From assembly GCA_964036665.1 (NCBI GenBank), contig OZ038529.1, positions 25,740,060 through 25,804,059 on the forward strand: a stretch of DNA of 64,000 nucleotides. Reading direction: 5' to 3'. The position numbers and the translations under genes were made by a program. Positions 1-64,000 of this stretch are shown here, in pieces; the first letter of the stretch is position 1, and each line of letters opens with the position of its first letter. Origin of the DNA: Gordius sp. MW1 (lineage: Eukaryota > Nematomorpha > Gordioida > Gordea > Gordiidae). The notes beneath the pieces are model-generated. The model saw only the letters and a list, made by a program, of their open reading frames with translations, had not been told where the DNA came from and searched no databases.

Positions 1-111
1 TAGATTATATACATCAGTATCTGATAAAAAATTTGAAATATTTTTATACACAGTAAACATTTTTATTAGTGATTATAATTAGCCTTAAAATTTAGATAAT
101 CATAGGTGTTG

Positions 112-292
112 AAGCCTTGAGGTGACCTAATCTCGACCTGAGGTTTTAAGGTAAGGTATTCAAAAAACCTTGAGGTCGTTATAAACCTCAAACCTAACTT
201 CAAAGGTTATATGCTTAGGTTGTTTGAAAACCTCTAGGTTTTCTGACAACCTAACCTAAAGACTTAGGTTAAGGTTTATAAAATCTCAGGTT
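112..292. repeat. Degenerate AGGTT/AACCT-rich block
   Basis: Short words such as AGGTT, AACCT and CCTAA recur on both strands through this block, with local inverted pairs. No strict period can be set. It lies just beyond the poly(A) end of the neighbouring LINE fragment. It recalls decayed telomere-like (TTAGG) sequence, but the spacing is too irregular to claim that. Confidence 0.35.
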
Positions 293-314
293 TCCCCACC
301 ACTAGTCCTACAAC

Positions 315-1107
315 TTTTTTTTTGGTTAAAAAGTTTATTTCACGAAGCAATGTTACATAAATAAGCGAAATACAAAAATAAAGACATATTGGTTAAATAC
401 AAAGATCTATATCATTATCTTCTAAAATTGGCCATGAGTCGGCAAAGGATTTTAAGTTGTATCGTACAACAAGAATCCCTAGTTGTTGCCTGAGTAAAAA
501 GGACGCAGAAATTTTAGATTTCGGGGTGCGTTTTCCGATTTCTTTAAAAAACCCCATTGCCTGTTTGCCAAAGGAACCGGAGCACGAGGCAACGACAGGG
601 ATAAAAATATTGGATGCCAAAAGGGCAGAATACTTTGTAGTTTTACGCCCTTCTGCTGTAGCGATAGGGTCGTAATTAAAATGGGAAGGGGCAAATAGGT
701 CAATACAAGTACTTGCCAGGGGACTAGAGAAGAGCCGTCAGGGCGCATCCTACCTTCAAGAGAGGGATATGACGGCTCAAGGATTGATGGGATTTTTGCC
801 TTTTTAAGGGCAGCTTGAATTAATAAATTAGCTTTAGTGTGCCTAACATATTTATATTTGTTTGCTAGGCAGTGTAGAGGGTGCCTAGCATATTCGTCTA
901 CAACGGTAAAACAATTTTGACAGTTGAATTCTCTGCTGTAACTAATCCCCAACCTTAAAGCTATGGAATATGATAGCTCAAAGTCTTCAAGCAGCATTCC
1001 AAAAAGTTTGCTGGGATAGGCTTCAAGCCACTCGTGACCGGAACCATCAAAAGCAAGTGACCTAAGGTTGTATGGTGTCGAGTGTAAATCGAACACTTCG
1101 CCCTTTC
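315..1107 (-). pseudogene. 3' fragment of a non-LTR retrotransposon ORF
   Basis: This is the C-terminal part of a reverse-transcriptase polyprotein, broken into at least two frames. One frame (about 1107 down to 700) shows a Cys-x2-Cys plus His/Cys cluster (residues about 59-76 counted from position 1096), then an RPDG motif and LVPW. A frameshift near 700-715 moves the homologous reading into another frame that runs to 393, containing an IFIPV stretch and a Q-rich helix. The Zn cluster followed by RPD and W..D resembles the C-terminal restriction-like endonuclease region of some LINE-type elements; this is recognised from memory. An AATAAA signal (minus strand, 334-339) and an A-run (315-323) give a proper 3' end. 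The 5' part is lost. Confidence 0.6.
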
Positions 1108-1589
1108 TTCAATGCGGTCATTTTTAATTACTTAACTATAAATTAAACAACACACCTGAACTATCCGGATACACCTAGAAATAGACTCCGGATTTGACCT
1201 TATATTATCTGTGTGAGTATAGCAGTGGCTTATTAAAATTCGCATAAACCTATTAATATCTCTGAATTTATAGGAGCTGTTTTATTGTTTGAGCGTTTTT
1301 TATTGCGGTACTACAAATGTGGTTATTATTATCTTATTCAGAACATTAACAAAACCGCAATTTATACATTAATTTTGAATATATTTAACAAATGTATTAG
1401 CGCTCTCTAAGTATTTGTATTCTATAAATGTAAAAGAACTCGTGGCTGTAAATGGCCTGTTAGTGTGTATTTCTTTACTCACCAATTTTATACAAAGAAA
1501 TACACGATAATGGATTGAATATTCAATATATTGTGGCATGTTGGATACTTAAGGGATTTTTACTCAATATTCACCATTCTATTGCATTA
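1108..1589. other. No gene seen
   Basis: AT-rich sequence with no recognisable coding or repeat structure. It would be downstream of the candidate terminal exon of the minus-strand gene. Confidence 0.4.
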
Positions 1590-1618
1590 TTAATTTAAAG
1601 GTATATCATGCAATAAAA
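1590..1618 (-). CDS. Candidate terminal coding exon
   Basis: A good acceptor (pyrimidine-rich TTTTCAG) lies at 1619-1620. Joined in phase 1 to the transmembrane exon, it would add about nine residues before a TAA stop at 1590-1592, giving a very short cytoplasmic tail. The evidence is only splice-site and phase agreement, so this may be chance. Confidence 0.22.
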
Positions 1619-1716
1619 CTGAAAATTAATTATATAAAAAATTAATGTATAAAAATATACCAAGCTATTCGCAAAATTTAACATTCTACCTTGAAAACAT
1701 CAAAAATTGTAGTTAC

Positions 1717-1830
1717 CTTTAAAGCGAATGTAAAGCGTCCCCACTATAATACATACTAGCACAATTATGAAAAATATATAGAGAGAGAATTGTAGATTGT
1801 TATAATCTTTCTCAAATTTGACGCAAATTC
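1717..1830 (-). CDS. Exon encoding a transmembrane segment
   Basis: A 114-nt exon, phase 1 at both ends, bordered by GATAG (acceptor) and AAAG/GTAACT (donor). It encodes a short acidic stem, then about 22 hydrophobic residues (phenylalanine, isoleucine, leucine and valine rich), then a basic stop-transfer end (R-F-K). This is the layout of a type I membrane anchor. It stays in frame with the upstream exon only if a 34-nt intron (1831-1864) is removed; without splicing the reading stops at once. The protein family is not recognised. It may be the membrane anchor of the EB-module gene, on the same strand and in the same phase class, but the nearest EB exon is 32 kb away. Confidence 0.45.
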
Positions 1831-1864
1831 CTATCAACATAAAGTTATAACATAATAATAGTAC

Positions 1865-2122
1865 CTTGGATGGCCTCAATTTTAACCTGGTCAGGCTCAA
1901 ATTGCATGATTATGGGAGTCAGAATATTGAGTTTGTCAATCAAATTTTTTGTTAAATGTAAGGAGACATCTTCAAAAATATCACGAAGATATATATAACC
2001 TTGCAATACTCCTTCATATGGACTTTCAAATATTACAACCGATATAAAATCATCCGCAAATTTCTTCTTGTATATTTGATCAACCTTGCAAAAAGAACAC
2101 AGATTTTTATAATAATTTAATA
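1865..2122 (-). CDS. Exon of unknown extracellular or stem domain
   Basis: An open frame of about 73-86 codons with balanced composition and no repeats, unlike the surrounding DNA. The donor (CAAG/GTAC, 1863-1864) is clear. The 5' border is uncertain. An acceptor at 2085-2086 has a good pyrimidine tract and gives phase 0; one at 2123-2124 gives phase 1, matching the EB exons, but has a weak tract. With the longer version two cysteines (C-x2-C) lie near the start. The rest is rich in I, L, D, E and K with aromatic residues, compatible with a membrane-proximal domain. No family is recognised. Confidence 0.42.
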
Positions 2123-2428
2123 CTTTTTAATCGTTAATTACGAAAAGTTTCGATAATTGTCAAAATATTATCTAGCTTATTGTTAAAGCTGGGATACTGT
2201 TAAGGCTGGGAATCTTTATTTACTACAGGTTTCGAAGCAATACAATAATAGAAAGTGAGTAAAACGTGTATATTAAACGCATATATAAGTTACAACCAAT
2301 TAACGATAATTTGATTGACAACACATCGGTAAATAACGTATCACCTGAGGCACTTCGCACTCCAATTACCTCTCTACACTTATTATTCTTCATTACCTTA
2401 TAACTTACTCTTTATAGTATGCTATATT
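2123..2428. other. No gene seen
   Basis: AT-rich flank between the candidate exon and the 5' LTR of gypsy-1; no motif recognised. Confidence 0.4.
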
Positions 2429-2558
2429 TGTAATGATATATAATTTGTGTTTATACACGTTATTTATAATATCGTTTAGTTCTATATACCTGGTGTATAT
2501 ATATTATCATTACCAGATGTTATTTTGAATAAACTTATTTCAGATCTAGTTAATTACA
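2429..2558 (+). repeat. 5' LTR of gypsy-1
   Basis: Starts TGTAATGATA and ends ATTACA. Contains AATAAA near its end. Matches 6472-6602 with about five differences. Confidence 0.92.
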
Positions 2559-2559
2559 G

Positions 2560-2570
2560 TGGCGCGGTCG
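2560..2570 (+). promoter_or_regulatory. Primer-binding site of gypsy-1
   Basis: TGGCGCGGTCG lies one base after the 5' LTR. It begins with TGG, the complement of a tRNA CCA end. The tRNA species was not determined. Confidence 0.6.
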
Positions 2571-2580
2571 TAAAACAAAA

Positions 2581-3354
2581 ATGGAAGGAATACCTCAATA
2601 TAAGGCAGGTGATAACATAAATACATATTTGTTCACCCTAGATAATATTTTTGAGTCTAAACATGTCCCAAAAGAAACTAGAACAAAAACTATATTGGGA
2701 TATATGGGCCAGAAACATGTGGAATTACTTATTAACTTTGTTTATCCAGATAATATATCCTCATTGGAATATGAAGATTTAATCAAATTAATTAAGAAGG
2801 TATTCCTAACGAAATCAACCATATTCCAATCAAGACTAAACTTTATGCGATGCGTAAAACAAGTAGATGAATCATTGATTGAATATGTCACTAGATTGAA
2901 AGCTTCTGCAGAATGTTGTCAATTTAAATTGTTGGATGAACGCTTGAGAGATCAATTTTTGCACGGACTGCATAATACACAATTGGAGATAGACGTTAGA
3001 GCTAGATGGCCGGATGCAGTAAAGCCTACAGGACTAGATGTGACCTTCAATGATATTTTTAACTTAGCAGAATCAATGCATCTTGCAAATAAGGAGGTAA
3101 ATTCTTCCTCAAATGAATTAAACAAAATTCAAAATTATAAAAAACCAAATCCAATGTACTCCAATCAAAAGAATAGGCAATCAATAAAACAATTTGCTAC
3201 AAATAAGGATCAACATCAACAATCATTCATAAGGAATTGCTATAGATGTGGTAAGTCACATGCAATAAAGCAATGTCCAGCATTTTTAAAGAATGTTCCA
3301 TTTGTCATCATAAAGGACATTTTGCAAAAATGTGCAGTACCTCAAACAAAGTGA
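2581..3354 (+). CDS. gypsy-1 Gag (capsid and first zinc knuckle)
   Basis: A 257-residue open frame starting 23 nt past the LTR. Residues 1 to about 190 are helical capsid-like sequence typical of gypsy Gag. A basic, Asn/Gln-rich linker follows, then a zinc knuckle near residues 220-232 with spacing C-x2-C-x3-H-x4-C. The second knuckle, found in the same reading frame in gypsy-2, is here encoded in the -1 frame. The frame itself runs on to a stop at 3352-3354. Role: packages element RNA in cytoplasmic particles. Confidence 0.82.
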   Translation: MEGIPQYKAGDNINTYLFTLDNIFESKHVPKETRTKTILGYMGQKHVELLINFVYPDNISSLEYEDLIKLIKKVFLTKSTIFQSRLNFMRCVKQVDESLIEYVTRLKASAECCQFKLLDERLRDQFLHGLHNTQLEIDVRARWPDAVKPTGLDVTFNDIFNLAESMHLANKEVNSSSNELNKIQNYKKPNPMYSNQKNRQSIKQFATNKDQHQQSFIRNCYRCGKSHAIKQCPAFLKNVPFVIIKDILQKCAVPQTK

Positions 3355-3527
3355 ACCAGATTATTAATACAATTGGCAAACTTTATGACTTTACTCACCC
3401 TAAACCATACATCCATGTAAGGATAAATCAGAAAAATTTCAAGATGTTATATGATACTGGCTCATCAGTATCATTAATCAACAAGACTATCTACAACATG
3501 TTAAATTCACCTCAATTAACACCATGA
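3273..3527 (+). pseudogene. gypsy-1 second zinc knuckle and protease
   Basis: Encodes a canonical CCHC knuckle (C-x2-C-x4-H-x4-C, residues about 8-21 of this frame) and an aspartic protease active site, LYDTGSS, with the Asp near position 3453. The frame is stopped by TGA at 3525-3527 and then continues unbroken into the reverse transcriptase, so that stop looks like a single point mutation. The knuckle belongs to Gag function and the protease cuts the polyprotein. Confidence 0.8.
3285..3291 (+). promoter_or_regulatory. Possible -1 ribosomal frameshift heptamer
   Basis: T TTA AAG in the gag frame fits the X XXY YYZ rule. A -1 slip here leads straight into the frame carrying the second zinc knuckle and protease, and gives the same knuckle-to-knuckle spacing as the single-frame version in gypsy-2. 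A one-base loss from the T5A3 run would look the same, so a plain mutation remains possible. Confidence 0.4.
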
Positions 3528-5039
3528 CCCAAAATAAAAGCTTTTGGGAATAGTCCAGTTCCTATATGTGGAGAAACACAGGTCTATGTAAATTTAAACT
3601 ATAAAACTTTAAAATTAACAGTAACTACGGTAGAAGATGATGCCATATTTGGGTTAAACTGGATGCAAGCTTTCCACCTACAACTTCCTCATCTAATTAA
3701 AATTAATGCTATAGAAGAAAAACCTCAAAACATAGAAGAGGAATTGGTTGAAAAGTATACGAATGTGTTCAGTGATGGCACTGGCTGTATTAAAGACTAT
3801 GAGGTGAATCTTTTTGTAAAGGAAGAAGCCAGAGCCATAGCATTTCCTGCACGAAGGGTTCCTTTCCCATTAAGGAATAAAGTTGAAGAGGAAATTAAAA
3901 GATTATTGGACGAAGAGATAATTGAACATGTTGATCCTGCAACAACACAAATAACATGGGCAACTCCAATAGTAAATGTATTAAAATCAAATAAGTCCAT
4001 TAGAATATGCGGAGATTTTAGAGTGACTATCAATCCCTTCCTAACTTTAAACAACCATCTACTTCCGACATTTGACGATTTAATTCTGAAGATCGCAGGA
4101 GGGCAAAAATTTACAGTAATTGATTTACGTGATGCCTATCTACAGATGAAGGTCGAAGAAAAGTCGCGACATTATCTCACTATCGCAACACATTTAGGTT
4201 ATTATCGATATAAACGTCTTCCATTTGGACTTTCAATAGCGCCAAATTTATTCCAACGTTATATGGAACAATTATTAGAGGGGATTCCCCATACTGGCGT
4301 ACTTCTAGACGATATCATAGTTACAGGGGTAAATGAAAAGGATCACCTGAAAAATCTCAACGAAGTACTAAAAAGGGTACAGGACGCTGGTCTAAAAGCA
4401 AAGAAGGAAAAAGTTAAATTTTTCCAAAATTCCGTTAAATACTTGGGACATGTGATCGATGCAACAGGGATCCACCCGACTCAAGAGCGAGTGGAAGCCA
4501 TTGTTAATTTCCAAGAACCACAAAACAAAAAAGAACTACGTTCCTTTTTAGGACTAGTTAATTATCAGGAAAGGTTCATTCCAATGTTACACGAGAAATG
4601 CGCACCCTTGCATGCATTGACGGGCTCATCAATAGGTTGGAAATGGACGGCTAAAGAGCAGAAGATTTTTAACGATGTCAAACTGATGCTTTCAACGTCC
4701 AATACTTTGGTACCGTATTCAACCTCATTGCCGTTATACCTAACGGTAGATGCCTCTGAAACTGGTGTAGGTGCTGTACTATCACACTTATATGCAGACG
4801 GGTCCGAAAGAGCTATTGCGTACGCGTCCAGGACGTTAAGCGAGTCCGAAAAACGATACTCTACAATTGATCGGGAAGCGCGAGCCATTGTGTTCGGTGT
4901 TCAGAAATTCGATCAATACGTACGGGGTCGAAAATTTGTATTGATGACGGATCACAAACCTCTAGAGAGATTATTCAGGAATCATCGGGATTTACCGAAA
5001 GTGATCAATAATCGATTAATTAGATGGGCTTATTTTTAA
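3528..5039 (+). pseudogene. gypsy-1 reverse transcriptase and RNase H
   Basis: A 458-codon open stretch (3663-5039) plus upstream protease tail in the same frame. The RT has the LPFGL motif and a catalytic LLDD box (Asp pair near 4307-4312), where most family members have YxDD. Connection and RNase H follow: TVDAS (about 4750), IAYASRTL, then TDHKPLERLF near 4950. The frame ends at 5037-5039, where homology passes to another frame, so a frameshift lies between about 5020 and 5040. Confidence 0.88.
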
Positions 5040-6451
5040 ATGGATATCAATACGACATAAAATACCGATCAGGAAAAAACAATCAATGCGCTGATGCATT
5101 GTCAAGACTGCCAGATCCAAAATACCTTAAAACGGATCAGATCAATCACGTAGGATTACTTATGTTAGATGAATTAAAGTTAGATTATGAAATGCTAAAA
5201 ACATCTATTAAACAAGATCCTTTTTGTCGTGAATTAATTTCAGCGATCAACCGTGAATGGCGGTTTGATTTAAAAAAATGCCGTTTTGACATGAAAACGT
5301 ACTACTATCGAAGGGAGGATTTGTCATTTGAAGATGGATTATTATTGTGTGGAAATCGGTTAATAATCCCGAGGAACCTACAAAATTTAGTTTTAAAAAT
5401 ATTACACCAAGGACACCCCGGTATTACAGGAATGCTTAATTTAGCCCAATATTATGTTTGGTGGCCCGGAATGGACAAGAGTATTGATTTGTTTGTAAAG
5501 GAATGTGACGGTTGTCAAGAAGGCTGACAAGCCGAACAAGAAGTTCCCTTATATTCTTGGCCCGTACCTGACCGTCCTTGGGATCGAGTTCATATAGATA
5601 TTGCCGGACCTGTCGAAGGAAATTATTGGTTGGTTTTAATTGATGCATTATCGAAATGGGTGGAGGTAGCCACACTATCGTCGATTAAAGGACCACAATT
5701 TGTGAGGCAATTACGAAATTGGTTTTGCAGGTTCGGTATTCCCTTGCAAATAGTATCGGACAATGGACCACAATTTGTCGGTGAAAAATTCACAAAATTT
5801 TGTGACAACAACAACATTAAGCACGTAACATCCACTCCATATCACCCCAAAACAAATGGATTAGCGGAGAGAATGATCCGAACGCTAAAATCAAGATACT
5901 GGGCAGCAAGAAAATCAGGGGGAGAGAAAGAATTATGCCTTCAACAAATAATCATGACATACAGGAATACATCTCAGGCAACCACGGGTAAAGCTCCGGC
6001 GGAATTGTTGTTGGGAAGAAGAGTAAGGACAGCGTTGGACCTTATTCGACCAGATCCGAAAGAAAAGTGGAAGGAGAGATTAGCTAAACAAAAGAGCTAT
6101 CATGACCGAAAAGCATGTTATAGGGAATTTAATCTTGAAGATCCAGTATGGATCCGGAATGAAATTAAAGTGGGTTGGTACAAAGGATTTATCATAGAAC
6201 GTAAAGGCCCATATTCATATAATGTTCGCATTGATAAAGGAATTAAACGGAAACACGCGGATCAGTTAAAATTCTGGATGCAATCCCAGTTCGTCGAAAC
6301 TAACCATACTAGTCTGGAACCGAATGTTGAAAAAGTTGCAAGTTCGAATACTAGTCTGGAAACGAATGTTGAAAAAGTTGCAAGTCCGATTCCTTTAAGG
6401 CGATCGACCAGAAAGCGAAATCCTCCGTTACGTTATCATGAAGAGTTTTAG
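5024..6451 (+). pseudogene. gypsy-1 integrase
   Basis: Contains the H2C2 zinc domain (GHPG, WWPGMD and C-x2-C near 5410-5517), then TGA at 5525-5527. The catalytic core follows in the same frame with the Asp of HIDIAG (about 5595), the Asp of SDNGPQF (about 5757) and the Glu of GLAER (about 5860). The C-terminal part has the W-x-R and GPYSY motifs seen in K02A2.6-like gypsy integrases. The end carries a short internal duplication (S-L-E-x-N-V-E-K-V-A-S twice) and a basic R/K tail. Confidence 0.87.
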
Positions 6452-6457
6452 CTTTTG

Positions 6458-6471
6458 AAAGTGGGAAGAAA
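6458..6471 (+). promoter_or_regulatory. Polypurine tract of gypsy-1
   Basis: GAAAGTGGGAAGAA lies immediately before the 3' LTR, the usual place for the plus-strand primer. Confidence 0.7.
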
Positions 6472-6602
6472 TGTAATGATATATAATTTGTGTTTATACA
6501 CGTTATTTATAATATCGTTTAGTTCTATATACCTGGTGTATATAAATTATCATTACCAGATGTTATTTAGAATAAACTTATTTTCATATCTAGTTTATTA
6601 CA
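6472..6602 (+). repeat. 3' LTR of gypsy-1
   Basis: Starts TGTAATGATA and ends ATTACA; copy of 2429-2558. Confidence 0.92.
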
Positions 6603-7592
6603 ATATCTGTTGAGGATTTGTTCGATTGAGCTTACCAGCCTATAAGCACTTGTTATGCGAAAATAGTTTAAAAATATTATGCAATTATATTGTCTTCGCA
6701 CTTATCCTGTGATTCTTTTTTTAAATGGACATTTTAGGACAATATTAGGTTTAAGGGTCATATGTTGTTGCAGAGAGGACCCGAATCTCGACTGATGGTA
6801 ACCACCAATCAAATAATAATAATAACTCTAATTTATATGCCATCTAGGAAAATCTTTAAATTAGAGACTAATTTGGCTAAATTTATCCCTATCCCTTTTA
6901 GCACGTGACTCGAAAATAATAACAGAATTATAACGTTTTCGCTTTTATCAGAGGTAAAGGATGCTAAAATTAATTTCTAGCCAATGCCAATCGAGATAGG
7001 TGTATATATAGGATCAAATTAGATTGAGTTCACTTTTATGGTGGTTAGGTATAGTGGCGTAAATATTAATTGTTTTAATGAGCTCCAATAAAAAATTATT
7101 TGCAACGCCATTTATTTAATAAAAACTCAGGGGTAATATTAAAAATGCGATGTTAAACATATCATATCCCGTTACAAATATCAAATCCCACCAACACTAT
7201 GTTTAATATTATAAAAATGTAAAAATAGTCAGGAGGTTCATTTACCAGTTTCTATATTTTTATTAAATCTCACCTCAACCTTGCTTAGAAGAAAAAAAAC
7301 TATCCTTTTATTAGTTTATCAAGGCAAATTTACAAGCAGGTGATAAATATATTTGTTGAGTATTAATAGGTCTTTAGTTTGTTTAACAAAACCTTCATAT
7401 TTTTGGATAAACGAGGTTGAAGGTGCAAAAAATGGCCATTTTACCTCTATTGAAGCTATATTACCATAAAATTTTTATTTATAATTAGTAATACTTATTT
7501 TTTTATAAAAAAACGATATTTAATCAATAAATTACATTATTGCTAAAGAATATAATGGAGGAAATTTATATCGGAAGCAAAAAAAAATGTCA
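6603..7592. other. No gene seen
   Basis: AT-rich sequence with scattered short poly(T) and poly(A) runs; no coding, RNA or repeat structure recognised. Confidence 0.4.
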
Positions 7593-8224
7593 TTGTATAA
7601 AAACGGTGGATTTGGATTGATAGCGTAGGTAGAGGGAAATGGAACGCAATATTTGGACACGGAGGGTCCATCTTCAGGGGAAAAAAGAAGAAAATGAAGT
7701 CTCAAAACATAAAAATGAAGTAAAGTGATTATAACAACGATGATATAGCTATAAAAAAATAAATAAAAAACTTGTTATAGGGAGAAATTAACAATAGCGA
7801 TTGTAGAGGGATGGATGTTTTTATAAGAATAGAATAGATACACATGGAGATAGGAAAAAGGTGCGAAAAATAAATAGCTAAAAATAATAAGCGAAAAGGG
7901 GGGAACACAGTTATTTAATTTATAAATATAATAACTGTGCTTAACAAATTATAGTGCTATTTATTTTTTCGCACCTTTTTCCTATCTCCATGTGTATCCA
8001 TTCTATTTATTGTTAATTTCTCGCTATAATCAGTTTTTGTATTTTTTTTAATTATTTTTTTTATACCTATATCATCGTTGTCTTAATAACTTTACTTCAT
8101 TGGTATGTTTTTAGACTTCATCTTCTCCTTTTTTCCCCTCAAGATGGACCATAAGTGTCCGAAATATTGCGTTCCATTTCCCTCTACCTACGCTATCAAT
8201 CCAAATCCACCGATTTTATACAAA
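7593..8224. mobile_element. Hairpin (long inverted repeat) element
   Basis: Left arm about 7593-7905 and right arm about 7960-8224 are imperfect reverse complements, beginning TTGTATAAAA and containing matched stretches such as GGTAGAGGGAAATGGAACGC and its complement. The small centre holds a further CACAGTTAT/ATAACTGTG stem. The 64-codon open frame at 8105-8299 lies mostly in the arm and is not considered real. Probably a fold-back MITE; no target duplication was found. Confidence 0.7.
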
Positions 8225-8296
8225 GATATTTATATAAACGGATTGAAAATTCTTGATTTACAAAAAAAGAATGCTATAGGGTTTAATTATGTATTA

Positions 8297-8432
8297 TAAA
8301 AATAAGTAACAGCTTAGGTAAGGGAATAAAAAGGACGAATTGCGAAATGGGGCAAAAAAGAGTATAGAAATTAAAAATAAGTAATAGCTTAGATTAGGGA
8401 ATAAAAAAAGGTGAATTGAAAAATGAGGAAGG
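8297..8432 (+). repeat. Two-copy tandem duplication, unit about 71 bp
   Basis: AAAATAAGTAACAGCTTAG at about 8299 recurs at about 8370 with a similar following sequence. No function is apparent. Confidence 0.6.
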
Positions 8433-8734
8433 TTTGTTAAACCAAATTTTATTTGCTAAAAGAATTAAATGAATTAGAATTAAATTTAACACTGAAAATG
8501 GCATAACGCCTTTGTTTTAAGTCTAGACGGCAATATCAATCCTTTTCATAAACGTAGCTAGGGATCGGAAAGAAATGGAGTCGGGCAAAAATTATAAAAA
8601 TAACTTGGGAAGGGGTGGCAAAATTATGTCATTTTAAAATTTTAGGCATTCTCGATATACAATCTAATAAAAAAAATAAAAAATATAATATACTATTTTA
8701 TAATTTTATTATGCCAGAATTGCCCGAATCTTAT
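8433..8734. other. No gene seen
   Basis: AT-rich spacer without recognised features. Confidence 0.4.
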
Positions 8735-8826
8735 TAGCGTGACCGCCTGGGCCCGCCCGAAAATTGAAATTTAAGACGGTTGCCTAGTGGGCTGGGCCGG
8801 GCAGCGGGCCCGGCCGGGCATTCTGA
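8735..8826. repeat. GC-rich GGGCCGGGC block
   Basis: A short GC-rich patch in AT-rich DNA with repeated GGGCC/GCCCG words, like the subterminal parts of the hAT-type elements at 27230-27532 and 45445-46175. Likely an end fragment of a related element. Confidence 0.45.
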
Positions 8827-8828
8827 TT

Positions 8829-10085
8829 TCTATTTCTAAGTGACACGAAGTCGTCCTCTTGTTCTCTTCACCGGTACCTTCATGTCCAGTACTTTTTGAA
8901 TTATGTCATTCGTGTCCCTTCTTAGTATATGCCCATACCACCTTAGCCGATTTTCGTTAATCATGTCTCCCATAGGTTCAATACCCATTTTTGTCATGAG
9001 AAAGTCATTGGTCATATAGGCGAGCTTAGTATAGCCCTAGCTCCACCGTATCACTCCTATCTTCATGGCTTTTAATAGCTTTTATTTCGTGTGTTTAATG
9101 CCCATGTTTCAATTCCATAGAGTAACGCCGGTCTTGCGATGGATTTGTAAGCTCTGCTCTTAAACCATATTTACATTATATTATCGTTACACCGGATATA
9201 CTTTGCCAGTTAGGCCATCCTTTTTAAATCCGGGCATTGACTTCTGATGCGCCCCCCCCCTCGATTTTCAATGAGCCTAGATATGTAAAATTCCCTACTT
9301 TAAGGTACTTTTTCATTTCGATGTATACCCCTTTTTGATTGTTGACTTAAGCACTTTTCGGCTTCTTCGTCCTTTGTCTCTTCATCGGCATATAGCATAG
9401 ACCATGGCGATGACTTTTAAATGACTCTCGTTTTCTCCATAATTATATTAAATTAAAAGGAACTTAGGGCAGAATCCTGATGTAATCCAATTTTAACCCG
9501 GGTTTAGAGTTCCAACTGTCGTCGAATGCACTGAATTGAGACTTGATAATTTTTCATAAGCCTTATATACGCGTTAGGGATATTTTATTTTCTTATGCAC
9601 CACCATAATATACCGCGAGAGACCGTGTTATATGCTTTCTTCAAGTCGATAAGGACCATATGTAGGTCTTTTCTCTTTTCATCTCCATAATTTGTCATAG
9701 TGCGAAATTGGATCGATTGTGAATTTGCCGCCCACAAAGCGGAATTGGTTATCCAATATTTCCACCTCGTTTTTCAGCCTTGTTCGTACGATTCTTTCCA
9801 AACTTCAAGGACTGACAAGCTAACCTCTATAAATGTCACACTCCTGAAAATCTTGCCTAAATAAGGGTATAATCGTGGCTGTTCCATTGATTAGGAACTT
9901 GCTCTCTACCAATATCTTGTTAAAGAGGCTCATCATGGTCGTTCCTTCTTCACGGCATCCGAGCAATGCTTCCGTATGTATTCCATCTTGGGCCTATATA
10001 TCCATAACGACGCAGAAACGCTCAAAATATTTAAAGAATATTCTTATAAAGAGGAAGGCCACTGTATAGTATGCGCTTGATATAG
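8829..10085 (-). mobile_element. RTE LINE fragment
   Basis: Minus-strand sequence matches the reverse transcriptase and C-terminal region of the RTE copies A and B, including the YGHILRRDT-type tail region near 8920 and the region just upstream of the RT near 10050. Many indels and stops. It lacks both the endonuclease and the GAA tail, so it is truncated at both ends. Confidence 0.78.
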
Positions 10086-10624
10086 CTTAGCCTTTGCCTA
10101 CAGGCGCTTTAACTTCATGTCAGCACTGATTCATACAAAATTCCTTTGAGATAATGGTAAAGACACTCTTAAATATAAGGATTCCTTTTATGCAAATGAT
10201 TGTATAGTAAGGATGTATAGCTGAAGAGTTAATCAAGTTATAAGAGAAAACGTGTTCAAATTGCCCGAAGAGAACAATCCCTTTAATATATAAAATTGCT
10301 ACTTACGAGGTATGGGTAGGCGTGGGTAAAATAATCAAGTTTTCTCCTTGATAAGTGATCAGGTGAATTTGAAAATGTAAAATAAGTATAAAGTTTTTTG
10401 TCTAAAATTAACAAAATCATTAACTTTTAAGTTAAACAGAAGTTAGCTTGAATGCAACCATAAATATTATTAATTCAGATAAAAATAAATTTATTAATCA
10501 AAAGGCAAACTTTTAATTTATGCTAAGGGATGGAAACCTTCTAATTTATATATTAAAATGACTTTTCTGCAATTTAGATACTATCACAAAATAACTAATT
10601 TATAGGTATATAAAATGTGTAGCA
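10086..10624. other. No gene seen
   Basis: AT-rich sequence between an RTE fragment and a hAT element; nothing recognised. Confidence 0.4.
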
Positions 10625-11249
10625 TAGAGGTGGGCGCGGGCCGTGAAATTACGCGTGTCGTGAAGAAATTGTAAATTATTAGGCGTGACTGGGCGTGACG
10701 GGCCTTTCCAAAATTTTCCCCGTGCGTGAGTGAGCGTGAACACAAATTTCCATAAATCACGGAAATTTTAATTTTTAAAATTGTTTTTTATTAATATAAC
10801 TTTGCAGATTTATAATTTTAAAAAAATATATATTATTTATTATTTAATTTAATATCTTTCGCATTTTATAAACAACATCCGAGTGAACCTATTTTTACTT
10901 TTGCTAGCTTTTTCTTTTAAAATTTATATGTTCAAATTCAAATCAAATTTATCAACAAGCTTATTTACATGTATATAGTGATCTTCTCTCAAGTATTTTA
11001 TTATTATATATATTATTTTACAATGAAAATGTAATTCTTCGCATTAAATTATAAATTTTAGTATTTACAAATGTCATTGAAAGTTTTTACTAAATGCTTT
11101 AATGTAATGTATGAGTAGTGAAGGAGTAGAATTTATAATATTATATTAATATATAATAATTATTTCTTTATTAACAATTAAACTCAAAGATCTAGAGTAT
11201 AGACCCAACAAAATACAACAACCAATGAAAAAAATAAATCAATGGAAAT

Positions 11250-11819
11250 ATGGTAATACATAAATTTAAATATGTTTTATTTTCATTTATCTTTATTATT
11301 TATAGTAATCATATACAAAGCAGTGGTGAAGGAGATAATAATGTTAATAATAATATTAATAATGAAATAATTGAGATGTACATGATTTCAAAATCAGAGA
11401 TGTTAACTAAAATAAGAAGGAAAGACATGAATATTGAAATTAAAGCTCCAGAAAACAGAAAAAGCAAGATATGGGATATTTTCTTAACAATTTTTTATAA
11501 AGGTAACTTACAAAATTTTGAAAAATGTACAAGTTGCCAAAACGTGATGTCATATAAATGTAAAACAGGTACTGCCAGCTTATTAAGACATAAATGTGTC
11601 ATAAAAAATACAAAAAAACATTCTGATCAGACAATGTATAATATATTTAAAAGACAAATGTCAGATAAATCAAAAGCAGTTTTACAAAAAAATCAGTTAT
11701 ATTTTATATGTAAAGATCTACGACCTTTAAATGCTACAGAAAGTGAAGGATTTTATAAGCTTGGCCAAGAGTGTTGGTGTTACATATGGACAACAAAATA
11801 TAAAAGATATACTTGTTAG
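11250..11819 (+). pseudogene. hAT transposase N-terminal part (BED finger)
   Basis: A 189-codon open frame. It starts with a hydrophobic leader-like run that is probably chance. Residues about 73-118 form a BED-type zinc finger with W near its start, C-x2-C, then a helix ending L-x2-H-x-C. Such a finger binds the transposon ends. The frame stops at 11817-11819 and transposase homology goes on in other frames. The first methionine may not be the true start. Confidence 0.72.
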
Positions 11820-12328
11820 TAGAAAAACTCTTATGAATACAGTAGCTCCAAAAATATATGAAGAAATTAAAATTAAGATAAAAGCTTGATCAAAAACAAT
11901 TACTTGTTCATAACCACCGACTCTTGGACAGATGAGTATAAAAATCGTAGTTTTTTAACTATTACTGGGCAGTTATCAATAAGGATTTTGAATTAAAATC
12001 ATTTTTTTTGGCTACAAGGGTAATGGATGAAAAAAAACAGGAGTTAATATCAAAATTATAGTAAATTCAATTTTGGAAGAATACACAGACATAGAAAATT
12101 ATTTAAGTGAATGTATGGTGGTAACTGATAACGGGGCAAACCTAATATGTGCATTTAAAGATGATGAAAGGCTACCCTGCATATGCCATATATTAAACAA
12201 CATTATGCTTACATTTTTGATAATTGTTTACATGAAATAGCTGTAAATATAAATGGTGTGAAAAAAATAGTACAGTATTTAAGCAATCAACAGCTAACAG
12301 CAAACTAGGCTATACTCTTAAACAAGAT
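11820..12328 (+). pseudogene. hAT transposase middle part, out of frame
   Basis: Translated pieces resemble the hAT catalytic core: a TTDSWTD-type motif with R-S-F near 11915-11960, and VVTDNGAN followed by C-x-C-H-x-L-N near 12120-12200. These occur in different frames with stops between them, so the gene is dead here. Confidence 0.6.
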
Positions 12329-13119
12329 GTGATAACTAGATGGAACTCTGTATATATCATGATACAGAGTTTCTTAAAATTATATTCCGATATTCAGGTG
12401 TACTTGCTTAGCAAGCAAGAATTAAATCGACTAGCCACTGTTGATATTACCATCTTACGGCAGTTAGAATTTTTTTTATCAATATTTAAAGAATGCTCGG
12501 AAAATCTGAGTGCCGATTCTCATCCCACAATAAATGAAGTTTATCTGTGGAGACAAAAATTATATTAAAGTTTTGTCAACCCTCTGAAGGGTATACAACA
12601 ATAATAGAAGCCTTAAAAATCAGGACTGGATGTCTTTTAAAAGAAAGATTCATCATGCAGCCCCTACATAAAGTAGGCTTAATTTTGGATCCCAATTTCA
12701 AAAGCCTTAAGTTTTTATCAGAAGAAGAAAAAAACGATATATATAAAACTACCATAAAAATGCTAAATGTCATAAAATATAATATGAATAAGTCAATGCC
12801 AAAACCAACTATTAGCTGTCATAATTCGTCCTACACTCACAAAAAACCTAATATTCTAAATGAAACATTTAGAGAATTTCTAGATGATACTGATGAACCC
12901 TCACCATCTATTAAAGAAAGCTGCGAGGATGAACTTAAAAGATTCATCGCTCAAAAGACAAATAATAATGATAGTATTTTGAAGTTTTGGAAGCATGAAA
13001 ATTCGTTTCCTTTTTTGAACAAATTAGCGAGTAAAATTTTCGCCCCTGCAAGTTCGGCATCTAGTGAAAGATTGTTTTCTGAGCCAATCGCTTACTGGAG
13101 GAAAGGCGTACTCAGTTAA
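12329..13119 (+). pseudogene. hAT transposase C-terminal part
   Basis: Two overlapping open frames (12329-12568 and 12547-13119). The first has WNS-x-Y, the usual hAT motif after the insertion domain. The second ends in the dimerisation domain with FWK, FPFLNKLA, and PASSASSERLFS near residues 170-181. A stop follows 8 residues after the R-K-G stretch, close to the usual end of the family. Confidence 0.8.
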
Positions 13120-13430
13120 AATCAAAAAACATGGATATTATTCTTTTTTTAAATAAAAATTTCGATTTATAAATTGTATTTATTTTTTGTTATGGAATTA
13201 TAGAAATAAATTCAAAAAAGTGTATAATTTTATAGGTTATCAATTTTGAAAAATTTAAAAACACCGTGAATTTTCGGGCGTGACGTGCGTGAATCAAAAT
13301 ATTGCCTTTCGTGAGCGGGCGGGTCGGGTCAAAAATTTTTTAGCGGTAGGCGTGAGTGGGCGTGAATTTTTTTAATACCACCGTGAGTGGGCGGGCCGTG
13401 AATAAAAAATTAGGCCCGCGCCCACCTCTA

Positions 13431-13649
13431 TTTTGAAAAAGAATAAAATTTATGGGTTCTTAAGTAATTATATAGTTATGTATTGTAACGTATATATACT
13501 ACATACATAGAATTACATAAATAAACACATGTTAATTTGAATAAAAACTTTGTTATCACAAATGGCGACTAAGATAAGACGATATATATAATGCATGCAT
13601 AACATTATTTAAGCTAATGAAAACAGTATTTTATCCAGGTCAAAATTCA
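13431..13649. other. No gene seen
   Basis: Short AT-rich spacer between the hAT element and the gypsy-3 remnant. Confidence 0.4.
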
Positions 13650-14268
13650 TTTAAATGAAACGGTTAGAAGGAGAACCAATAATGGTATTTGCTCAAAGAT
13701 TAAAATAATTGGTTAGAATATCCAATTTTAAAGGTATTATGGACGAAAGGCTCAGAGACCAATTTATTGTTGGTTGTCTGTTAACAAAGTTGGATATTGA
13801 ATTAGGTACGCATTACCCCTCTCTATGAATTCAGATGGCACAAGTATAACCTTAAAACAAGTCTTAGTAATTGAATTGTAAATAGCCGGACAGGAGGTAA
13901 ACCACGATTAACAAAGCACAAAATAACTATACAAGGATTTTTGTTAAAAATCAGACACGACTCAACAACAACTCTTTGTTATCGCGGAAGGTTACATTTA
14001 TATGCAAATTGTCCAGCAATCAAAGCCACATGTATTGCAAGAAATAGGACATTTGCAAGGGCTTATAAAATTACCTATTTATAATATCCAGGGTGGAGAT
14101 GGATATGGAAGTTTAGATGACAATTAGATGAATCAAGTTAAAAGAGTAGGGAAATAGAGCAACTATAATGGCACGTTTGAATGATATTTCATATTGTCTT
14201 AAATATCACAAGGGGGCGCAGGTTTCAGTCATTAACAACAAGAAATGGAACCAGGTCGGCAGTCCAAA

Positions 14269-15306
14269 GTTAAGACCAGGGTTTCTTTCAGAAAAAATGC
14301 TCCGGGGGGTATTTTCAACTTCCGGGGGGGGGGGTAAAGAATTTTTTAATTGCTAAACCATTTTGTATAATATTTACTGATTTTTATTGGTGATATAAGT
14401 GATATATAAATAGATACATACATTAATTACCAGCATTTTTATCATAAGAAAAAGAAGAGACAGTTTTCCCCACTCCAGCAGAATTACAATTTTTATCTTG
14501 ACCTAAAACATGAAAATATATATAATACTTCTATATTAAAACCAAAATCTTTCTTGCCTCTTTCAGAGTTGATGTAAATTTCACTGCTGGAAGCAGAATA
14601 ATATCTGCCTTTAACTTATATATATTTAAAATATCTAATGCTTAAAAATAATAACCATAATTTCCCATAGTAAGAGATAAAACAAGAGTTTTTTTTAATT
14701 CAGTCTCAACTTTACCTAGCACAAACAAACATATTCATGTCTTATTTTATATAAACACAAATACCCATACATAATTAAAATTATTCAAAATTAAATCATA
14801 TTTACCATCTTTTTTATTAGGCTTTTCCTTTTTACTAAAGTAGTGTAAAAGAGTACTTTTATATTTAACAGACATCTGCAATTCAAAATAAGCATATTAT
14901 ATCAATAAAAAACAAACAATAGAATCTATTATTAATAATAATTCTTTTTAAGTTTATAAGTAAGATAGTGATTTAATAATTCTAAAAGCATATATTTATG
15001 TTTATTTACCTATTGATATTTTTTAATTTAAGATAATTTGTAACTTTTAAGATTATAAATTAGGGTTCACAGATGTTAAAAAATGATGTCTATGAATGAT
15101 TTCCACCTGATTTGTAAAAAAAAATTAATTTCGCAAAATTTTATATTTTTTTATTGACAAATTAAAATAATTTATTGAATTTCAATTTTAGCCTATTAAT
15201 ATAATTTATGACTTCATGATGGAACTTGAGTTCATGCTTCCTTCAATCAAAACTCTCCGGGGGGGGGTATTTGAAATTTTCCCCTGAAAGAAACCCTGGT
15301 TAAGAC
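14269..15306. mobile_element. Non-autonomous hAT MITE with 8-bp target duplication
   Basis: Element 14277-15298 (1022 bp). Terminal inverted repeat CAGGGTTTCTTTCAG is perfect at both ends, followed by G-run-rich subterminal sequence on each side. Flanked by GTTAAGAC at 14269-14276 and 15299-15306. CAGGG ends and an 8-bp duplication are the hAT signature. The interior is AT-rich and non-coding. It sits inside gypsy-3, so it is the younger insertion. Confidence 0.92.
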
Positions 15307-15579
15307 GAACTAATAATTTAATCGTATAGGTTCTAAAGACGCTAGATGCTATGGAAGAGGTGAGGGTTAAAGTGGAAGTTGGAGAAGAGGTTAATTTACC
15401 CGCAATTGTCACTAAATGTATTAACCTACCGTTATTTAAGTTACCTGCATTTTAGAATACGGTTTGGGGATTCCAAAATGTGTAAGGAAAAAATCTACAA
15501 CGAGGTTAACACAATTCATAGCAAGTTAAATAATTTAATTAAAGAATTTGCAGAGATTTTTGATAACAGTCATGAATAA

Positions 15580-16330
15580 ATTAACAGAAATCCAGTTCAT
15601 CTAAATGTAAAAATAGATGCAACAGGTAAAATAATGCCCGCCCATCGTGTTCCCTTTCCCTTAAAAAACCGATTGAGATGGAGAAAAGTTTGGTTGCGGC
15701 TAACATAATCGAGAAGGTGAACCTTACAAAAACAAGAATTAAATGGGTTACACCAACTGTAAATATGAGAAAATAAAATTTTTGGAAATTCAAAAATACT
15801 TTAGATCCATATTTAATAGGGACTACCATAAATTGCCTACCTTCAAAGATATTGCTTCGAAATTGGTTAATTGGAATTACGACAAATCATCTGAAAAACG
15901 CATGTCTTCTAATGAAGATTCATGAATTCCCAAAAATATCTTATCATAAGCACACACGTGAGTAATTTTTAATATAAAGGTATGTCTTTTGTGTTGGCTT
16001 CGGCAGCCATAATATTCCAAAGATAAATGGATTTTTTGCTAAGTGATTGTAAAAAGATCGTTTAGATGATGTTATAATAACGGATGATGATGATGACGAA
16101 CTACAAAATTCGACTGCTGTATTAAGAAAATTTAAGGCGGCCGAGTTAAGAGCTAAGCTGGACAAAGTTAAATTTAAAAGAATCAATACAGTTCTTAGGA
16201 CATCAGATAGATAAAAATGGAATACACCCGACGGCAGATAAAGTGAAAGCAATTAGAGAGCACCAACAGCAAAAACCATTCATGAATTAGGAGCCGTTTG
16301 GATTTTCTAAAATATCATGAAAAATTCATA
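15580..16330 (+). pseudogene. gypsy-3 reverse transcriptase remnant
   Basis: Contains the AHRVPFPLKN motif (about 15638-15670), then in a shifted frame KPIEMEK, IIEKV and KWVTPTVNMRK, all shared with gypsy RTs. The catalytic centre is destroyed. A deletion seems to have removed part of the palm; homology resumes near 15975 with a degraded LPFGL/FQR region. Confidence 0.68.
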
Positions 16331-16379
16331 CTGAGTCTTCATGGTTTATGTTGACCTTTACATTGCTTAATTAGTTAAA

Positions 16380-17440
16380 AATGACACTGAACCTAGACTT
16401 TGTTAAAACAAGCAGTATTTGATAAAATAAAAAGAGTATCGTCACGAGAAGATACTTTGACACCTTATTCACCTAAAATACCAATTATTCTAGAATGTGA
16501 TGCTTTCAATGAAGGGTTAGGGGCGGTCTTATTACACAAACTTTCTAATGGCCAAGAAAAACCCATTGCATATGCGCCAAGGACACTTTTGAGTGCGGAG
16601 AAAAATTATGCGACCATTGACAGTAAGGCTAAAGCTTTGATATTTGGAATCGAAAAATTTATCCTTGGGTAAGTTTATCTTACGTAACCATCACAAACCA
16701 TTAGAAAGATTGTTCGGGGATAATCATAACTTATCGCACATCTGTAACAATCGATTAATTAAAAGGACGTGGAAAGTGTCAGCCTTAGATTATAATTTAG
16801 AATAGAAACCAAAGAAAAATAATCAATTGGCCTATGGGTTATCAAGATCAGTAGTACAAGAGACAGGAATATTCAACAACGAAGATGTAAGATCCATAAC
16901 TTTTGAAAATTTAAAGATTAAGGAAAAAACGTCAGCTAATAAGACTCAGACTCGTAAAGTTTTAACTCTTAAGAAACATTTAGTACAATTCAAACAAGGC
17001 TGGAGATTAAACAGGAATCTTCTCACAAGTGAATTAATTCCGTACTATTAAAAAAAATATGGACAAGGATATCTTACAATGAAACGGACACATCGTTTCC
17101 CAATAGTCTTCGCATGACTATACTGAAATTAATACACATAGGACATCCGGGCATAAATTCAATGAAATCCATAAGTAGATAATATGTATGGTGGCTTAAC
17201 ATGGATCATGATATCGACACTTTCGTTAAACAATGTGTTAGCTGCACACGTCATCGAATTAATATCGCTGTAGTACCCTTATATTCTTGGAATGGTAGTG
17301 ATACTACTTGGGAAAGATTACACATTGATTTGGCTGGCCCGATGGATGGTCGTTACTGGTTGGTGGGGGTGGATTCTAATTCAAAATGGATTGAAGTGGA
17401 CCTTATAAACCAAACTTTTTCCAATATAATAGTGTTATGT
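16380..17440 (+). pseudogene. gypsy-3 RNase H and integrase remnant
   Basis: 16400-16672 encodes RNase H sequence with ILECDAF, GLGAVL, IAYAPRTL and TIDSKAKAL. After frameshifts the integrase zinc region (IGHPG near 17145, C-x2-C near 17230) and part of the core (HIDLAG, YWLVGVDS, KWIEV) follow at 17201-17440. The second catalytic Asp and the Glu are missing because the copy is cut off. Confidence 0.75.
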
Positions 17441-18062
17441 TGGACCGCGTCATTTTAGACTAGCGCTATAAAATGAGTAAACCGACTTAGTACTATCACA
17501 GTTATAATGGTCCATCGTGAGATACGTTTCTCTAGTGTAAGGTCCCTATTTTTTCTAATTCCCTCTTCCATGATCCTAAACTTTAGAGAAATTTACTATG
17601 GGGTGAGCCTCTTGATTTATAGAACCTTTTGTACTATTTGTTTCTTTTAACATAAAATAGCAACACTATGGATAAGAAATGTTTATTTGATTTTATTATT
17701 ATATATTGCCTAACCTATGGCTTGAATACCTCGCTACGAGTTGTAATGTAGGCATCATTATGATTAGCATACAGTTCGGTTGTTAGTTTTACAATAATAA
17801 TTTCATAAATTTATTTAAATTCTGAGTTAAAATAGGGATACTGGGGCACCTGGGATTAATTTTAATTTTTAATCATTTAAAAAATTATTATAAAAAATAA
17901 ATTAAAATTGAAGTGTACGTTTAAGCCATGAAATATAAGTTAAAAAATATTAGACAACACATTTTTATAAAAAACAGGGGCTGGCAGGCACTTTAAGGAG
18001 ATAGGAAAATTAAAAATATAAAGCTTATTGGTTATTTTAAAATAATATGTATTCTGATTAAT
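17441..18062. other. No gene seen
   Basis: AT-rich spacer after the truncated integrase; no recognised element. Confidence 0.4.
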
Positions 18063-20052
18063 AACACTGTCGTGTACCCATACACGAAGAATGAAATTAG
18101 CGTATCCAGAGATACGATGATGAAGATGTCTTCCCACACACCCCCCCCCCCTCATCTCATCTTATTCAAAAATTAAAGTTAAGAGTTCAACACGCGGTAC
18201 AATCTTTTGATCTTACACGTTGTACACTCATAGCGTAGACCATTATTCTTTTACATTTAATTTCTAGTACGCGTATACCCCCCCCCCCGACGCGCTGATA
18301 CGTATTTGTTATTTTTCTTACGCGTGAGTGATTTTCGATATACGCATCTTATCGTATGCGATTTTGACATTGCGATCTTTTAATTATTATATATTTTCTT
18401 GGTTGTGATTATATTAATGCCATGTAATAAAGACAGTTGAGAAATATTTCTGCGTACGCGCGTGAGCCTGTTCGCGGCCCGGCCATCCCCCAATAATTTA
18501 TCGTTTTACGGCCCAATTTTCCTTTAAGTTCCCCCAATTCTTTTCCTTTTAAAAGTCGAAGACTTAATGTATTTTCGATAGAGTTCTAAGAGCTCAGTGC
18601 AACTATCAAGGCGGCGTTATTAACATTATAAATTTCAAACATCTGGCATCGAATACCAACTCTGGCCTTTGCTCACACGACGACTGATATATGTAAAAAT
18701 CAGAGATAAAAAGGCAACGTCATGACTAACGGATTTTTCTTCCAGCTCTGTGACTCACCTAGCAACAGCCTTGACAAAACTTATAATTAATATAGATTGT
18801 AAACTGCTATCTTGAAAATTATCCTTTCTTGCCCACGAGCAGACTGTCAAATACTAGTCAAAGAAACTGCGGGGGGGGGGGGAATTTTAATATTGGTTAA
18901 CAATATAATTTTCATATAATAAATATATGTAAATAAATCAAGTGTATAATTCTGTCTTACAATAATATTTTAGCGGATTAAGAATTTAGGCCTTGAGAAT
19001 TAGTTAGGGATGATTCTGCATAATTGATATTTTGAATAAAATCAGTTTCGGGATCTTCATTCGTTCGAAGAATTCCGCCATATGTTCTCAGACATATTGG
19101 AATTTCCACTGAATTATGTTTGCGGTTTAAATTTGGTAGCCAATTGTTCGAAGGAATTGTTTTCTTCCTCCGTCTCCCAATATTTCCGAATCATGGATTG
19201 GTTCGATTGTTTTAGTAGAATAATCTTATCCGATATCCCTGCGCTGTGACGGTTGTTCATGGCAAACGGGATTGGAATAATTTTATTCAATATCCCTGCA
19301 CTGTGACGATTTTTCATGGCAAACGGGATGTTCCTGGAATAATTTTATCCGAATAATTTTATCCATTCCATTCAGAAGAAGGGGGGGGGGCGGCAATTTG
19401 AATTCCAAATTAATTTTTCTGTATAAATTATTTCCTTTTTCGTTTTGTAGAATAATTCCTGGTTTCCTCCATCGGGCGTGAGTAGAATATCTGACACCAA
19501 ATATCGTATTCGTGCGAAAAGGAATACGATTTAAATAAGAAGGTCCAGAAGGGAAGAGTTATTAGGAATTAATTGGGGGAACTTAAAGAAAAATTGGGCC
19601 GTAAAACGATAAATTATTGGGGGATGGCCGGGCCGCGAACAGGCTCACGCGCGTACGCAGAAATATTTCTCAACTGTCTTTATTACATGGCATTAATATA
19701 ATCACAACCAAGAAAATATATAATAATTAAAAGATCGCAATGTCAAAATCGCATACGATAAGATGCGTATATCGAAAATCACTCACGCGTAAGAAAAATA
19801 ACAAATACGTATCAGCGCGTCGGGGGGGGGGGGGTATACGCGTACTAGAAATTAAATGTAAAAGAATAATGGTCTACGCTATGAGTGTACAACGTGTAAG
19901 ATCAAAAGATTGTACCGCGTGTTGAACTCTTAACTTTAATTTTTGAATAAGATGAGATGAGGGGGGGGGGGGGGTGTGTGGGAAGACATCTTCATCATCG
20001 TATCTCTGGATACGCTAATTTCATTCTTCGTGTATGGGTACACGACAAACAC
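18063..20052. mobile_element. Long-terminal-inverted-repeat element with 5-bp target duplication
   Basis: Left arm 18068-18539 and right arm 19571-20047 are almost perfect reverse complements over about 470 bp, differing mainly in the length of two C/G runs. Both ends begin TGTCGTGTACCC. The flanks AACAC at 18063-18067 and 20048-20052 form a direct duplication. The 1-kb centre has no transposase; it holds a two-copy direct repeat at about 19225-19330 and a G-run. The TGTCG end fits the TGTNR rule known for Ginger-type elements, but class assignment is only a suggestion. A transcript could fold into a hairpin of roughly 470 bp. Confidence 0.85.
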
Positions 20053-21647
20053 TTACAATTATTTTATCGGAAAAGAAACAAGAATAATTTGGGTTAAAAA
20101 TGTAAAAGAGTTTTCCCAATCGGGCTCGAGAGGATTTCTGCATCTTGGATGCTACTAAAATGATTGAGCTTTTTAAATTATATTTTAAAGCTTTTTTAAC
20201 TGTAAAGCAAATAATTTTAATGTTGAATTGAAACATATGATATCCATCGTTGCAAAATAATTTAATTTTTAACAAATCATTTATCAAAATTTATAGCAAT
20301 TAAATTATTGTATGCTACGAGATAATTTAGATTCTGAATTTACAATTTGTTTACAAAATTACAAGGGCTTAATAACTTTATTTTTCAAGCTTGGATTGAG
20401 CTCAGCCCAATAAAAAAACAATTGATTTCTAAATCGCCTAAACAGGTGTTATTAATATATTTAGAATCTTAAATGTTAATCTACACCTATCATAGGTATT
20501 AAATGGTGTCAGGTTGAAAAGGGGAAACAATTGAAAAAGAATTTTATAGAGGAAATTCATGTTAATTTAAAAACGGGCATTTTCATCGAAATAATTTGTT
20601 TTTTTCACGGTTCAACAAGAAAAATCAATCGGCAAACTGTTAGCAGATCCTGGTTAGTGTTTTTTCACAATAAACACAAATATGTTTTTAGTTTTTTACC
20701 TATACGTCAAGTTTTTTAAATATTCGCTGGTCGCCAAAAACAGCGATTTTAGCGTTTTTCAAATGTGAATCTTGCAAACTAACAAGTTATGGCGGTTTGT
20801 AATACCTCACTAGCGCCCCAGCCTCTATTAAGCTCTTGGTCAGCCTTTATACTAGCCTCTTATCCACACCAACAAATTGGAAAAATTCAAAAAAAATCAC
20901 AAAAAATTATAAATCAAGTGATGCGATAAAAGGTTGGTTTTGGGCCTAGAGACGGTTACTAATTTAATACAAGTAAGGCACAAAGAAACATGGTTGGTCA
21001 TTAGCTGGGGACCCGTCAGCATTTATTTTTAGCCAAATAATTTATTTTTTGATGGGAAATTATTTTGCAACAGAAGTTCCAAACGGTTTAAAAGCTGCGA
21101 GCCTAAAATAAAAACGGATTTTGGCATCGACCGAGGTCATATGAATTAAGTTTAAAAGTCATTGTTATTTGAGAAAAAATATAGAGGTAGAAGCGTAGGT
21201 TGACCTCCGGCTGGGGTCAGACAAATTGGGGCGAGCCATGAGATTCACAACAGTAAGCAGTGTAAATAAATTTAAAAAAATTAGCTCACGGAAAAATTAA
21301 ATGTAAGCAAAGGTCATCATTAGTTTTTAGGCAATATAGCCAATTTCGCAAGTATCCGTCATAAAGCAGTTGCAAAAAAATGATAATGGTAATTAGACGG
21401 AGCACAAAAATAATAATAGAATTTAAGCTCGGCGAGGTCAAAAAAATTAAAGCCAATCAGCGGTCAATAGGTAGTCAGTATGCGGGAGCAAAAAGTCTTA
21501 TCTAGTAAGCATAAATTATCATTATAATGAACACAAAGTGGACGGGGCGTGACGTGACTGTATATTTTTCACCTAAAGCGAGCCCATAAATTTCATAACA
21601 ATCAAAAACAAATAAATCATCATATCAAAGCAGCTTAATTTATTAGT
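20053..21647. other. No gene seen
   Basis: AT-rich sequence. Open frames such as 20531-20719 are short and without recognisable motifs. No repeat structure recognised. Confidence 0.4.
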
Positions 21648-22165
21648 AACTAGCTGACCCAGCAAACGTTGTTTTGCTAAAAATACAATTTTCTTTAATA
21701 TAATAAAATTCGAGAAAACTTCAGCCTTGTATGTATGACGTAATTATTGTATATAATGCTATAAATGAAACTGGCCGATGTCCGATATGTTTAAAACGAA
21801 AAGGAATTTTACGATTCTTAAAAAGCTATTTTACCCCTGGCAGCCCTGGGCATCTATGGCTAAATTTTCGCGCGAATCGGGCCGGTAGTTTCAGAGTTTA
21901 GCCCTTTTTTAAAACGTAATGTCCGATATTTTTAAAACTAAAAGGAATTTTAGGATTCTGAAAAAACTATTTTACCCCTGGCCGCCCTGGGCATCTACCC
22001 CTAAATTTTCGCGCGAATCGGGCCGGTAGTTTCAGAATTTAGCCCTTACATACATAACATTTTTATTATACTTTTAAATATCTAATTCAGCCTTGTATGT
22101 ATGACGTCATTATTGTATATGATGTTATAAATGAAACACATACACTTTACTTTATATATATAGAT
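21648..22165 (+). repeat. Dispersed repeat family X, copy 1
   Basis: Begins near CAGCAAACGTTGTTTTGC and contains a 130-140-bp tandem duplication (from about 21778 and about 21910) with the words CCCTGGC-GCCCTGGGCATCTA and TTTCGCGCGAATCGGGCC. A short (TACA)2 seed sits at about 22048. Other copies lie at 52790-52925 (minus) and 59402-60188. Non-coding; class unknown. Confidence 0.8.
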
Positions 22166-23033
22166 ATATGACATTTAACTAGAGCACTAAATAAATCTAC
22201 GTACTTGATTTTCAACATTTTTTGAAAGGTCGTACCAAGTGATTAGTTCTTGCTTCGTATACGAGATCAGTTCATTCAAATAAAGTTGAATACTGAAAAC
22301 ACAAGTCGTATTGTATCCCATAACTTCAATATAGATCACAAAAACATAAATATATATTTTAAATATTCAAAATTGTAATTTTCAAAAGACTATAAGTTTT
22401 CTTTATGCACATTTTATTTATTCGATGAATTTTTGCAGAGTTGTTAAAGTAGCTCAAAGATTCTCGCTGGAACTCGAAACTTTAAAAAGTAAAAATAACT
22501 TTAATAGATACTTTTTAAAATGAGAAACTTTGAACTAAAACTAATTCTTATTTGGCCTAAGTACTACTAAAATATCCTGTCCTTTGTTGGTTTTGAAAAC
22601 CAATATATTTGTATAAAGATTTAAATTTGTACATCAAACTTATTAAATACCTTCTAAAGCAACTCGTTAAATTTGGTCCTATATGTTAGAGATGGCTATT
22701 TCAATATGATTTGTGAAAAATCAATTAATTAATTTTAAAAATTAATGCCTCTTGTAAAATGTTAATTTATGAATAGTAAAGAATGGACAGTTTCAACTTC
22801 GCGGTCACTAATATTAAAAATTTAACAAAAGCTACGCTGAAAATTATGTTGATTGAGGTGAGGGATGGTTAAATATAGATAGGTATATAACAAATCATAT
22901 ATAAATAAAATTTAAAGCTTTATATCCTTTTAAAAATGGATGACAATTTCACAAAAAATACATTATTCAAGATTGACGATTTTTGGGGGTCTAAATTCTC
23001 TGCCCTAACTAAATACTGTCATTTTTTATATAT
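22166..23033. other. No gene seen
   Basis: AT-rich sequence with no recognised feature. Confidence 0.4.
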
Positions 23034-23286
23034 ATTAATTTAATTACCTACGACGGTCCCAAGTCCGTGTGCAAAAAGTGGAGGGTTGGCGTCAGGTCGG
23101 AAACCGGCTATAAAAATCAACTCCAAAATTATGATAGTTTCGAACAAGATTTTACAAAAAAAGGCTAGGGCGTCCTCCACAAACGACGCGCACTGCATAC
23201 CCCGCCCGTGCAATGTGAAAAATACACTAGGGTTACGGCCTAACTCACAACGAAGGCGGTTAAGGAAACTAGTTGTGGAAAGAATG

Positions 23287-24285
23287 CGAATTACGTGCTA
23301 GAATGTGGGAACGTTGACGGAGAAGAGCATCGAGATCGCACAGATGCTAAAAAGAAGAAAGGTACACATCGCCTGCCTACAAGAGACAAGATGGAACGGA
23401 ACCAAAGCCCGGGAGTTAGAAGAAGGATACAAGCTTTTCTACAGTGGGTCACCAAACCGTTGAAACGGGGTCGTATTGTTCTAAGCAAATCGTTCAAGGA
23501 CAAGGTGGTCGAAGTCAAGCGTTGTTCCGACAGGCTAATGTGGGTGAAGATTGCAGATCAAGGGGGCCTCTTAACCTTATGTGCGCGTATGCTCTTCAAA
23601 TTGGGTGTATGGAATCAGAGAAAGACAATTCTTCAATTCATTCGAAAAGGAAATACAAAGAATCCGACAGGAAGAAAGGCTAATTATTGGGGCCGATCTT
23701 AACGCTCATGTAGGAAAAGATTGCCTCGGGTATGAACGCAATCATGGAGGCTATGCGCATGGTCTGAAGAACAAAGAAGGGGAAAAACTTCTCCAAGTAT
23801 CCCAAGCATATGACATGGCGATCGTTAACACCTATTTTCAAAAGCGCGAAGATCAAATTGTGACCTATAGAAGTGGGAAGCATTTCAGTCAAATTGACTA
23901 TTTGCTTATACGGCGAAATGACTTATTCAAGGATTGCAAAGTAATACCGGGAGAAGAAATCGCCAGGCAACATCGTCCCCTTGTTATGAATCTTGACAGA
24001 AGAGTATTTCCTGAAAGAAGAAAGGTCTATGAACCTCGAATTCGATACGAAAGGCTAAAGGATAGGTCGACGAACAAAGAATACTATCAAAAAGCCTCCT
24101 CACTCTTGGGTGCAAGGAAGTTGCCAAAGGACGTAGACGACGATTGGGAGACGCTATCTAAGGACATTAAGGAAACAGCGATTTGTGTTCTAGGACAGAC
24201 CAAAGGAGGCAAAGCTATGAATAGGGAACTATGGTGGTGGGATCAATCGGTTAAAGATTTCATCGAAAGAAAAAAATCTATATAG
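23287..24285 (+). pseudogene. RTE copy A endonuclease
   Basis: AP-endonuclease-like domain split over three frames. Motifs: NVGT at the start (preceded by TAG where W is usual), QETRW near 23385, GSP and a stop with one-base loss near 23458-23470, SDRLMW, AYAPQIG-like, LIIGADLNAHVG near 23690-23715, SQIDY near 23890 and RQHRPLVM near 23965. QETRW, DLNAH and the final H are the metal-binding and catalytic positions in this family. A linker with C-V-L-G and WWWD follows. Confidence 0.85.
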
Positions 24286-26066
24286 ACGATGGCATAAATC
24301 AAAAAAGTCGGAGGATTATCAAGAGTACAGGGACGCAAAGAGGGCCGCAAAAAAGGCCGTTGCAAAAGCGAAGAATGCCGCGTACACCGAGATGGCAAAC
24401 AAACTGGATCATAAAGGGGCCGATAGGCTTATGTACAAATTGGCCAAGATAAGGGAAAAGAAAAGTCGCGATGTCGGAGTTCTTAAAATAGTCAAAAGCG
24501 AGAAGGGTCAAACCCTTTTTGAGCCAAAAGAAGTGATGGAAAGGTGGAAAGGATATTGCAAATGACAAGGATTCCCTTCCCGAAATTGAGCCAAATATAA
24601 GTATGGTCGAACTCTTTCAGGAGGATGAAGTTAGGACACAAAGGAACTAGATTCAAAAAGGAAAAGCAAATGGCCCAGATGGAATACCTATGGAAGCATT
24701 GCTCGGATGTCGTGAAGAAGGAGTCACCACCATGACGAACCTCCTTAACAAGATATTGGTAGAAGAGCGAATCCCTAATAAATGGAGAGCAAGCACGATT
24801 ATAGCCTTATTTAAGGGCAAAGGAGACCCTCAGGCCTGCGGCAATTACAGAGGTATCAAGCTAACTTGCCACTCCTTAAAGCTTATGGAAAGGATCTTAG
24901 TAACAAGGTTGAAAAACGAGGTGGAAATATCGGCTAATCAATTCGAATTCGTGGCCGGCAAATCCACAATCGACCAAATCTTCGCCCTAAGACAAATGAT
25001 GGATAAGTATGGTGAAAAGAGGAAAGACCTACATATGGTTTTTATCGACTTGGAGAAAGTATGACACGGTCCCCCGCGATTTAATATGGTGGTGCCTGAG
25101 GAAACAAAATATCCCTGACGCATATAAACGGCTTATGAAAAATACTTATGAAGCCTCAAACTCTTGCGTTAGGACGACAGTTGGAGACTGTAAACCTATT
25201 CGGGTTAATATTGGATTACATCAAGGCTCTGCTTTAAGTCCCTATTTAATATAATTATAGACACGATAACGAGGGACATTCAAAAACCATCGCCATGGTG
25301 TATGCTATATGCCGATAATATAGTACTATGCGAGGAAACAAGAGAGAAAGTATTCGAAGAAGCCGAAAAGTGGTCAAAGCGTTTAGCTGGATATGCTTTA
25401 AAGAACGATCGAAAAACGGTATACATGGAAATGAACGGTACAAGCGCCACATCGCTGGATGACCATCTAAAGTACCCAAAAGTAGACAGGTTTACATACC
25501 TCGGCTCGATGCTACAACAAGAGGGAGGTTGCGCAACGGAAGTCAATGCCCGGATAAAAATGATGGCTTAAATGGCGAAGTATATCCGGTGTAATGTGCG
25601 ACAAGAAGATGCCAATATGGTTGAAGAGCAAAGCTTACAAATCCATCGTAAGACCGGTGTAACTCTATGGAAGTGAAACATGGGCATTAAACACCACGGA
25701 AGGAAAGCTATTACAAGCCACAGAGATGAGAATGATACGGTATAGCTTGGGGTATACTAAGCTCGACCATATGACGAAGACGAATGACTTTCTCATGAGA
25801 TATACAACCTATGGCGGACATGATTAACAAAAATCGGCTAAGGTGGTATGGGCATATACTAAGAAGGGACACGGATGACTTAAATCGAAAAGTAATGGAC
25901 ATGGAGGTACCGGGGAAGAGAGGAAGAGGACGACCCCGTGTCATGTGGAAAGGGCAAGTCGATAAAGTTATGGAAACTAAAGAGATTAGTCAAGACACGG
26001 CACTCACCCGGTCAAGATGGAAAAAACTTATCAAAATAAACCCCACCATTGTGGGACCAAATAACT
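24286..26066 (+). pseudogene. RTE copy A reverse transcriptase
   Basis: Fingers and palm motifs in broken frames: AKIREK (about 24440), NGPDGIP (about 24670), KW-x-S-TII-LFKGKGD (about 24780-24830), NYRGIKL, NQFEF-GKST, VFIDLEK (about 25040), GLHQGSALSPY (about 25215), then MLYADNIVL near 25305. The second catalytic Asp is Asn here. The C-terminal tail has RWYGHILRRDTDD and a GKRGRGRPR stretch near 25910. At least three frameshifts and an early stop were seen. Confidence 0.88.
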
Positions 26067-26094
26067 GATAAAGAAGAAGAAGATTAATTTAATT

Positions 26095-27229
26095 TTTAAC
26101 GATATTGGTTAATAGACATCTGGTCCCCTGTTTATTTAAAAAATCACTAAATATGTAATTAGATTATCGTGTATAATATTTAATGTTTTTTTGTGATTAG
26201 ATTCAGAAAACATACGTCTTGCTGTTAGAAGTTTTAAGACACAAAAAAGTCAAGATCCTAACTTGATTTCAAGATCTCTTATAAGTATATATCAACACGT
26301 GTAACATTTCTTGATTTATTGTAAGGTTTAATACATTTGTGTGACTGTTTTGAAACGGTTAGTTTGATTACACAGACCATATATGGGAAGAAATGTGCTT
26401 AATTTAAAGTAGTGGACTGGCAGATTGAATATTTTTACTGCAGCCTTTTAGAGCTACTTTTGAAAATCGGTAATATTAATAAGCTTAGGAACAAACTGGC
26501 TTATCAAAATCAAAAAATTGTGAAAATAAGACACAATTTAAATCAAAACAGCATAATTCATTCCGATTGTTATGCTAGGCCATTTTCAAAGTTTATAGAT
26601 GAAGATGCAGAAAAATACAAAGAGGGCGGTTGGCGTTGATAATATGTTTTAAAGGGCACACATAGCTCATACTAAATATGTTGGTGCCTGTATTAAATTA
26701 TTAGACAATAAATTGTGGATAACTCAAATCTGTAAAAATTAGATGTTGATTGTTTTATTTTTAGTGTTTTTATTATTAATATACCCTACATTGGACTCCC
26801 TACTAATTTTATTATTAATTCTCTTATTTTTTTAATAATCCGTGCTTGAGAAAAAATATGACATCTTTAGTTTTTTACGACATCAGTTTAAAGTTTAATT
26901 GTATGTAATTTATAAAATATTAACATTTAAATGACAAAGTTATGATAGTTATGACCTGCCTCCATGTCAAAAGTTAAAATATTTATCGTTTGGTCATTTG
27001 TTAAAGGCCAAAAAGTCTGTATATTGTTGAACATCGCCAAACCATTCAAAATTTGAATAAATGTTTTTTATCTTTTATAATAAGAATGGGTTCGAGGGAT
27101 GATGAGATTTTGGTAAAGTAAGCAAAATATATACTTTATTACTTATAGCAACAATATAATTTCAAAAAATATATAGCTGCTGTACTAGCATTCCTACCCA
27201 AATTCCCCCCCCCCCTTCCCCCTCCTTGA
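26095..27229. other. No gene seen
   Basis: AT-rich. A 75-codon open frame at 26412-26639 has no recognisable motif. A C-run stands at about 27206-27216. Confidence 0.4.
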
Positions 27230-27532
27230 GCCCTGCAAAATTAAGTCTATCTAGTCTATGGTTATATTATAATAGACAGGGAAAAAATTAAAGTTCGGAA
27301 GCTATATTATGTTGGCTGTGCGAAGATAATATCGCGTTGAGTTTATTTAAATCATATTTTATAAGAGATTAGTTGCCTTAGTTCAATTCGAGCAGGGCGC
27401 CTCTAGTCGGGCCGCCTCTCCAGGCCCAACCCGAGCCCGGTTATATTATCGAATCCTGCCCGAGCTTGTCCCGAAATACTATCGGGCCGGGCTCGGGCCG
27501 GGTCGGGCTTCGGGCAGCCCGTGTAGGGCTCT
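27230..27532 (-). mobile_element. hAT-type element fragment
   Basis: Matches the reverse complement of the left end of the element at 45445-46175: the end TAGAGCCCTACACGGGC (minus strand, near 27530), the GGGCTCGGGCC-rich subterminal block, then the AT-rich interior. The other end is missing. Confidence 0.75.
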
Positions 27533-28043
27533 ATCCCCATCTATTCATAATCAAGTAAGTAGTTTATTGTATTTAATCATATATCAATTACAAATGCAAT
27601 TTAGATGACGTAAAACTGTTTAGAAGGGCTTAGGCAAGACTTTATACTATAAAATATTCAGCAGTTTCTTAATTGCGGACTTTTGTTATAAAGCAGAATT
27701 AGCATATGAAGAATACAAACATCAAGTATTAATTGATGCAAAATTGATATGTAGCCAAGTAAACAAAACTTTTATATCCCATATTAAGATATAAAATTTC
27801 ATATTAGGACACAAATACATTCTCGGAAATTATAACATGTTGTGGGCTAAAAAAATTTAGCGGGTAAAAAAATTAATTAGCATTTAAATTAAAAACATGC
27901 ATTCAAAAACGTAACACCTGCTTAAGTTAAACAGATTTTGCAAAAACTTGAAAGAAATAACTAGGTATTTTGTATCTTTTGTCAAAGTTTCCAGTGGCGT
28001 AGCTAAGCCCCCTACCACAAGAGCAAAAACCGGGCCCCACGCC

Positions 28044-28076
<33 letters not shown>

Positions 28077-28516
28077 AGGAAAAGGGCTCCTGGGCCCCTT
28101 AAGCCTTTTTTTATTTTATTCTAATTAAGAAACAATATGAAGATTTTAATTATTTGTTTTTGAATAAAACTTTGAATTATAATATTTTAAATGAAGATGC
28201 TATATAAGACAATAAAAAGTCAAAATTGTATAAAATTTTTGAGTTGACATAAATCCATAATTTAATATCAATTTTTTAATTAAAATCCGAGTTTTTTATA
28301 ATTAATTTTCGCTTTGTTTTTATTAATTAATTTGCAATGAAAAATAGTAGCAAGAAATTAAAGCGTAACATGTTTTTAAAGCCTTTAGCTCCAAGCCAAA
28401 GGTTAAATCAAATAGGTATTAAAATTTTTTTTAAATTAGGTTTATAATATTAGGTGAAAGATGCAGTCCTGAATGTCTGTACTTACTGTTCGTGCTTTCA
28501 TTCATTTATTCAAATA
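27533..28516. other. No gene seen; poly(C) tract and GCGTAGC-type repeat end
   Basis: AT-rich sequence. Near 27998 a GTGGCGTAGCTAAGCCCCC sequence resembles the GGGCGTAGCCAG family seen elsewhere. It runs into a 30-base C tract at 28045-28074. Confidence 0.5.
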
Positions 28517-28850
28517 CAGAGCTGTTAAAGTTTCTTTACCACAGTAACTCGTTAAGTTACAGTTACTTTCACAAAAAATGTAACTAATTACAGTTATACA
28601 GTTACAAATTTTCAAATGTAACTGATTACAGTTCCAGTTACTTACCTGATGGAACTAGTTACACCTAAAGTTACAAAAAACAATATTTTTTGATATTATT
28701 TATTTAAACATTTATATAAAAATCAGAAGGTAATAAACGATAATTCGATTTCAATAGTACGTTATTTTCTATATTGTCATCTAATAAGCTAGTTCGCTTT
28801 TTACTGAAAATTAATTTACAAAGACTAAAAAGACGCTCTACCATTTTAAA
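28517..28850 (-). mobile_element. 3' end of a hAT transposon
   Basis: An outer end CAGAGCTGTTAAAG at 28517 is followed by many GTTAC/GTAAC words (28545-28680), the typical subterminal repeats of one hAT group. Reading inward on the minus strand, 28850-28704 encodes a transposase C-terminus with VERLFS, K-R-x-x-L-x-x-D and N, ending in TAA. Only this end survives. Confidence 0.72.
28704..28850 (-). pseudogene. hAT transposase C-terminal fragment
   Basis: About 48 codons of the dimerisation domain (VERLFS near the start, then a basic stretch and LLDDN), ended by TAA at 28704-28706. The E-R-L-F-S signature matches the PASSASSERLFS end of the 13-kb copy in kind. The rest of the gene is absent. 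Confidence 0.65.
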
Positions 28851-30029
28851 TAAGTTTATACTTTAATACTAGTTTATGATATAGGTTATACTGGCAGACA
28901 AAGTGTACCTTTTAAATGATATTGATACAATTTAATTGTCTTAGAATGCCAAGGTATTTGAAAAAGCATCTTTATTTATGGAACATCTAGGGCCTTTAAA
29001 TTTTGCCATATTTATATAAAGAGTGGATCAAGAAAAATAATACATGGTATGAGGGGTATAGATAGTGTATTCCCAGCGCAAATAATGCCTTAGAATCAGC
29101 CTATAGGTTAATAAAGATGAATTTTCACTGAGAGAACGCCTACCACTTAGTAGGTTTAAGGTCATGGCTTTGGACAAGGTTAAAACTTAGTCCTCTGAAT
29201 ATAAATACTCCAAAAAATTGTCAAAACCGATGAAAAATTTGAAGCTATGGACAGAAGGTTATGAATTTGCAAGAAATAATATTAATAGCCTGCCAAAAAA
29301 CATCTTAATATTACTGAGTATTGTATACCAGCAAGAAGTATTATGAATAGTGAAAATAACATTAGCAATGTCAAAGAAGTTTTGGCTTTGGCTATGTGAA
29401 TTTCCAAATGATTGTTTTTTGCCTTTATAAAGTTTAAGATTGATAACTCTCAATAAATTTGCAAATAAATACATTATAAACACAAGCATAGTAAAATTTA
29501 AAAAGGGAGAGACAGAGCATTTTAGAATGGGAAATATAGGTCATTACTTTTCATAGCTTTTCTAATTTGCCATTTATTTGAAGGGTGAGAAGGGAGGAAA
29601 AAATTCAAGACACTAAGATACCTTTTAGCATTTAAATAACATATGATTAATAATTCGGATTCGGAATGACTGATTAATTAATTTCCTATGTTTATTTTAA
29701 TAACATTCATTAATATTGTACTAAAGTAATTTATAAAATGGCTTTCAAAATTTAATTTGAGGAACCCGTATAAGTTTCCACGGCAATTATTGAAAAATTA
29801 CAAGTTGGACAAGACAGGACGAATAACAAAAGAGCCCATAAATTGTAAGCAATTCAAATAAAAAATAATATTAAATTAATTAACTGAATATTGCTAGAGC
29901 GTATAAATGAGGAGGCAAATATGGGCAGCTGCACCCCTCCGTATCAAAAAGTTCCTAATGAAAAAAAAGTTCGTTATGTTGTGACCCGATATTGGTGTGC
30001 ATTGACTGTGACCTGCCAGTGGAATTGGC
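28851..30029. other. No gene seen
   Basis: AT-rich sequence; no motif or repeat recognised. Confidence 0.4.
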
Positions 30030-31090
30030 GGTCAATGTGTCAAGTCAGGGCATAGGTGGCGTATTTTTTCAGTTAGTTAAGGAGATAGAGCCGCCGATTT
30101 TATACTTTTCACGTAAATTAACAGCGGCGGTGCTAAACTACTCAATTATAGAAAAATAAACTTAAATCTTAATTTTGCGTTAATTACGAGAGTACCTCAT
30201 CCGAGCCTTAAGTGTTCGATTATAAGACACTGGTGCTATTGTTTGCGAAATGTAACAGCAATTTATTTTTAGGCCCTGAGTTACGAAATTGTTATTGTTC
30301 TTAGGTTATTTTAACTCAACTAAAGTATAAAAGGGGCGCCATTTTGCTTACCGAATACTTATTTGCGCTTATATAAGGATAGTGGAGAACCTGAAGAGTA
30401 ATTAACAGAAGAAAACTTTCTGGAAAAGGTTGTAATCCAAGCCTGTCCGTCAATGAAACTTAAGGAGATGGGGATAAAAACAACGAGTTGCCTGAGGCTA
30501 CCAGATATTTGACGGTTAGGCGGCGCTTGAGAAGGTTGTTGTTATCGCGACGTGGTAAACCTACTCAATATTGATGATGTCACATCCTACGTTGATACAA
30601 GCGTTTCGGTCGTAAGTATTAAAATTTTGCATGCGGGACACAGTGAAACGTTCAAAATGAAAGCATTGGCGCTTAATTATGCTTGGTGGCCGAAGCCTAG
30701 ACATAAGCATGTATGGACGCAAATTCGTAGCGTGTAACAATATGAATATGTCCTATTATGATAAAAAAGCGAGATGGCCGAGTGCTTGGAACGTCAGGAA
30801 TCGTGTACACCTTGATTTTTTTGATTTCGATTCGAAAAAGTAACTGTTGTTGATGGAGGCTATGTCAAGTTTGGAATTCGAACGAGTTCCTAGTTTATTT
30901 ACAAGAGTTGTTATCGAATTTCCCTAAAATACATGATCGGTGCTTATGGATATACCAGATGCGTGGTAGCTGACGCCGGTACGGCATCTACGATTACTGA
31001 ATTTAGGCATTTTGTAGTAAGTGGGATTTATTAAATGTTTTGGCCCCTCTAAATCACCCAGCATTAATGAATTAGCCGAATGACGCGTCG
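30030..31090 (+). pseudogene. gypsy-family RNase H and integrase remnant
   Basis: Very decayed pol of a gypsy element distinct from gypsy-1 to -3. Traces: FSRKLTAA (about 30105), NNELPEATRYLTVRRRLRRLL-type text (about 30480-30540), a zinc-domain piece with AGHSETFKMKALALNYAWWP (30625-30690), RVHLDF (about 30810), then VADAGTAS and INELAE (about 30965-31080). Frames change many times. It may be Mag-like. Confidence 0.55.
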
Positions 31091-31590
31091 CGATCGTAAA
31101 CGATGGTTAAAAAACATGAAAGTGGAAAAGGATGTTATTTGTTTATATAGATTGTTACACAATGATACGGCTTGATATTCGTGTTGATCGCCCGTTAGTA
31201 AGGTGTTTTTAAATAGGATGCCACCTAAACTGATGGTTGTTTGGGTGGACGGTGAGCTATTCATTAAGACTCTACTAACAAGCGGTTTGACGATCCAATT
31301 TGGGACATTGTATCGCTTAATTCTCCCCCCCCCCCATATTCGTTTGAGGATATTTTATACCTTAGATTCCAACGCCTTATCCGAGAAGGGACATAGTATC
31401 TCTAATCTTTCCAAGTTAAACTTTGGGGTATTTGACTCTGATCGACGCTTGTGTCTGTAATGCAGCTGAATTACACCATCACGCATTGAAGGTGTTGTAA
31501 CAACTTCCCTCATCCCCCCACCCTTCATATATTGCTTTGTTCTATTAGAGCTTTGATGTTTTTATAACCGATATAAGAAGTCGAACCTAC
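31091..31590. other. No gene seen
   Basis: Uncertain gypsy-derived sequence with a short C-run near 31327; no motif that can be defended. Confidence 0.35.
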
Positions 31591-31700
31591 CCACACACTA
31601 CAAGGTTTACTTGGACGATATTATAATATATGGTAGTCTCTAAATTATGGAATGATGCCAAGCGATTTAAAAAATTAGCTGGATTGAAACCCAACATCGA
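31591..31700 (+). pseudogene. Isolated reverse-transcriptase active-site fragment
   Basis: Encodes YKVYLDDIIIYGS, a YxDD box with gypsy-like surroundings. It stands downstream of the integrase remnant, the wrong order for one element, so it belongs to a second fragment or a rearranged copy. Confidence 0.5.
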
Positions 31701-32341
31701 CTCATCAAAATCAAAAACCTCTTTGGCAGAACCCATAGTTATTAGTGAATACTGTCAGACAAATTATAACATCTAAAATCGCTGTCAAATCTTATCTAAA
31801 TATTTCTGAGTTAACCTCTACGCTTATGGTATTACTGTATGGCCAAGTTATTTTTCCCGCAGTATAGCATTGTTGTATATAAAAATTCTTCTATGCTTTA
31901 ACTTAAAAAGAGTGAGTAAACTCTACAACCTTATGGAGCCCCTCTTAATTTCGTCAAAGGTGAAAACCCAATGACTGTAGATACCATAAACCTACACATT
32001 AACCTATACCACAGGAGGAATATAACGATAAGAATATAGCACTAATTTACAAGAGATGCCCTAAGAGGGCTGTCTGTATTACTGTATCCAATCGAAATAG
32101 TCATATAAAATTAAATATATATTTTGTTACTCAAGAATTCCAAGTAATAGTTGGATAACAAAAACTTCCAATGTTACGTTAAATTTGGCAGTACATGAAT
32201 TCCGACTGTTAATAAGCATGATGTTTATAAATAACTCTTATTTAATATTTTTAATAGCCATTTTAACATTATTTCTTCAAATTAAAAGATAAAATTTTAT
32301 GTGTCGTCATAAATTTGAAAAGTCCAAATATTATTTTTAGT
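31701..32341. other. No gene seen
   Basis: AT-rich sequence; possibly further decayed gypsy, not provable by eye. Confidence 0.35.
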
Positions 32342-33328
32342 ATGTAGAGTAGAGAGTTCCTCGGGTGCCCGAAATTCGACTTTATATCGAGTGGGGTCGA
32401 GTTCGGGTTGAAAATTTTGAAATGTCTTTGGGTTCGGGTTGAAAATTTAAAATGCTTTCGGGTCGGGTTGGATTTAAAGTGTCAGATTTAAGGTTATGAA
32501 TCTTACATTGCAAAATACACGGTACATATCTTTTAAAAATGATATTACGTATCATATTTTTTAATTAATATCGAAATGTATAATGGAAGATCATTTATTC
32601 AGTTAATTGAATTCCTTTTGTTTTTTAATATCTGATTGTTTTAATTTGGAGGCAAATCTAAATTCGACTCGTGAAAGTAAAAATATATCAACAAATTAAT
32701 ATTTTAAATTGTACAACATTTAAAAAGTGTGAAGTGGTAGCTATTTAAACTACATAAATATGCATTAATAAAAAAATGAAAGTAAGTTTAAATGTATTAA
32801 TTGATTCATTAGCAAAACTATATATTTCAAATTAAATATGACCTGATATTGTAGATGCTATCATATTTATATATCTCTATAATAAATCCTTCAAATAAAT
32901 GTAGTAATCAAATCTGTGGTTTGATTAGTATCATAAATCTCACTATAATTAGCGATTTAATTTTAATCACCCTAATGGGCGTAGCCAGGATTGATATTAG
33001 AGGGGGCAATTCAATTTTTTTAAACTTTAGCCATCATTTGGTAAAATGTCTGAGATTTTTTGGATATAGAGGGGGGGAACCGCCCGTTCATGCCACCTTC
33101 TGGCTACGCCCATGCACACCGCAATTTTTCTTACTCTCGCGTGGGATACCAAAATTTGAAACGCTTTCGGGACGGGTAGGGTTCGGGTTGATAATTTTAA
33201 AATGCTTTCGGGTCGGGTTCGGGTTGAAAATCTTAAAATTCTTTCGGGTCGGGTGAATTAAAATTAAAAAAAAATTCGGGTCGGGCTCGGGTTGAAAAAA
33301 AGTGACTTTGCAGTTCTCTAATGTAAAG
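32342..33328. mobile_element. Non-autonomous hAT-type MITE with 8-bp target duplication
   Basis: Element 32350-33320 (971 bp). Ends start TAGAGA and carry repeated CGGGTCGGGTTCGGGTTG and AAATGCTTTCGGGTC words at both sides. Flanks ATGTAGAG (32342-32349) and ATGTAAAG (33321-33328) match at 7 of 8. A smaller element is nested at about 32973-33113. No transposase. A related end fragment lies near 59440-59530. Confidence 0.8.
32973..33113. mobile_element. Small MITE with GGGCGTAGCCAG inverted ends
   Basis: ATGGGCGTAGCCAGGATT at the left and CTGGCTACGCCCAT at the right form inverted ends about 140 bp apart, with a G-run inside. Single ends of the same family occur near 36931, 44692, 52245 (minus) and 63857. 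Confidence 0.68.
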
Positions 33329-34050
33329 GTAAGTTTGTATTGGTAATAGAGAGGAGAGATATTAAATTTTAGACCAAACAATGATTCATCTTGTATGTTA
33401 AAACATTTTTAAAAGGTATTCATTGCTTTAAAAAAATCCGAATTACATATATTTTTATAACAATGATGTTATAAATATATAACATAACAAACAATGATTA
33501 TCAAAAGATTATGGATTTACGTAGGAGGCCATCCTATGAATTTTAAATAAAATATGTTTAAATTTTTTTTATTTAGGTCATTGTTTTTTTTGACTACGTT
33601 AGGAAAAGAACCCCTTATCTAGAAATTCTAAATATTAATACAATATCATTTCCTCCACAGCGCATAATCAATCATTATAACCTCAAACATATAATCTATA
33701 ATTGGTATATCTTTCATTGATGCTTGCAAGGGATATTCAATTATTTTATACTTTATCTAAATGTACAAAAATCTACTAATTAAAAACTTTAATAAGCTCT
33801 TATAATTTTTAATAAATTAATATAGATATAGCTACATAAATTTTAAAGATTTTATGAGCGTTGTGCTCATATTAGGAAATGTATAAGAACTGCGCACGTT
33901 CGATTATAGTTGCGCTAGATGTATACTTACCCACCTATATTTTTTAAATATTATGAATTATAATATTAAAGCGCATTAAATCTTGTAGAATTAATTTTAA
34001 CGCAAGTATTAGTAATTGAAAAGTGTTAATCAGTTATTTTAAAATGATAC
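33329..34050. other. No gene seen
   Basis: AT-rich sequence directly downstream of the last EB exon; on the gene model this is the start of a long intron. Confidence 0.4.
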
Positions 34051-34182
34051 CTGGAACGCAAAAGCTTTTCTTCTCAAGGTGGAACATTGGACTGCACTGA
34101 CAGAGAAAATTAACGCAGGAACTATGTTTTGTAAAACTTTGACATTCATCATCTTTTGAACATACAGATCCAGGCTTTTTCC
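34051..34182 (-). CDS. EB/EGF-like module exon e
   Basis: A 132-nt exon, phase 1 at both ends, between acceptor TGTTAAG (34183-34184) and donor CCAG/GTATC (34049-34050). It encodes one module of six cysteines with spacing C-x5-C-x8-C-x4-C-x1-C-x11-C, ending C-V-P. The linker before the first cysteine is basic and Gly/Pro-containing. EB modules occur in extracellular proteins of arthropods and nematodes, where cysteines pair as disulphides. Only 42 nt separate it from exon d, with spacing and phase that keep the frame open. The next downstream exon was not found nearby. Confidence 0.72.
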
Positions 34183-34224
34183 CTTAACAATCACTTTAAA
34201 ATAGTTTTATAAGCAAAACAATAC

Positions 34225-34341
34225 CAACTAAACATCGATCATTTTCAAGGTAGTGACCAATTCTGCATCGACATCTATTTCCATCACAAAAATCGTACTT
34301 GCACTCATGACTTTCATTGCAATTAGCACCTAACTTCTTTT
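34225..34341 (-). CDS. EB/EGF-like module exon d
   Basis: A 117-nt phase 1-1 exon between TTTTTAG (34342-34343) and GTTG/GTATTG (34223-34224). Six cysteines: C-x5-C-x4-C-x4-C-x1-C-x10-C, preceded by a K-K-L-G linker. Its linker and spacing are close to exon b at 63.5 kb (K-K-L-N; same spacing), which supports a common origin by exon duplication. It follows exon c after a 1.96-kb intron holding an RTE fragment and a tRNA-like SINE. Confidence 0.75.
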
Positions 34342-34494
34342 CTAAAAATTATTTAATAAAAATTATAGCATTCTTTATTATCCAATACATAGTTATATAT
34401 TGAAAGATTTAACGCTGTGTTTATTCAAATAACTTTTATTATATAAGATGATTTATGTTAATCATATAAAGTCGTTAAATGTTTTGCCTCATTT
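34342..34494. other. Intronic spacer
   Basis: Short AT-rich sequence between exon d and the divergent RTE fragment. Confidence 0.4.
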
Positions 34495-35640
34495 TTAGCT
34501 TTCACATAAGCCAATATGGGTTCTTCATTTCTGTTGCCTGACCATAATTTGTAAAGCTTTCTTTTTAACTTGACTAGGCGTTGCACATCTTCGTTCCACC
34601 ACTATGTCTCCTTATCCTTTTCTATACTTGTTTACCTTCTCCTAGAACACATATCGCTACTGATCTTAACGTGTTAGCTATTTGATTCCACAAATCATTA
34701 GCATTCTGCTGATCATATATCTGCAAACGTTTATTTATTTCATAGTTATAAAAAACTTTAAAGTGTGGTAGCCTAAACCATTCAATTTTCCCATCTAGAC
34801 TCACTTTTGTGTTTTAGCCACGGAGATGACTTAGTCCTTCACAATGAGTCTGTGTTGGGCTGAAATAGCCTCAACGGATATAAGCTTACAATCAATGCAC
34901 ATTTTATGATTCCTTTCTTGATATTAAAAGGAAATTGATCTGCGAAAACCGACTCCACATTTGTATGTTATTAGGTGATTTTCATTCTTTTTGAAGAAAG
35001 TATATGTGATGGCCAAATCAAATGACACAGCTATTTTTAATATTGCGTCGCCTTCATCGTTTCTCGATCCGTATCCATGACCATCATGATACCGTTCAAA
35101 TCCTTCTCCTGATTTGCTCACGTGACCTTTCATATCCGTATACAATTATAACTATCTCGGCTCTGGGTATCATGCGCAGCGTTTCGTCTAATTCTTTCCG
35201 AAAGTCATCCTTTTCTTTATCTGAGCATCTAATTTGCGCAGCATAACCGACCACTATATTAATCATATGAAATTCTATGCAAAGTTTAACATCATGAGTC
35301 AGCCATTTTTTCTTCGTACCTAAATGACTTTATCTTGCAGATGCAAGGCTAATATGATTAACTGAATTAAAGTTTGTAGTCTTCATCTATCATTGCTTTT
35401 GCACCTTTCCATCTTGTTTCTTGTATACGTGGTATGTCGACCCGTTGCGTGCTGAGGGTGTTAGCAACTTGGCATTTTTCAGTCATCTTTCCTACATTTA
35501 GCGGGCCCACTCTCAATCTTGTCTTTAGCACATTAGTTTCTTTAATTATATCCGTTTGCGGAACATGTAGTGACCCTGGTTGACTTTGCACATTATACGG
35601 GCGCCCACCATGCGCGTCGTTTACGCAGGACACCCTATCG
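34495..35640 (-). mobile_element. Divergent RTE LINE fragment
   Basis: Minus-strand endonuclease and linker of an RTE-type element clearly different from copies A to C. Motifs: RVGPLNVGKM and IQETRWKG (about 35520-35400), a glycine-rich GYGSRNDEGDAIL-type region (about 35070), AICVLGEGK (about 34640) and a W-W-N-E linker (about 34590). Stops and frameshifts throughout; the reverse transcriptase is missing. It lies in the intron between EB exons c and d. Confidence 0.7.
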
Positions 35641-35742
35641 CTTTCATTGCTTTTATTGTAAACTTTTATATAGAGGAATTAGATCAGGGGTAACGCTCAG
35701 GCTATCCAGGCCTGACAGCCGTGCTGACGTTGTGAGATATTT

Positions 35743-35832
35743 TAATCTTTGAAATAAGTGCCAGCAAAACTGAACCTGCAAGCTTGTGCTTCAAAGACCA
35801 AACATATACCCACTAGGCCACCACGCCCCCTA
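35743..35832 (-). repeat. tRNA-like SINE head
   Basis: The minus strand reads GGGGGCGTGGTGGCCTAGTG at its start, with an A-box-like GTGGCCTAGTGGGTA and a B-box-like GCAGGTTCA about 40 nt on. This is tRNA-derived SINE layout; the cloverleaf is not intact, so a working tRNA is unlikely. Confidence 0.55.
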
Positions 35833-36297
35833 TTTAATAAATTTTATAGTGTGATATATAATTTTTAATAGGGCCCTCTTATTTAAAAGGTAGGCCCAGC
35901 CAGGATTCTATAGCCTCTGATATTTAAGGTCATGGGCTTTGAGCCGTCCCTACAGGTCTCAAAGTACTCATATTGTAAAAATGCCTGTGTTTTTTTTGTC
36001 GACCTTTGGTTTTACTAAGACTAACGGCCGACTCTAGTCTGTTTTTAAAATATTGACTAAACCTAGAGGTCGAGCAGGAAATTTGACCAAAAAACCTGTA
36101 ATCTGTTAACTCAAACCAAACGTTGATCAAACACAAAACCTAATTGTTTTTATAACACTTCTAGGTACAACTAGCATTTGTTCGTAGGCATATGTTTAAC
36201 ATTTATGCAATTTCATTAAAAAATCTTAATTTGCTTTTTAATAAAAACAAAATATCGGTCTGTTCTCCCCTTATCCCCAATATAAATAGATGTTTAC
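35833..36297. other. Intronic sequence, no gene seen
   Basis: AT-rich region between the SINE head and exon c; no further module or splice pair was recognised. Confidence 0.4.
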
Positions 36298-36426
36298 TTG
36301 GAACACAGAACTCATCTATTCGGTAGGTGTTAGAGTTACATGCACATAATTTTCTTTTAATATCGCACACTGTAAAATTTCTTGATGCACAATCGCTATT
36401 TGATTCACAGGTAGAATTGAATATAT
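36298..36426 (-). CDS. EB/EGF-like module exon c
   Basis: A 129-nt phase 1-1 exon between CCTTCTAG (36427-36428) and CCAA/GTAAAC (36296-36297). Six cysteines: C-x5-C-x7-C-x6-C-x1-C-x10-C, ending C-V-P like exon e. Continuous translation past either border runs into unlike sequence, and both borders fit GT/AG rules. The upstream neighbour in the window is exon b, 27 kb away. Between them lie three complete retrotransposons (RTE copy B, RTE copy C and gypsy-2) and many repeats. Confidence 0.75.
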
Positions 36427-36924
36427 CTAGAAGGCATAATACATGCAAAAATATTTTGGGATAATAGGGAGTAATAAATTAGGTTCGAAACAGGCTAAAT
36501 TAAACTTATGCTTCCAATCGAATGCGATTGTGTAACTTAATAACATATCGTGGATTTTCTCATATAGTATTGCAGAAAACTATAAAAATTAAACACTAGC
36601 TCTTATCTAATTAACCTAGATTGCAGCTTATCTTATTAATTGCATTGTTAAATGTTAATTGTTTACTTTAGAAAAATTATATATATTTTTTAATAACTTA
36701 ACATTTTCACTTAAATAAATATAACAACTTAAAACCTATTTCGGCCTATTGGTTGAAATGCCTTAGGCGAAATACACCATGCTGAGAATATAAATTTGCA
36801 TCCTTGGAGGCCCTTTGATGTGATTAAATAATATTATATTAGAGTCAAAGATATTCCTTATTTTCCATGTAGATCATTTTTGTTAATTTATGAATGGTTT
36901 ACGTTTATAAATACTATCAAACTC
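36427..36924. other. Intronic sequence, no gene seen
   Basis: AT-rich; no recognised element. Confidence 0.4.
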
Positions 36925-37100
36925 GTCAAGGGCGTAGCCAGGATTGCCTCAAGGGGGGGGGTTTCAAAAAAACTTATTTAGTAATACTATTAAAAAAATT
37001 TAACGGGCCCCCCGAGGAGATGGGGGTCTGGGGCCGGAGCTCCCAACGGGGGTCTGGGGGCGAAGCCCCCAGCATTTTTTCAGTATATATGATTGGTTTT
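36925..37100 (+). repeat. GGGCGTAGCCAGG-type element end with strong GC hairpin
   Basis: Starts GGGCGTAGCCAGGATT, passes a 9-base G run, and ends in GGGGGTCTGGGGGCGAAGCC with a GGGGGC-GAA-GCCCCC stem. Probably a small non-autonomous DNA element; the other end was not located. Confidence 0.55.
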
Positions 37101-37798
37101 TGGTAAAAAATGCATTAATAATATCTTAAGCGACGCAAATTGCAAATAGCTCCTTCCAATTTTTCTGTTTGCGCTAATTAGGGCCATTGTTTAAACTAAA
37201 CACTTGCATTAGCCTTTTAGGCTTAAATCTCCCACCAGAACCAATAATTGTCCTGCCCGGGACCGTTTAAATTAAATTATTAGCCCAATTTCGCCCCGCT
37301 GCTAAAATTTGGCTTGTATCAGCATCTTACTCGTTTAATTTAGAGGTTGAGATAGTTTTTTAGAGAAATAATTAAAAATTAAATTTCTTCTTATTAGAAA
37401 ACACGCACTCGGGACATAAGTATTTTGTAGAAATAATGTTATAATTAGTAGATTTTATCTAAAATTAAATATCAAATTAATTAAGATAATATATTATTTC
37501 TATATGCGCAACACACACAAGACTCTATTAATATTTTTTCCGTATAATTTGAAAAAAAATGCATTTTTTTTTGTGAATGAGGGGGGGGGGGGAGTCGTAA
37601 CCCGAAACCCCCCCCCCCCCCCCCCCCCCTTCCCTACGCACTTGAAACTCGTAAAATGGGATTTTGTATATTAATGTATTTACAACATTTATATTACAAA
37701 TATATAGCTCTTTACATTATTTAATTTATCAAAATTGATAATATATTGTATATAATTAGCTACATTTTATTAATAATCATCATACGAGAGGGGTTATG
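37101..37798. other. No gene seen; paired G12 and C22 tracts
   Basis: AT-rich sequence. A 12-base G run (37581-37592) is followed 15 bases later by a 22-base C run (37608-37629), able to fold back on each other. Confidence 0.6.
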
Positions 37799-38336
37799 AA
37801 TAGTGCAAATGACAAAGATTCCCTTCTCGATATAGAAGTCAAACTCTTTCAGGAGAATCAAGTTAAGACACAAATGAACAAGATGCAAAAAGAAAAAGCT
37901 AATGGCCCACTATGGAAGCATTGCTCGGATGTCGTGAAGAAGGAGTCTCTTCATGACGAACCTCCTTAACAAGATATTGGTAGAAGAGCAAAATTCTAAT
38001 CAATGAAAAGCAGGCACGATTATATCCTTATTTAAAGGCAAAGGAGACCCTCGCCTCGGGACTGTGGCACCTATAGAGGTATCAAGATAACTTGCCACTC
38101 CTTGAAGCTTATAAAGGATCTTAGTAACAAGGCTGAAAAACGAGGTGGAAATATCGGCTAACCAATTTGTATTTGTGGCCGGTAAATCCACAATCGATCC
38201 AATCTTCGCACTAAGACAAATGATAAAAATATGGTGAAAAGAGAAGAGACTTACATATGTATCTTGGAGAAAGTTTTTGACACGGTTCCTCGCGATTCAA
38301 TATGGTGGTGCCTGAGAAAACAAAATATCCCTGACG

Positions 38337-38639
38337 CATATGTAGAAGTTTTGACTTCTACTTTATTATCCTTAAAAGAATCGAAGGTTTAGTGAATTTG
38401 GAAGCGAATAAAAACCGAATTAATTTATTAATTATTTGCGAGTAAAAGTTAGCAAACCATGAAATGCGCAGGAGATAAATATTTTTTAACGCAGAAGATT
38501 AATATATCGAACGCAAAAGATTAATTACGCCGAAGGTGAATATAAGCAGACGATAAATTACATAGAAGGTGAATATAAGCAGACGATAAATTGTATATTC
38601 AAAATAGTAAAATAAAGGATATAGGGGTACCATACATAT
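38337..38639. mobile_element. 293-bp insertion with 5-bp target duplication
   Basis: Sequence 38342-38634 interrupts RTE copy C and is flanked by CATAT at 38337-38341 and 38635-38639. It begins with a perfect stem GTAGAAG-TTTTGA-CTTCTAC and contains a two-copy direct repeat of GAAGGTGAATATAAGCAGAC. A 5-bp duplication suggests a solo LTR, but the ends are not clear TG/CA, so the class is open. Confidence 0.68.
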
Positions 38640-38810
38640 ATACAGTTTATAAAAAGCATTTATGAAGCTTCAAACTCTTGCGTTAGGACGACAGTTGAGA
38701 CTCTAAACCTTTTAGGGTTAATATTAAGTTCCTTTTTATTTAATATAATTATTGACACGATAACGAGAGACATTTAAAAGCCATCGCCATGGTGTTTGCT
38801 ATATGCCGAT

Positions 38811-38959
38811 TAATACAAAGTAGGAATCTCCAATAATTAGTTTATTCAAGGAAGTAAGTAAGTTACATAAGATGCAATTGATTATATTGTCGCATGTTAA
38901 TGCCATGTTGTTTTATGTAAATATGTTTAGGTAATAACATTGTATAATCATTTATTACA
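38811..38959 (-). repeat. 3' LTR of gypsy-2
   Basis: Minus strand starts TGTAATAAATG and ends TTTGTATTA; 146 of 149 positions match the other LTR. Confidence 0.93.
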
Positions 38960-38968
38960 TTTCCCTTC
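38960..38968 (-). promoter_or_regulatory. Polypurine tract of gypsy-2
   Basis: GAAGGGAAA directly precedes the 3' LTR on the minus strand. Confidence 0.68.
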
Positions 38969-38985
38969 GCTAATTTAAGTTAGAA

Positions 38986-39623
38986 CTAAATTTCTTGAAT
39001 AAGCCGCTTAGGAGGATGTATTTCTCGATTTGACCTTCTAGCCCCTGTGCTTTCTGTAACGATATCTTCAACGCCTTCGTCATTGCAATTTATTTCTTCA
39101 TCGCTCTCTTCTCTAACATTCTTGGTTGGCTGGTATCGTTCCCTTAGCTGGTCACTATGCTTTTTCACGGTTCTATTCATCGTATCGACCACGTAGGAAT
39201 AAGGTCCATTTCGCTTAAGGACTTTCCCCAGCCGCCATCCTTTTTTGATCTCATTTTTTACTCATACAGCTTGACCTGGAATAAGCTCTCTGGTAACAGC
39301 TTTGTCCCTTTGCCTGTTTTCACTTTCTCTGTCTTTTGTTCTATGTAATTGCCGACTGTTGGTTGTATCCAATCGAGTGAAGTTTTTAGGTTTCTCCCCA
39401 TCATCACTTTCGACGGCGTTCTCCCAGTTGATGAGTGTTCACTGATTCTATACCCCATCAACACGTCAAGCATACATGACTCGGGATCTTTGGTATATTC
39501 CCTGCATGCTTGATATCTGCTCTTTATAGTTCTAATAGCTCTTTCCACCAATCCATTTGTTTTTGGATGATATGGCGTAGATCTGATGTGTTTTATGTTT
39601 AAAGATTTGCAAAATTGTTCCAT
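38986..39623 (-). pseudogene. gypsy-2 integrase, C-terminal half
   Basis: 39623-39258 continues the core after the stop at about 39637, with STPYHPKTNGLVERAI carrying the catalytic Glu, then a GYR-x-S region. A frameshift follows, and 39192-38986 holds the tail with a DQLRERY-type end and a basic/acidic C-terminus. Together these complete the integrase, but in two frames. Confidence 0.82.
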
Positions 39624-39638
39624 TTCATAATTTCGAAA

Positions 39639-40650
39639 CTAAGGACCGTTGTCTGTAACGATCTGTTTTGGAACTCCCCATCTTGCAAACCATTGGCGCA
39701 TGGTTTTAATGGTCGTTGTAGTGGTGGAGCTATTTTGTAGCTGCACTTCGACCCATTTTGAATATGAATCAACAGCTATGCACCAAAAATATCCATCTAT
39801 GGGACCCGCGTAGTCCATATGTATACGTTCCCAAGGCTGTTTTGTTACATTCCACGAATACAGTGAAACTTCGGGCTTGTTGCATCTATTTTTTTGACAT
39901 CCGATGCACTTCTGTACGTAGGTTTCAATATCCTTATCTAACTGAGGCCAGGTAACATAAAGTCGTGCAATCGATTTCATTGAACTAATTCCTGGGTGGC
40001 CCTTATGGATGAGTTTTAAAATAGAAAGTCTTAAATAAGTTGGAATGACAAGTAATCCGTTGGCGTAAATGATGCCTTTATCTTCTTCTATCTCATTTCT
40101 TTTGTTATAATAAAAACTTAGTTCTTTAGGTATCATATTTTTGTTCAACGGCCAACCTTTATTTACAAATGTTTTTACTTTCTTTAAAACTTTGTCTTTT
40201 TGAGATTCTTTTATTAAAATGTCCCTGTCTAATTGCATGTCATTGAGATTCAGTATACGAATGTGACTAATGGAATTACTTCTACACTCTTTGATTTCTA
40301 ACTCATTGGCAGTAACTGGAAGTCGTGAAAGTGCATCAGCAATTTTGTTTTCTTTACCCGGAATATACTCAATGGTGTAATCATATGCCGACATCTTCCA
40401 GGCCCATCTAATAAGTCGATTATTGCTTATTTTTGGCAAGTCTCTTGCCTCGCCAAACAATCTTTCAAGTGGCTTATGGTCAGTTCTTAACACAAATTTT
40501 CTCCCATACAAATACATATGGAACTTTTCAACACCATACAGTAGGGCTCTTGCTTCTCTATCAATTGGGGCATAATGCTTTTCACCATCGATTAAAGTTC
40601 TTGAAGCGTATGCTATTGGCCTTTTACCCGAGTTCACTGTGTGATATCAA
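39639..40650 (-). pseudogene. gypsy-2 RNase H and integrase N-terminal half
   Basis: 332 codons open from 40637. RNase H: IAYASRTL, REARALLYG, TDHKPLERLF. A linker with ADALSRLP follows. Integrase zinc domain: HKGHPG, WPQLDKD and C-x2-C; catalytic Asp in HMDYAG and in VTDNGP. The frame ends with TAG right after NGP where Q is expected (a CAG to TAG change). An upstream TGA near 40648-40650 cuts it from the RNase H start (ILECDAF, GFGAV). Confidence 0.87.
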
Positions 40651-41456
40651 ACAGCTCCAAAACCATTTTCGAACGCATCACATTCTAAAATTATTGGAAG
40701 AGATTTTGAATACGGAATTAATGTCGATTGATCGGAGAGCAATGATTTTACTTTCTCAAAAGTTTTTGTGTGCTCTACTGTCCATTCCCACTTGGTTCTC
40801 GTACCAGTCAATTGATGTAATGGCGCTAAGAGACTATGTAAGTGGGGAATAAATTTTTCATGGTAGTTAACAAGTCCTAAAATGATCTCAGTTCATGGAT
40901 GTTTCGAGGTGTTGGACACTGTTTGATTGCAAGTACTTTATCTCCCGATGGACGAATTCCATTTTTATCAATTATGTGCCCCAAAAACGATATAGTGGTT
41001 TTACAAAACTCAACTTTAGAAAGACGAGCTTTCATCCCTGCAGATTGCAGTTTGTTTAGAACTTACTCAGTCATCATAGCCTTTTCCACTTATTATGATG
41101 TCATCCATGTAAACCCCAGTGTTTTCACAGTCTTTTAGAACCTCTTCCATAAACCTTTGAAAAATTAGTGGGGCGCATGACAACCCAAATGGCATTGTTT
41201 TATATTTAAATAGCCCCACGTGTGTCGCAATGACTAGTAATTTTTGGGAATCAATGTGTACAGGGAGCTGTAAATAAGCATCTCGCATATCGATTTTTGT
41301 GTATATTGAACCTCCTTCAATCTTTCCCATGATGTCCTCAAAAGTTGGAATTATTTGAAAATCATTAAGAATGAATTTGTTTAAGGTAACTTTAAGGTCT
41401 GCACATATCCTGATATCTCCATTACTTTTGCGGACATTGACGGTTGGGTACTCCAT
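40651..41456 (-). pseudogene. gypsy-2 reverse transcriptase
   Basis: 41456-41067 has the fingers and palm: RICADLKVTLN, DMRDAYLQLPV, MPFGLSCAPLIFQR and a full YMDD box (GVYMDDIIISG). A stop or frameshift follows at about 41067, and the thumb/connection continues in another frame (FLGHIIDKNGI) with one more frameshift near 40870. The active-site residues are intact although the frame is broken. Confidence 0.87.
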
Positions 41457-42840
41457 GTAACTTGTGTTTCACGTGGATCCACTTTTTCAATTACACCCAT
41501 TTGTAGTAACCTATTTATTTCAAATTCAATTGGTTTTCTTAGTGGAAACGGGACCCTTCTAGCCGGTAAGGCAATGGGTCTAGCATCATCTCTTAATTGA
41601 ATTTTAACCGATATATTCTTAACTGATGCTGGACTTTTCTCAAATAATAACGGAAATTCTTTGTCAAAAGATATTAATGAATTACTATCATATTTAACTT
41701 TCTGAATTTTTACTTCTTGTGGAATATTTAATCCGAATTTTATAACCCATGGTAATCCAAACAAGGGGACATCATCTGTCTTTGTAACCACAGCTGTCAG
41801 ATTATGATTAATTTTACCCATCTGGACATTTAATAATGTTTTGCCCAGTGTTTCTACTGGCTGGTTACCATAAGCTTTGGGAGACATACATTCGGTCAAT
41901 CTGGGTCTGCCAATTTGTTTCCACATTTTAAGATTGATAAGACTAATCTGAGCCCCCGTGTCATATTCCATTATGAAATTTTGACCATTTAATTTAACCT
42001 CTATTGTGGCTCGTTTAGATAATTGACATACACGCTTGATAGAATCACCAGAATCATCATTATCATTTTCGAGAGTCATTTGATTTAATGCACTACGACA
42101 AGCTATAGCAAAATGACCTTTCTTTTGACATCTGAAGCATGTTGCTGTAAAGGCTGGACAACAAAATTTTGCATGTTGTTTTAGACACCTTGAACATTTA
42201 AATAATGTTTTGTTATCATTCTTGTTGTGATCATTCAACTGTTTCTTAGTGTCATATTTTAGTTTAAAAAGTCTTTCCTCAGAATCACCATTTGTCTCAA
42301 CTTCAGCTCTCTCCATACATAAAGCCATATTTATTATTCTTTCAAACGTAAGGGGCTTGCCTTTCTCATCTAGAGTATCAGGATATTTTGTCTTAAGTTC
42401 CATCTCTAGTGGTTTAAATTTAAGGGCAAAAATAAAATGATCTCGGGCTCTTTCATCAAAGTCATGCATGTATGCACATTTACTTAAGCATATTCTAATT
42501 CTTTTTGACAATTCTAAAATACTTTCATTAGGCAATCTGCTTAAGTGTATCAAATCTAACCTATGAGCAAAAATAGTTTTCATTGGTTGATATCTTTGAT
42601 ATAAGGCCTTTTCAAGATTTTCCCATTTAGCATCATTTAAAGTCATGGGATATAAAATTTCCTTCAGTTCCTTGATTATTGGTAATCCTATGTAAGCCAA
42701 AACTATCTTCTTTTTAACTATTGGACTAGATTTAATTCTTTTTATGTCTAGGATGGCATCTAAATTGTACAGATAATCTAGAATGAATTTCTGGATTAAA
42801 TTCCGCCATGGATATTCTCTTCAGTTGCTCATCCATTCTT
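41381..42840 (-). pseudogene. gypsy-2 Gag and protease
   Basis: A 439-codon open frame (42700-41381). Capsid-like helices come first, then two zinc knuckles in one frame (near residues 168-200), then the protease active site EYDTGAQIS and a PLFG flank, then the start of the RT region (ARRVPFPLRKPI). The true start is probably near 42840, in another frame: Gag-like sequence upstream of 42700 is separated by a frameshift near 42780. Here gag and pol are continuous, unlike gypsy-1. Confidence 0.82.
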
Positions 42841-42865
42841 GGCATATATATTTCTAATAGTTTTA

Positions 42866-42876
42866 CTTCGTCGCCA
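42866..42876 (-). promoter_or_regulatory. Primer-binding site of gypsy-2
   Basis: TGGCGACGAAG follows the 5' LTR by one base on the minus strand. It shares TGGCG with the gypsy-1 site. Confidence 0.58.
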
Positions 42877-42877
42877 A

Positions 42878-43026
42878 TAATACAAAGTAGGAATCTCCAA
42901 TAATTAGTTTATTCAAGGAAGTAAGTAAGTTACATAAGATGCAATTGATTACATTGTCGCATGTTAATGCCATGTTGTTTTATATAAATATGTTTAGGTA
43001 ATAACATTGTATAATTATTTATTACA
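42878..43026 (-). repeat. 5' LTR of gypsy-2
   Basis: 149 bp; same sequence as 38811-38959 apart from three substitutions. Confidence 0.93.
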
Positions 43027-43509
43027 CCGATAAAATAGTACTATGAGAGGAAACAAAGGAGAAAGTATTCGAGAAGCCGAAAAGTGGTCAAAGCGCTTAG
43101 CTGGATATGGTTTAAAGGTCAACGATCGAAAAACCGTATACATAGAAATTAACAGTACAGGCAGCTCATCGATGGATGACCATCTCAAGTACTCAAAAGT
43201 AGAAAGGTTTAGATACCTCGGCTTGATGCTACATCAAGAGGGAGGTTGAACAGAAGTCAATGCCCGGATCCATAAGGATGGCTTAAATGGCGAAGTATAT
43301 CCGGTGTAATGTGACAAAAGAAAATGCCAATATGGTTGAAGAGCAAAGGTTACAAATCCATCGTAAGACCGGTCTTACTCTATGGAAGTGAGACATGGGC
43401 ATTGAACACCACGGAAAGAAAGCTATTACAAGCCACCTAGATGAGAAGGATACGGTGAAGCATGGGGTATATTAAGCTCAACCATATGACGAATGACTTT
43501 CTCATGATA

Positions 43510-44343
43510 GAATTAGGCAGAGTTGTTAAACGCACTTCAAAAACCGGTGCCGCACTCGCAATCGCACATTGAGGAAAACCCGGTGCGCGCACTCGCACTC
43601 GCACCAGTTTTAACAAAGGTGCGCGCACTCGCACCAGTATTAAAGGTGCGCATTAATTAGCTAATTTTATATATTTTATTTTAATGAAAATTAATTATAA
43701 TTAGATCATTATATGTGATTAATCTTACGATAGCAAAGATAGGTTTAAAAGTGTTTGGAATATTAAGATAGTAACGGGAGATGACAATATTCCAAAAACG
43801 CTTAATTAAATATATTATCATTATTTAAATATTTTATTGTAATTATTTAATCAAATTACCTGTCTGTATTTTTAATCTTCTAATCTTATTAAACTTTTAG
43901 TGTTTTTCTATAGTTTATTTATTAAGCGACGAGTTCAAAAGTGTAAAGATTAATCGTTGATTGATAAAGTAAATACGTGAATAATGTGAAATATCGCGGT
44001 TAGATTATTTTTATTGTCTATCGATAGTAACCAATTTCCCGCCTTGTTATCTTCTCCACCAGGAACATAGATGTATGTTATATATAGTAAATCAGTAGAA
44101 ATTTAATTTGTGAAATATGCGATATAATACAATTTCGAAATTAATAAATTGTAAAACTCTTAATGTGCGCAAAACAGGAGCGCAATTGCGCACCCGCACC
44201 GCCTTAATCAGGTGCGCGCACCCGCACTCGCTCTTCGTTATAAAAAAGTGCGCGCACCAGCACGTCGCACCGCAAATCCGGTGCGTGCGCGCACCCGGTG
44301 CGCGCTCTTGACGTGCGCGCACCTTAACAACTCTGGAATTAGG
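43510..44343. mobile_element. Non-autonomous hAT MITE with GCGC-rich ends and 8-bp target duplication
   Basis: Element 43518-44335 (818 bp) inside RTE copy C. Ends CAGAGTTGTTAA are inverted; flanks GAATTAGG at 43510-43517 and 44336-44343 are identical. Each end carries a cluster of GGTGCGCGCAC and ACTCGCAC words (43535-43655 and 44165-44325), CpG-rich in contrast to the AT-rich core. No transposase is encoded. Confidence 0.93.
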
Positions 44344-44612
44344 TATTCAACCTATGGCGGACATGATTAACAAAAATCGGCTAAGGTGGTATGGTCATAT
44401 ACTAAAAAGGGACACGAATGACGTAAATCGAAAAGTTCTGGAAATGGAAGTACCGGGAAAGGGAGGAAGAGGACGACCTCGTGTCACGTGGAAAGGGCAA
44501 GTCGTTATGAAAACTAAAAAGATTAGTCAACATGGCACTAACCTGGTCAAGATGGAAGAAACTTATCAAAACGAACCCCACGAATGTGGGATCAAATAAT
44601 TGATAAAGAAGA

Positions 44613-45436
44613 AGAAGTTATCTGTTATAATCTAAAATTTAAATTTGCGAAAGAGTAAGATATAATTAGAATTTAATGTTAGCCTAAAACATGGGCGTAG
44701 CCAGGGAGTCGTAAGTAGATCCATAAATTCTTTTAAATTTAATATAATTATGGCTAAAATTTCAAAAAACTATCATTTTCCCCCTCCCTTTTTAAACAAA
44801 TTTTCTCTTCTTTTAAAAGTTAATAGTATATAAGGGTGGGGCTAGAAATCAAAAACAGGATAACTTTTGTGCCCTTCAGCAATAATAATAAGTCTTATTA
44901 AACCCTATTTTTGATTTTCTTGGATATTTTGTTATGAAATATTGCAGAAACATTATATTTATAGATTATATTCTTCCTCCTACATCCCCAATGTGTGTAA
45001 GATTGAAAAGGGCGCGTTGTCTTAATGATTTTAATGCGGCTTATGATAGAGGACCACATTTTTTTAATTAATACTGATCAGTGACGTAGCTAAAGTAGGG
45101 GGCCAAGGCCTCCTTCCTCCAAGAATAAAATCCGGGCGCCCTGGCCTCCCTCTAAACAAAAAAATCCTGTCTCCTTTGGCCACACAAGCAATAATTTTAT
45201 TTTACATTATTTAATAATTATTATCTGTATTTGTTTATAACTTATTAAAAATAAAAAAAATTCTTGTCAATATACCCGTTTTTTGGATTTTAATTGATTT
45301 GTACTAACCTACTCACTATACGCCATATAATTTTATGTAGCCTTATTATATTTTTTCAAATAGTTTTGTTGTTAATTAAATAAAGCAGGGCCTTTGGTAC
45401 TGTTGGTAAAATGCCAAAATGCTACTACCATAACCT
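44613..45436. other. No gene; scattered MITE ends
   Basis: Contains a GGGCGTAGCCAGGG sequence at about 44694 and a GTGACGTAGCTAAAGTAGGG sequence at about 45082, both like ends of the small MITE family, in otherwise AT-rich DNA. Confidence 0.5.
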
Positions 45437-46183
45437 ATGGTAGTTAGAGCCCTGCACGGGCCGCCCGAAGCCCGACCCGGCCCGAGCCTGGCCCGGCCCG
45501 ATCGGGTTTCGGGCCGGGCTCGGGCAGAATTTATAAAACAATTGGGCCTCGGGCTCGGGTCGGGCCTGATGCGGCGGCCCGACCCGAGGCCCGAGCCCGG
45601 CCCGAATTGAACTAAAGCAAATTAATCTTTTATAACATAGGATTTAAATCAACTCAATATTAATAATTATCTTCGCGCAGCCTACATTATATAGCTTCTA
45701 AACTTCAGCTTATTTCCCTTGCCTAATATAATATAACTGACCTGAATTGCAAATCTGATTATATTTTATAGAATCATAGTAGCTGTTACTTTAGAAATAA
45801 GAAAAGAAACTATTTCAAAAGGTTTTTTATTTGAAACTGTTAAAAATTTATTTTATAAAGTTAAATTTTTAGCTTTAAATGATTAGCTGAATAAACTCTA
45901 ACGAGTGAAAACGGATTTTTTATTTCAAATTCATTCTAGTTGTAAATTAGGAGTAATAACAATGTAATGCATTTTATATCTAGATGGTGAAAAAAAAGTT
46001 TCAATAATATATTTTTTCAAAAATTTTATTTGGAAAATCGGGTCGGGCTCGGGCTCGTGTCGGGCCAAAAATAAAAAAGTCTTTCGGGCTCGGGCCGGGC
46101 TCGGGCAAAATAAAAATTGATAAGTCGGGCTCGGGCCGGGCTCGGGCCGAAGAAATTTCATTTTGCAGGGCTCTAATGGTAGT
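45437..46183. mobile_element. Non-autonomous hAT-type element with CGGGCC-rich ends and 8-bp target duplication
   Basis: Element 45445-46175 (731 bp). Ends TAGAGCCCTGCA are inverted; flanks ATGGTAGT at 45437-45444 and 46176-46183 are identical. Subterminal blocks consist of CCCGAGCCCGGCC words. The interior is AT-rich and non-coding. A fragment of the same family lies at 27230-27532. Confidence 0.93.
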
Positions 46184-46484
46184 AGCATACATCTCGCCCA
46201 TTACCATCATCATAACCAGCATCATGCTGCTTAATAACCCGGTTGCTATCACTGGCAACCATGGTTGCTTGGTTGGGAGAGATGTAAGTAACCGGGAATT
46301 TGGTAGATTGGATTGATATAACAGTGGTATTGAGCAGGCTTGTTTTAAACTAAATAGCTAATTTAATTTTAGCTTACTATTAGAGTTGGTAGCTGCCATA
46401 TAATGCTAATCAATATTTTTTAATCATTTATTAATACAAAAATGGTGATTAAAAAATTTAAATATATTATAAATTTGTCCCGTT

Positions 46485-46920
46485 ATTTTGCCCCCCCCCC
46501 CTAATTTTTTATACTCTTTCTGACCAGAGGGGAGGGGAGGGGGGGGGGGTGTTTTACCCCCCCCCCCCCTCCCTTATTTTTTATCCTCTTTCTCACCAGG
46601 GGGGAGGGGGGGGGGTGTTTTGCCCCCCCCCTTATTTTTTATCCTCTTTCTCACCAGGGGAAAGGGGGGCGGGGGTGTTTTGCCCCCCCCCCTTTATTTT
46701 TTATTCTTTTTCTCACTAGGGGAGAGGGGGGGGGGGTGTTTTGCCCCCCCCTTATTTTTACGCTTTTTCTCACGAGGGGGGAAGGGTGTTTTGCCCCCTC
46801 CCTTATTTTTTATCCTCTTTTTGACCAGAGGGGAGGGGGGTGTTTTGCCCCCCCCCCTTATTTTTTATCCTCTTTCTCACCAGCCCCTTATTTTTTACGC
46901 TCTTTCTCACCAGGGGAGAA
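46485..46920 (+). repeat. G/C-tract minisatellite, forward block
   Basis: About eight units of 50-70 bp: C-run, TTATTTTTTATCC, TCTTTCTCACCAG, G-run, TGTTTTG. Each unit pairs a C-run with a G-run and so is itself foldable. Confidence 0.9.
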
Positions 46921-47069
46921 AATTGACAATTATAACAATTGTCACTCATCTAAGTTAACAAAATATAATTTGTGTTTAAGATAATTTTTTACCACTAGAT
47001 TAACGTTTAAAAAATTTAATTAGCTAGAAAATTGACAATTATTAGGGCAATTATCACGCATCTAAGTTG

Positions 47070-48300
47070 TAAAAAATCGGGGGGGGGGCAAATGACCCCC
47101 CTCTCCTACCCCCGGTTAAGAATCAGGGAAGGCCCCCTGGTAAGAAAGAGGTTAAAAAAATAAGGGGGGGGGGGGGCAAAACACCCCCCCCCCCCCCTCC
47201 CCCCTGGTGAGAAAGAGGATAAAAAATAAGGGGGGGAGCAAAACACCCCCCCCCCCCCCGGTGAGAAAAAGCGTAAAAAAAAGGGGGGGGGGGCAAAACA
47301 CCCCCCCCCCCCCCCCATCCCCTCCCCTCTGGTCAAAAAGAGGATAAAAAAAGCGGGGGGGGGGCAAAACACCCCCCCCCCCTCCCCTCCCCTCTGGTCA
47401 GAAAGAGGATAAAAAATAAGGGGGGGGGGGCAAAACACCCCCCCCCCCTTTCCCCTCTGGTCAAAAAGAGGATAAAAAATAAGGGGGGGGGCAAAACACC
47501 CCCCCCCTCTCCCCCCTGGTGAGAAAAAGCGTAAAAAATAAGGGGGGGCAAAACACCCCCCTCCCCTCTAGTCAAAAAGAGGATAAAAAATAGGGGGGGG
47601 GGCAAAACACCCCCCCTCCCCTCCCCCCTGGTGAGAAAAAGCGTAAAAAATAGGGGGGGGGGCAAAACACCCCCCCCCCCCTCCCCTCTGGTCAAAAAGA
47701 GGATAAAAAAAGGGGGGGGCAAAACACCCCCCTCCCCTCTGGTCAGAAAGAGGATAAAAAATAAGGGGGGGGCAAAACACCTTCCCCCCTCCCCTTTGGT
47801 CAAAAAGAGGATAAAAAATAAGGGGGGGGGGCAAAACACCCCCCTCCCCTCTGGTCAAAAAGTGGATAAAAAATAAGGGGGGGGGGCAAAACACCCCCCC
47901 CCCTTCCTCTGGTGAGAAAAAGCGTAAAAAACAAGGGGGGGGGGGCAAAACACCCCCCCCCCCTCCCCCCTGGTTAGAAAGAGGATAAAAAATAAGGGAG
48001 GGGGGCAAAACACCCCCCCCCCTCCCCTCTGGTCAAAAAGAGGATAAAAAAAAGGGGGGGGGGGCAAAACACCCCCCATCCCCTCCCCTCTGGTCAAAAA
48101 GAGGATAAAAAGGGGGGGGGCAAAACACCCCCCCTCCCCTCTGGTCAGAAAGAGGATAAAAAATAAGGGGGGGGGGCAAAACCCCCCCCCCCCCTGGTGA
48201 GAAAGAGGATTAAAAATAAGGGGGGGGGGCAAAACACCCCCCCCCCCCTCTCCTCTCCCCTCTGGTCAGAAAGACGATAAAAAATTAGGGGGGGGGGGCA
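47070..48300 (-). repeat. G/C-tract minisatellite, reverse block
   Basis: About twenty units, the reverse complement of the forward block. Two unit types alternate irregularly (GAGGATAAAAA and GCGTAAAAA). The G/C runs vary in length from unit to unit. Confidence 0.9.
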
Positions 48301-48659
48301 AAATAACAGGACAAATTTATAGTATATTTAAATTTTTTAAACACCATTTTTGTATTAATAAATGATTAAAAAATATTGATTAGCATTATATGGCAGCTAC
48401 GTAAGCTAAAATTAAATTAGCTAAAAACCATGTTTAGTTTAAAACAAGCCTGCTCAATACCACGGTTATTATATCAATCCAATCTACCAAATGCCCGGTT
48501 ACTTACATCTCTCCCAACCAAGCAACCATGGCAACTTTAATCTGCCATGCTAGTAACCGGGTTATTAAGCAGCATGTGCTGCTTAATAATGATGGTAATG
48601 GTAGGAGATATGTGCCTATTACCAGGTTTAGCACTATACCAGCACAACCCATTTGAGCA

Positions 48660-48850
48660 GATTAACAACACAAGCCTTTGGCCCTGGTGGGAAGGGGGAG
48701 GGGGGAAGGGAAGGAGGGAGGTGCAGGAGGGAAGGGAAAACAAAACTTATCTTTACTCCGTATAAACGTAGCATATTTGCTATGCAATTTATGGGCGAGA
48801 AAGGAAGGGCGAGAATGCGGGATATAAAATGCAAAATGATTAGTTAATTA
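48660..48850 (+). repeat. Dispersed repeat family Y, copy 1
   Basis: A purine-rich GGGAAGGGGGAGG block followed by ACTCCGTATAAACGTAGCAT, ATTTGCTATGCAATTTATGG and GCGAGAAAGG. Copies 2 and 3 are at 49845-50030 and 61875-62065 (minus). Confidence 0.75.
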
Positions 48851-49159
48851 TTTAGACAAATATATAAAAAGTTAAATTTGTATAACCTGCTATAAAATAC
48901 TTATCAATACTTTATTAATTGAGGAATGGGTTTTCTTTCATTCATTCTTATTTATTAACTTCTAAATTAATCAAAATGACTAAAGGAACGCAGATGGAGG
49001 GTATGACCTTGGAAAAGCCAATAGTCTTCCAAACGAACTTTCAATTTAGAGTTTTTTGATACTGTATAAATTTAAACAATTTCGTGTAAGCCACCCATAA
49101 TTTGAATTATAACTATAGACTCTATTCAAATCATGCGCATATGTATAGTATAAACAAGA
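48851..49159. other. No gene seen
   Basis: AT-rich spacer. Confidence 0.4.
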
Positions 49160-49440
49160 TATTAGAAAGAAAAAAATTTCCAATCAGACCTTGACCATTG
49201 GTCATTTTTTCCATCACTTTGGCCAGTGGTCCTTTTTTTCATTGGTCAGTAACCAGCGGACGGTCATATTATCAATGGTATTAACAAGAACAATATATTA
49301 ATTTAATTTAAAAAAAAATTTGCCCTCTCCGGGTATCGAACTAGCAATTAAAATACATGTTGGACAACGGACGGACAGACGGAAGGACAACGGACATAAA
49401 AAGCGAGCCCATAAATTGCTTAGCAATTAATATGCATATC
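49160..49440 (-). repeat. Dispersed repeat family Z (SINE-like), nearly complete copy
   Basis: Contains CCATTGGTCA words, AGCCAGCGGACGGTC, a poly(T/A) stretch, and a minus-strand B-box-like TAGTTCGATACCCGGAGAGG. It ends with GGACGGACAAC words and GCGAGCCCATAAATTGC. The B box suggests RNA polymerase III ancestry; other parts do not look like tRNA. Confidence 0.65.
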
Positions 49441-49844
49441 TATTATAACTTAATAATATAAAATTTATCGCGGGTAATTTCGCTAGATCTCTAAGCATAA
49501 TTACCATCAAGCCTTTGCTTTAAAGAAAACAATGAGCCAGGGACTGTGTTTAAAAATTATAAACAGAGGTGTTTTCTATAATATTTTATATTAATTAATG
49601 GTTATTTAACTTATGTTAAATCAATAATGAAAATTAAATTATTTTTTTTCGTTACTCATTCATTCATCAATACCTTAATGCGCATTTCAAGGTGTAAAGT
49701 GTTAATTAGAGAGTAAATATAGACGTGTTCCGCTCCAATCAGCCCATTTAGAAAACTTTAGATTAGACAAATTTTATATTTAATTAAGTAGAATTTTTTA
49801 CACGATTATTGTTAACATTTGGAAATACGTTATTTCGCTTCCCA
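49441..49844. other. No gene seen
   Basis: AT-rich spacer between family Z and family Y copies. Confidence 0.4.
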
Positions 49845-50030
49845 TAAAATACTCGGGCCTTCGGCCCTCGTGGGAAGGGGGAGAAGGGAAGGGGAGTAGG
49901 GGAAGGGAAGGGGGAACTCTTCTATACTCCGTATAAACGTAGCATATTTGCTATGCAATTTATGGGCGAGAAAGGTGGGAAGGGGCGAGAATGCCTATAG
50001 GGGGTATTAGATGCAAAATAATTAGTTAAT
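49845..50030 (+). repeat. Dispersed repeat family Y, copy 2
   Basis: Same order of blocks as copy 1, starting CTCGGGCCTTCGGCCCTCG (a small hairpin), then the purine block and ACTCCGTATAAACGTAGC. Confidence 0.75.
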
Positions 50031-50079
50031 TAGTTATAGGCCCTTGTAGGGTAGGACATAGGGTAATTATCAATGTTAA

Positions 50080-50320
50080 CCAATTCAAAAACGAAAAAAA
50101 ATTTCGATTTATTTGGCTAATGGTCATTGTTTTCATTGGTCAGTAGCCAGCGGACGGTCAAAAATTCATATTATCATTGGTATTAACATGAACAAATATT
50201 AATTTAATTTAATAAAATTAAAAAAAAAATTTGTCCCCTCTCCGAATTGAACCGGGCACCTCCAGTTCACAAGCCGGCGGTATAACCACTATAGTTGTAA
50301 AGTTGCTCGAACGCTCCGAC
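50080..50320 (-). repeat. Family Z copy joined to a tRNA-like sequence
   Basis: The family Z part is followed, at about 50235-50305, by sequence that on the minus strand reads like a tRNA: TAGTGGTTA (A-box region), CTTGTGAAC (anticodon-like loop with GTG) and CCCGGTTCAATTCGG (T arm). The acceptor stem does not pair, so it is a SINE head or pseudo-tRNA rather than a gene. Confidence 0.55.
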
Positions 50321-50849
50321 TTGGACGTAAACACATATCTAGCATATGTGCTCTGACGCAGGAGCTTTGTCATCAAGAGAGGTAAAATGCTCAAGATGTT
50401 AAGTTGTAACAGCAAATACAAGCTCAAGCAGTAGGAATATTAGCTTGTTTACAACTTTAAATAAAAGTAGTTTTGTAGGAGCAATTGCTGATAGCAAGTT
50501 GCTCATCCATTTTGCTCAACGAATGTGTTAATTAATTATGTGACATATCGCAATTAATCTGCTCAGCAAATGTGTTAATTACTTATGTCTTATGTGACAT
50601 ATCGCCTATCCCCTCTTCCCTATCTCTCATAATAGGCATAGCATGAAACGTTGTTATTCATATTCTTATTTTAAAAAGTCCTCCTCTCTCCCCATTTATT
50701 AGTTGTAATTTATGTGTATATTTGGTGAGATCTAATAAAATAATAATGCTGATTTGGTGTCAATACTTTAATTTGAACTAAAAAAAGATATAAGACATCT
50801 AAATAAAATATATGTAAATAAAAATATTTTTGTCATGTTTTAAACAATA
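50321..50849. other. No gene seen; short duplication
   Basis: AATGTGTTAATTA-TTATGTG occurs twice at about 50521-50605 in a two-copy duplication with GTGACATATCGC. Otherwise AT-rich. Confidence 0.45.
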
Positions 50850-52215
50850 AACTTCAAAATCGTTTGCCAAAAAAATAAATTCACACCTTTAATAAAACTA
50901 TCACCTTGTAACCTGGGTTAAAAAACCATATTAAAAATGTCAAAAACTTTACTAGCATTCGGGTAAGACAGAATATTCAAAAAGTTATATTTAAAGCAAT
51001 AAAACATATTTTTGGCATATATAAACGTAAATTTTGAAATCATTAAACAGATTTTAGCAATCTATATAGAATATTCTACAAAGCGAAATTTCCCACCTTT
51101 TATAAAACTTTGCATTGTGACCTGAACTAAAAATCTTATTAAATATAAATTTAGAAACATTACATATTAAAAATGTCAAAATAAATATTTATACAATAAA
51201 ACATAATTTCGCCATTTATAAAAAATAAATCTTAAAAATCATTTTAGTTAGATACATATAATGAAACCCGAGAAAAAAAAAGTTCGCACCTTTAATATAA
51301 TTATAACATTGTAACCTGGGTTAAAAACCATATTAAAAATGTCAAAAAATTTAGCATTTGGGTGAGACAGAATATTCAAAAATTTATATTTAAAGCAATC
51401 AACATATTTTTGGCATGTATAAAGGCGTAAATTTTTAAATCATCAAACAGATTTTAGCTATCTATGTAGAATGTTCTATAGAGCAAAATTTCCCACCTTT
51501 TATAAAACTTTGCATTGTGACCTGGACGAAAAATATTAGTAAATATAAATTTAGAAACATTAAGTCATATTAAGAATGTCACAAAAAATATTTATATAAT
51601 AAAAAATAATTTCGCCATTTATAAAAAATAAATTTTAAAAATCATTTTAGATACATATGATGAAAATCGAAAAAAAAGGATTAGTTCGCACATTAAATAA
51701 AATCATAACATTGACACCTGTTCTTAAAAACAATAAAATATAAATTTAAACCATATTAAAATTGTCAAAAAAATTATTACCACCTGGGTGTGACAGTAAA
51801 TTCAAATTAAATAAATTTTTATAAAATTTTTGGGCATGTATAAAAAATATATTTTAATATCATTAAACATATTTTAGTCATATATAAAGAAAACCGCAAA
51901 AAAAATTAGTTCGCACATTTAATAAAATTATAACATTGACACCTGTTAAAAACAATAAAATATAAATTTAAACCATATTAAAATTGTCACACCTGGGTGT
52001 GACAGAAAATTCAAAATTTTATAATTAAATAAATTTTTATAAAATTTTTGGGCATGTGAAAAAATAAATTTTAATATCATTAAACATATTTTAGTCATAT
52101 ATAAAGAAAATTGCAAAAAAATTAGTTCGCACATTTAATAAAATTATAACATTGACACCTGTTCTTAAAAACGATAAAATATATAATTTAAACCATTTTA
52201 AAATTGCCATCTTAC
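50850..52215 (+). repeat. Satellite array, monomer about 200-220 bp
   Basis: Landmark CACCT-TTAATAAAA-T-CATTGT/GACACCTG recurs at about 50880, 51090, 51286, 51490, 51690, 51911 and 52127, giving seven monomers. The first four alternate between two variants (CGCACCTTTAATA and CCCACCTTTTATA), making a dimer period near 400 bp; the last three are one variant. Ends at a C-run and a minus-strand GGGCGTAAGTAGG end. Confidence 0.82.
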
Positions 52216-52327
52216 AAATTTGATACCCCCCCCCCCTTTGAGGAAATCCTACTTACGCCCATGCAAATAGCCATATTATTCTTGAACAACAGAATGTATT
52301 AAAACAAAACAACACATTATAATGTGA

Positions 52328-52375
52328 TATGAGATGCTATGAGCAGTTTAGAGAAACTGCTTGCTCATAGCATCT
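52328..52375. other. Strong palindrome
   Basis: GATGCTATGAGCA and TGCTCATAGCATC form a perfect 13-bp stem around a small centre containing GTTT/AAAC. Confidence 0.75.
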
Positions 52376-52480
52376 GCTGATATTAAAGTTGTTAGTTAAC
52401 TTATAATGCTGCTCAGGCACATAGCTCTAAACATGAGTTACTTTTTGCTACTACCCCTTCGCCTCTCCAGCATTTTCATC

Positions 52481-52520
52481 TGATACTGTATCCTACTCAT
52501 GAGTAGAGTAGGATACACAG
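52481..52520. other. Second palindrome
   Basis: TATCCTACTC and GAGTAGGATA form a 10-bp stem with a 7-nt loop (ATGAGTA), about 110 bp from the first palindrome. Confidence 0.75.
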
Positions 52521-52689
52521 TGCTTGTGAGGGGACAGAGCTCACAGTGAGCAATGCTCACTGGAGCAAATTACCATCACTAATAACCACTATACCATGCT
52601 GACTTTAAAATAGCAGAAGTTATTATGTTATTTATATAGATAATGAAATAATAAAGTTGTGTTTTATGTTTAGAAAATCAATATATTTC

Positions 52690-52925
52690 GTCGGTCAGTA
52701 GCCAGCGGACGGTCAAAAGGCATATTATCAATCGTATTAACAAGAACAAAATATTAATTTAATGTAAAAAAAAAAATTTAGTTTTAAAAAAGGGCTAAAT
52801 TCTTAAACTACCCGCCCGATTCGCTCGAAACTTTACCCGTAGGTGCCCAGGGCGGCCAGGGGTAAAATAACCTTTTCAGATTCCTAAAATACCTTTTCAT
52901 TTTAAAAATATCGGACATTTGGAGA
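52690..52925. repeat. Family Z piece followed by family X copy 2 (minus)
   Basis: Family Z words (GGTCAGTAGCCAGCGGACGG) occur at about 52700, then the reverse of the family X core at 52790-52925 (CCAGGGCGGCCAGGGGTAAA, CCCGCCCGATTCGC). This copy of X has no tandem duplication. Confidence 0.72.
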
Positions 52926-52984
52926 ATGATATTTATAAGGGAGAAAAAAACGTGCGAATGAGAAATTGTGCTTAAGGGTTATTA

Positions 52985-53720
52985 TATTATTATACAAAAA
53001 AAACGAAATAAAATTTTCGAATCACATTTTGGCCAATGGTCATTTTTTTCCATAGGTCAGCAGTCAGGACACGTTAAAAGGGGATATAAATACATAAGAG
53101 TCAAAAAAAATGAGAAAAAAATTTTCGTATCACATTTTGGCCAATGGTCATTTTTTTCCATAGGTCAGCAGCCAGGACACGTTAAAAGTCGATGTAAATA
53201 CATAAGAGTCAAAAAAAATGAGAAAAAAATTTTCGAATCACATTTTGACCAATGGTCATTTTTTTCCATTGGTCAGCAGCCAGGACACGGTAAAAGTGGA
53301 TATAAATTCATAATAGTCAAAAAAAAACGAAAAAAAAATTTTCGAATCACATTTTAGCCAATGGTCATTTTATTCCATTGGTCAGCAGCCAGCAGACGGC
53401 CAAAAAGTCATAATAGCAATGGTAGTAACAGGAACAATCATAATAGTCAAAAAAAAACGAAAAAAATAATTTCGATTCACACTTTGGCCAATGGTCATTT
53501 TTTCCATCGGTCAGGAGCCAGCGGACGGCCAAAAAGTCATAATAGCAATGGTAGTAACAGGAACAATCATAATAGTCAAAAAAAAACGAAAAAATAAACT
53601 CGGATTCACATTTTGGCCAATGGTCATTTTTTTCATTGGTCAGCAGCCAGCGGACAGCCAAAAAGTCTTATTATCAATGATAGTAACAAGAACAATCATA
53701 AGAGTCAAAAAAACTCCGGG
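52985..53720 (+). repeat. Tandem array of family Z core, six copies
   Basis: The segment beginning CACATTTTGGCCAATGGTCA recurs at roughly 107-131-bp spacing (about 53024, 53132, 53237, 53346, 53474 and 53605). The first four units lack the AGCCAGCGGACGGCC form and carry CAGGACACG; the last ones carry it. Open frames through this block are repetitive translations, not genes. Confidence 0.85.
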
Positions 53721-54205
53721 ATTCTAACCCCAAAACTAGTTAAATTGCGTAGCAATTACCAAAATTTAAATATAGATATACTTATGCATTAATTTAACGT
53801 AGCAATTAATACCCGACCCCGCCCGAAAGCGAGGGAGATAGAGATGAGGGGTGGGGCACCTCTTTTTCATGCATTAATTTAAAAAATCGATAACCTAGTA
53901 TACCCAATGCAAATAGATAGGGAGGACGGACAACGGACGGACGGACAACCAAAAACGATCCCATAAATTGCATAGCAATTAAAAATCAATATTAAAAGAT
54001 AAATAAAAGGTTCTGTAATTCCACAGTCGGGATTATTTATTATTTTAAAGCGCTCGGGCCTTACCCAGGGTTTATTAATTGCTATGCAATTTATGGGCTC
54101 GCTTTTTGTTGTCCGTCCGTTGTCCGTCCAACGTCCTGACTTGCTGGTTCGATACCCGAAGAGGGCAAAATTTTTTTTAAATTAAATTAATATATTGTTC
54201 TTGTT
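53721..54205. repeat. Family Z tails in both orientations
   Basis: Two oppositely oriented tails with GGACGGACAACGG and its complement plus ATAAATTGC-AGCAATTA, meeting around 53990-54060. Between them are short AT-rich stretches. Confidence 0.65.
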
Positions 54206-55049
54206 AATACTGTCATATACTTATGACTACTACTTCTGGAATTTCCGGTGTTCGAAGGTTCAAACAAGGGTATTATCGATGCCAGGTGGTGGAAATTTAC
54301 CAATCGGCGTATAAGAAAGGCACTGTGAAAGTTCTGAAGAAGGGAAAACAATAAAAGCATGTTTGGCGGCGCAGGATAACTCAAAGATATGTCTAGAAAG
54401 GAAAGGGTTATAAAATCGAGTCTCGGCAGTGATGGCCCGAAATCGATTCCAGACGAAGGGTAATAAAATCAAGTCTCGGAAGTGATGGCTCCAAAATCAA
54501 TGCCAGACGATAAAGGCAGATAAAGTCGATCGAGCGGAACGGATACGCCTCATGGACACGATACAATATATAAGCAAGTTACAAACGACCATAAAAACAC
54601 TTTTACACTTTTACTTTTACTTTTTAGTCGCTCTCGTACTATTACTTACGCCTGTTCTTGTCCATGTTTACGTTCGATGCGCCCATAACTTACTTGTATT
54701 TTTCCCCCGCCTGAAATAACCGTCTGTATTGCACATATTATTTCCTGTGGATTAAATTGTATGGTAGTTTACGCATAACCAAATATTAGATTGTCGAAAG
54801 TGGTCCCCCAAATCCCCTTTCTCACATTTATTATTACGCTGATTGTCGTCATTTGGAGGAATTCTTTACAATAAAATTCTGTCATAGAATACTGGTGGCT
54901 ACTACTATATTACGCCCAGGATTATTTGTTGAGGAATTCTCAGTTAATTAGTCCGTTCAAACGTACAGTGATTTTGGTCCTCAGTTCTCAAAACTTAGCC
55001 CCCGAAACCAACCGTCCCCACAAATTAACCCCCCGAACTTGACAAATAC
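54206..55049. mobile_element. Solo LTR, 834 bp, with 5-bp target duplication
   Basis: 54211-55044 starts TGTCATA and ends TTGACA, with matching short inverted ends TGTCA/TGACA. It is flanked by AATAC at 54206-54210 and 55045-55049. It interrupts a family Z copy whose halves join cleanly around it. Inside are TATATAAG at about 54568, AATAAA at 54870-54875, and a 54-bp tandem duplication (about 54405-54511). No coding sequence. It is unrelated to the short gypsy LTRs of this window. Confidence 0.82.
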
Positions 55050-55416
55050 CATTGATAATATGACTTTTTGGCCGTCCGCTGGCTACTGACCAATGAAAAA
55101 AATGACCATTGGCCAAATTGTGATTCGAATTTTTCGTTTTTGTTTTTGAATTGGTATATTAGGTTAACATTGATAATTACCCTATGCCCTCCCCTAGAAG
55201 GGCCTATGCCTCTACTGATAATGGGTCCTTGTGCCCCCCCTTCTACAAATGCCTATGCTTCTACTAATGTGGGTTCGAATACCGAAGAGGGCAAATTCTT
55301 AATTGCTGGTTTGATACCCGGAGAAGGCAAAATTATTTTTTTAAAGTAAATTAATATGTTGTTTATGCAAATACCATTGATAATATGAATTTTTGGCCGC
55401 CAACTGGCTACTGACC
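55045..55416. repeat. Family Z copies with B-box-like motif
   Basis: Contains AATACCATTGATAATATGAC, GGCTACTGACCAATG and GGTTCGAATACCGAAGAGGG (B-box-like). It is the target into which RTE copy B inserted. Confidence 0.65.
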
Positions 55417-55430
55417 TTTCTTCTTCTTTA

Positions 55431-57457
55431 TCAGTTATTTTGGTCCCACATTCGTGGTGTTTGTTTTGATAAGTTTTTTATCTTGACCGGATGAGTGCCA
55501 TGTCTTGACCAAACTTTATCGACTTGCCCTTTCCACGTGACACGGAGTCGTCCTCTTCCTATCTTCCCCGGTACCTCCATGTCTAGTACTTTTCTATTTA
55601 CGTCATCCGTGTCCCTTCTTAGTATATGCCCATACCACCTTAGCCGATTTTTGTTAATCATGTCCGCCATAGGTTGAATACCCATTTTTGTCATGGGAAA
55701 GTCATTCGTCATATGGTCGAGCTTCGTATACCCCAAGCTCCACCGTATCATTCTCATCTCTGTGGCTTGTAATAGCTTTCCTTCCGTGGTGTTTAATGCC
55801 CATGTTTCACTTCCATAGAGTTACACCGGTCTTACGATGGATTTGTAAGCTTTGCTCTTCAACCATATTGGCATTTTCTTGTCGCACATTACACCGGATA
55901 TACTTCGTCATTTAAGCCATCTTTTTTGGATTCGGGCATTGACTTCCGTTGCGCAACCTCCCTCTTGATGCATCGAGCCGAGGTATGTAAACCTGCCTAC
56001 TTTTGGGTACTTTAGATGGTCATCCAGCGATGGTGTGCTTGTACCGTTCATTTCCATGTATACCGTTTTCCGATCGTTGACCTTTAAACCATATCCAGCT
56101 AAACGCTTTGACCACTTTTCGGCTTCTTCGAATAATTTCTCCCTTGTTTCCTCGCATAGTACTATATCATCGGCATATAGCATACACCATGGCGATGGCT
56201 TTTGAATGTCCCTCGTTATCGTGTCTATAATTATATTAAATAAAAAGGGACTTAGAGCAGAGCCTTGATGTAATCCTATATTAACCCGAAAAGGTTTAGA
56301 GTCTCCAACTATCGTCCTAACGCAAGAGTTTGAGGCTTCATAAATATTTTTCATAAGCCGTATATATGCGTCAGGGATATTTTGTTTCCTCAGGCACCAC
56401 CATATTAAATCGCGGGAGACCGTTAAGCTTTCTCCAAGTCGATAAAAACCATATGTAGGTCTTTTCTCTTTTCACCATACTTATCCATCATTTGTCTTAG
56501 TGCGGAGATTAGGTCGATTGTAGATTTGCCGGCCACAAATCCGAATTGATTAGCCGATATATCCACCCGTTTTTCAGCCTTGTTACTAAGATCGTTTCCA
56601 TAAGCTTCAAAGAGTGGCAAGTTAGCTTGATTCCTCTGTAATTGCGACAGTCCTGAGGGTCTCCTTTGCCTTTAAATAAGGGTATGATCGTGCTTGCTCT
56701 CCATTGATTAGGAATTCGCTCTTTCAATAACTTGTCAAGGAGGTTCGTCATGGAGGTGACTCCTTCTTTACGACATCCGAGCAATGCTTCTATGGGTAAT
56801 CCATCTCGGCCATTTGCTTTTCCTTCTTGCATATTGTTCATTTGTGTCCTAACTTCATCCTCCTGAAAGAGTTCGACCATACTTATATTTGGCTCAATTT
56901 TGGGAACTAAATCCTTGGCATTTGCAATATTAATAAGTTTCTTAAAATATTCTTTCCACCTTTCCATCACTTCTTTCGGCTTGAATAAGGTTTGACCCTT
57001 CTCGTTTTTGACTATTTTAAGAACTCCGACATCGCGACTTTTCTTCTCCCTTATCTTGGCCAATTTGTACATAAGCCTATCGGCCCCTTTATGATCCCGT
57101 TTATAAGCCATCTGAGTGTACGCGGCATTCTTCGCTTTTGCTACGGGCTTTTTTGTGGCCCTCTTTGCGTCCCTATACTCTTGATAATTCTCCGACTTTT
57201 TGATTTATGTCACCGTCTATATAGACTTTTCTTTCTTTCGATGCAATCTTTAACCGATTGATCCCACCACCATAGTTCCGTATTCATAGCTTTGCCTCCT
57301 TTGGTATGTCCTAGAACACGAATCGCTGTTTCCTTAAGGTCCTTAGATAGCGTTCCCCAATCGTCGTCTACGTCCTTTGGCAACTTCCTTGCACCCAAGA
57401 GTGAGGACGCTTTTGATGGTATTCTTCTTTCGCCGACGTATCCTTTAGCCTTTCGTA
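55431..57457 (-). pseudogene. RTE copy B linker and reverse transcriptase
   Basis: Pieces in order: linker with RVLGHTKGG and WWWDQ (57461-57210), fingers (57111-56509: NGRDGLP, W-x-S-TIIPLFKGKGD, NYRGIKL), NQFGFVAGKSTIDLI and VFIDLEKA (56620-56423), and palm (56354-55908) with GLHQGSALSPF, LYADDIVL, GYGLKVNDRKT and YLGSM. The tail 55757-55431 has RWYGHILRRDTDD and GRGRLRVTW. Frame breaks occur near 57180, 56560, 56410 and 55900. Confidence 0.88.
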
Positions 57458-58210
57458 TCAAATTCGAGGTTCATTTACCTTTCTTCTATCGGGAAATACT
57501 CTTCTGTCAAGATCCATAACAAGAAAACGATGTTGCCTGGCGATTTCTTCTACCGGTATTACTTTGCAATCCTTGATACTCCATAAGTCCTTTCGCCGTA
57601 TAGGCAAATAGTCAATTTGACTAAAATGCTTCCCACTTCTATAGGTCACAATATGATCTTCGCGCTTTTGAAAATAGGTGTTAACGATCGCCATGTCATA
57701 TGCCTGGGATACTTGGAGAAGTTTTTCCCCTTCTTTGTTCTTCAGACCATGCCCATAGCCTCCATGATTGCGTTCATACCCGAGGCGGTATTTTCCTACG
57801 TGAGCGTTGAAATTGCTTCCAATAATTAGCCTTTCTTCCGGTCGGATTCCTTGTATTTCCTTTTCCAATAAATCGAAGAATATGTCTTTATCTGATTCCA
57901 TACACCCAATTTGGGGAGCATACGCGCACATAACGGTTAGGAGGCCCCCTTGATCTGAAATCTTTACCCACATTAGCCTGTCGGAACAACGGTTGACTTC
58001 CACCACCTTGTCCTTAAACGATTCGCTTAGAACGATACCGACCCCGTTTCTACGATTTGGTGACCCACTGTAGAAAAGCTTGTATCCTTCTCCTAACTCC
58101 CGGGCTTTGGTTCCGTTCCATTCTATCTCTTGTAGCAGGCGATGTGTACCTTTCTTCTTTTTAGCATTTGTGCGACCTCGATGCTCTTCCCTGTCAACGT
58201 TCCCACGCAC
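57458..58210 (-). pseudogene. RTE copy B endonuclease
   Basis: 250-codon open frame. The first part (to about 58110) is out of the true frame, as comparison with copy A shows: a base is lost near QETRW. After that the true domain runs: NGVGIVL, SDRLMW, LIIGSNFNAHVG (D-L-N-A-H of copy A reads N-F-N-A-H here), SQIDY and RQHRFLVMDLD. The first residue of the D-x-N-A-H motif is Ser-Asn here, which may weaken metal binding. Confidence 0.83.
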
Positions 58211-58447
58211 GTTATTCGGATTCTTTCAACAACTAATTTCCTTAACCGCCTTTGTTGTGAGTTGGGCAGTAACCCTAGTGTATTTTTCACATTGCACGGG
58301 CGGGGTATGCAGTGCGCATCGTTTCCCTAGCCTTTTCTTGTAAAATCTTGTTTGAAACTATCATAATTTTGGAGTTGGTTTTTATAGCCGGTTTCCGACC
58401 TGACGCCAACCCTCCACTTTTTGCACACGGACTTGGGACCATCGTAG

Positions 58448-59260
58448 ACTGACCAATAAAAAAATGACCATTGGCCAAATTGTGATTCGAAATTTTTTTT
58501 TCGTTTTTGAATTGGTATATTAGGTCAACATTGATAATGACCCTATGCCCTCCCCTAGAAAGGCCTATGCCTCTACTGATATGGGTCCCTGTGCCCCTAC
58601 AAAGGCTTATGCCTCTACTGATGTGGGTTCGAATTCCAGCGAGGGAATTCTCAATTGCTGGTTCGAATCCCGGAGAGGGCAAATTTTTTTTTAAATTAAT
58701 ATATTGTTCTTGTTAATACCATTGATAATATGACTTTTTGACCGTGTCCTGGCCACTGACCAATGAAAAAAAATGACCATTGGCTAAAGTATAAATGGAA
58801 ATTTTTTTTCCATTTTTTTTCGTCTCTTATGTATTTGTATCCTTTTTGACCGTGTCCTGGCTGCTGACCAATGAAAAAAATGACCATTGGCCAAAGTATA
58901 TCAAATTTTTTTCTATAATTTAAATATAGACTATTTGGCAGTCTGCTGGCTGCTGACCAATAGGAAAAATGACCACTGGCCAAAGTCGGATTAAAATCGA
59001 TTTTTTTTCTAGATTATAATTAGAGGCTAGTTATTTGGCTGTCTGCTGACTATTAGAAAAAATGATCACTGGCTAAAGTTTCTAGATTATATTTATAGGC
59101 TATTTAGCCGTCTGACCAATAGAAAAAATGGCCAATGGCCAAGGCCTGATTGGATAATTTTTTTGTTTTTTGAATATCTTGTTTATACTATTAATTTATG
59201 GGCTCGCTTTACGCTGTCCGTCCGTCCAACATGTATCTTAATTGCTGGTTCGAATATTAA
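58448..59260. repeat. Family Z array, further copies
   Basis: Several Z cores in a row (ACTGACCAATGAAAAAAATG at about 58450, 58756, 58866, 58955, with weaker ones at 59050 and 59112), a B-box-like GGTTCGAATCCCGGAGAGGG at about 58663, and the GCTCGC/GTCCGTCCGTCC tail near 59205-59225. Confidence 0.75.
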
Positions 59261-59401
59261 CCCATTAAAACCTGAAAATAAAACCCCTCGATGAAAAAAC
59301 TTTAAATTTTAGATTTTTCATTAATTTTATAGCAAAATAACATCTGCAATTTTTTTTTCGAAAAAACAATTCTAACTATAGTTAGAGAGCGTCGTATATA
59401 T

Positions 59402-60186
59402 CACTAGTTAAGCCCGGCAAACGTTGTTTTGCCATATACATTCGGGTTGAAAATTTCAAAATGCTTTCATGTCGGGTTGGGTTCAATTTAAAGTGTCGAA
59501 TCAAAGGTTATGAAACTTACATTACAAAATACACGGGACATATCTATTTTAAATTTATAAATAAATATTAGACTTATACATTTTATATATTGAAATGGGG
59601 CACGAATTTTATAACGTCATGGATTTTATGAACCCATTATTTTTAGTATATATATAATAAGACAAACCAAATGCAAATTCTGTTTTAGTCATCAAATCCG
59701 ACTAAAATTAAATGTTTTTGAAAAAATTGCTGATTAATGCTGTTAATTATTATACAATAATAGCATTATATTATTTTTCTAGTCAGCTGATTTATTTGAA
59801 ATACAATTTTCTTTAATATAATAAAATAATTAATTCAAGGATGAATGGATAATTATTAAAAATATGTTTCTATGATCGACCACGTGATAATAATGGCAAA
59901 AATAGCATAATTTAAATTTTATTTATTTAATTTAAATAGTTTGTTAAACCCCAATAATTTTGACCGTACACTGTAACATTTTTATTATACTTTTAAATAT
60001 TTAATTCGAGAAAACTTCAGCCTTGTATGTATGACGTCATTATTGTATATGATGCTATAAATGAAACTGGCCGGGAAATGTCCAATAAAACGAAAAAGTA
60101 TTTTAGGAATCTGAAAAAGCTATTTTACCCCTGGCCGCCCTGGGCATCTACGGCTAAAGTTTCGCGCGAATCGGGCCTGTAAGCCC

Positions 60187-60188
<2 letters not shown>
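59402..60188 (+). repeat. Family X copy 3, interrupted
   Basis: Begins CCCGGCAAACGTTGTTTTGCC (near 59412). It is interrupted at about 59443 by an end of the CGGGTTGAAAATTT hAT-type family (to about 59530, with AT-rich sequence to about 59790), then resumes with ACAATTTTCTTTAATATAAT and the CCCTGGCCGCCCTGGGCATC core. Its end runs directly into the microsatellite. Confidence 0.72.
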
Positions 60189-60217
<29 letters not shown>

Positions 60218-60707
60218 CATACATACATACATACATACATACATACATACATACATACATACATACATACATACATACATACATACATACATACATACAT
60301 ACATACATACATACATACATACATACATACATACATACATACATACATACATACATACATACATACATACATACATACATACATACATACATACATACAT
60401 ACATACATACATACATACATACATACATACATACATACATACATACATACATACATACATACATACATACATACATACATACATACATACATACATACAT
60501 ACATACATACATACATACATACATACATACATACATACATACATACATACATACATACATACATACATACATACATACATACATACATACATACATACAT
60601 ACATACATACATACATACATACATACATACATACATACATACATACATACATACATACATACATACATACATACATACATACATACATACATACATACAT
60701 ACATACA
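60189..60707. repeat. (ACAT)n microsatellite, about 130 units
   Basis: 519 bp of what looks like an uninterrupted ACAT repeat. The three long minus-strand open frames in it translate to a monotonous M-Y-V-C repeat and are not genes. Confidence 0.98.
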
Positions 60708-61003
60708 ATTTAATTTTGCTATAATCCGAAGATGTCCTTGAATAGGACGAAATATTATTATAATAATTATAATTATTTTTTAACTCCCTCTAATATTCCT
60801 GTTGACAATAAATCTCTTAAAATTATTCTAATACCTTCTTGTAATAATTTAAAATATTAAAATGAATGAAATCTAAATCAATTTTTTTTTTCTCTAGGAT
60901 CAACACCCCCACCCCCACCAGTCGCCCTATATTCATAATTTTAAAAACAAAATCTTTTATAATCATTTTCCTAATTTGATGGCATATTTATTCGATAGAC
61001 TTC
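60708..61003. other. No gene seen
   Basis: AT-rich. TTTTTTTTTCTCTAG at about 60885-60899 looks like a splice acceptor, but the frame after it closes soon. Confidence 0.4.
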
Positions 61004-61270
61004 ATGGAGTTGATCAAAAAGATCAACAACACTCTTCCCATTCCTTTGCTAGATCTTATTCCTTCTAATCGATTTTTCCAAAGCAACTCAGAGAGTAAAA
61101 GGATTAATAAAGAAATTGTATCCATGAAACGTGAATCGCGTATATGGACAGAAAAAAATGGCGGGGTTGAAGTTGTAGCGCGTATTAAGACGGAGCCTAA
61201 CTGTGAGGGAGGGGAAGCTGTTACTAAATTTCAACTCGTACGTAACTTGTTAATACGCATCTTAACTTAA
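61004..61270 (+). CDS. Unrecognised open frame, possible exon
   Basis: 88 codons of non-repetitive, charged sequence (many K, E, R, N). Open upstream for eight more codons, back to a stop. A possible donor (CTC/GTACGT) lies at about 61240. Composition is more protein-like than neighbouring shadows, but no domain is recognised. It would lie on the strand opposite to the EB exons. It could be a fragment of an unknown mobile element. Confidence 0.28.
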   Translation: MELIKKINNTLPIPLLDLIPSNRFFQSNSESKRINKEIVSMKRESRIWTEKNGGVEVVARIKTEPNCEGGEAVTKFQLVRNLLIRILT

Positions 61271-61329
61271 CCTATATTTTAATCTAACCCATTTATCAAT
61301 TTTTTAATTTAGTCAAGTTTTATTTTAGG

Positions 61330-61865
61330 ATTTGCAATGTATCTGACTTGCTGGTTCGATACCCTGAGAGGACAATTTTTTTTTAAATTAAATTAATATA
61401 TTGTTCTTGTTAATACCATTAATAATATGACTTTTTGACTGTGTCCTGGCTACTGACCAATGAAAAAATGACCATTGGCCAAAATGTGAATCGAAATTTT
61501 TTCTTTTCGTTTTTTAATTGGTTTATTAGGTTAACATTGATAGATATCCTATGGCCCCCCCCCCATACAAGGGCCTATGCCTCTACTGATATGGGTCCCT
61601 GTGCCCTTACAAAGGCTTATGCCTCTACTGATGTGGGTTCGAATCCCGGCGAGGGCAATTTTTTTTTTTTTTTATTATTTAATTAATATATTGTTCTTGT
61701 TAATACCATTGATAATATGACTTTTTGGCCGTCCGCTGGCTACTGACCAATGAAAAAATGACCATTGGCCAAAGTGAGATTAAAAACAATTTTTTTCTTG
61801 ATTATAATTATAGGCTAGTTATTTGGCTGTCTGCTAACCATTAAAAAAAATCACCACTGGCCAAA
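61330..61865. repeat. Family Z copies with B-box-like motifs
   Basis: Two or three cores (GGCTACTGACCAATG at about 61448 and 61738) with GCTGGTTCGATACCCTGAGA at about 61350 and GTGGGTTCGAATCCCGGCGA at about 61632, the latter a good B-box match. Confidence 0.72.
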
Positions 61866-61874
61866 GTGATGGAA

Positions 61875-62065
61875 AATTTGTATATATAATTAACTAATCA
61901 TTTTGCATTTAATACCCACCTATAGGCATTCACGCCCCTTCCCACCTTTCTCGCCCATAAATTGCATAGCAAATATGCTACTTTTATACGGAGTATAGAT
62001 GAGTTTCGTTCCCCCTTCCCTTCCACTCTTTCCCCTTCCCCTTTCCACGAGGGCCAAAGGCCCGA
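61875..62065 (-). repeat. Dispersed repeat family Y, copy 3
   Basis: Reverse complement of copies 1 and 2, including CTATACTCCGTATAAAAGTA, GCAATTTATGGGCGAGAAAG and the purine-rich block at 62005-62050. Confidence 0.75.
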
Positions 62066-63454
62066 GTTATATTTGTAACAGTCGGACTAATTGACTTAAA
62101 GAGGCCCGTTTAGGTCGTTAATTTTTGCAGGCTCATGTGTAAGTCGAGGGTAACGTAAGAGAAATCTAAAATATGGGAACATAATATAAAAGGATACGAG
62201 TGTAAGTAAATTATAAATATACAAAGGATTACCTGATTATTGAGTCTTATAAATGGCTATAAAGCCATTTACCTCTCCCCACTCGTGTAAAAATTTAAGT
62301 CCGGCCCGCGAAGAATGCGCGCTACTCCACTGAATATGATTTAGTTAGATTTTTATAGAAATACAATGGGTACACACTCTAAACTTGGTGCTAAATGGCA
62401 AACTCTTAAGCTTATTTTCAATATGTAGCAAAGTCCGCCTTCTATTGTTACAAGTGGTCAAAAATACAATCCTTAAACCCCTTGTTTATTTTTTATTTTG
62501 CTCGATTTTAGGTGCTAAACAAGACAAACATTTTTGAATTTACGAAGTTCAAATTTATATTTAAAATCTTATTTTTATTTGTTATCTGTCTCCCAAAAAT
62601 GGTGCAATGCTTTAACCTTATCGTATCCCATAACATGCCTAAAAATCTGTTTAAAGCGATAGCTATATCTAGATCAATCAGACAACTCTAAAATGGTCCA
62701 AATAAACATATTTCAAGGTTTGAGGGTTTTGGGGTTATTTTGTAGTTAAATAACAATTTTGATAAATGAATCCATGGCCTTTATTATTGACACCATACAT
62801 ACTTTAAAACAATTAAAAAAGAGCCAATTTTTTATATTCTGATGTGGTGTGCGGCCACTAAAGCCGGTTATCTGGTTACTTACCTTGCCCAACGCCCGCG
62901 TTCTCGCTCGTAAAGCAATATTAGATAGCTCTCATATTTAGTTTACTTAAAAGATTCCCTTAGTGCCACTTATAATTCACATTTTGATCATATCTTTACA
63001 AGCCCGAAATTAATAAATTGTTGTTCAGAAGTGAATATTAAAGCTAATGGTACAGTGCGCTTAAATATTCCACATGCCCCTTAATCGATATAACATCTAT
63101 GAAAAATCAATATGATTTACTTCGAAAAATAATATTAACATAATGGCAGTACGTCAATAAAATGAATTTATAGACGACGTAGATCTCTATAATTAAATTT
63201 TTGATTTTAAAAGAATATTTTTCGGGGTAGAAAATGATACTTCCCATAAGTTGGATTAAATGTCGCTTATAAAATCCCTTCCAGCTCTATTGTCCTGTGA
63301 AGAAAATCATTAAACTCTGTAGTTTTTAAAAACAAGTTTTTCAAAATTATTTTCTAGAATACGGTCGACTCACTAAATAAACTTCTAATCCTACATTTAC
63401 CATTGTACCTGTGAAGTTAATATCTTTAATTATATTTTGTCCTGAATTGCTTAC
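62066..63454. other. No gene seen
   Basis: Mostly AT-rich, apparently non-repetitive sequence. No further six-cysteine module was recognised. On the gene model this is the start of the 27-kb intron after exon b. Confidence 0.4.
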
Positions 63455-63571
63455 TTTTTAGACACTTAACACTATCATCCACATACCCATAGGGACAAAC
63501 GCATTTTTGATCCGAGCAGACGTTAGTTTGGCAGTGGGTATTTTCTTGGCAATTTTCATTTAGCTTTTTTT
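63455..63571 (-). CDS. EB/EGF-like module exon b
   Basis: A 117-nt phase 1-1 exon between TTATTAG (63572-63573) and AAAA/GTAAGC (63453-63454), the latter a strong donor. Six cysteines: C-x5-C-x4-C-x4-C-x1-C-x10-C, identical spacing to exon d, with a K-K-L-N linker before the first cysteine. A 112-nt intron separates it from exon a, and the joint keeps one frame. Confidence 0.77.
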
Positions 63572-63683
63572 CTAATAATTAGTCATCAATATTTTGTATA
63601 TAATAATCTGAAACAGTATCAATTTTTTAAATAGCGTTTAAACAATTTGTTAGCTAATAGGTTCTAGGAATGTTATTTATTAC

Positions 63684-63806
63684 TTTTTTTGCACCAATAA
63701 CCATCTTGGTAATCTAACGCCCAATTACATTGGCATATTCTGTTTACACACCATGAGTCTCCTGCGCAACCGTCGTCCACTTCACACTCCTGACCTAAGG
63801 TATTCC
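63684..63806 (-). CDS. EB/EGF-like module exon a
   Basis: A 123-nt phase 1-1 exon between ATTAAG (63807-63808) and AAAA/GTAATA (63682-63683). Six cysteines: C-x5-C-x5-C-x4-C-x1-C-x11-C, with several aromatic residues. It is the most upstream exon visible; the gene's start, signal peptide and promoter would lie beyond the window's right end. Confidence 0.75.
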
Positions 63807-63856
63807 CTTAATAATGCAAAATATGCACTTATGAAAGATTCAGCATAAATGTTCCC

Positions 63857-64000
63857 AGGCGCGTAGCCAGGATTTTCTCTGCGGGGGGGGGGGGAAAAAT
63901 TTCCAAAATTTAAAATTTTTTTATAACATTTTTATTTCAACATCAAAATTATAAAATCTGGTATAAAACATAAAGAAAGTCATTATAAATAATTTTATAT
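63857..64000 (+). repeat. GCGTAGCCAGGA-type element end
   Basis: GCGCGTAGCCAGGATTTT followed by a 12-base G run and AT-rich sequence, like the ends at 32973 and 36925. The element continues past the window. Confidence 0.55.

Follow-up and report, generated by a model that had tools for sequence, protein, structure and literature searches.

The 64,000-nucleotide stretch of DNA that we analysed (the window) probably lies within one of seven copies of a 13-exon, type I receptor-like gene found at chromosome ends, in which the distal modules would be variable, the stalk and tail constant, and exon-sized gene conversion a means by which the copies share sequence. Five exons encoding EB modules lie in the right half of the window, and comparison of the copies within the genome extended the gene model well beyond both of its borders. 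The modules of this protein evolve in different ways along its length, which is as expected if fast outer modules recognize changing partners while an inner part is kept constant.

Five EB exons and a gene model of 117 kb

All five exons that a preliminary description had placed on the minus strand are present: exon 3 (63684-63806, 123 nt), exon 4 (63455-63571, 117 nt), exon 5 (36298-36426, 129 nt), exon 6 (34225-34341, 117 nt), and exon 7 (34051-34182, 132 nt), encoding EB modules 3 to 7, respectively. Each is preceded by AG, followed by GT, and readable in phase 1-1, and each encodes six cysteines with the C-x5-C and C-x-C spacing. A search pattern for EB exons gave five matches on the minus strand of the window, all with phase-1 borders, and none on the plus strand; applied to 100 sequences simulated under a first-order Markov model (both strands pooled), the same pattern gave a mean of 0.03 matches and a maximum of 1, and no simulated match had phase-1 borders.

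The proposal that the five exons are parts of one gene gains support from the recurrence of seven EB exons, arranged and oriented identically, at each of seven contig ends. We favor one gene because this ordered set recurs despite greatly differing spacing, with every border conserved. Introns that reach 27 kb and carry mobile elements could instead suggest several short genes, or a repeat family spread through the genome, but the order, strand, and phases of the seven exons are consistent at all seven ends, and other loci bear only weak EB similarity to them. We rejected this very improbable reading, as the ordered set recurs at contig ends only.

Comparing copies within the genome yielded a model of 13 exons and 594 residues that spans about 117 kb (window coordinates 97566 to -19370, all exons on the minus strand), with spliced phases that are consistent across all 13 exons up to the stop codon. 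The modelled gene, which lies close to the right-hand end of contig C3, encloses the whole window (1-64000, minus strand). Beyond the right border of the window, the model places leader exon A (97511-97566), exon B (97420-97466), and EB exons 1 (94510-94638, with a border picked by conservation) and 2 (70316-70450). Exons 3 to 7 are followed within the window by exon 8 (22205-22323, phase 1-0), which is not an EB exon and in which the juxtamembrane region begins, by exon 9 (1865-2084, phase 0-1), which encodes the remainder of that region, and by exon 10 (1717-1830, phase 1-1), which encodes a transmembrane helix and is separated from exon 9 by a 34-nt intron. Exon 11, with the stop codon, is to the left of the window (-19370 to -19024). 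The transcript would be spliced and translated as modelled.

Mobile elements occupy introns of the gene, as the preliminary description had proposed, and the model leaves no part of the window outside the gene. The intron between exons 4 and 5 (36427-63454, 27,028 nt) contains repeat stretches along with reverse-transcriptase frames of the Gypsy and LINE types; those between exons 3 and 4 and between exons 6 and 7 measure 112 nt and 42 nt (34183-34224), the latter being 40 to 42 nt long in 7/7 copies. Three of the inferred introns are very short, at 34, 42, and 44 nt.

Exons 9 to 11 were chosen by eye among 142 candidate frames and then tested by recurrence at contig ends; the acceptor of exon 11 was inferred from phase, and an alternative AG 40 nt upstream suits a different phase. 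Five copies have a stop soon after exon 8, which made it a candidate for the last exon, but the two most diverged copies lack such a stop and carry GTAAGT at this position. Exon 8 was rejected as the terminal exon because of this GTAAGT and because exons 9 to 11 occur at the same ends. Comparison of the C2 left end, from 67 to 88.5 kb, with C3 recovered exon 8 and no additional exon, because exon 9 sits at 116 kb there. Conserved blocks downstream of exon 8 at C2 left proved to be non-coding repeats, one of them bounded by TTAA, and a weak upstream tblastx match at that end was not sustained on reading the sequence.

Module identity and predicted protein architecture

The EB identity suggested for the modules was borne out by Pfam, in which the spliced model scored 89 bits against the EB family (PF01683; cut-off, 24.3) in seven stretches. 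Exon pairs 3-4 and 6-7 scored 40.6 and 41 bits, and exon 5 alone scored 19.2 bits, below the cut-off. The EGF-like identity raised alongside it was rejected, as the Pfam search returned no EGF family at E<=1. Exons 3 and 4 gave one Dickkopf_N match below its cut-off (19 bits versus 25), and EB modules 6 and 7 gave no match to solved structures. All seven modules are thus of the kind that defines EB module proteins (PF01683). Two Anisakis EB proteins, in the portion of the source available to us, have 3 to 5 modules (PMC5763927), compared with seven here, and the available excerpts of the open-access literature describe no family that combines seven single-exon EB modules, a juxtamembrane region, a helix, and a tail at chromosome ends.

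The order of domains is a leader that is hydrophobic after the start codon, then a short N-terminal segment, the seven EB modules, a juxtamembrane region, one transmembrane helix, and a tail. The frame of exon 10 reaches a 19-residue hydropathy maximum of 2.92 and then has a basic stretch, RFKERLITK. The tail, intracellular in the model, is conserved, about 115 residues long, and rich in tyrosine and acidic residues. The juxtamembrane region (exons 8 and 9) had no match at E<=10 either in Pfam or among solved structures; a SEA domain was considered for it on likeness by eye and set aside, with no Pfam or PDB match. On these predicted features we take the product to be, most likely, a type I membrane protein with a putative signal peptide, presumably located at the cell surface. 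The earlier idea of one extracellular protein is supported as to the single gene; as to the product, a membrane protein is more likely than a simply extracellular one.

Copies at chromosome ends and proposed exchange between them

The full EB set (exons 1 to 7), with order and strand unchanged, is found at seven ends of six contigs (C1 right, C2 left, C2 right, C3 right, C5 right, C6 left, and C8 right, abbreviated below as C1R, C2L, and so on), and exons 1 to 4 also occur on C10, an unplaced contig of 32.5 kb. The seven copies are all transcribed away from the contig end, with exon 1 at 18 to 42 kb from that end in six of them and at about 179 kb in C8. Every EB exon checked (53/53) is open, has AG/GT borders, and is equal in length to its counterparts, and the six cysteine columns of each are invariant across all copies. 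Exon 8 is present at the same seven ends, with no match elsewhere in the genome at E<=1. Exon 9 and the tail also occur at these ends; the tail is without an inner stop in 7/7 copies and has weak relatives elsewhere in the genome. Transmembrane exon 10 stands out as a clear, separate row at five of the seven ends and is weak or merged at two. The leader block is present at four (C3, C6, C1, and C8), always between exon 1 and the telomere, and a DNA search found none at C2 left, C2 right, C5 right, or C10.

Contig C3 terminates in TTAGGG repeats (final 1,500 bases), which were present in place of the TTAGG telomere pattern (0 matches). This terminus bears on whether the copies could be an assembly artifact, with haplotypes or misplaced ends put on different contigs. 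Some stretches are very similar, and the exon 8 sequences of C3 and C8 are identical, but the copies are on separate contigs, their exon sequences are distinct, and intron divergence reaches about 1 substitution per site (C3R-C5R); we regard an artifact as extremely improbable. The mitochondrial sequence has seven inverted-repeat pairs with arms of 26 to 108 nt, six of them fully complementary, and five of the seven are within sequence readable as nad1 and atp6 (names assigned by eye). Long perfect inverted repeats inside mitochondrial genes, with shared ones in nad1 and atp6, are described for Nematomorpha in the portion of the source available to us (PMC6649704), and the coding palindromes found here suggest a hairworm.

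Divergence between copies differs from exon to intron. In exon 2, C3R and C8R differ at 27 of 135 positions (20%), compared with 3 of 158 in the flanking 80 nt on each side (p=2e-7 versus the exon) and 17 of 573 (3%) over all intron sites compared. These exon 2 differences comprise 23.5 nonsynonymous changes (106 sites) and 3.5 synonymous changes (26 sites). Exon 2 is more diverged than the nearest 80 nt of intron in four of five pairs, the exception being C3R-C6L; beyond 80 nt, the introns of C3R-C2R and C2R-C8R have diverged by 20 to 38%, more than exon 2. Exon 3 is significantly more diverged than its adjacent introns in none of five pairs. It is a mosaic between copies: of the two-versus-three sites, those joining C3R with C6L number 8 in the exon and 1 in the flanking introns, and those joining C1R with C6L number 1 in the exon and 26 in the flanking introns. 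In our reading, contig ends exchange sequence.

Selection along the modules and possible partners

Exons 5 to 7 differ from exons 1 to 4 in the selection acting on them. Modules 5 to 7 are under purifying selection (omega 0.13), with values of 0.17, 0.16, and 0.08 for exons 5, 6, and 7 in the five close copies. The corresponding values for exon 2 (1.18) and fast-evolving exon 3 (1.75) are not significantly above 1 as single omegas (p=0.75 and 0.26). In site models, M2a was favored over M1a for exons 2 and 3 together (2dlnL 20.1, p=4e-5), with 31% of sites at omega 6.8, and no signal of diversifying selection was found for exons 5 to 7. Simulated nulls for exons 2 and 3 reached at most 8.75, and 0/60 were as high as the observed value; the observed fit was run with more iterations and starts than the simulated ones. 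The tests covered the EB exons and were run with self-written scripts that used a separate tree per exon and treated each exon as non-recombining; C5R and C2L were set aside for far-diverged synonymous sites, and C10 for having no exons 5 to 7. When C10 was added for exons 2 and 3, M2a was again favored (p=2e-6), with an all-site omega of 1.05. Conversion between copies may inflate these site-model tests. Diversifying selection on modules 2 and 3 is thus favored by the site models and not by the single-omega tests.

The amino acid excess in modules 2 and 3 could also reflect relaxed constraint, or conversion involving copies that have diverged. The exon 3 mosaic, the single-omega values, and the fact that exon 3 is no more diverged than its own introns all fit this explanation. 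Against it, all six cysteines are retained in 53/53 exons, the site models favor omega above 1 with a separate tree per exon, and conversion would add synonymous changes as well, yet the exon 2 changes between C3R and C8R are largely nonsynonymous. We consider it unlikely, and favor a receptor-like protein in which the membrane-far modules (2 and 3 most clearly, 1 and 4 in part) would form a variable, ligand-contacting face, and the membrane-near modules, juxtamembrane region, and tail a stalk and signalling part that remains constant. Gene conversion of exon-sized tracts from one end to another would contribute extra variation. The variable modules may bind a changing partner, with an arthropod-host molecule, a microbe, or another worm as candidates.

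If the partner is the host, the copies would be alternative antigens or adhesins of parasitic stages, serving evasion or host specificity. The location at chromosome ends, the presence of several copies that have diverged, and the site-model result are reminiscent of families of this kind (PMC10900676, from the portion available to us), and in the available part of another study, the PX sample of each of the two Anisakis species showed upregulation of EB-module transcripts (PMC5763927). However, there are just seven copies, the conserved tail, which has weak relatives in other parts of the genome, argues for signalling over display, and the parasitic life of the organism is itself something that we infer; a host-directed variant protein is a possible but tentative reading. 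Recognition of mates, gametes, or self, with the modules diverging by sexual or self/non-self selection, fits the same pattern of variable distal modules above a constant stalk and tail, but nothing specific speaks for it, and we think it improbable.

Subtelomeric families offer a broader comparison. Those of Schistosoma mansoni, as far as the accessible portion of the source describes them, are likewise animal families with multiple copies at chromosome ends in repeat-rich surroundings, and they have expanded via exchange between chromosomes, as the copies here may have (PMC10900676). They include, among others, a 49-copy plexin-domain cluster (PMC10900676), compared with seven copies of an unrelated, receptor-like EB gene here, in which selection varies from exon to exon. 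The protist var and rif genes, in the sources available in part, are similarly variable families at chromosome ends; the family described here differs in its few copies, its 13-exon, 117-kb gene, and its animal genome. As in subtelomeric variant families, multiple copies (the seven full EB sets) are confined to chromosome ends, and diversifying selection on the exposed part is indicated by the site models and not by the single-omega test. We speculate, with considerable doubt, that hairworm chromosome ends hold a small recognition-receptor system in which variable EB modules are swapped by exon-sized conversion while stalk and tail do not change. Such a system would parallel, in an animal, the subtelomeric variant genes of protists and would serve host or non-self recognition.

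Nematomorpha is a phylum known for steering its hosts. If our reading is correct, this would be, as far as the open-access literature goes, the first handle, in this phylum, on a recognition-type gene family that evolves fast, and a receptor-like family would be added to the small number described from the chromosome ends of animals. Its paralogues would provide a ready contrast between a constant stalk and tail and a changing outer face, with sites that can be tested.

EB exons and their copies at contig ends

The preliminary description had placed five single-module EB exons on the minus strand of the window, and all five were found at exactly the positions claimed (63684-63806, 63455-63571, 36298-36426, 34225-34341 and 34051-34182; exons 3 to 7 of the gene described here). 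A pattern search returned these five matches on the minus strand and none on the plus strand, compared with a mean of 0.03 matches over both strands together in 100 Markov simulations, and the exon pattern is thus not a product of chance. The proposed EB identity was upheld by an HMM check against Pfam, in which exons 3-4 as one query scored 40.6 bits and exons 6-7 as one query 41 bits at a cut-off of 24.3 bits. Exon 5 alone scored 19.2 bits, under that cut-off, and a Dickkopf_N match of exons 3-4 also fell under its own Pfam cut-off. Two additional EB exons lie upstream in flanking DNA (window coordinates 70316-70450 and 94510-94638). The spliced model matches EB with 89 bits in seven stretches and no other Pfam family at E<=1.

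The window occupies C3:25740060-25804059 of the assembly. Searching the genome (211.8 Mb, 12 contigs) with the seven modules recovered seven EB exons, their order unchanged, at seven contig ends: the right ends of contigs C1, C3 (the gene of this window), C5 and C8, the left end of C6, and both ends of C2. Exons 1-4 are present on C10, a contig of 32.5 kb. All 53 EB exons of this set (seven in each of seven copies and the four of C10) are open and bordered by AG and GT, and each exon has the same length in all its copies. They lie on the minus strand at right ends and on the plus strand at left ends, so that all seven copies are transcribed away from the end. Six copies have exon 1 at 18-42 kb from the contig end, and in C8 the distance is about 179 kb. 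Exons 6 and 7 are separated by an intron of 40-42 nt in every copy, and the remaining spacings differ by kilobases.

The terminus of C3 consists of TTAGGG repeats (last 1,500 bases read), in a tract of about 10 kb as suggested by open frames; TTAGG, a telomere repeat common in arthropods, gave 0 matches as a telomere pattern. A non-coding repeat bounded by TTAA occurs at two chromosome ends (window coordinates -32206 to -32784; C2:73375-73950). Elsewhere in the assembly, C12 (14.8 kb) carries mitochondrial genes, and the 4.3 kb seen of it (C12:2609-6946) contain seven pairs of inverted repeats with arms of 26-108 nt, six of the seven being perfect; five of the pairs lie inside stretches reading as nad1 and atp6 (genes named by eye). 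C12 resembles in this respect the mitochondria of four Nematomorpha, for which PMC6649704 reports coding palindromes, the shared ones in nad1, atp6 and nad5, and the genome is taken to be that of a hairworm. Many nuclear copies of mitochondrial cox1 are found on C1, C3, C4, C5 and C8, some as repeated pairs on C4.

The 13-exon gene model

Comparison of C3 with the left end of C2 revealed exon 8 (22205-22323, phase 1-0), which occurs at the same seven ends as the EB set and nowhere else in the genome at E<=1. From 142 downstream minus-strand frames left unmasked, three further exons were selected by eye: exon 9 (1865-2084), exon 10 (1717-1830), which would encode the transmembrane helix, and exon 11 (-19370 to -19024), which carries the tail and the stop. 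A subsequent genome search placed exon 9 and the tail, in order, at all seven ends; the transmembrane exon gave a clear separate row at five ends and only a merged or weak row at C5 and C2 left. The tail copies are free of inner stops in all seven cases and share 53-97% identity with that of C3. Towards the 5' end of the gene, C3 and C6 share a conserved block that includes a start codon followed by a hydrophobic leader (exon A, 97511-97566) and a 47-nt exon (exon B, 97420-97466); by DNA search the leader block is found only at C3, C6, C1 and C8. The other three copies of exon B that were seen are almost the same as one another, and that of C3 departs strongly from them.

Spliced together in the model, the 13 exons form a reading frame of 594 codons plus a stop, spread over 116,937 bp. 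The matching of all phases, together with the recurrence of the EB set at the contig ends, supports the earlier proposal that the exons belong to one gene. Under this model the whole window would fall within the gene, which makes the Gypsy-type, LINE-type and hAT frames of the window intron content, as had been suggested for the mobile elements. The 27-kb intron holds long repetitive stretches (46000-48300 and 60100-60790) with repetitive frames open on both strands.

Selection and probable gene conversion along the protein

Selection was analyzed in the five closest copies, the right-end copies of C3, C2, C8 and C1 and the left-end copy of C6. A single omega per exon gave 0.55, 1.18, 1.75, 1.10, 0.17, 0.16 and 0.08 for exons 1 to 7, values that are significantly below 1 for exons 5-7 and not different from 1 for exons 1-4. 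In site models fitted with one tree per exon (models and trees from our own scripts), a positively selected class outperformed the nearly neutral model for exons 2 and 3 (2dlnL 20.1, p=4e-5), with 31% of sites at an omega of 6.8. Such a class was likewise favoured for exons 1-4 combined (p=1e-5), and the same models found none in exons 5-7. The top statistic in 60 data sets simulated under the null was 8.75, with fitting somewhat less thorough than for the real data; recombination can inflate such site-model tests.

In one pair, the right-end copies of C3 and C8, exon 2 forms an isolated patch of change: 27 of 135 exon sites differ, compared with 17 of 573 surrounding intron sites (3 of 158 within 80 nt). 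Its excess over the nearest 80 nt is also significant between C2 and C3 (right ends), C2 and C8 (right ends), and C1 and C6, and is not significant between C3 and C6; in the two pairs involving C2, introns past 80 nt have diverged further than the exon. For exon 3, none of the five pairs shows a significant excess of divergence over its own introns, and in C3-C6 and C1-C6 the exon is less diverged than they are. Exon 3 is also a mosaic, as 8 sites inside the exon group C3 with C6 compared with 1 in the flanks, and therefore gene conversion probably contributes to exon variation.

A candidate receptor family

Weak matches to the tail occur at 15 other places in the genome (E from 1e-5 to 0.86, for the most part above 0.01), including C1 26.75-27.09 Mb (8 of the 15), C4:5588173, C4:14405562 and C6:3.03-3.11 Mb. 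The match at C4:5588173 lies downstream of, and on the same strand as, EB matches at C4:5592440-5601750. These matches suggest a wider receptor family with a common tail. A separate locus, C5:6316312-6346863, holds at least 54 of at least 76 genome EB matches in 30 kb, mostly as one module per phase-1 exon, and possibly encodes a giant EB protein.

In the open-access literature we found no paper on hairworm subtelomeres. Titles and opening lines of abstracts there yielded no Nematomorpha or hairworm receptor genes under positive selection, and no transmembrane or subtelomeric EB-module family appeared among the matches listed. Confined to open-access papers, these negatives are weak evidence of absence. 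Among animals, the nearest case found in that literature is a set of gene families at chromosome ends in Schistosoma mansoni (PMC10900676).

The predicted layout, in which a leader is followed by seven small disulfide-type modules, a juxtamembrane region (exons 8 and 9), one helix and a conserved tail, can be read as that of a cell-surface receptor. Since paralogues differ in some of the outer modules and keep the inner ones constant, the outer modules would probably contact a changing partner, for which an arthropod host, a microbe or a mate are possible candidates.
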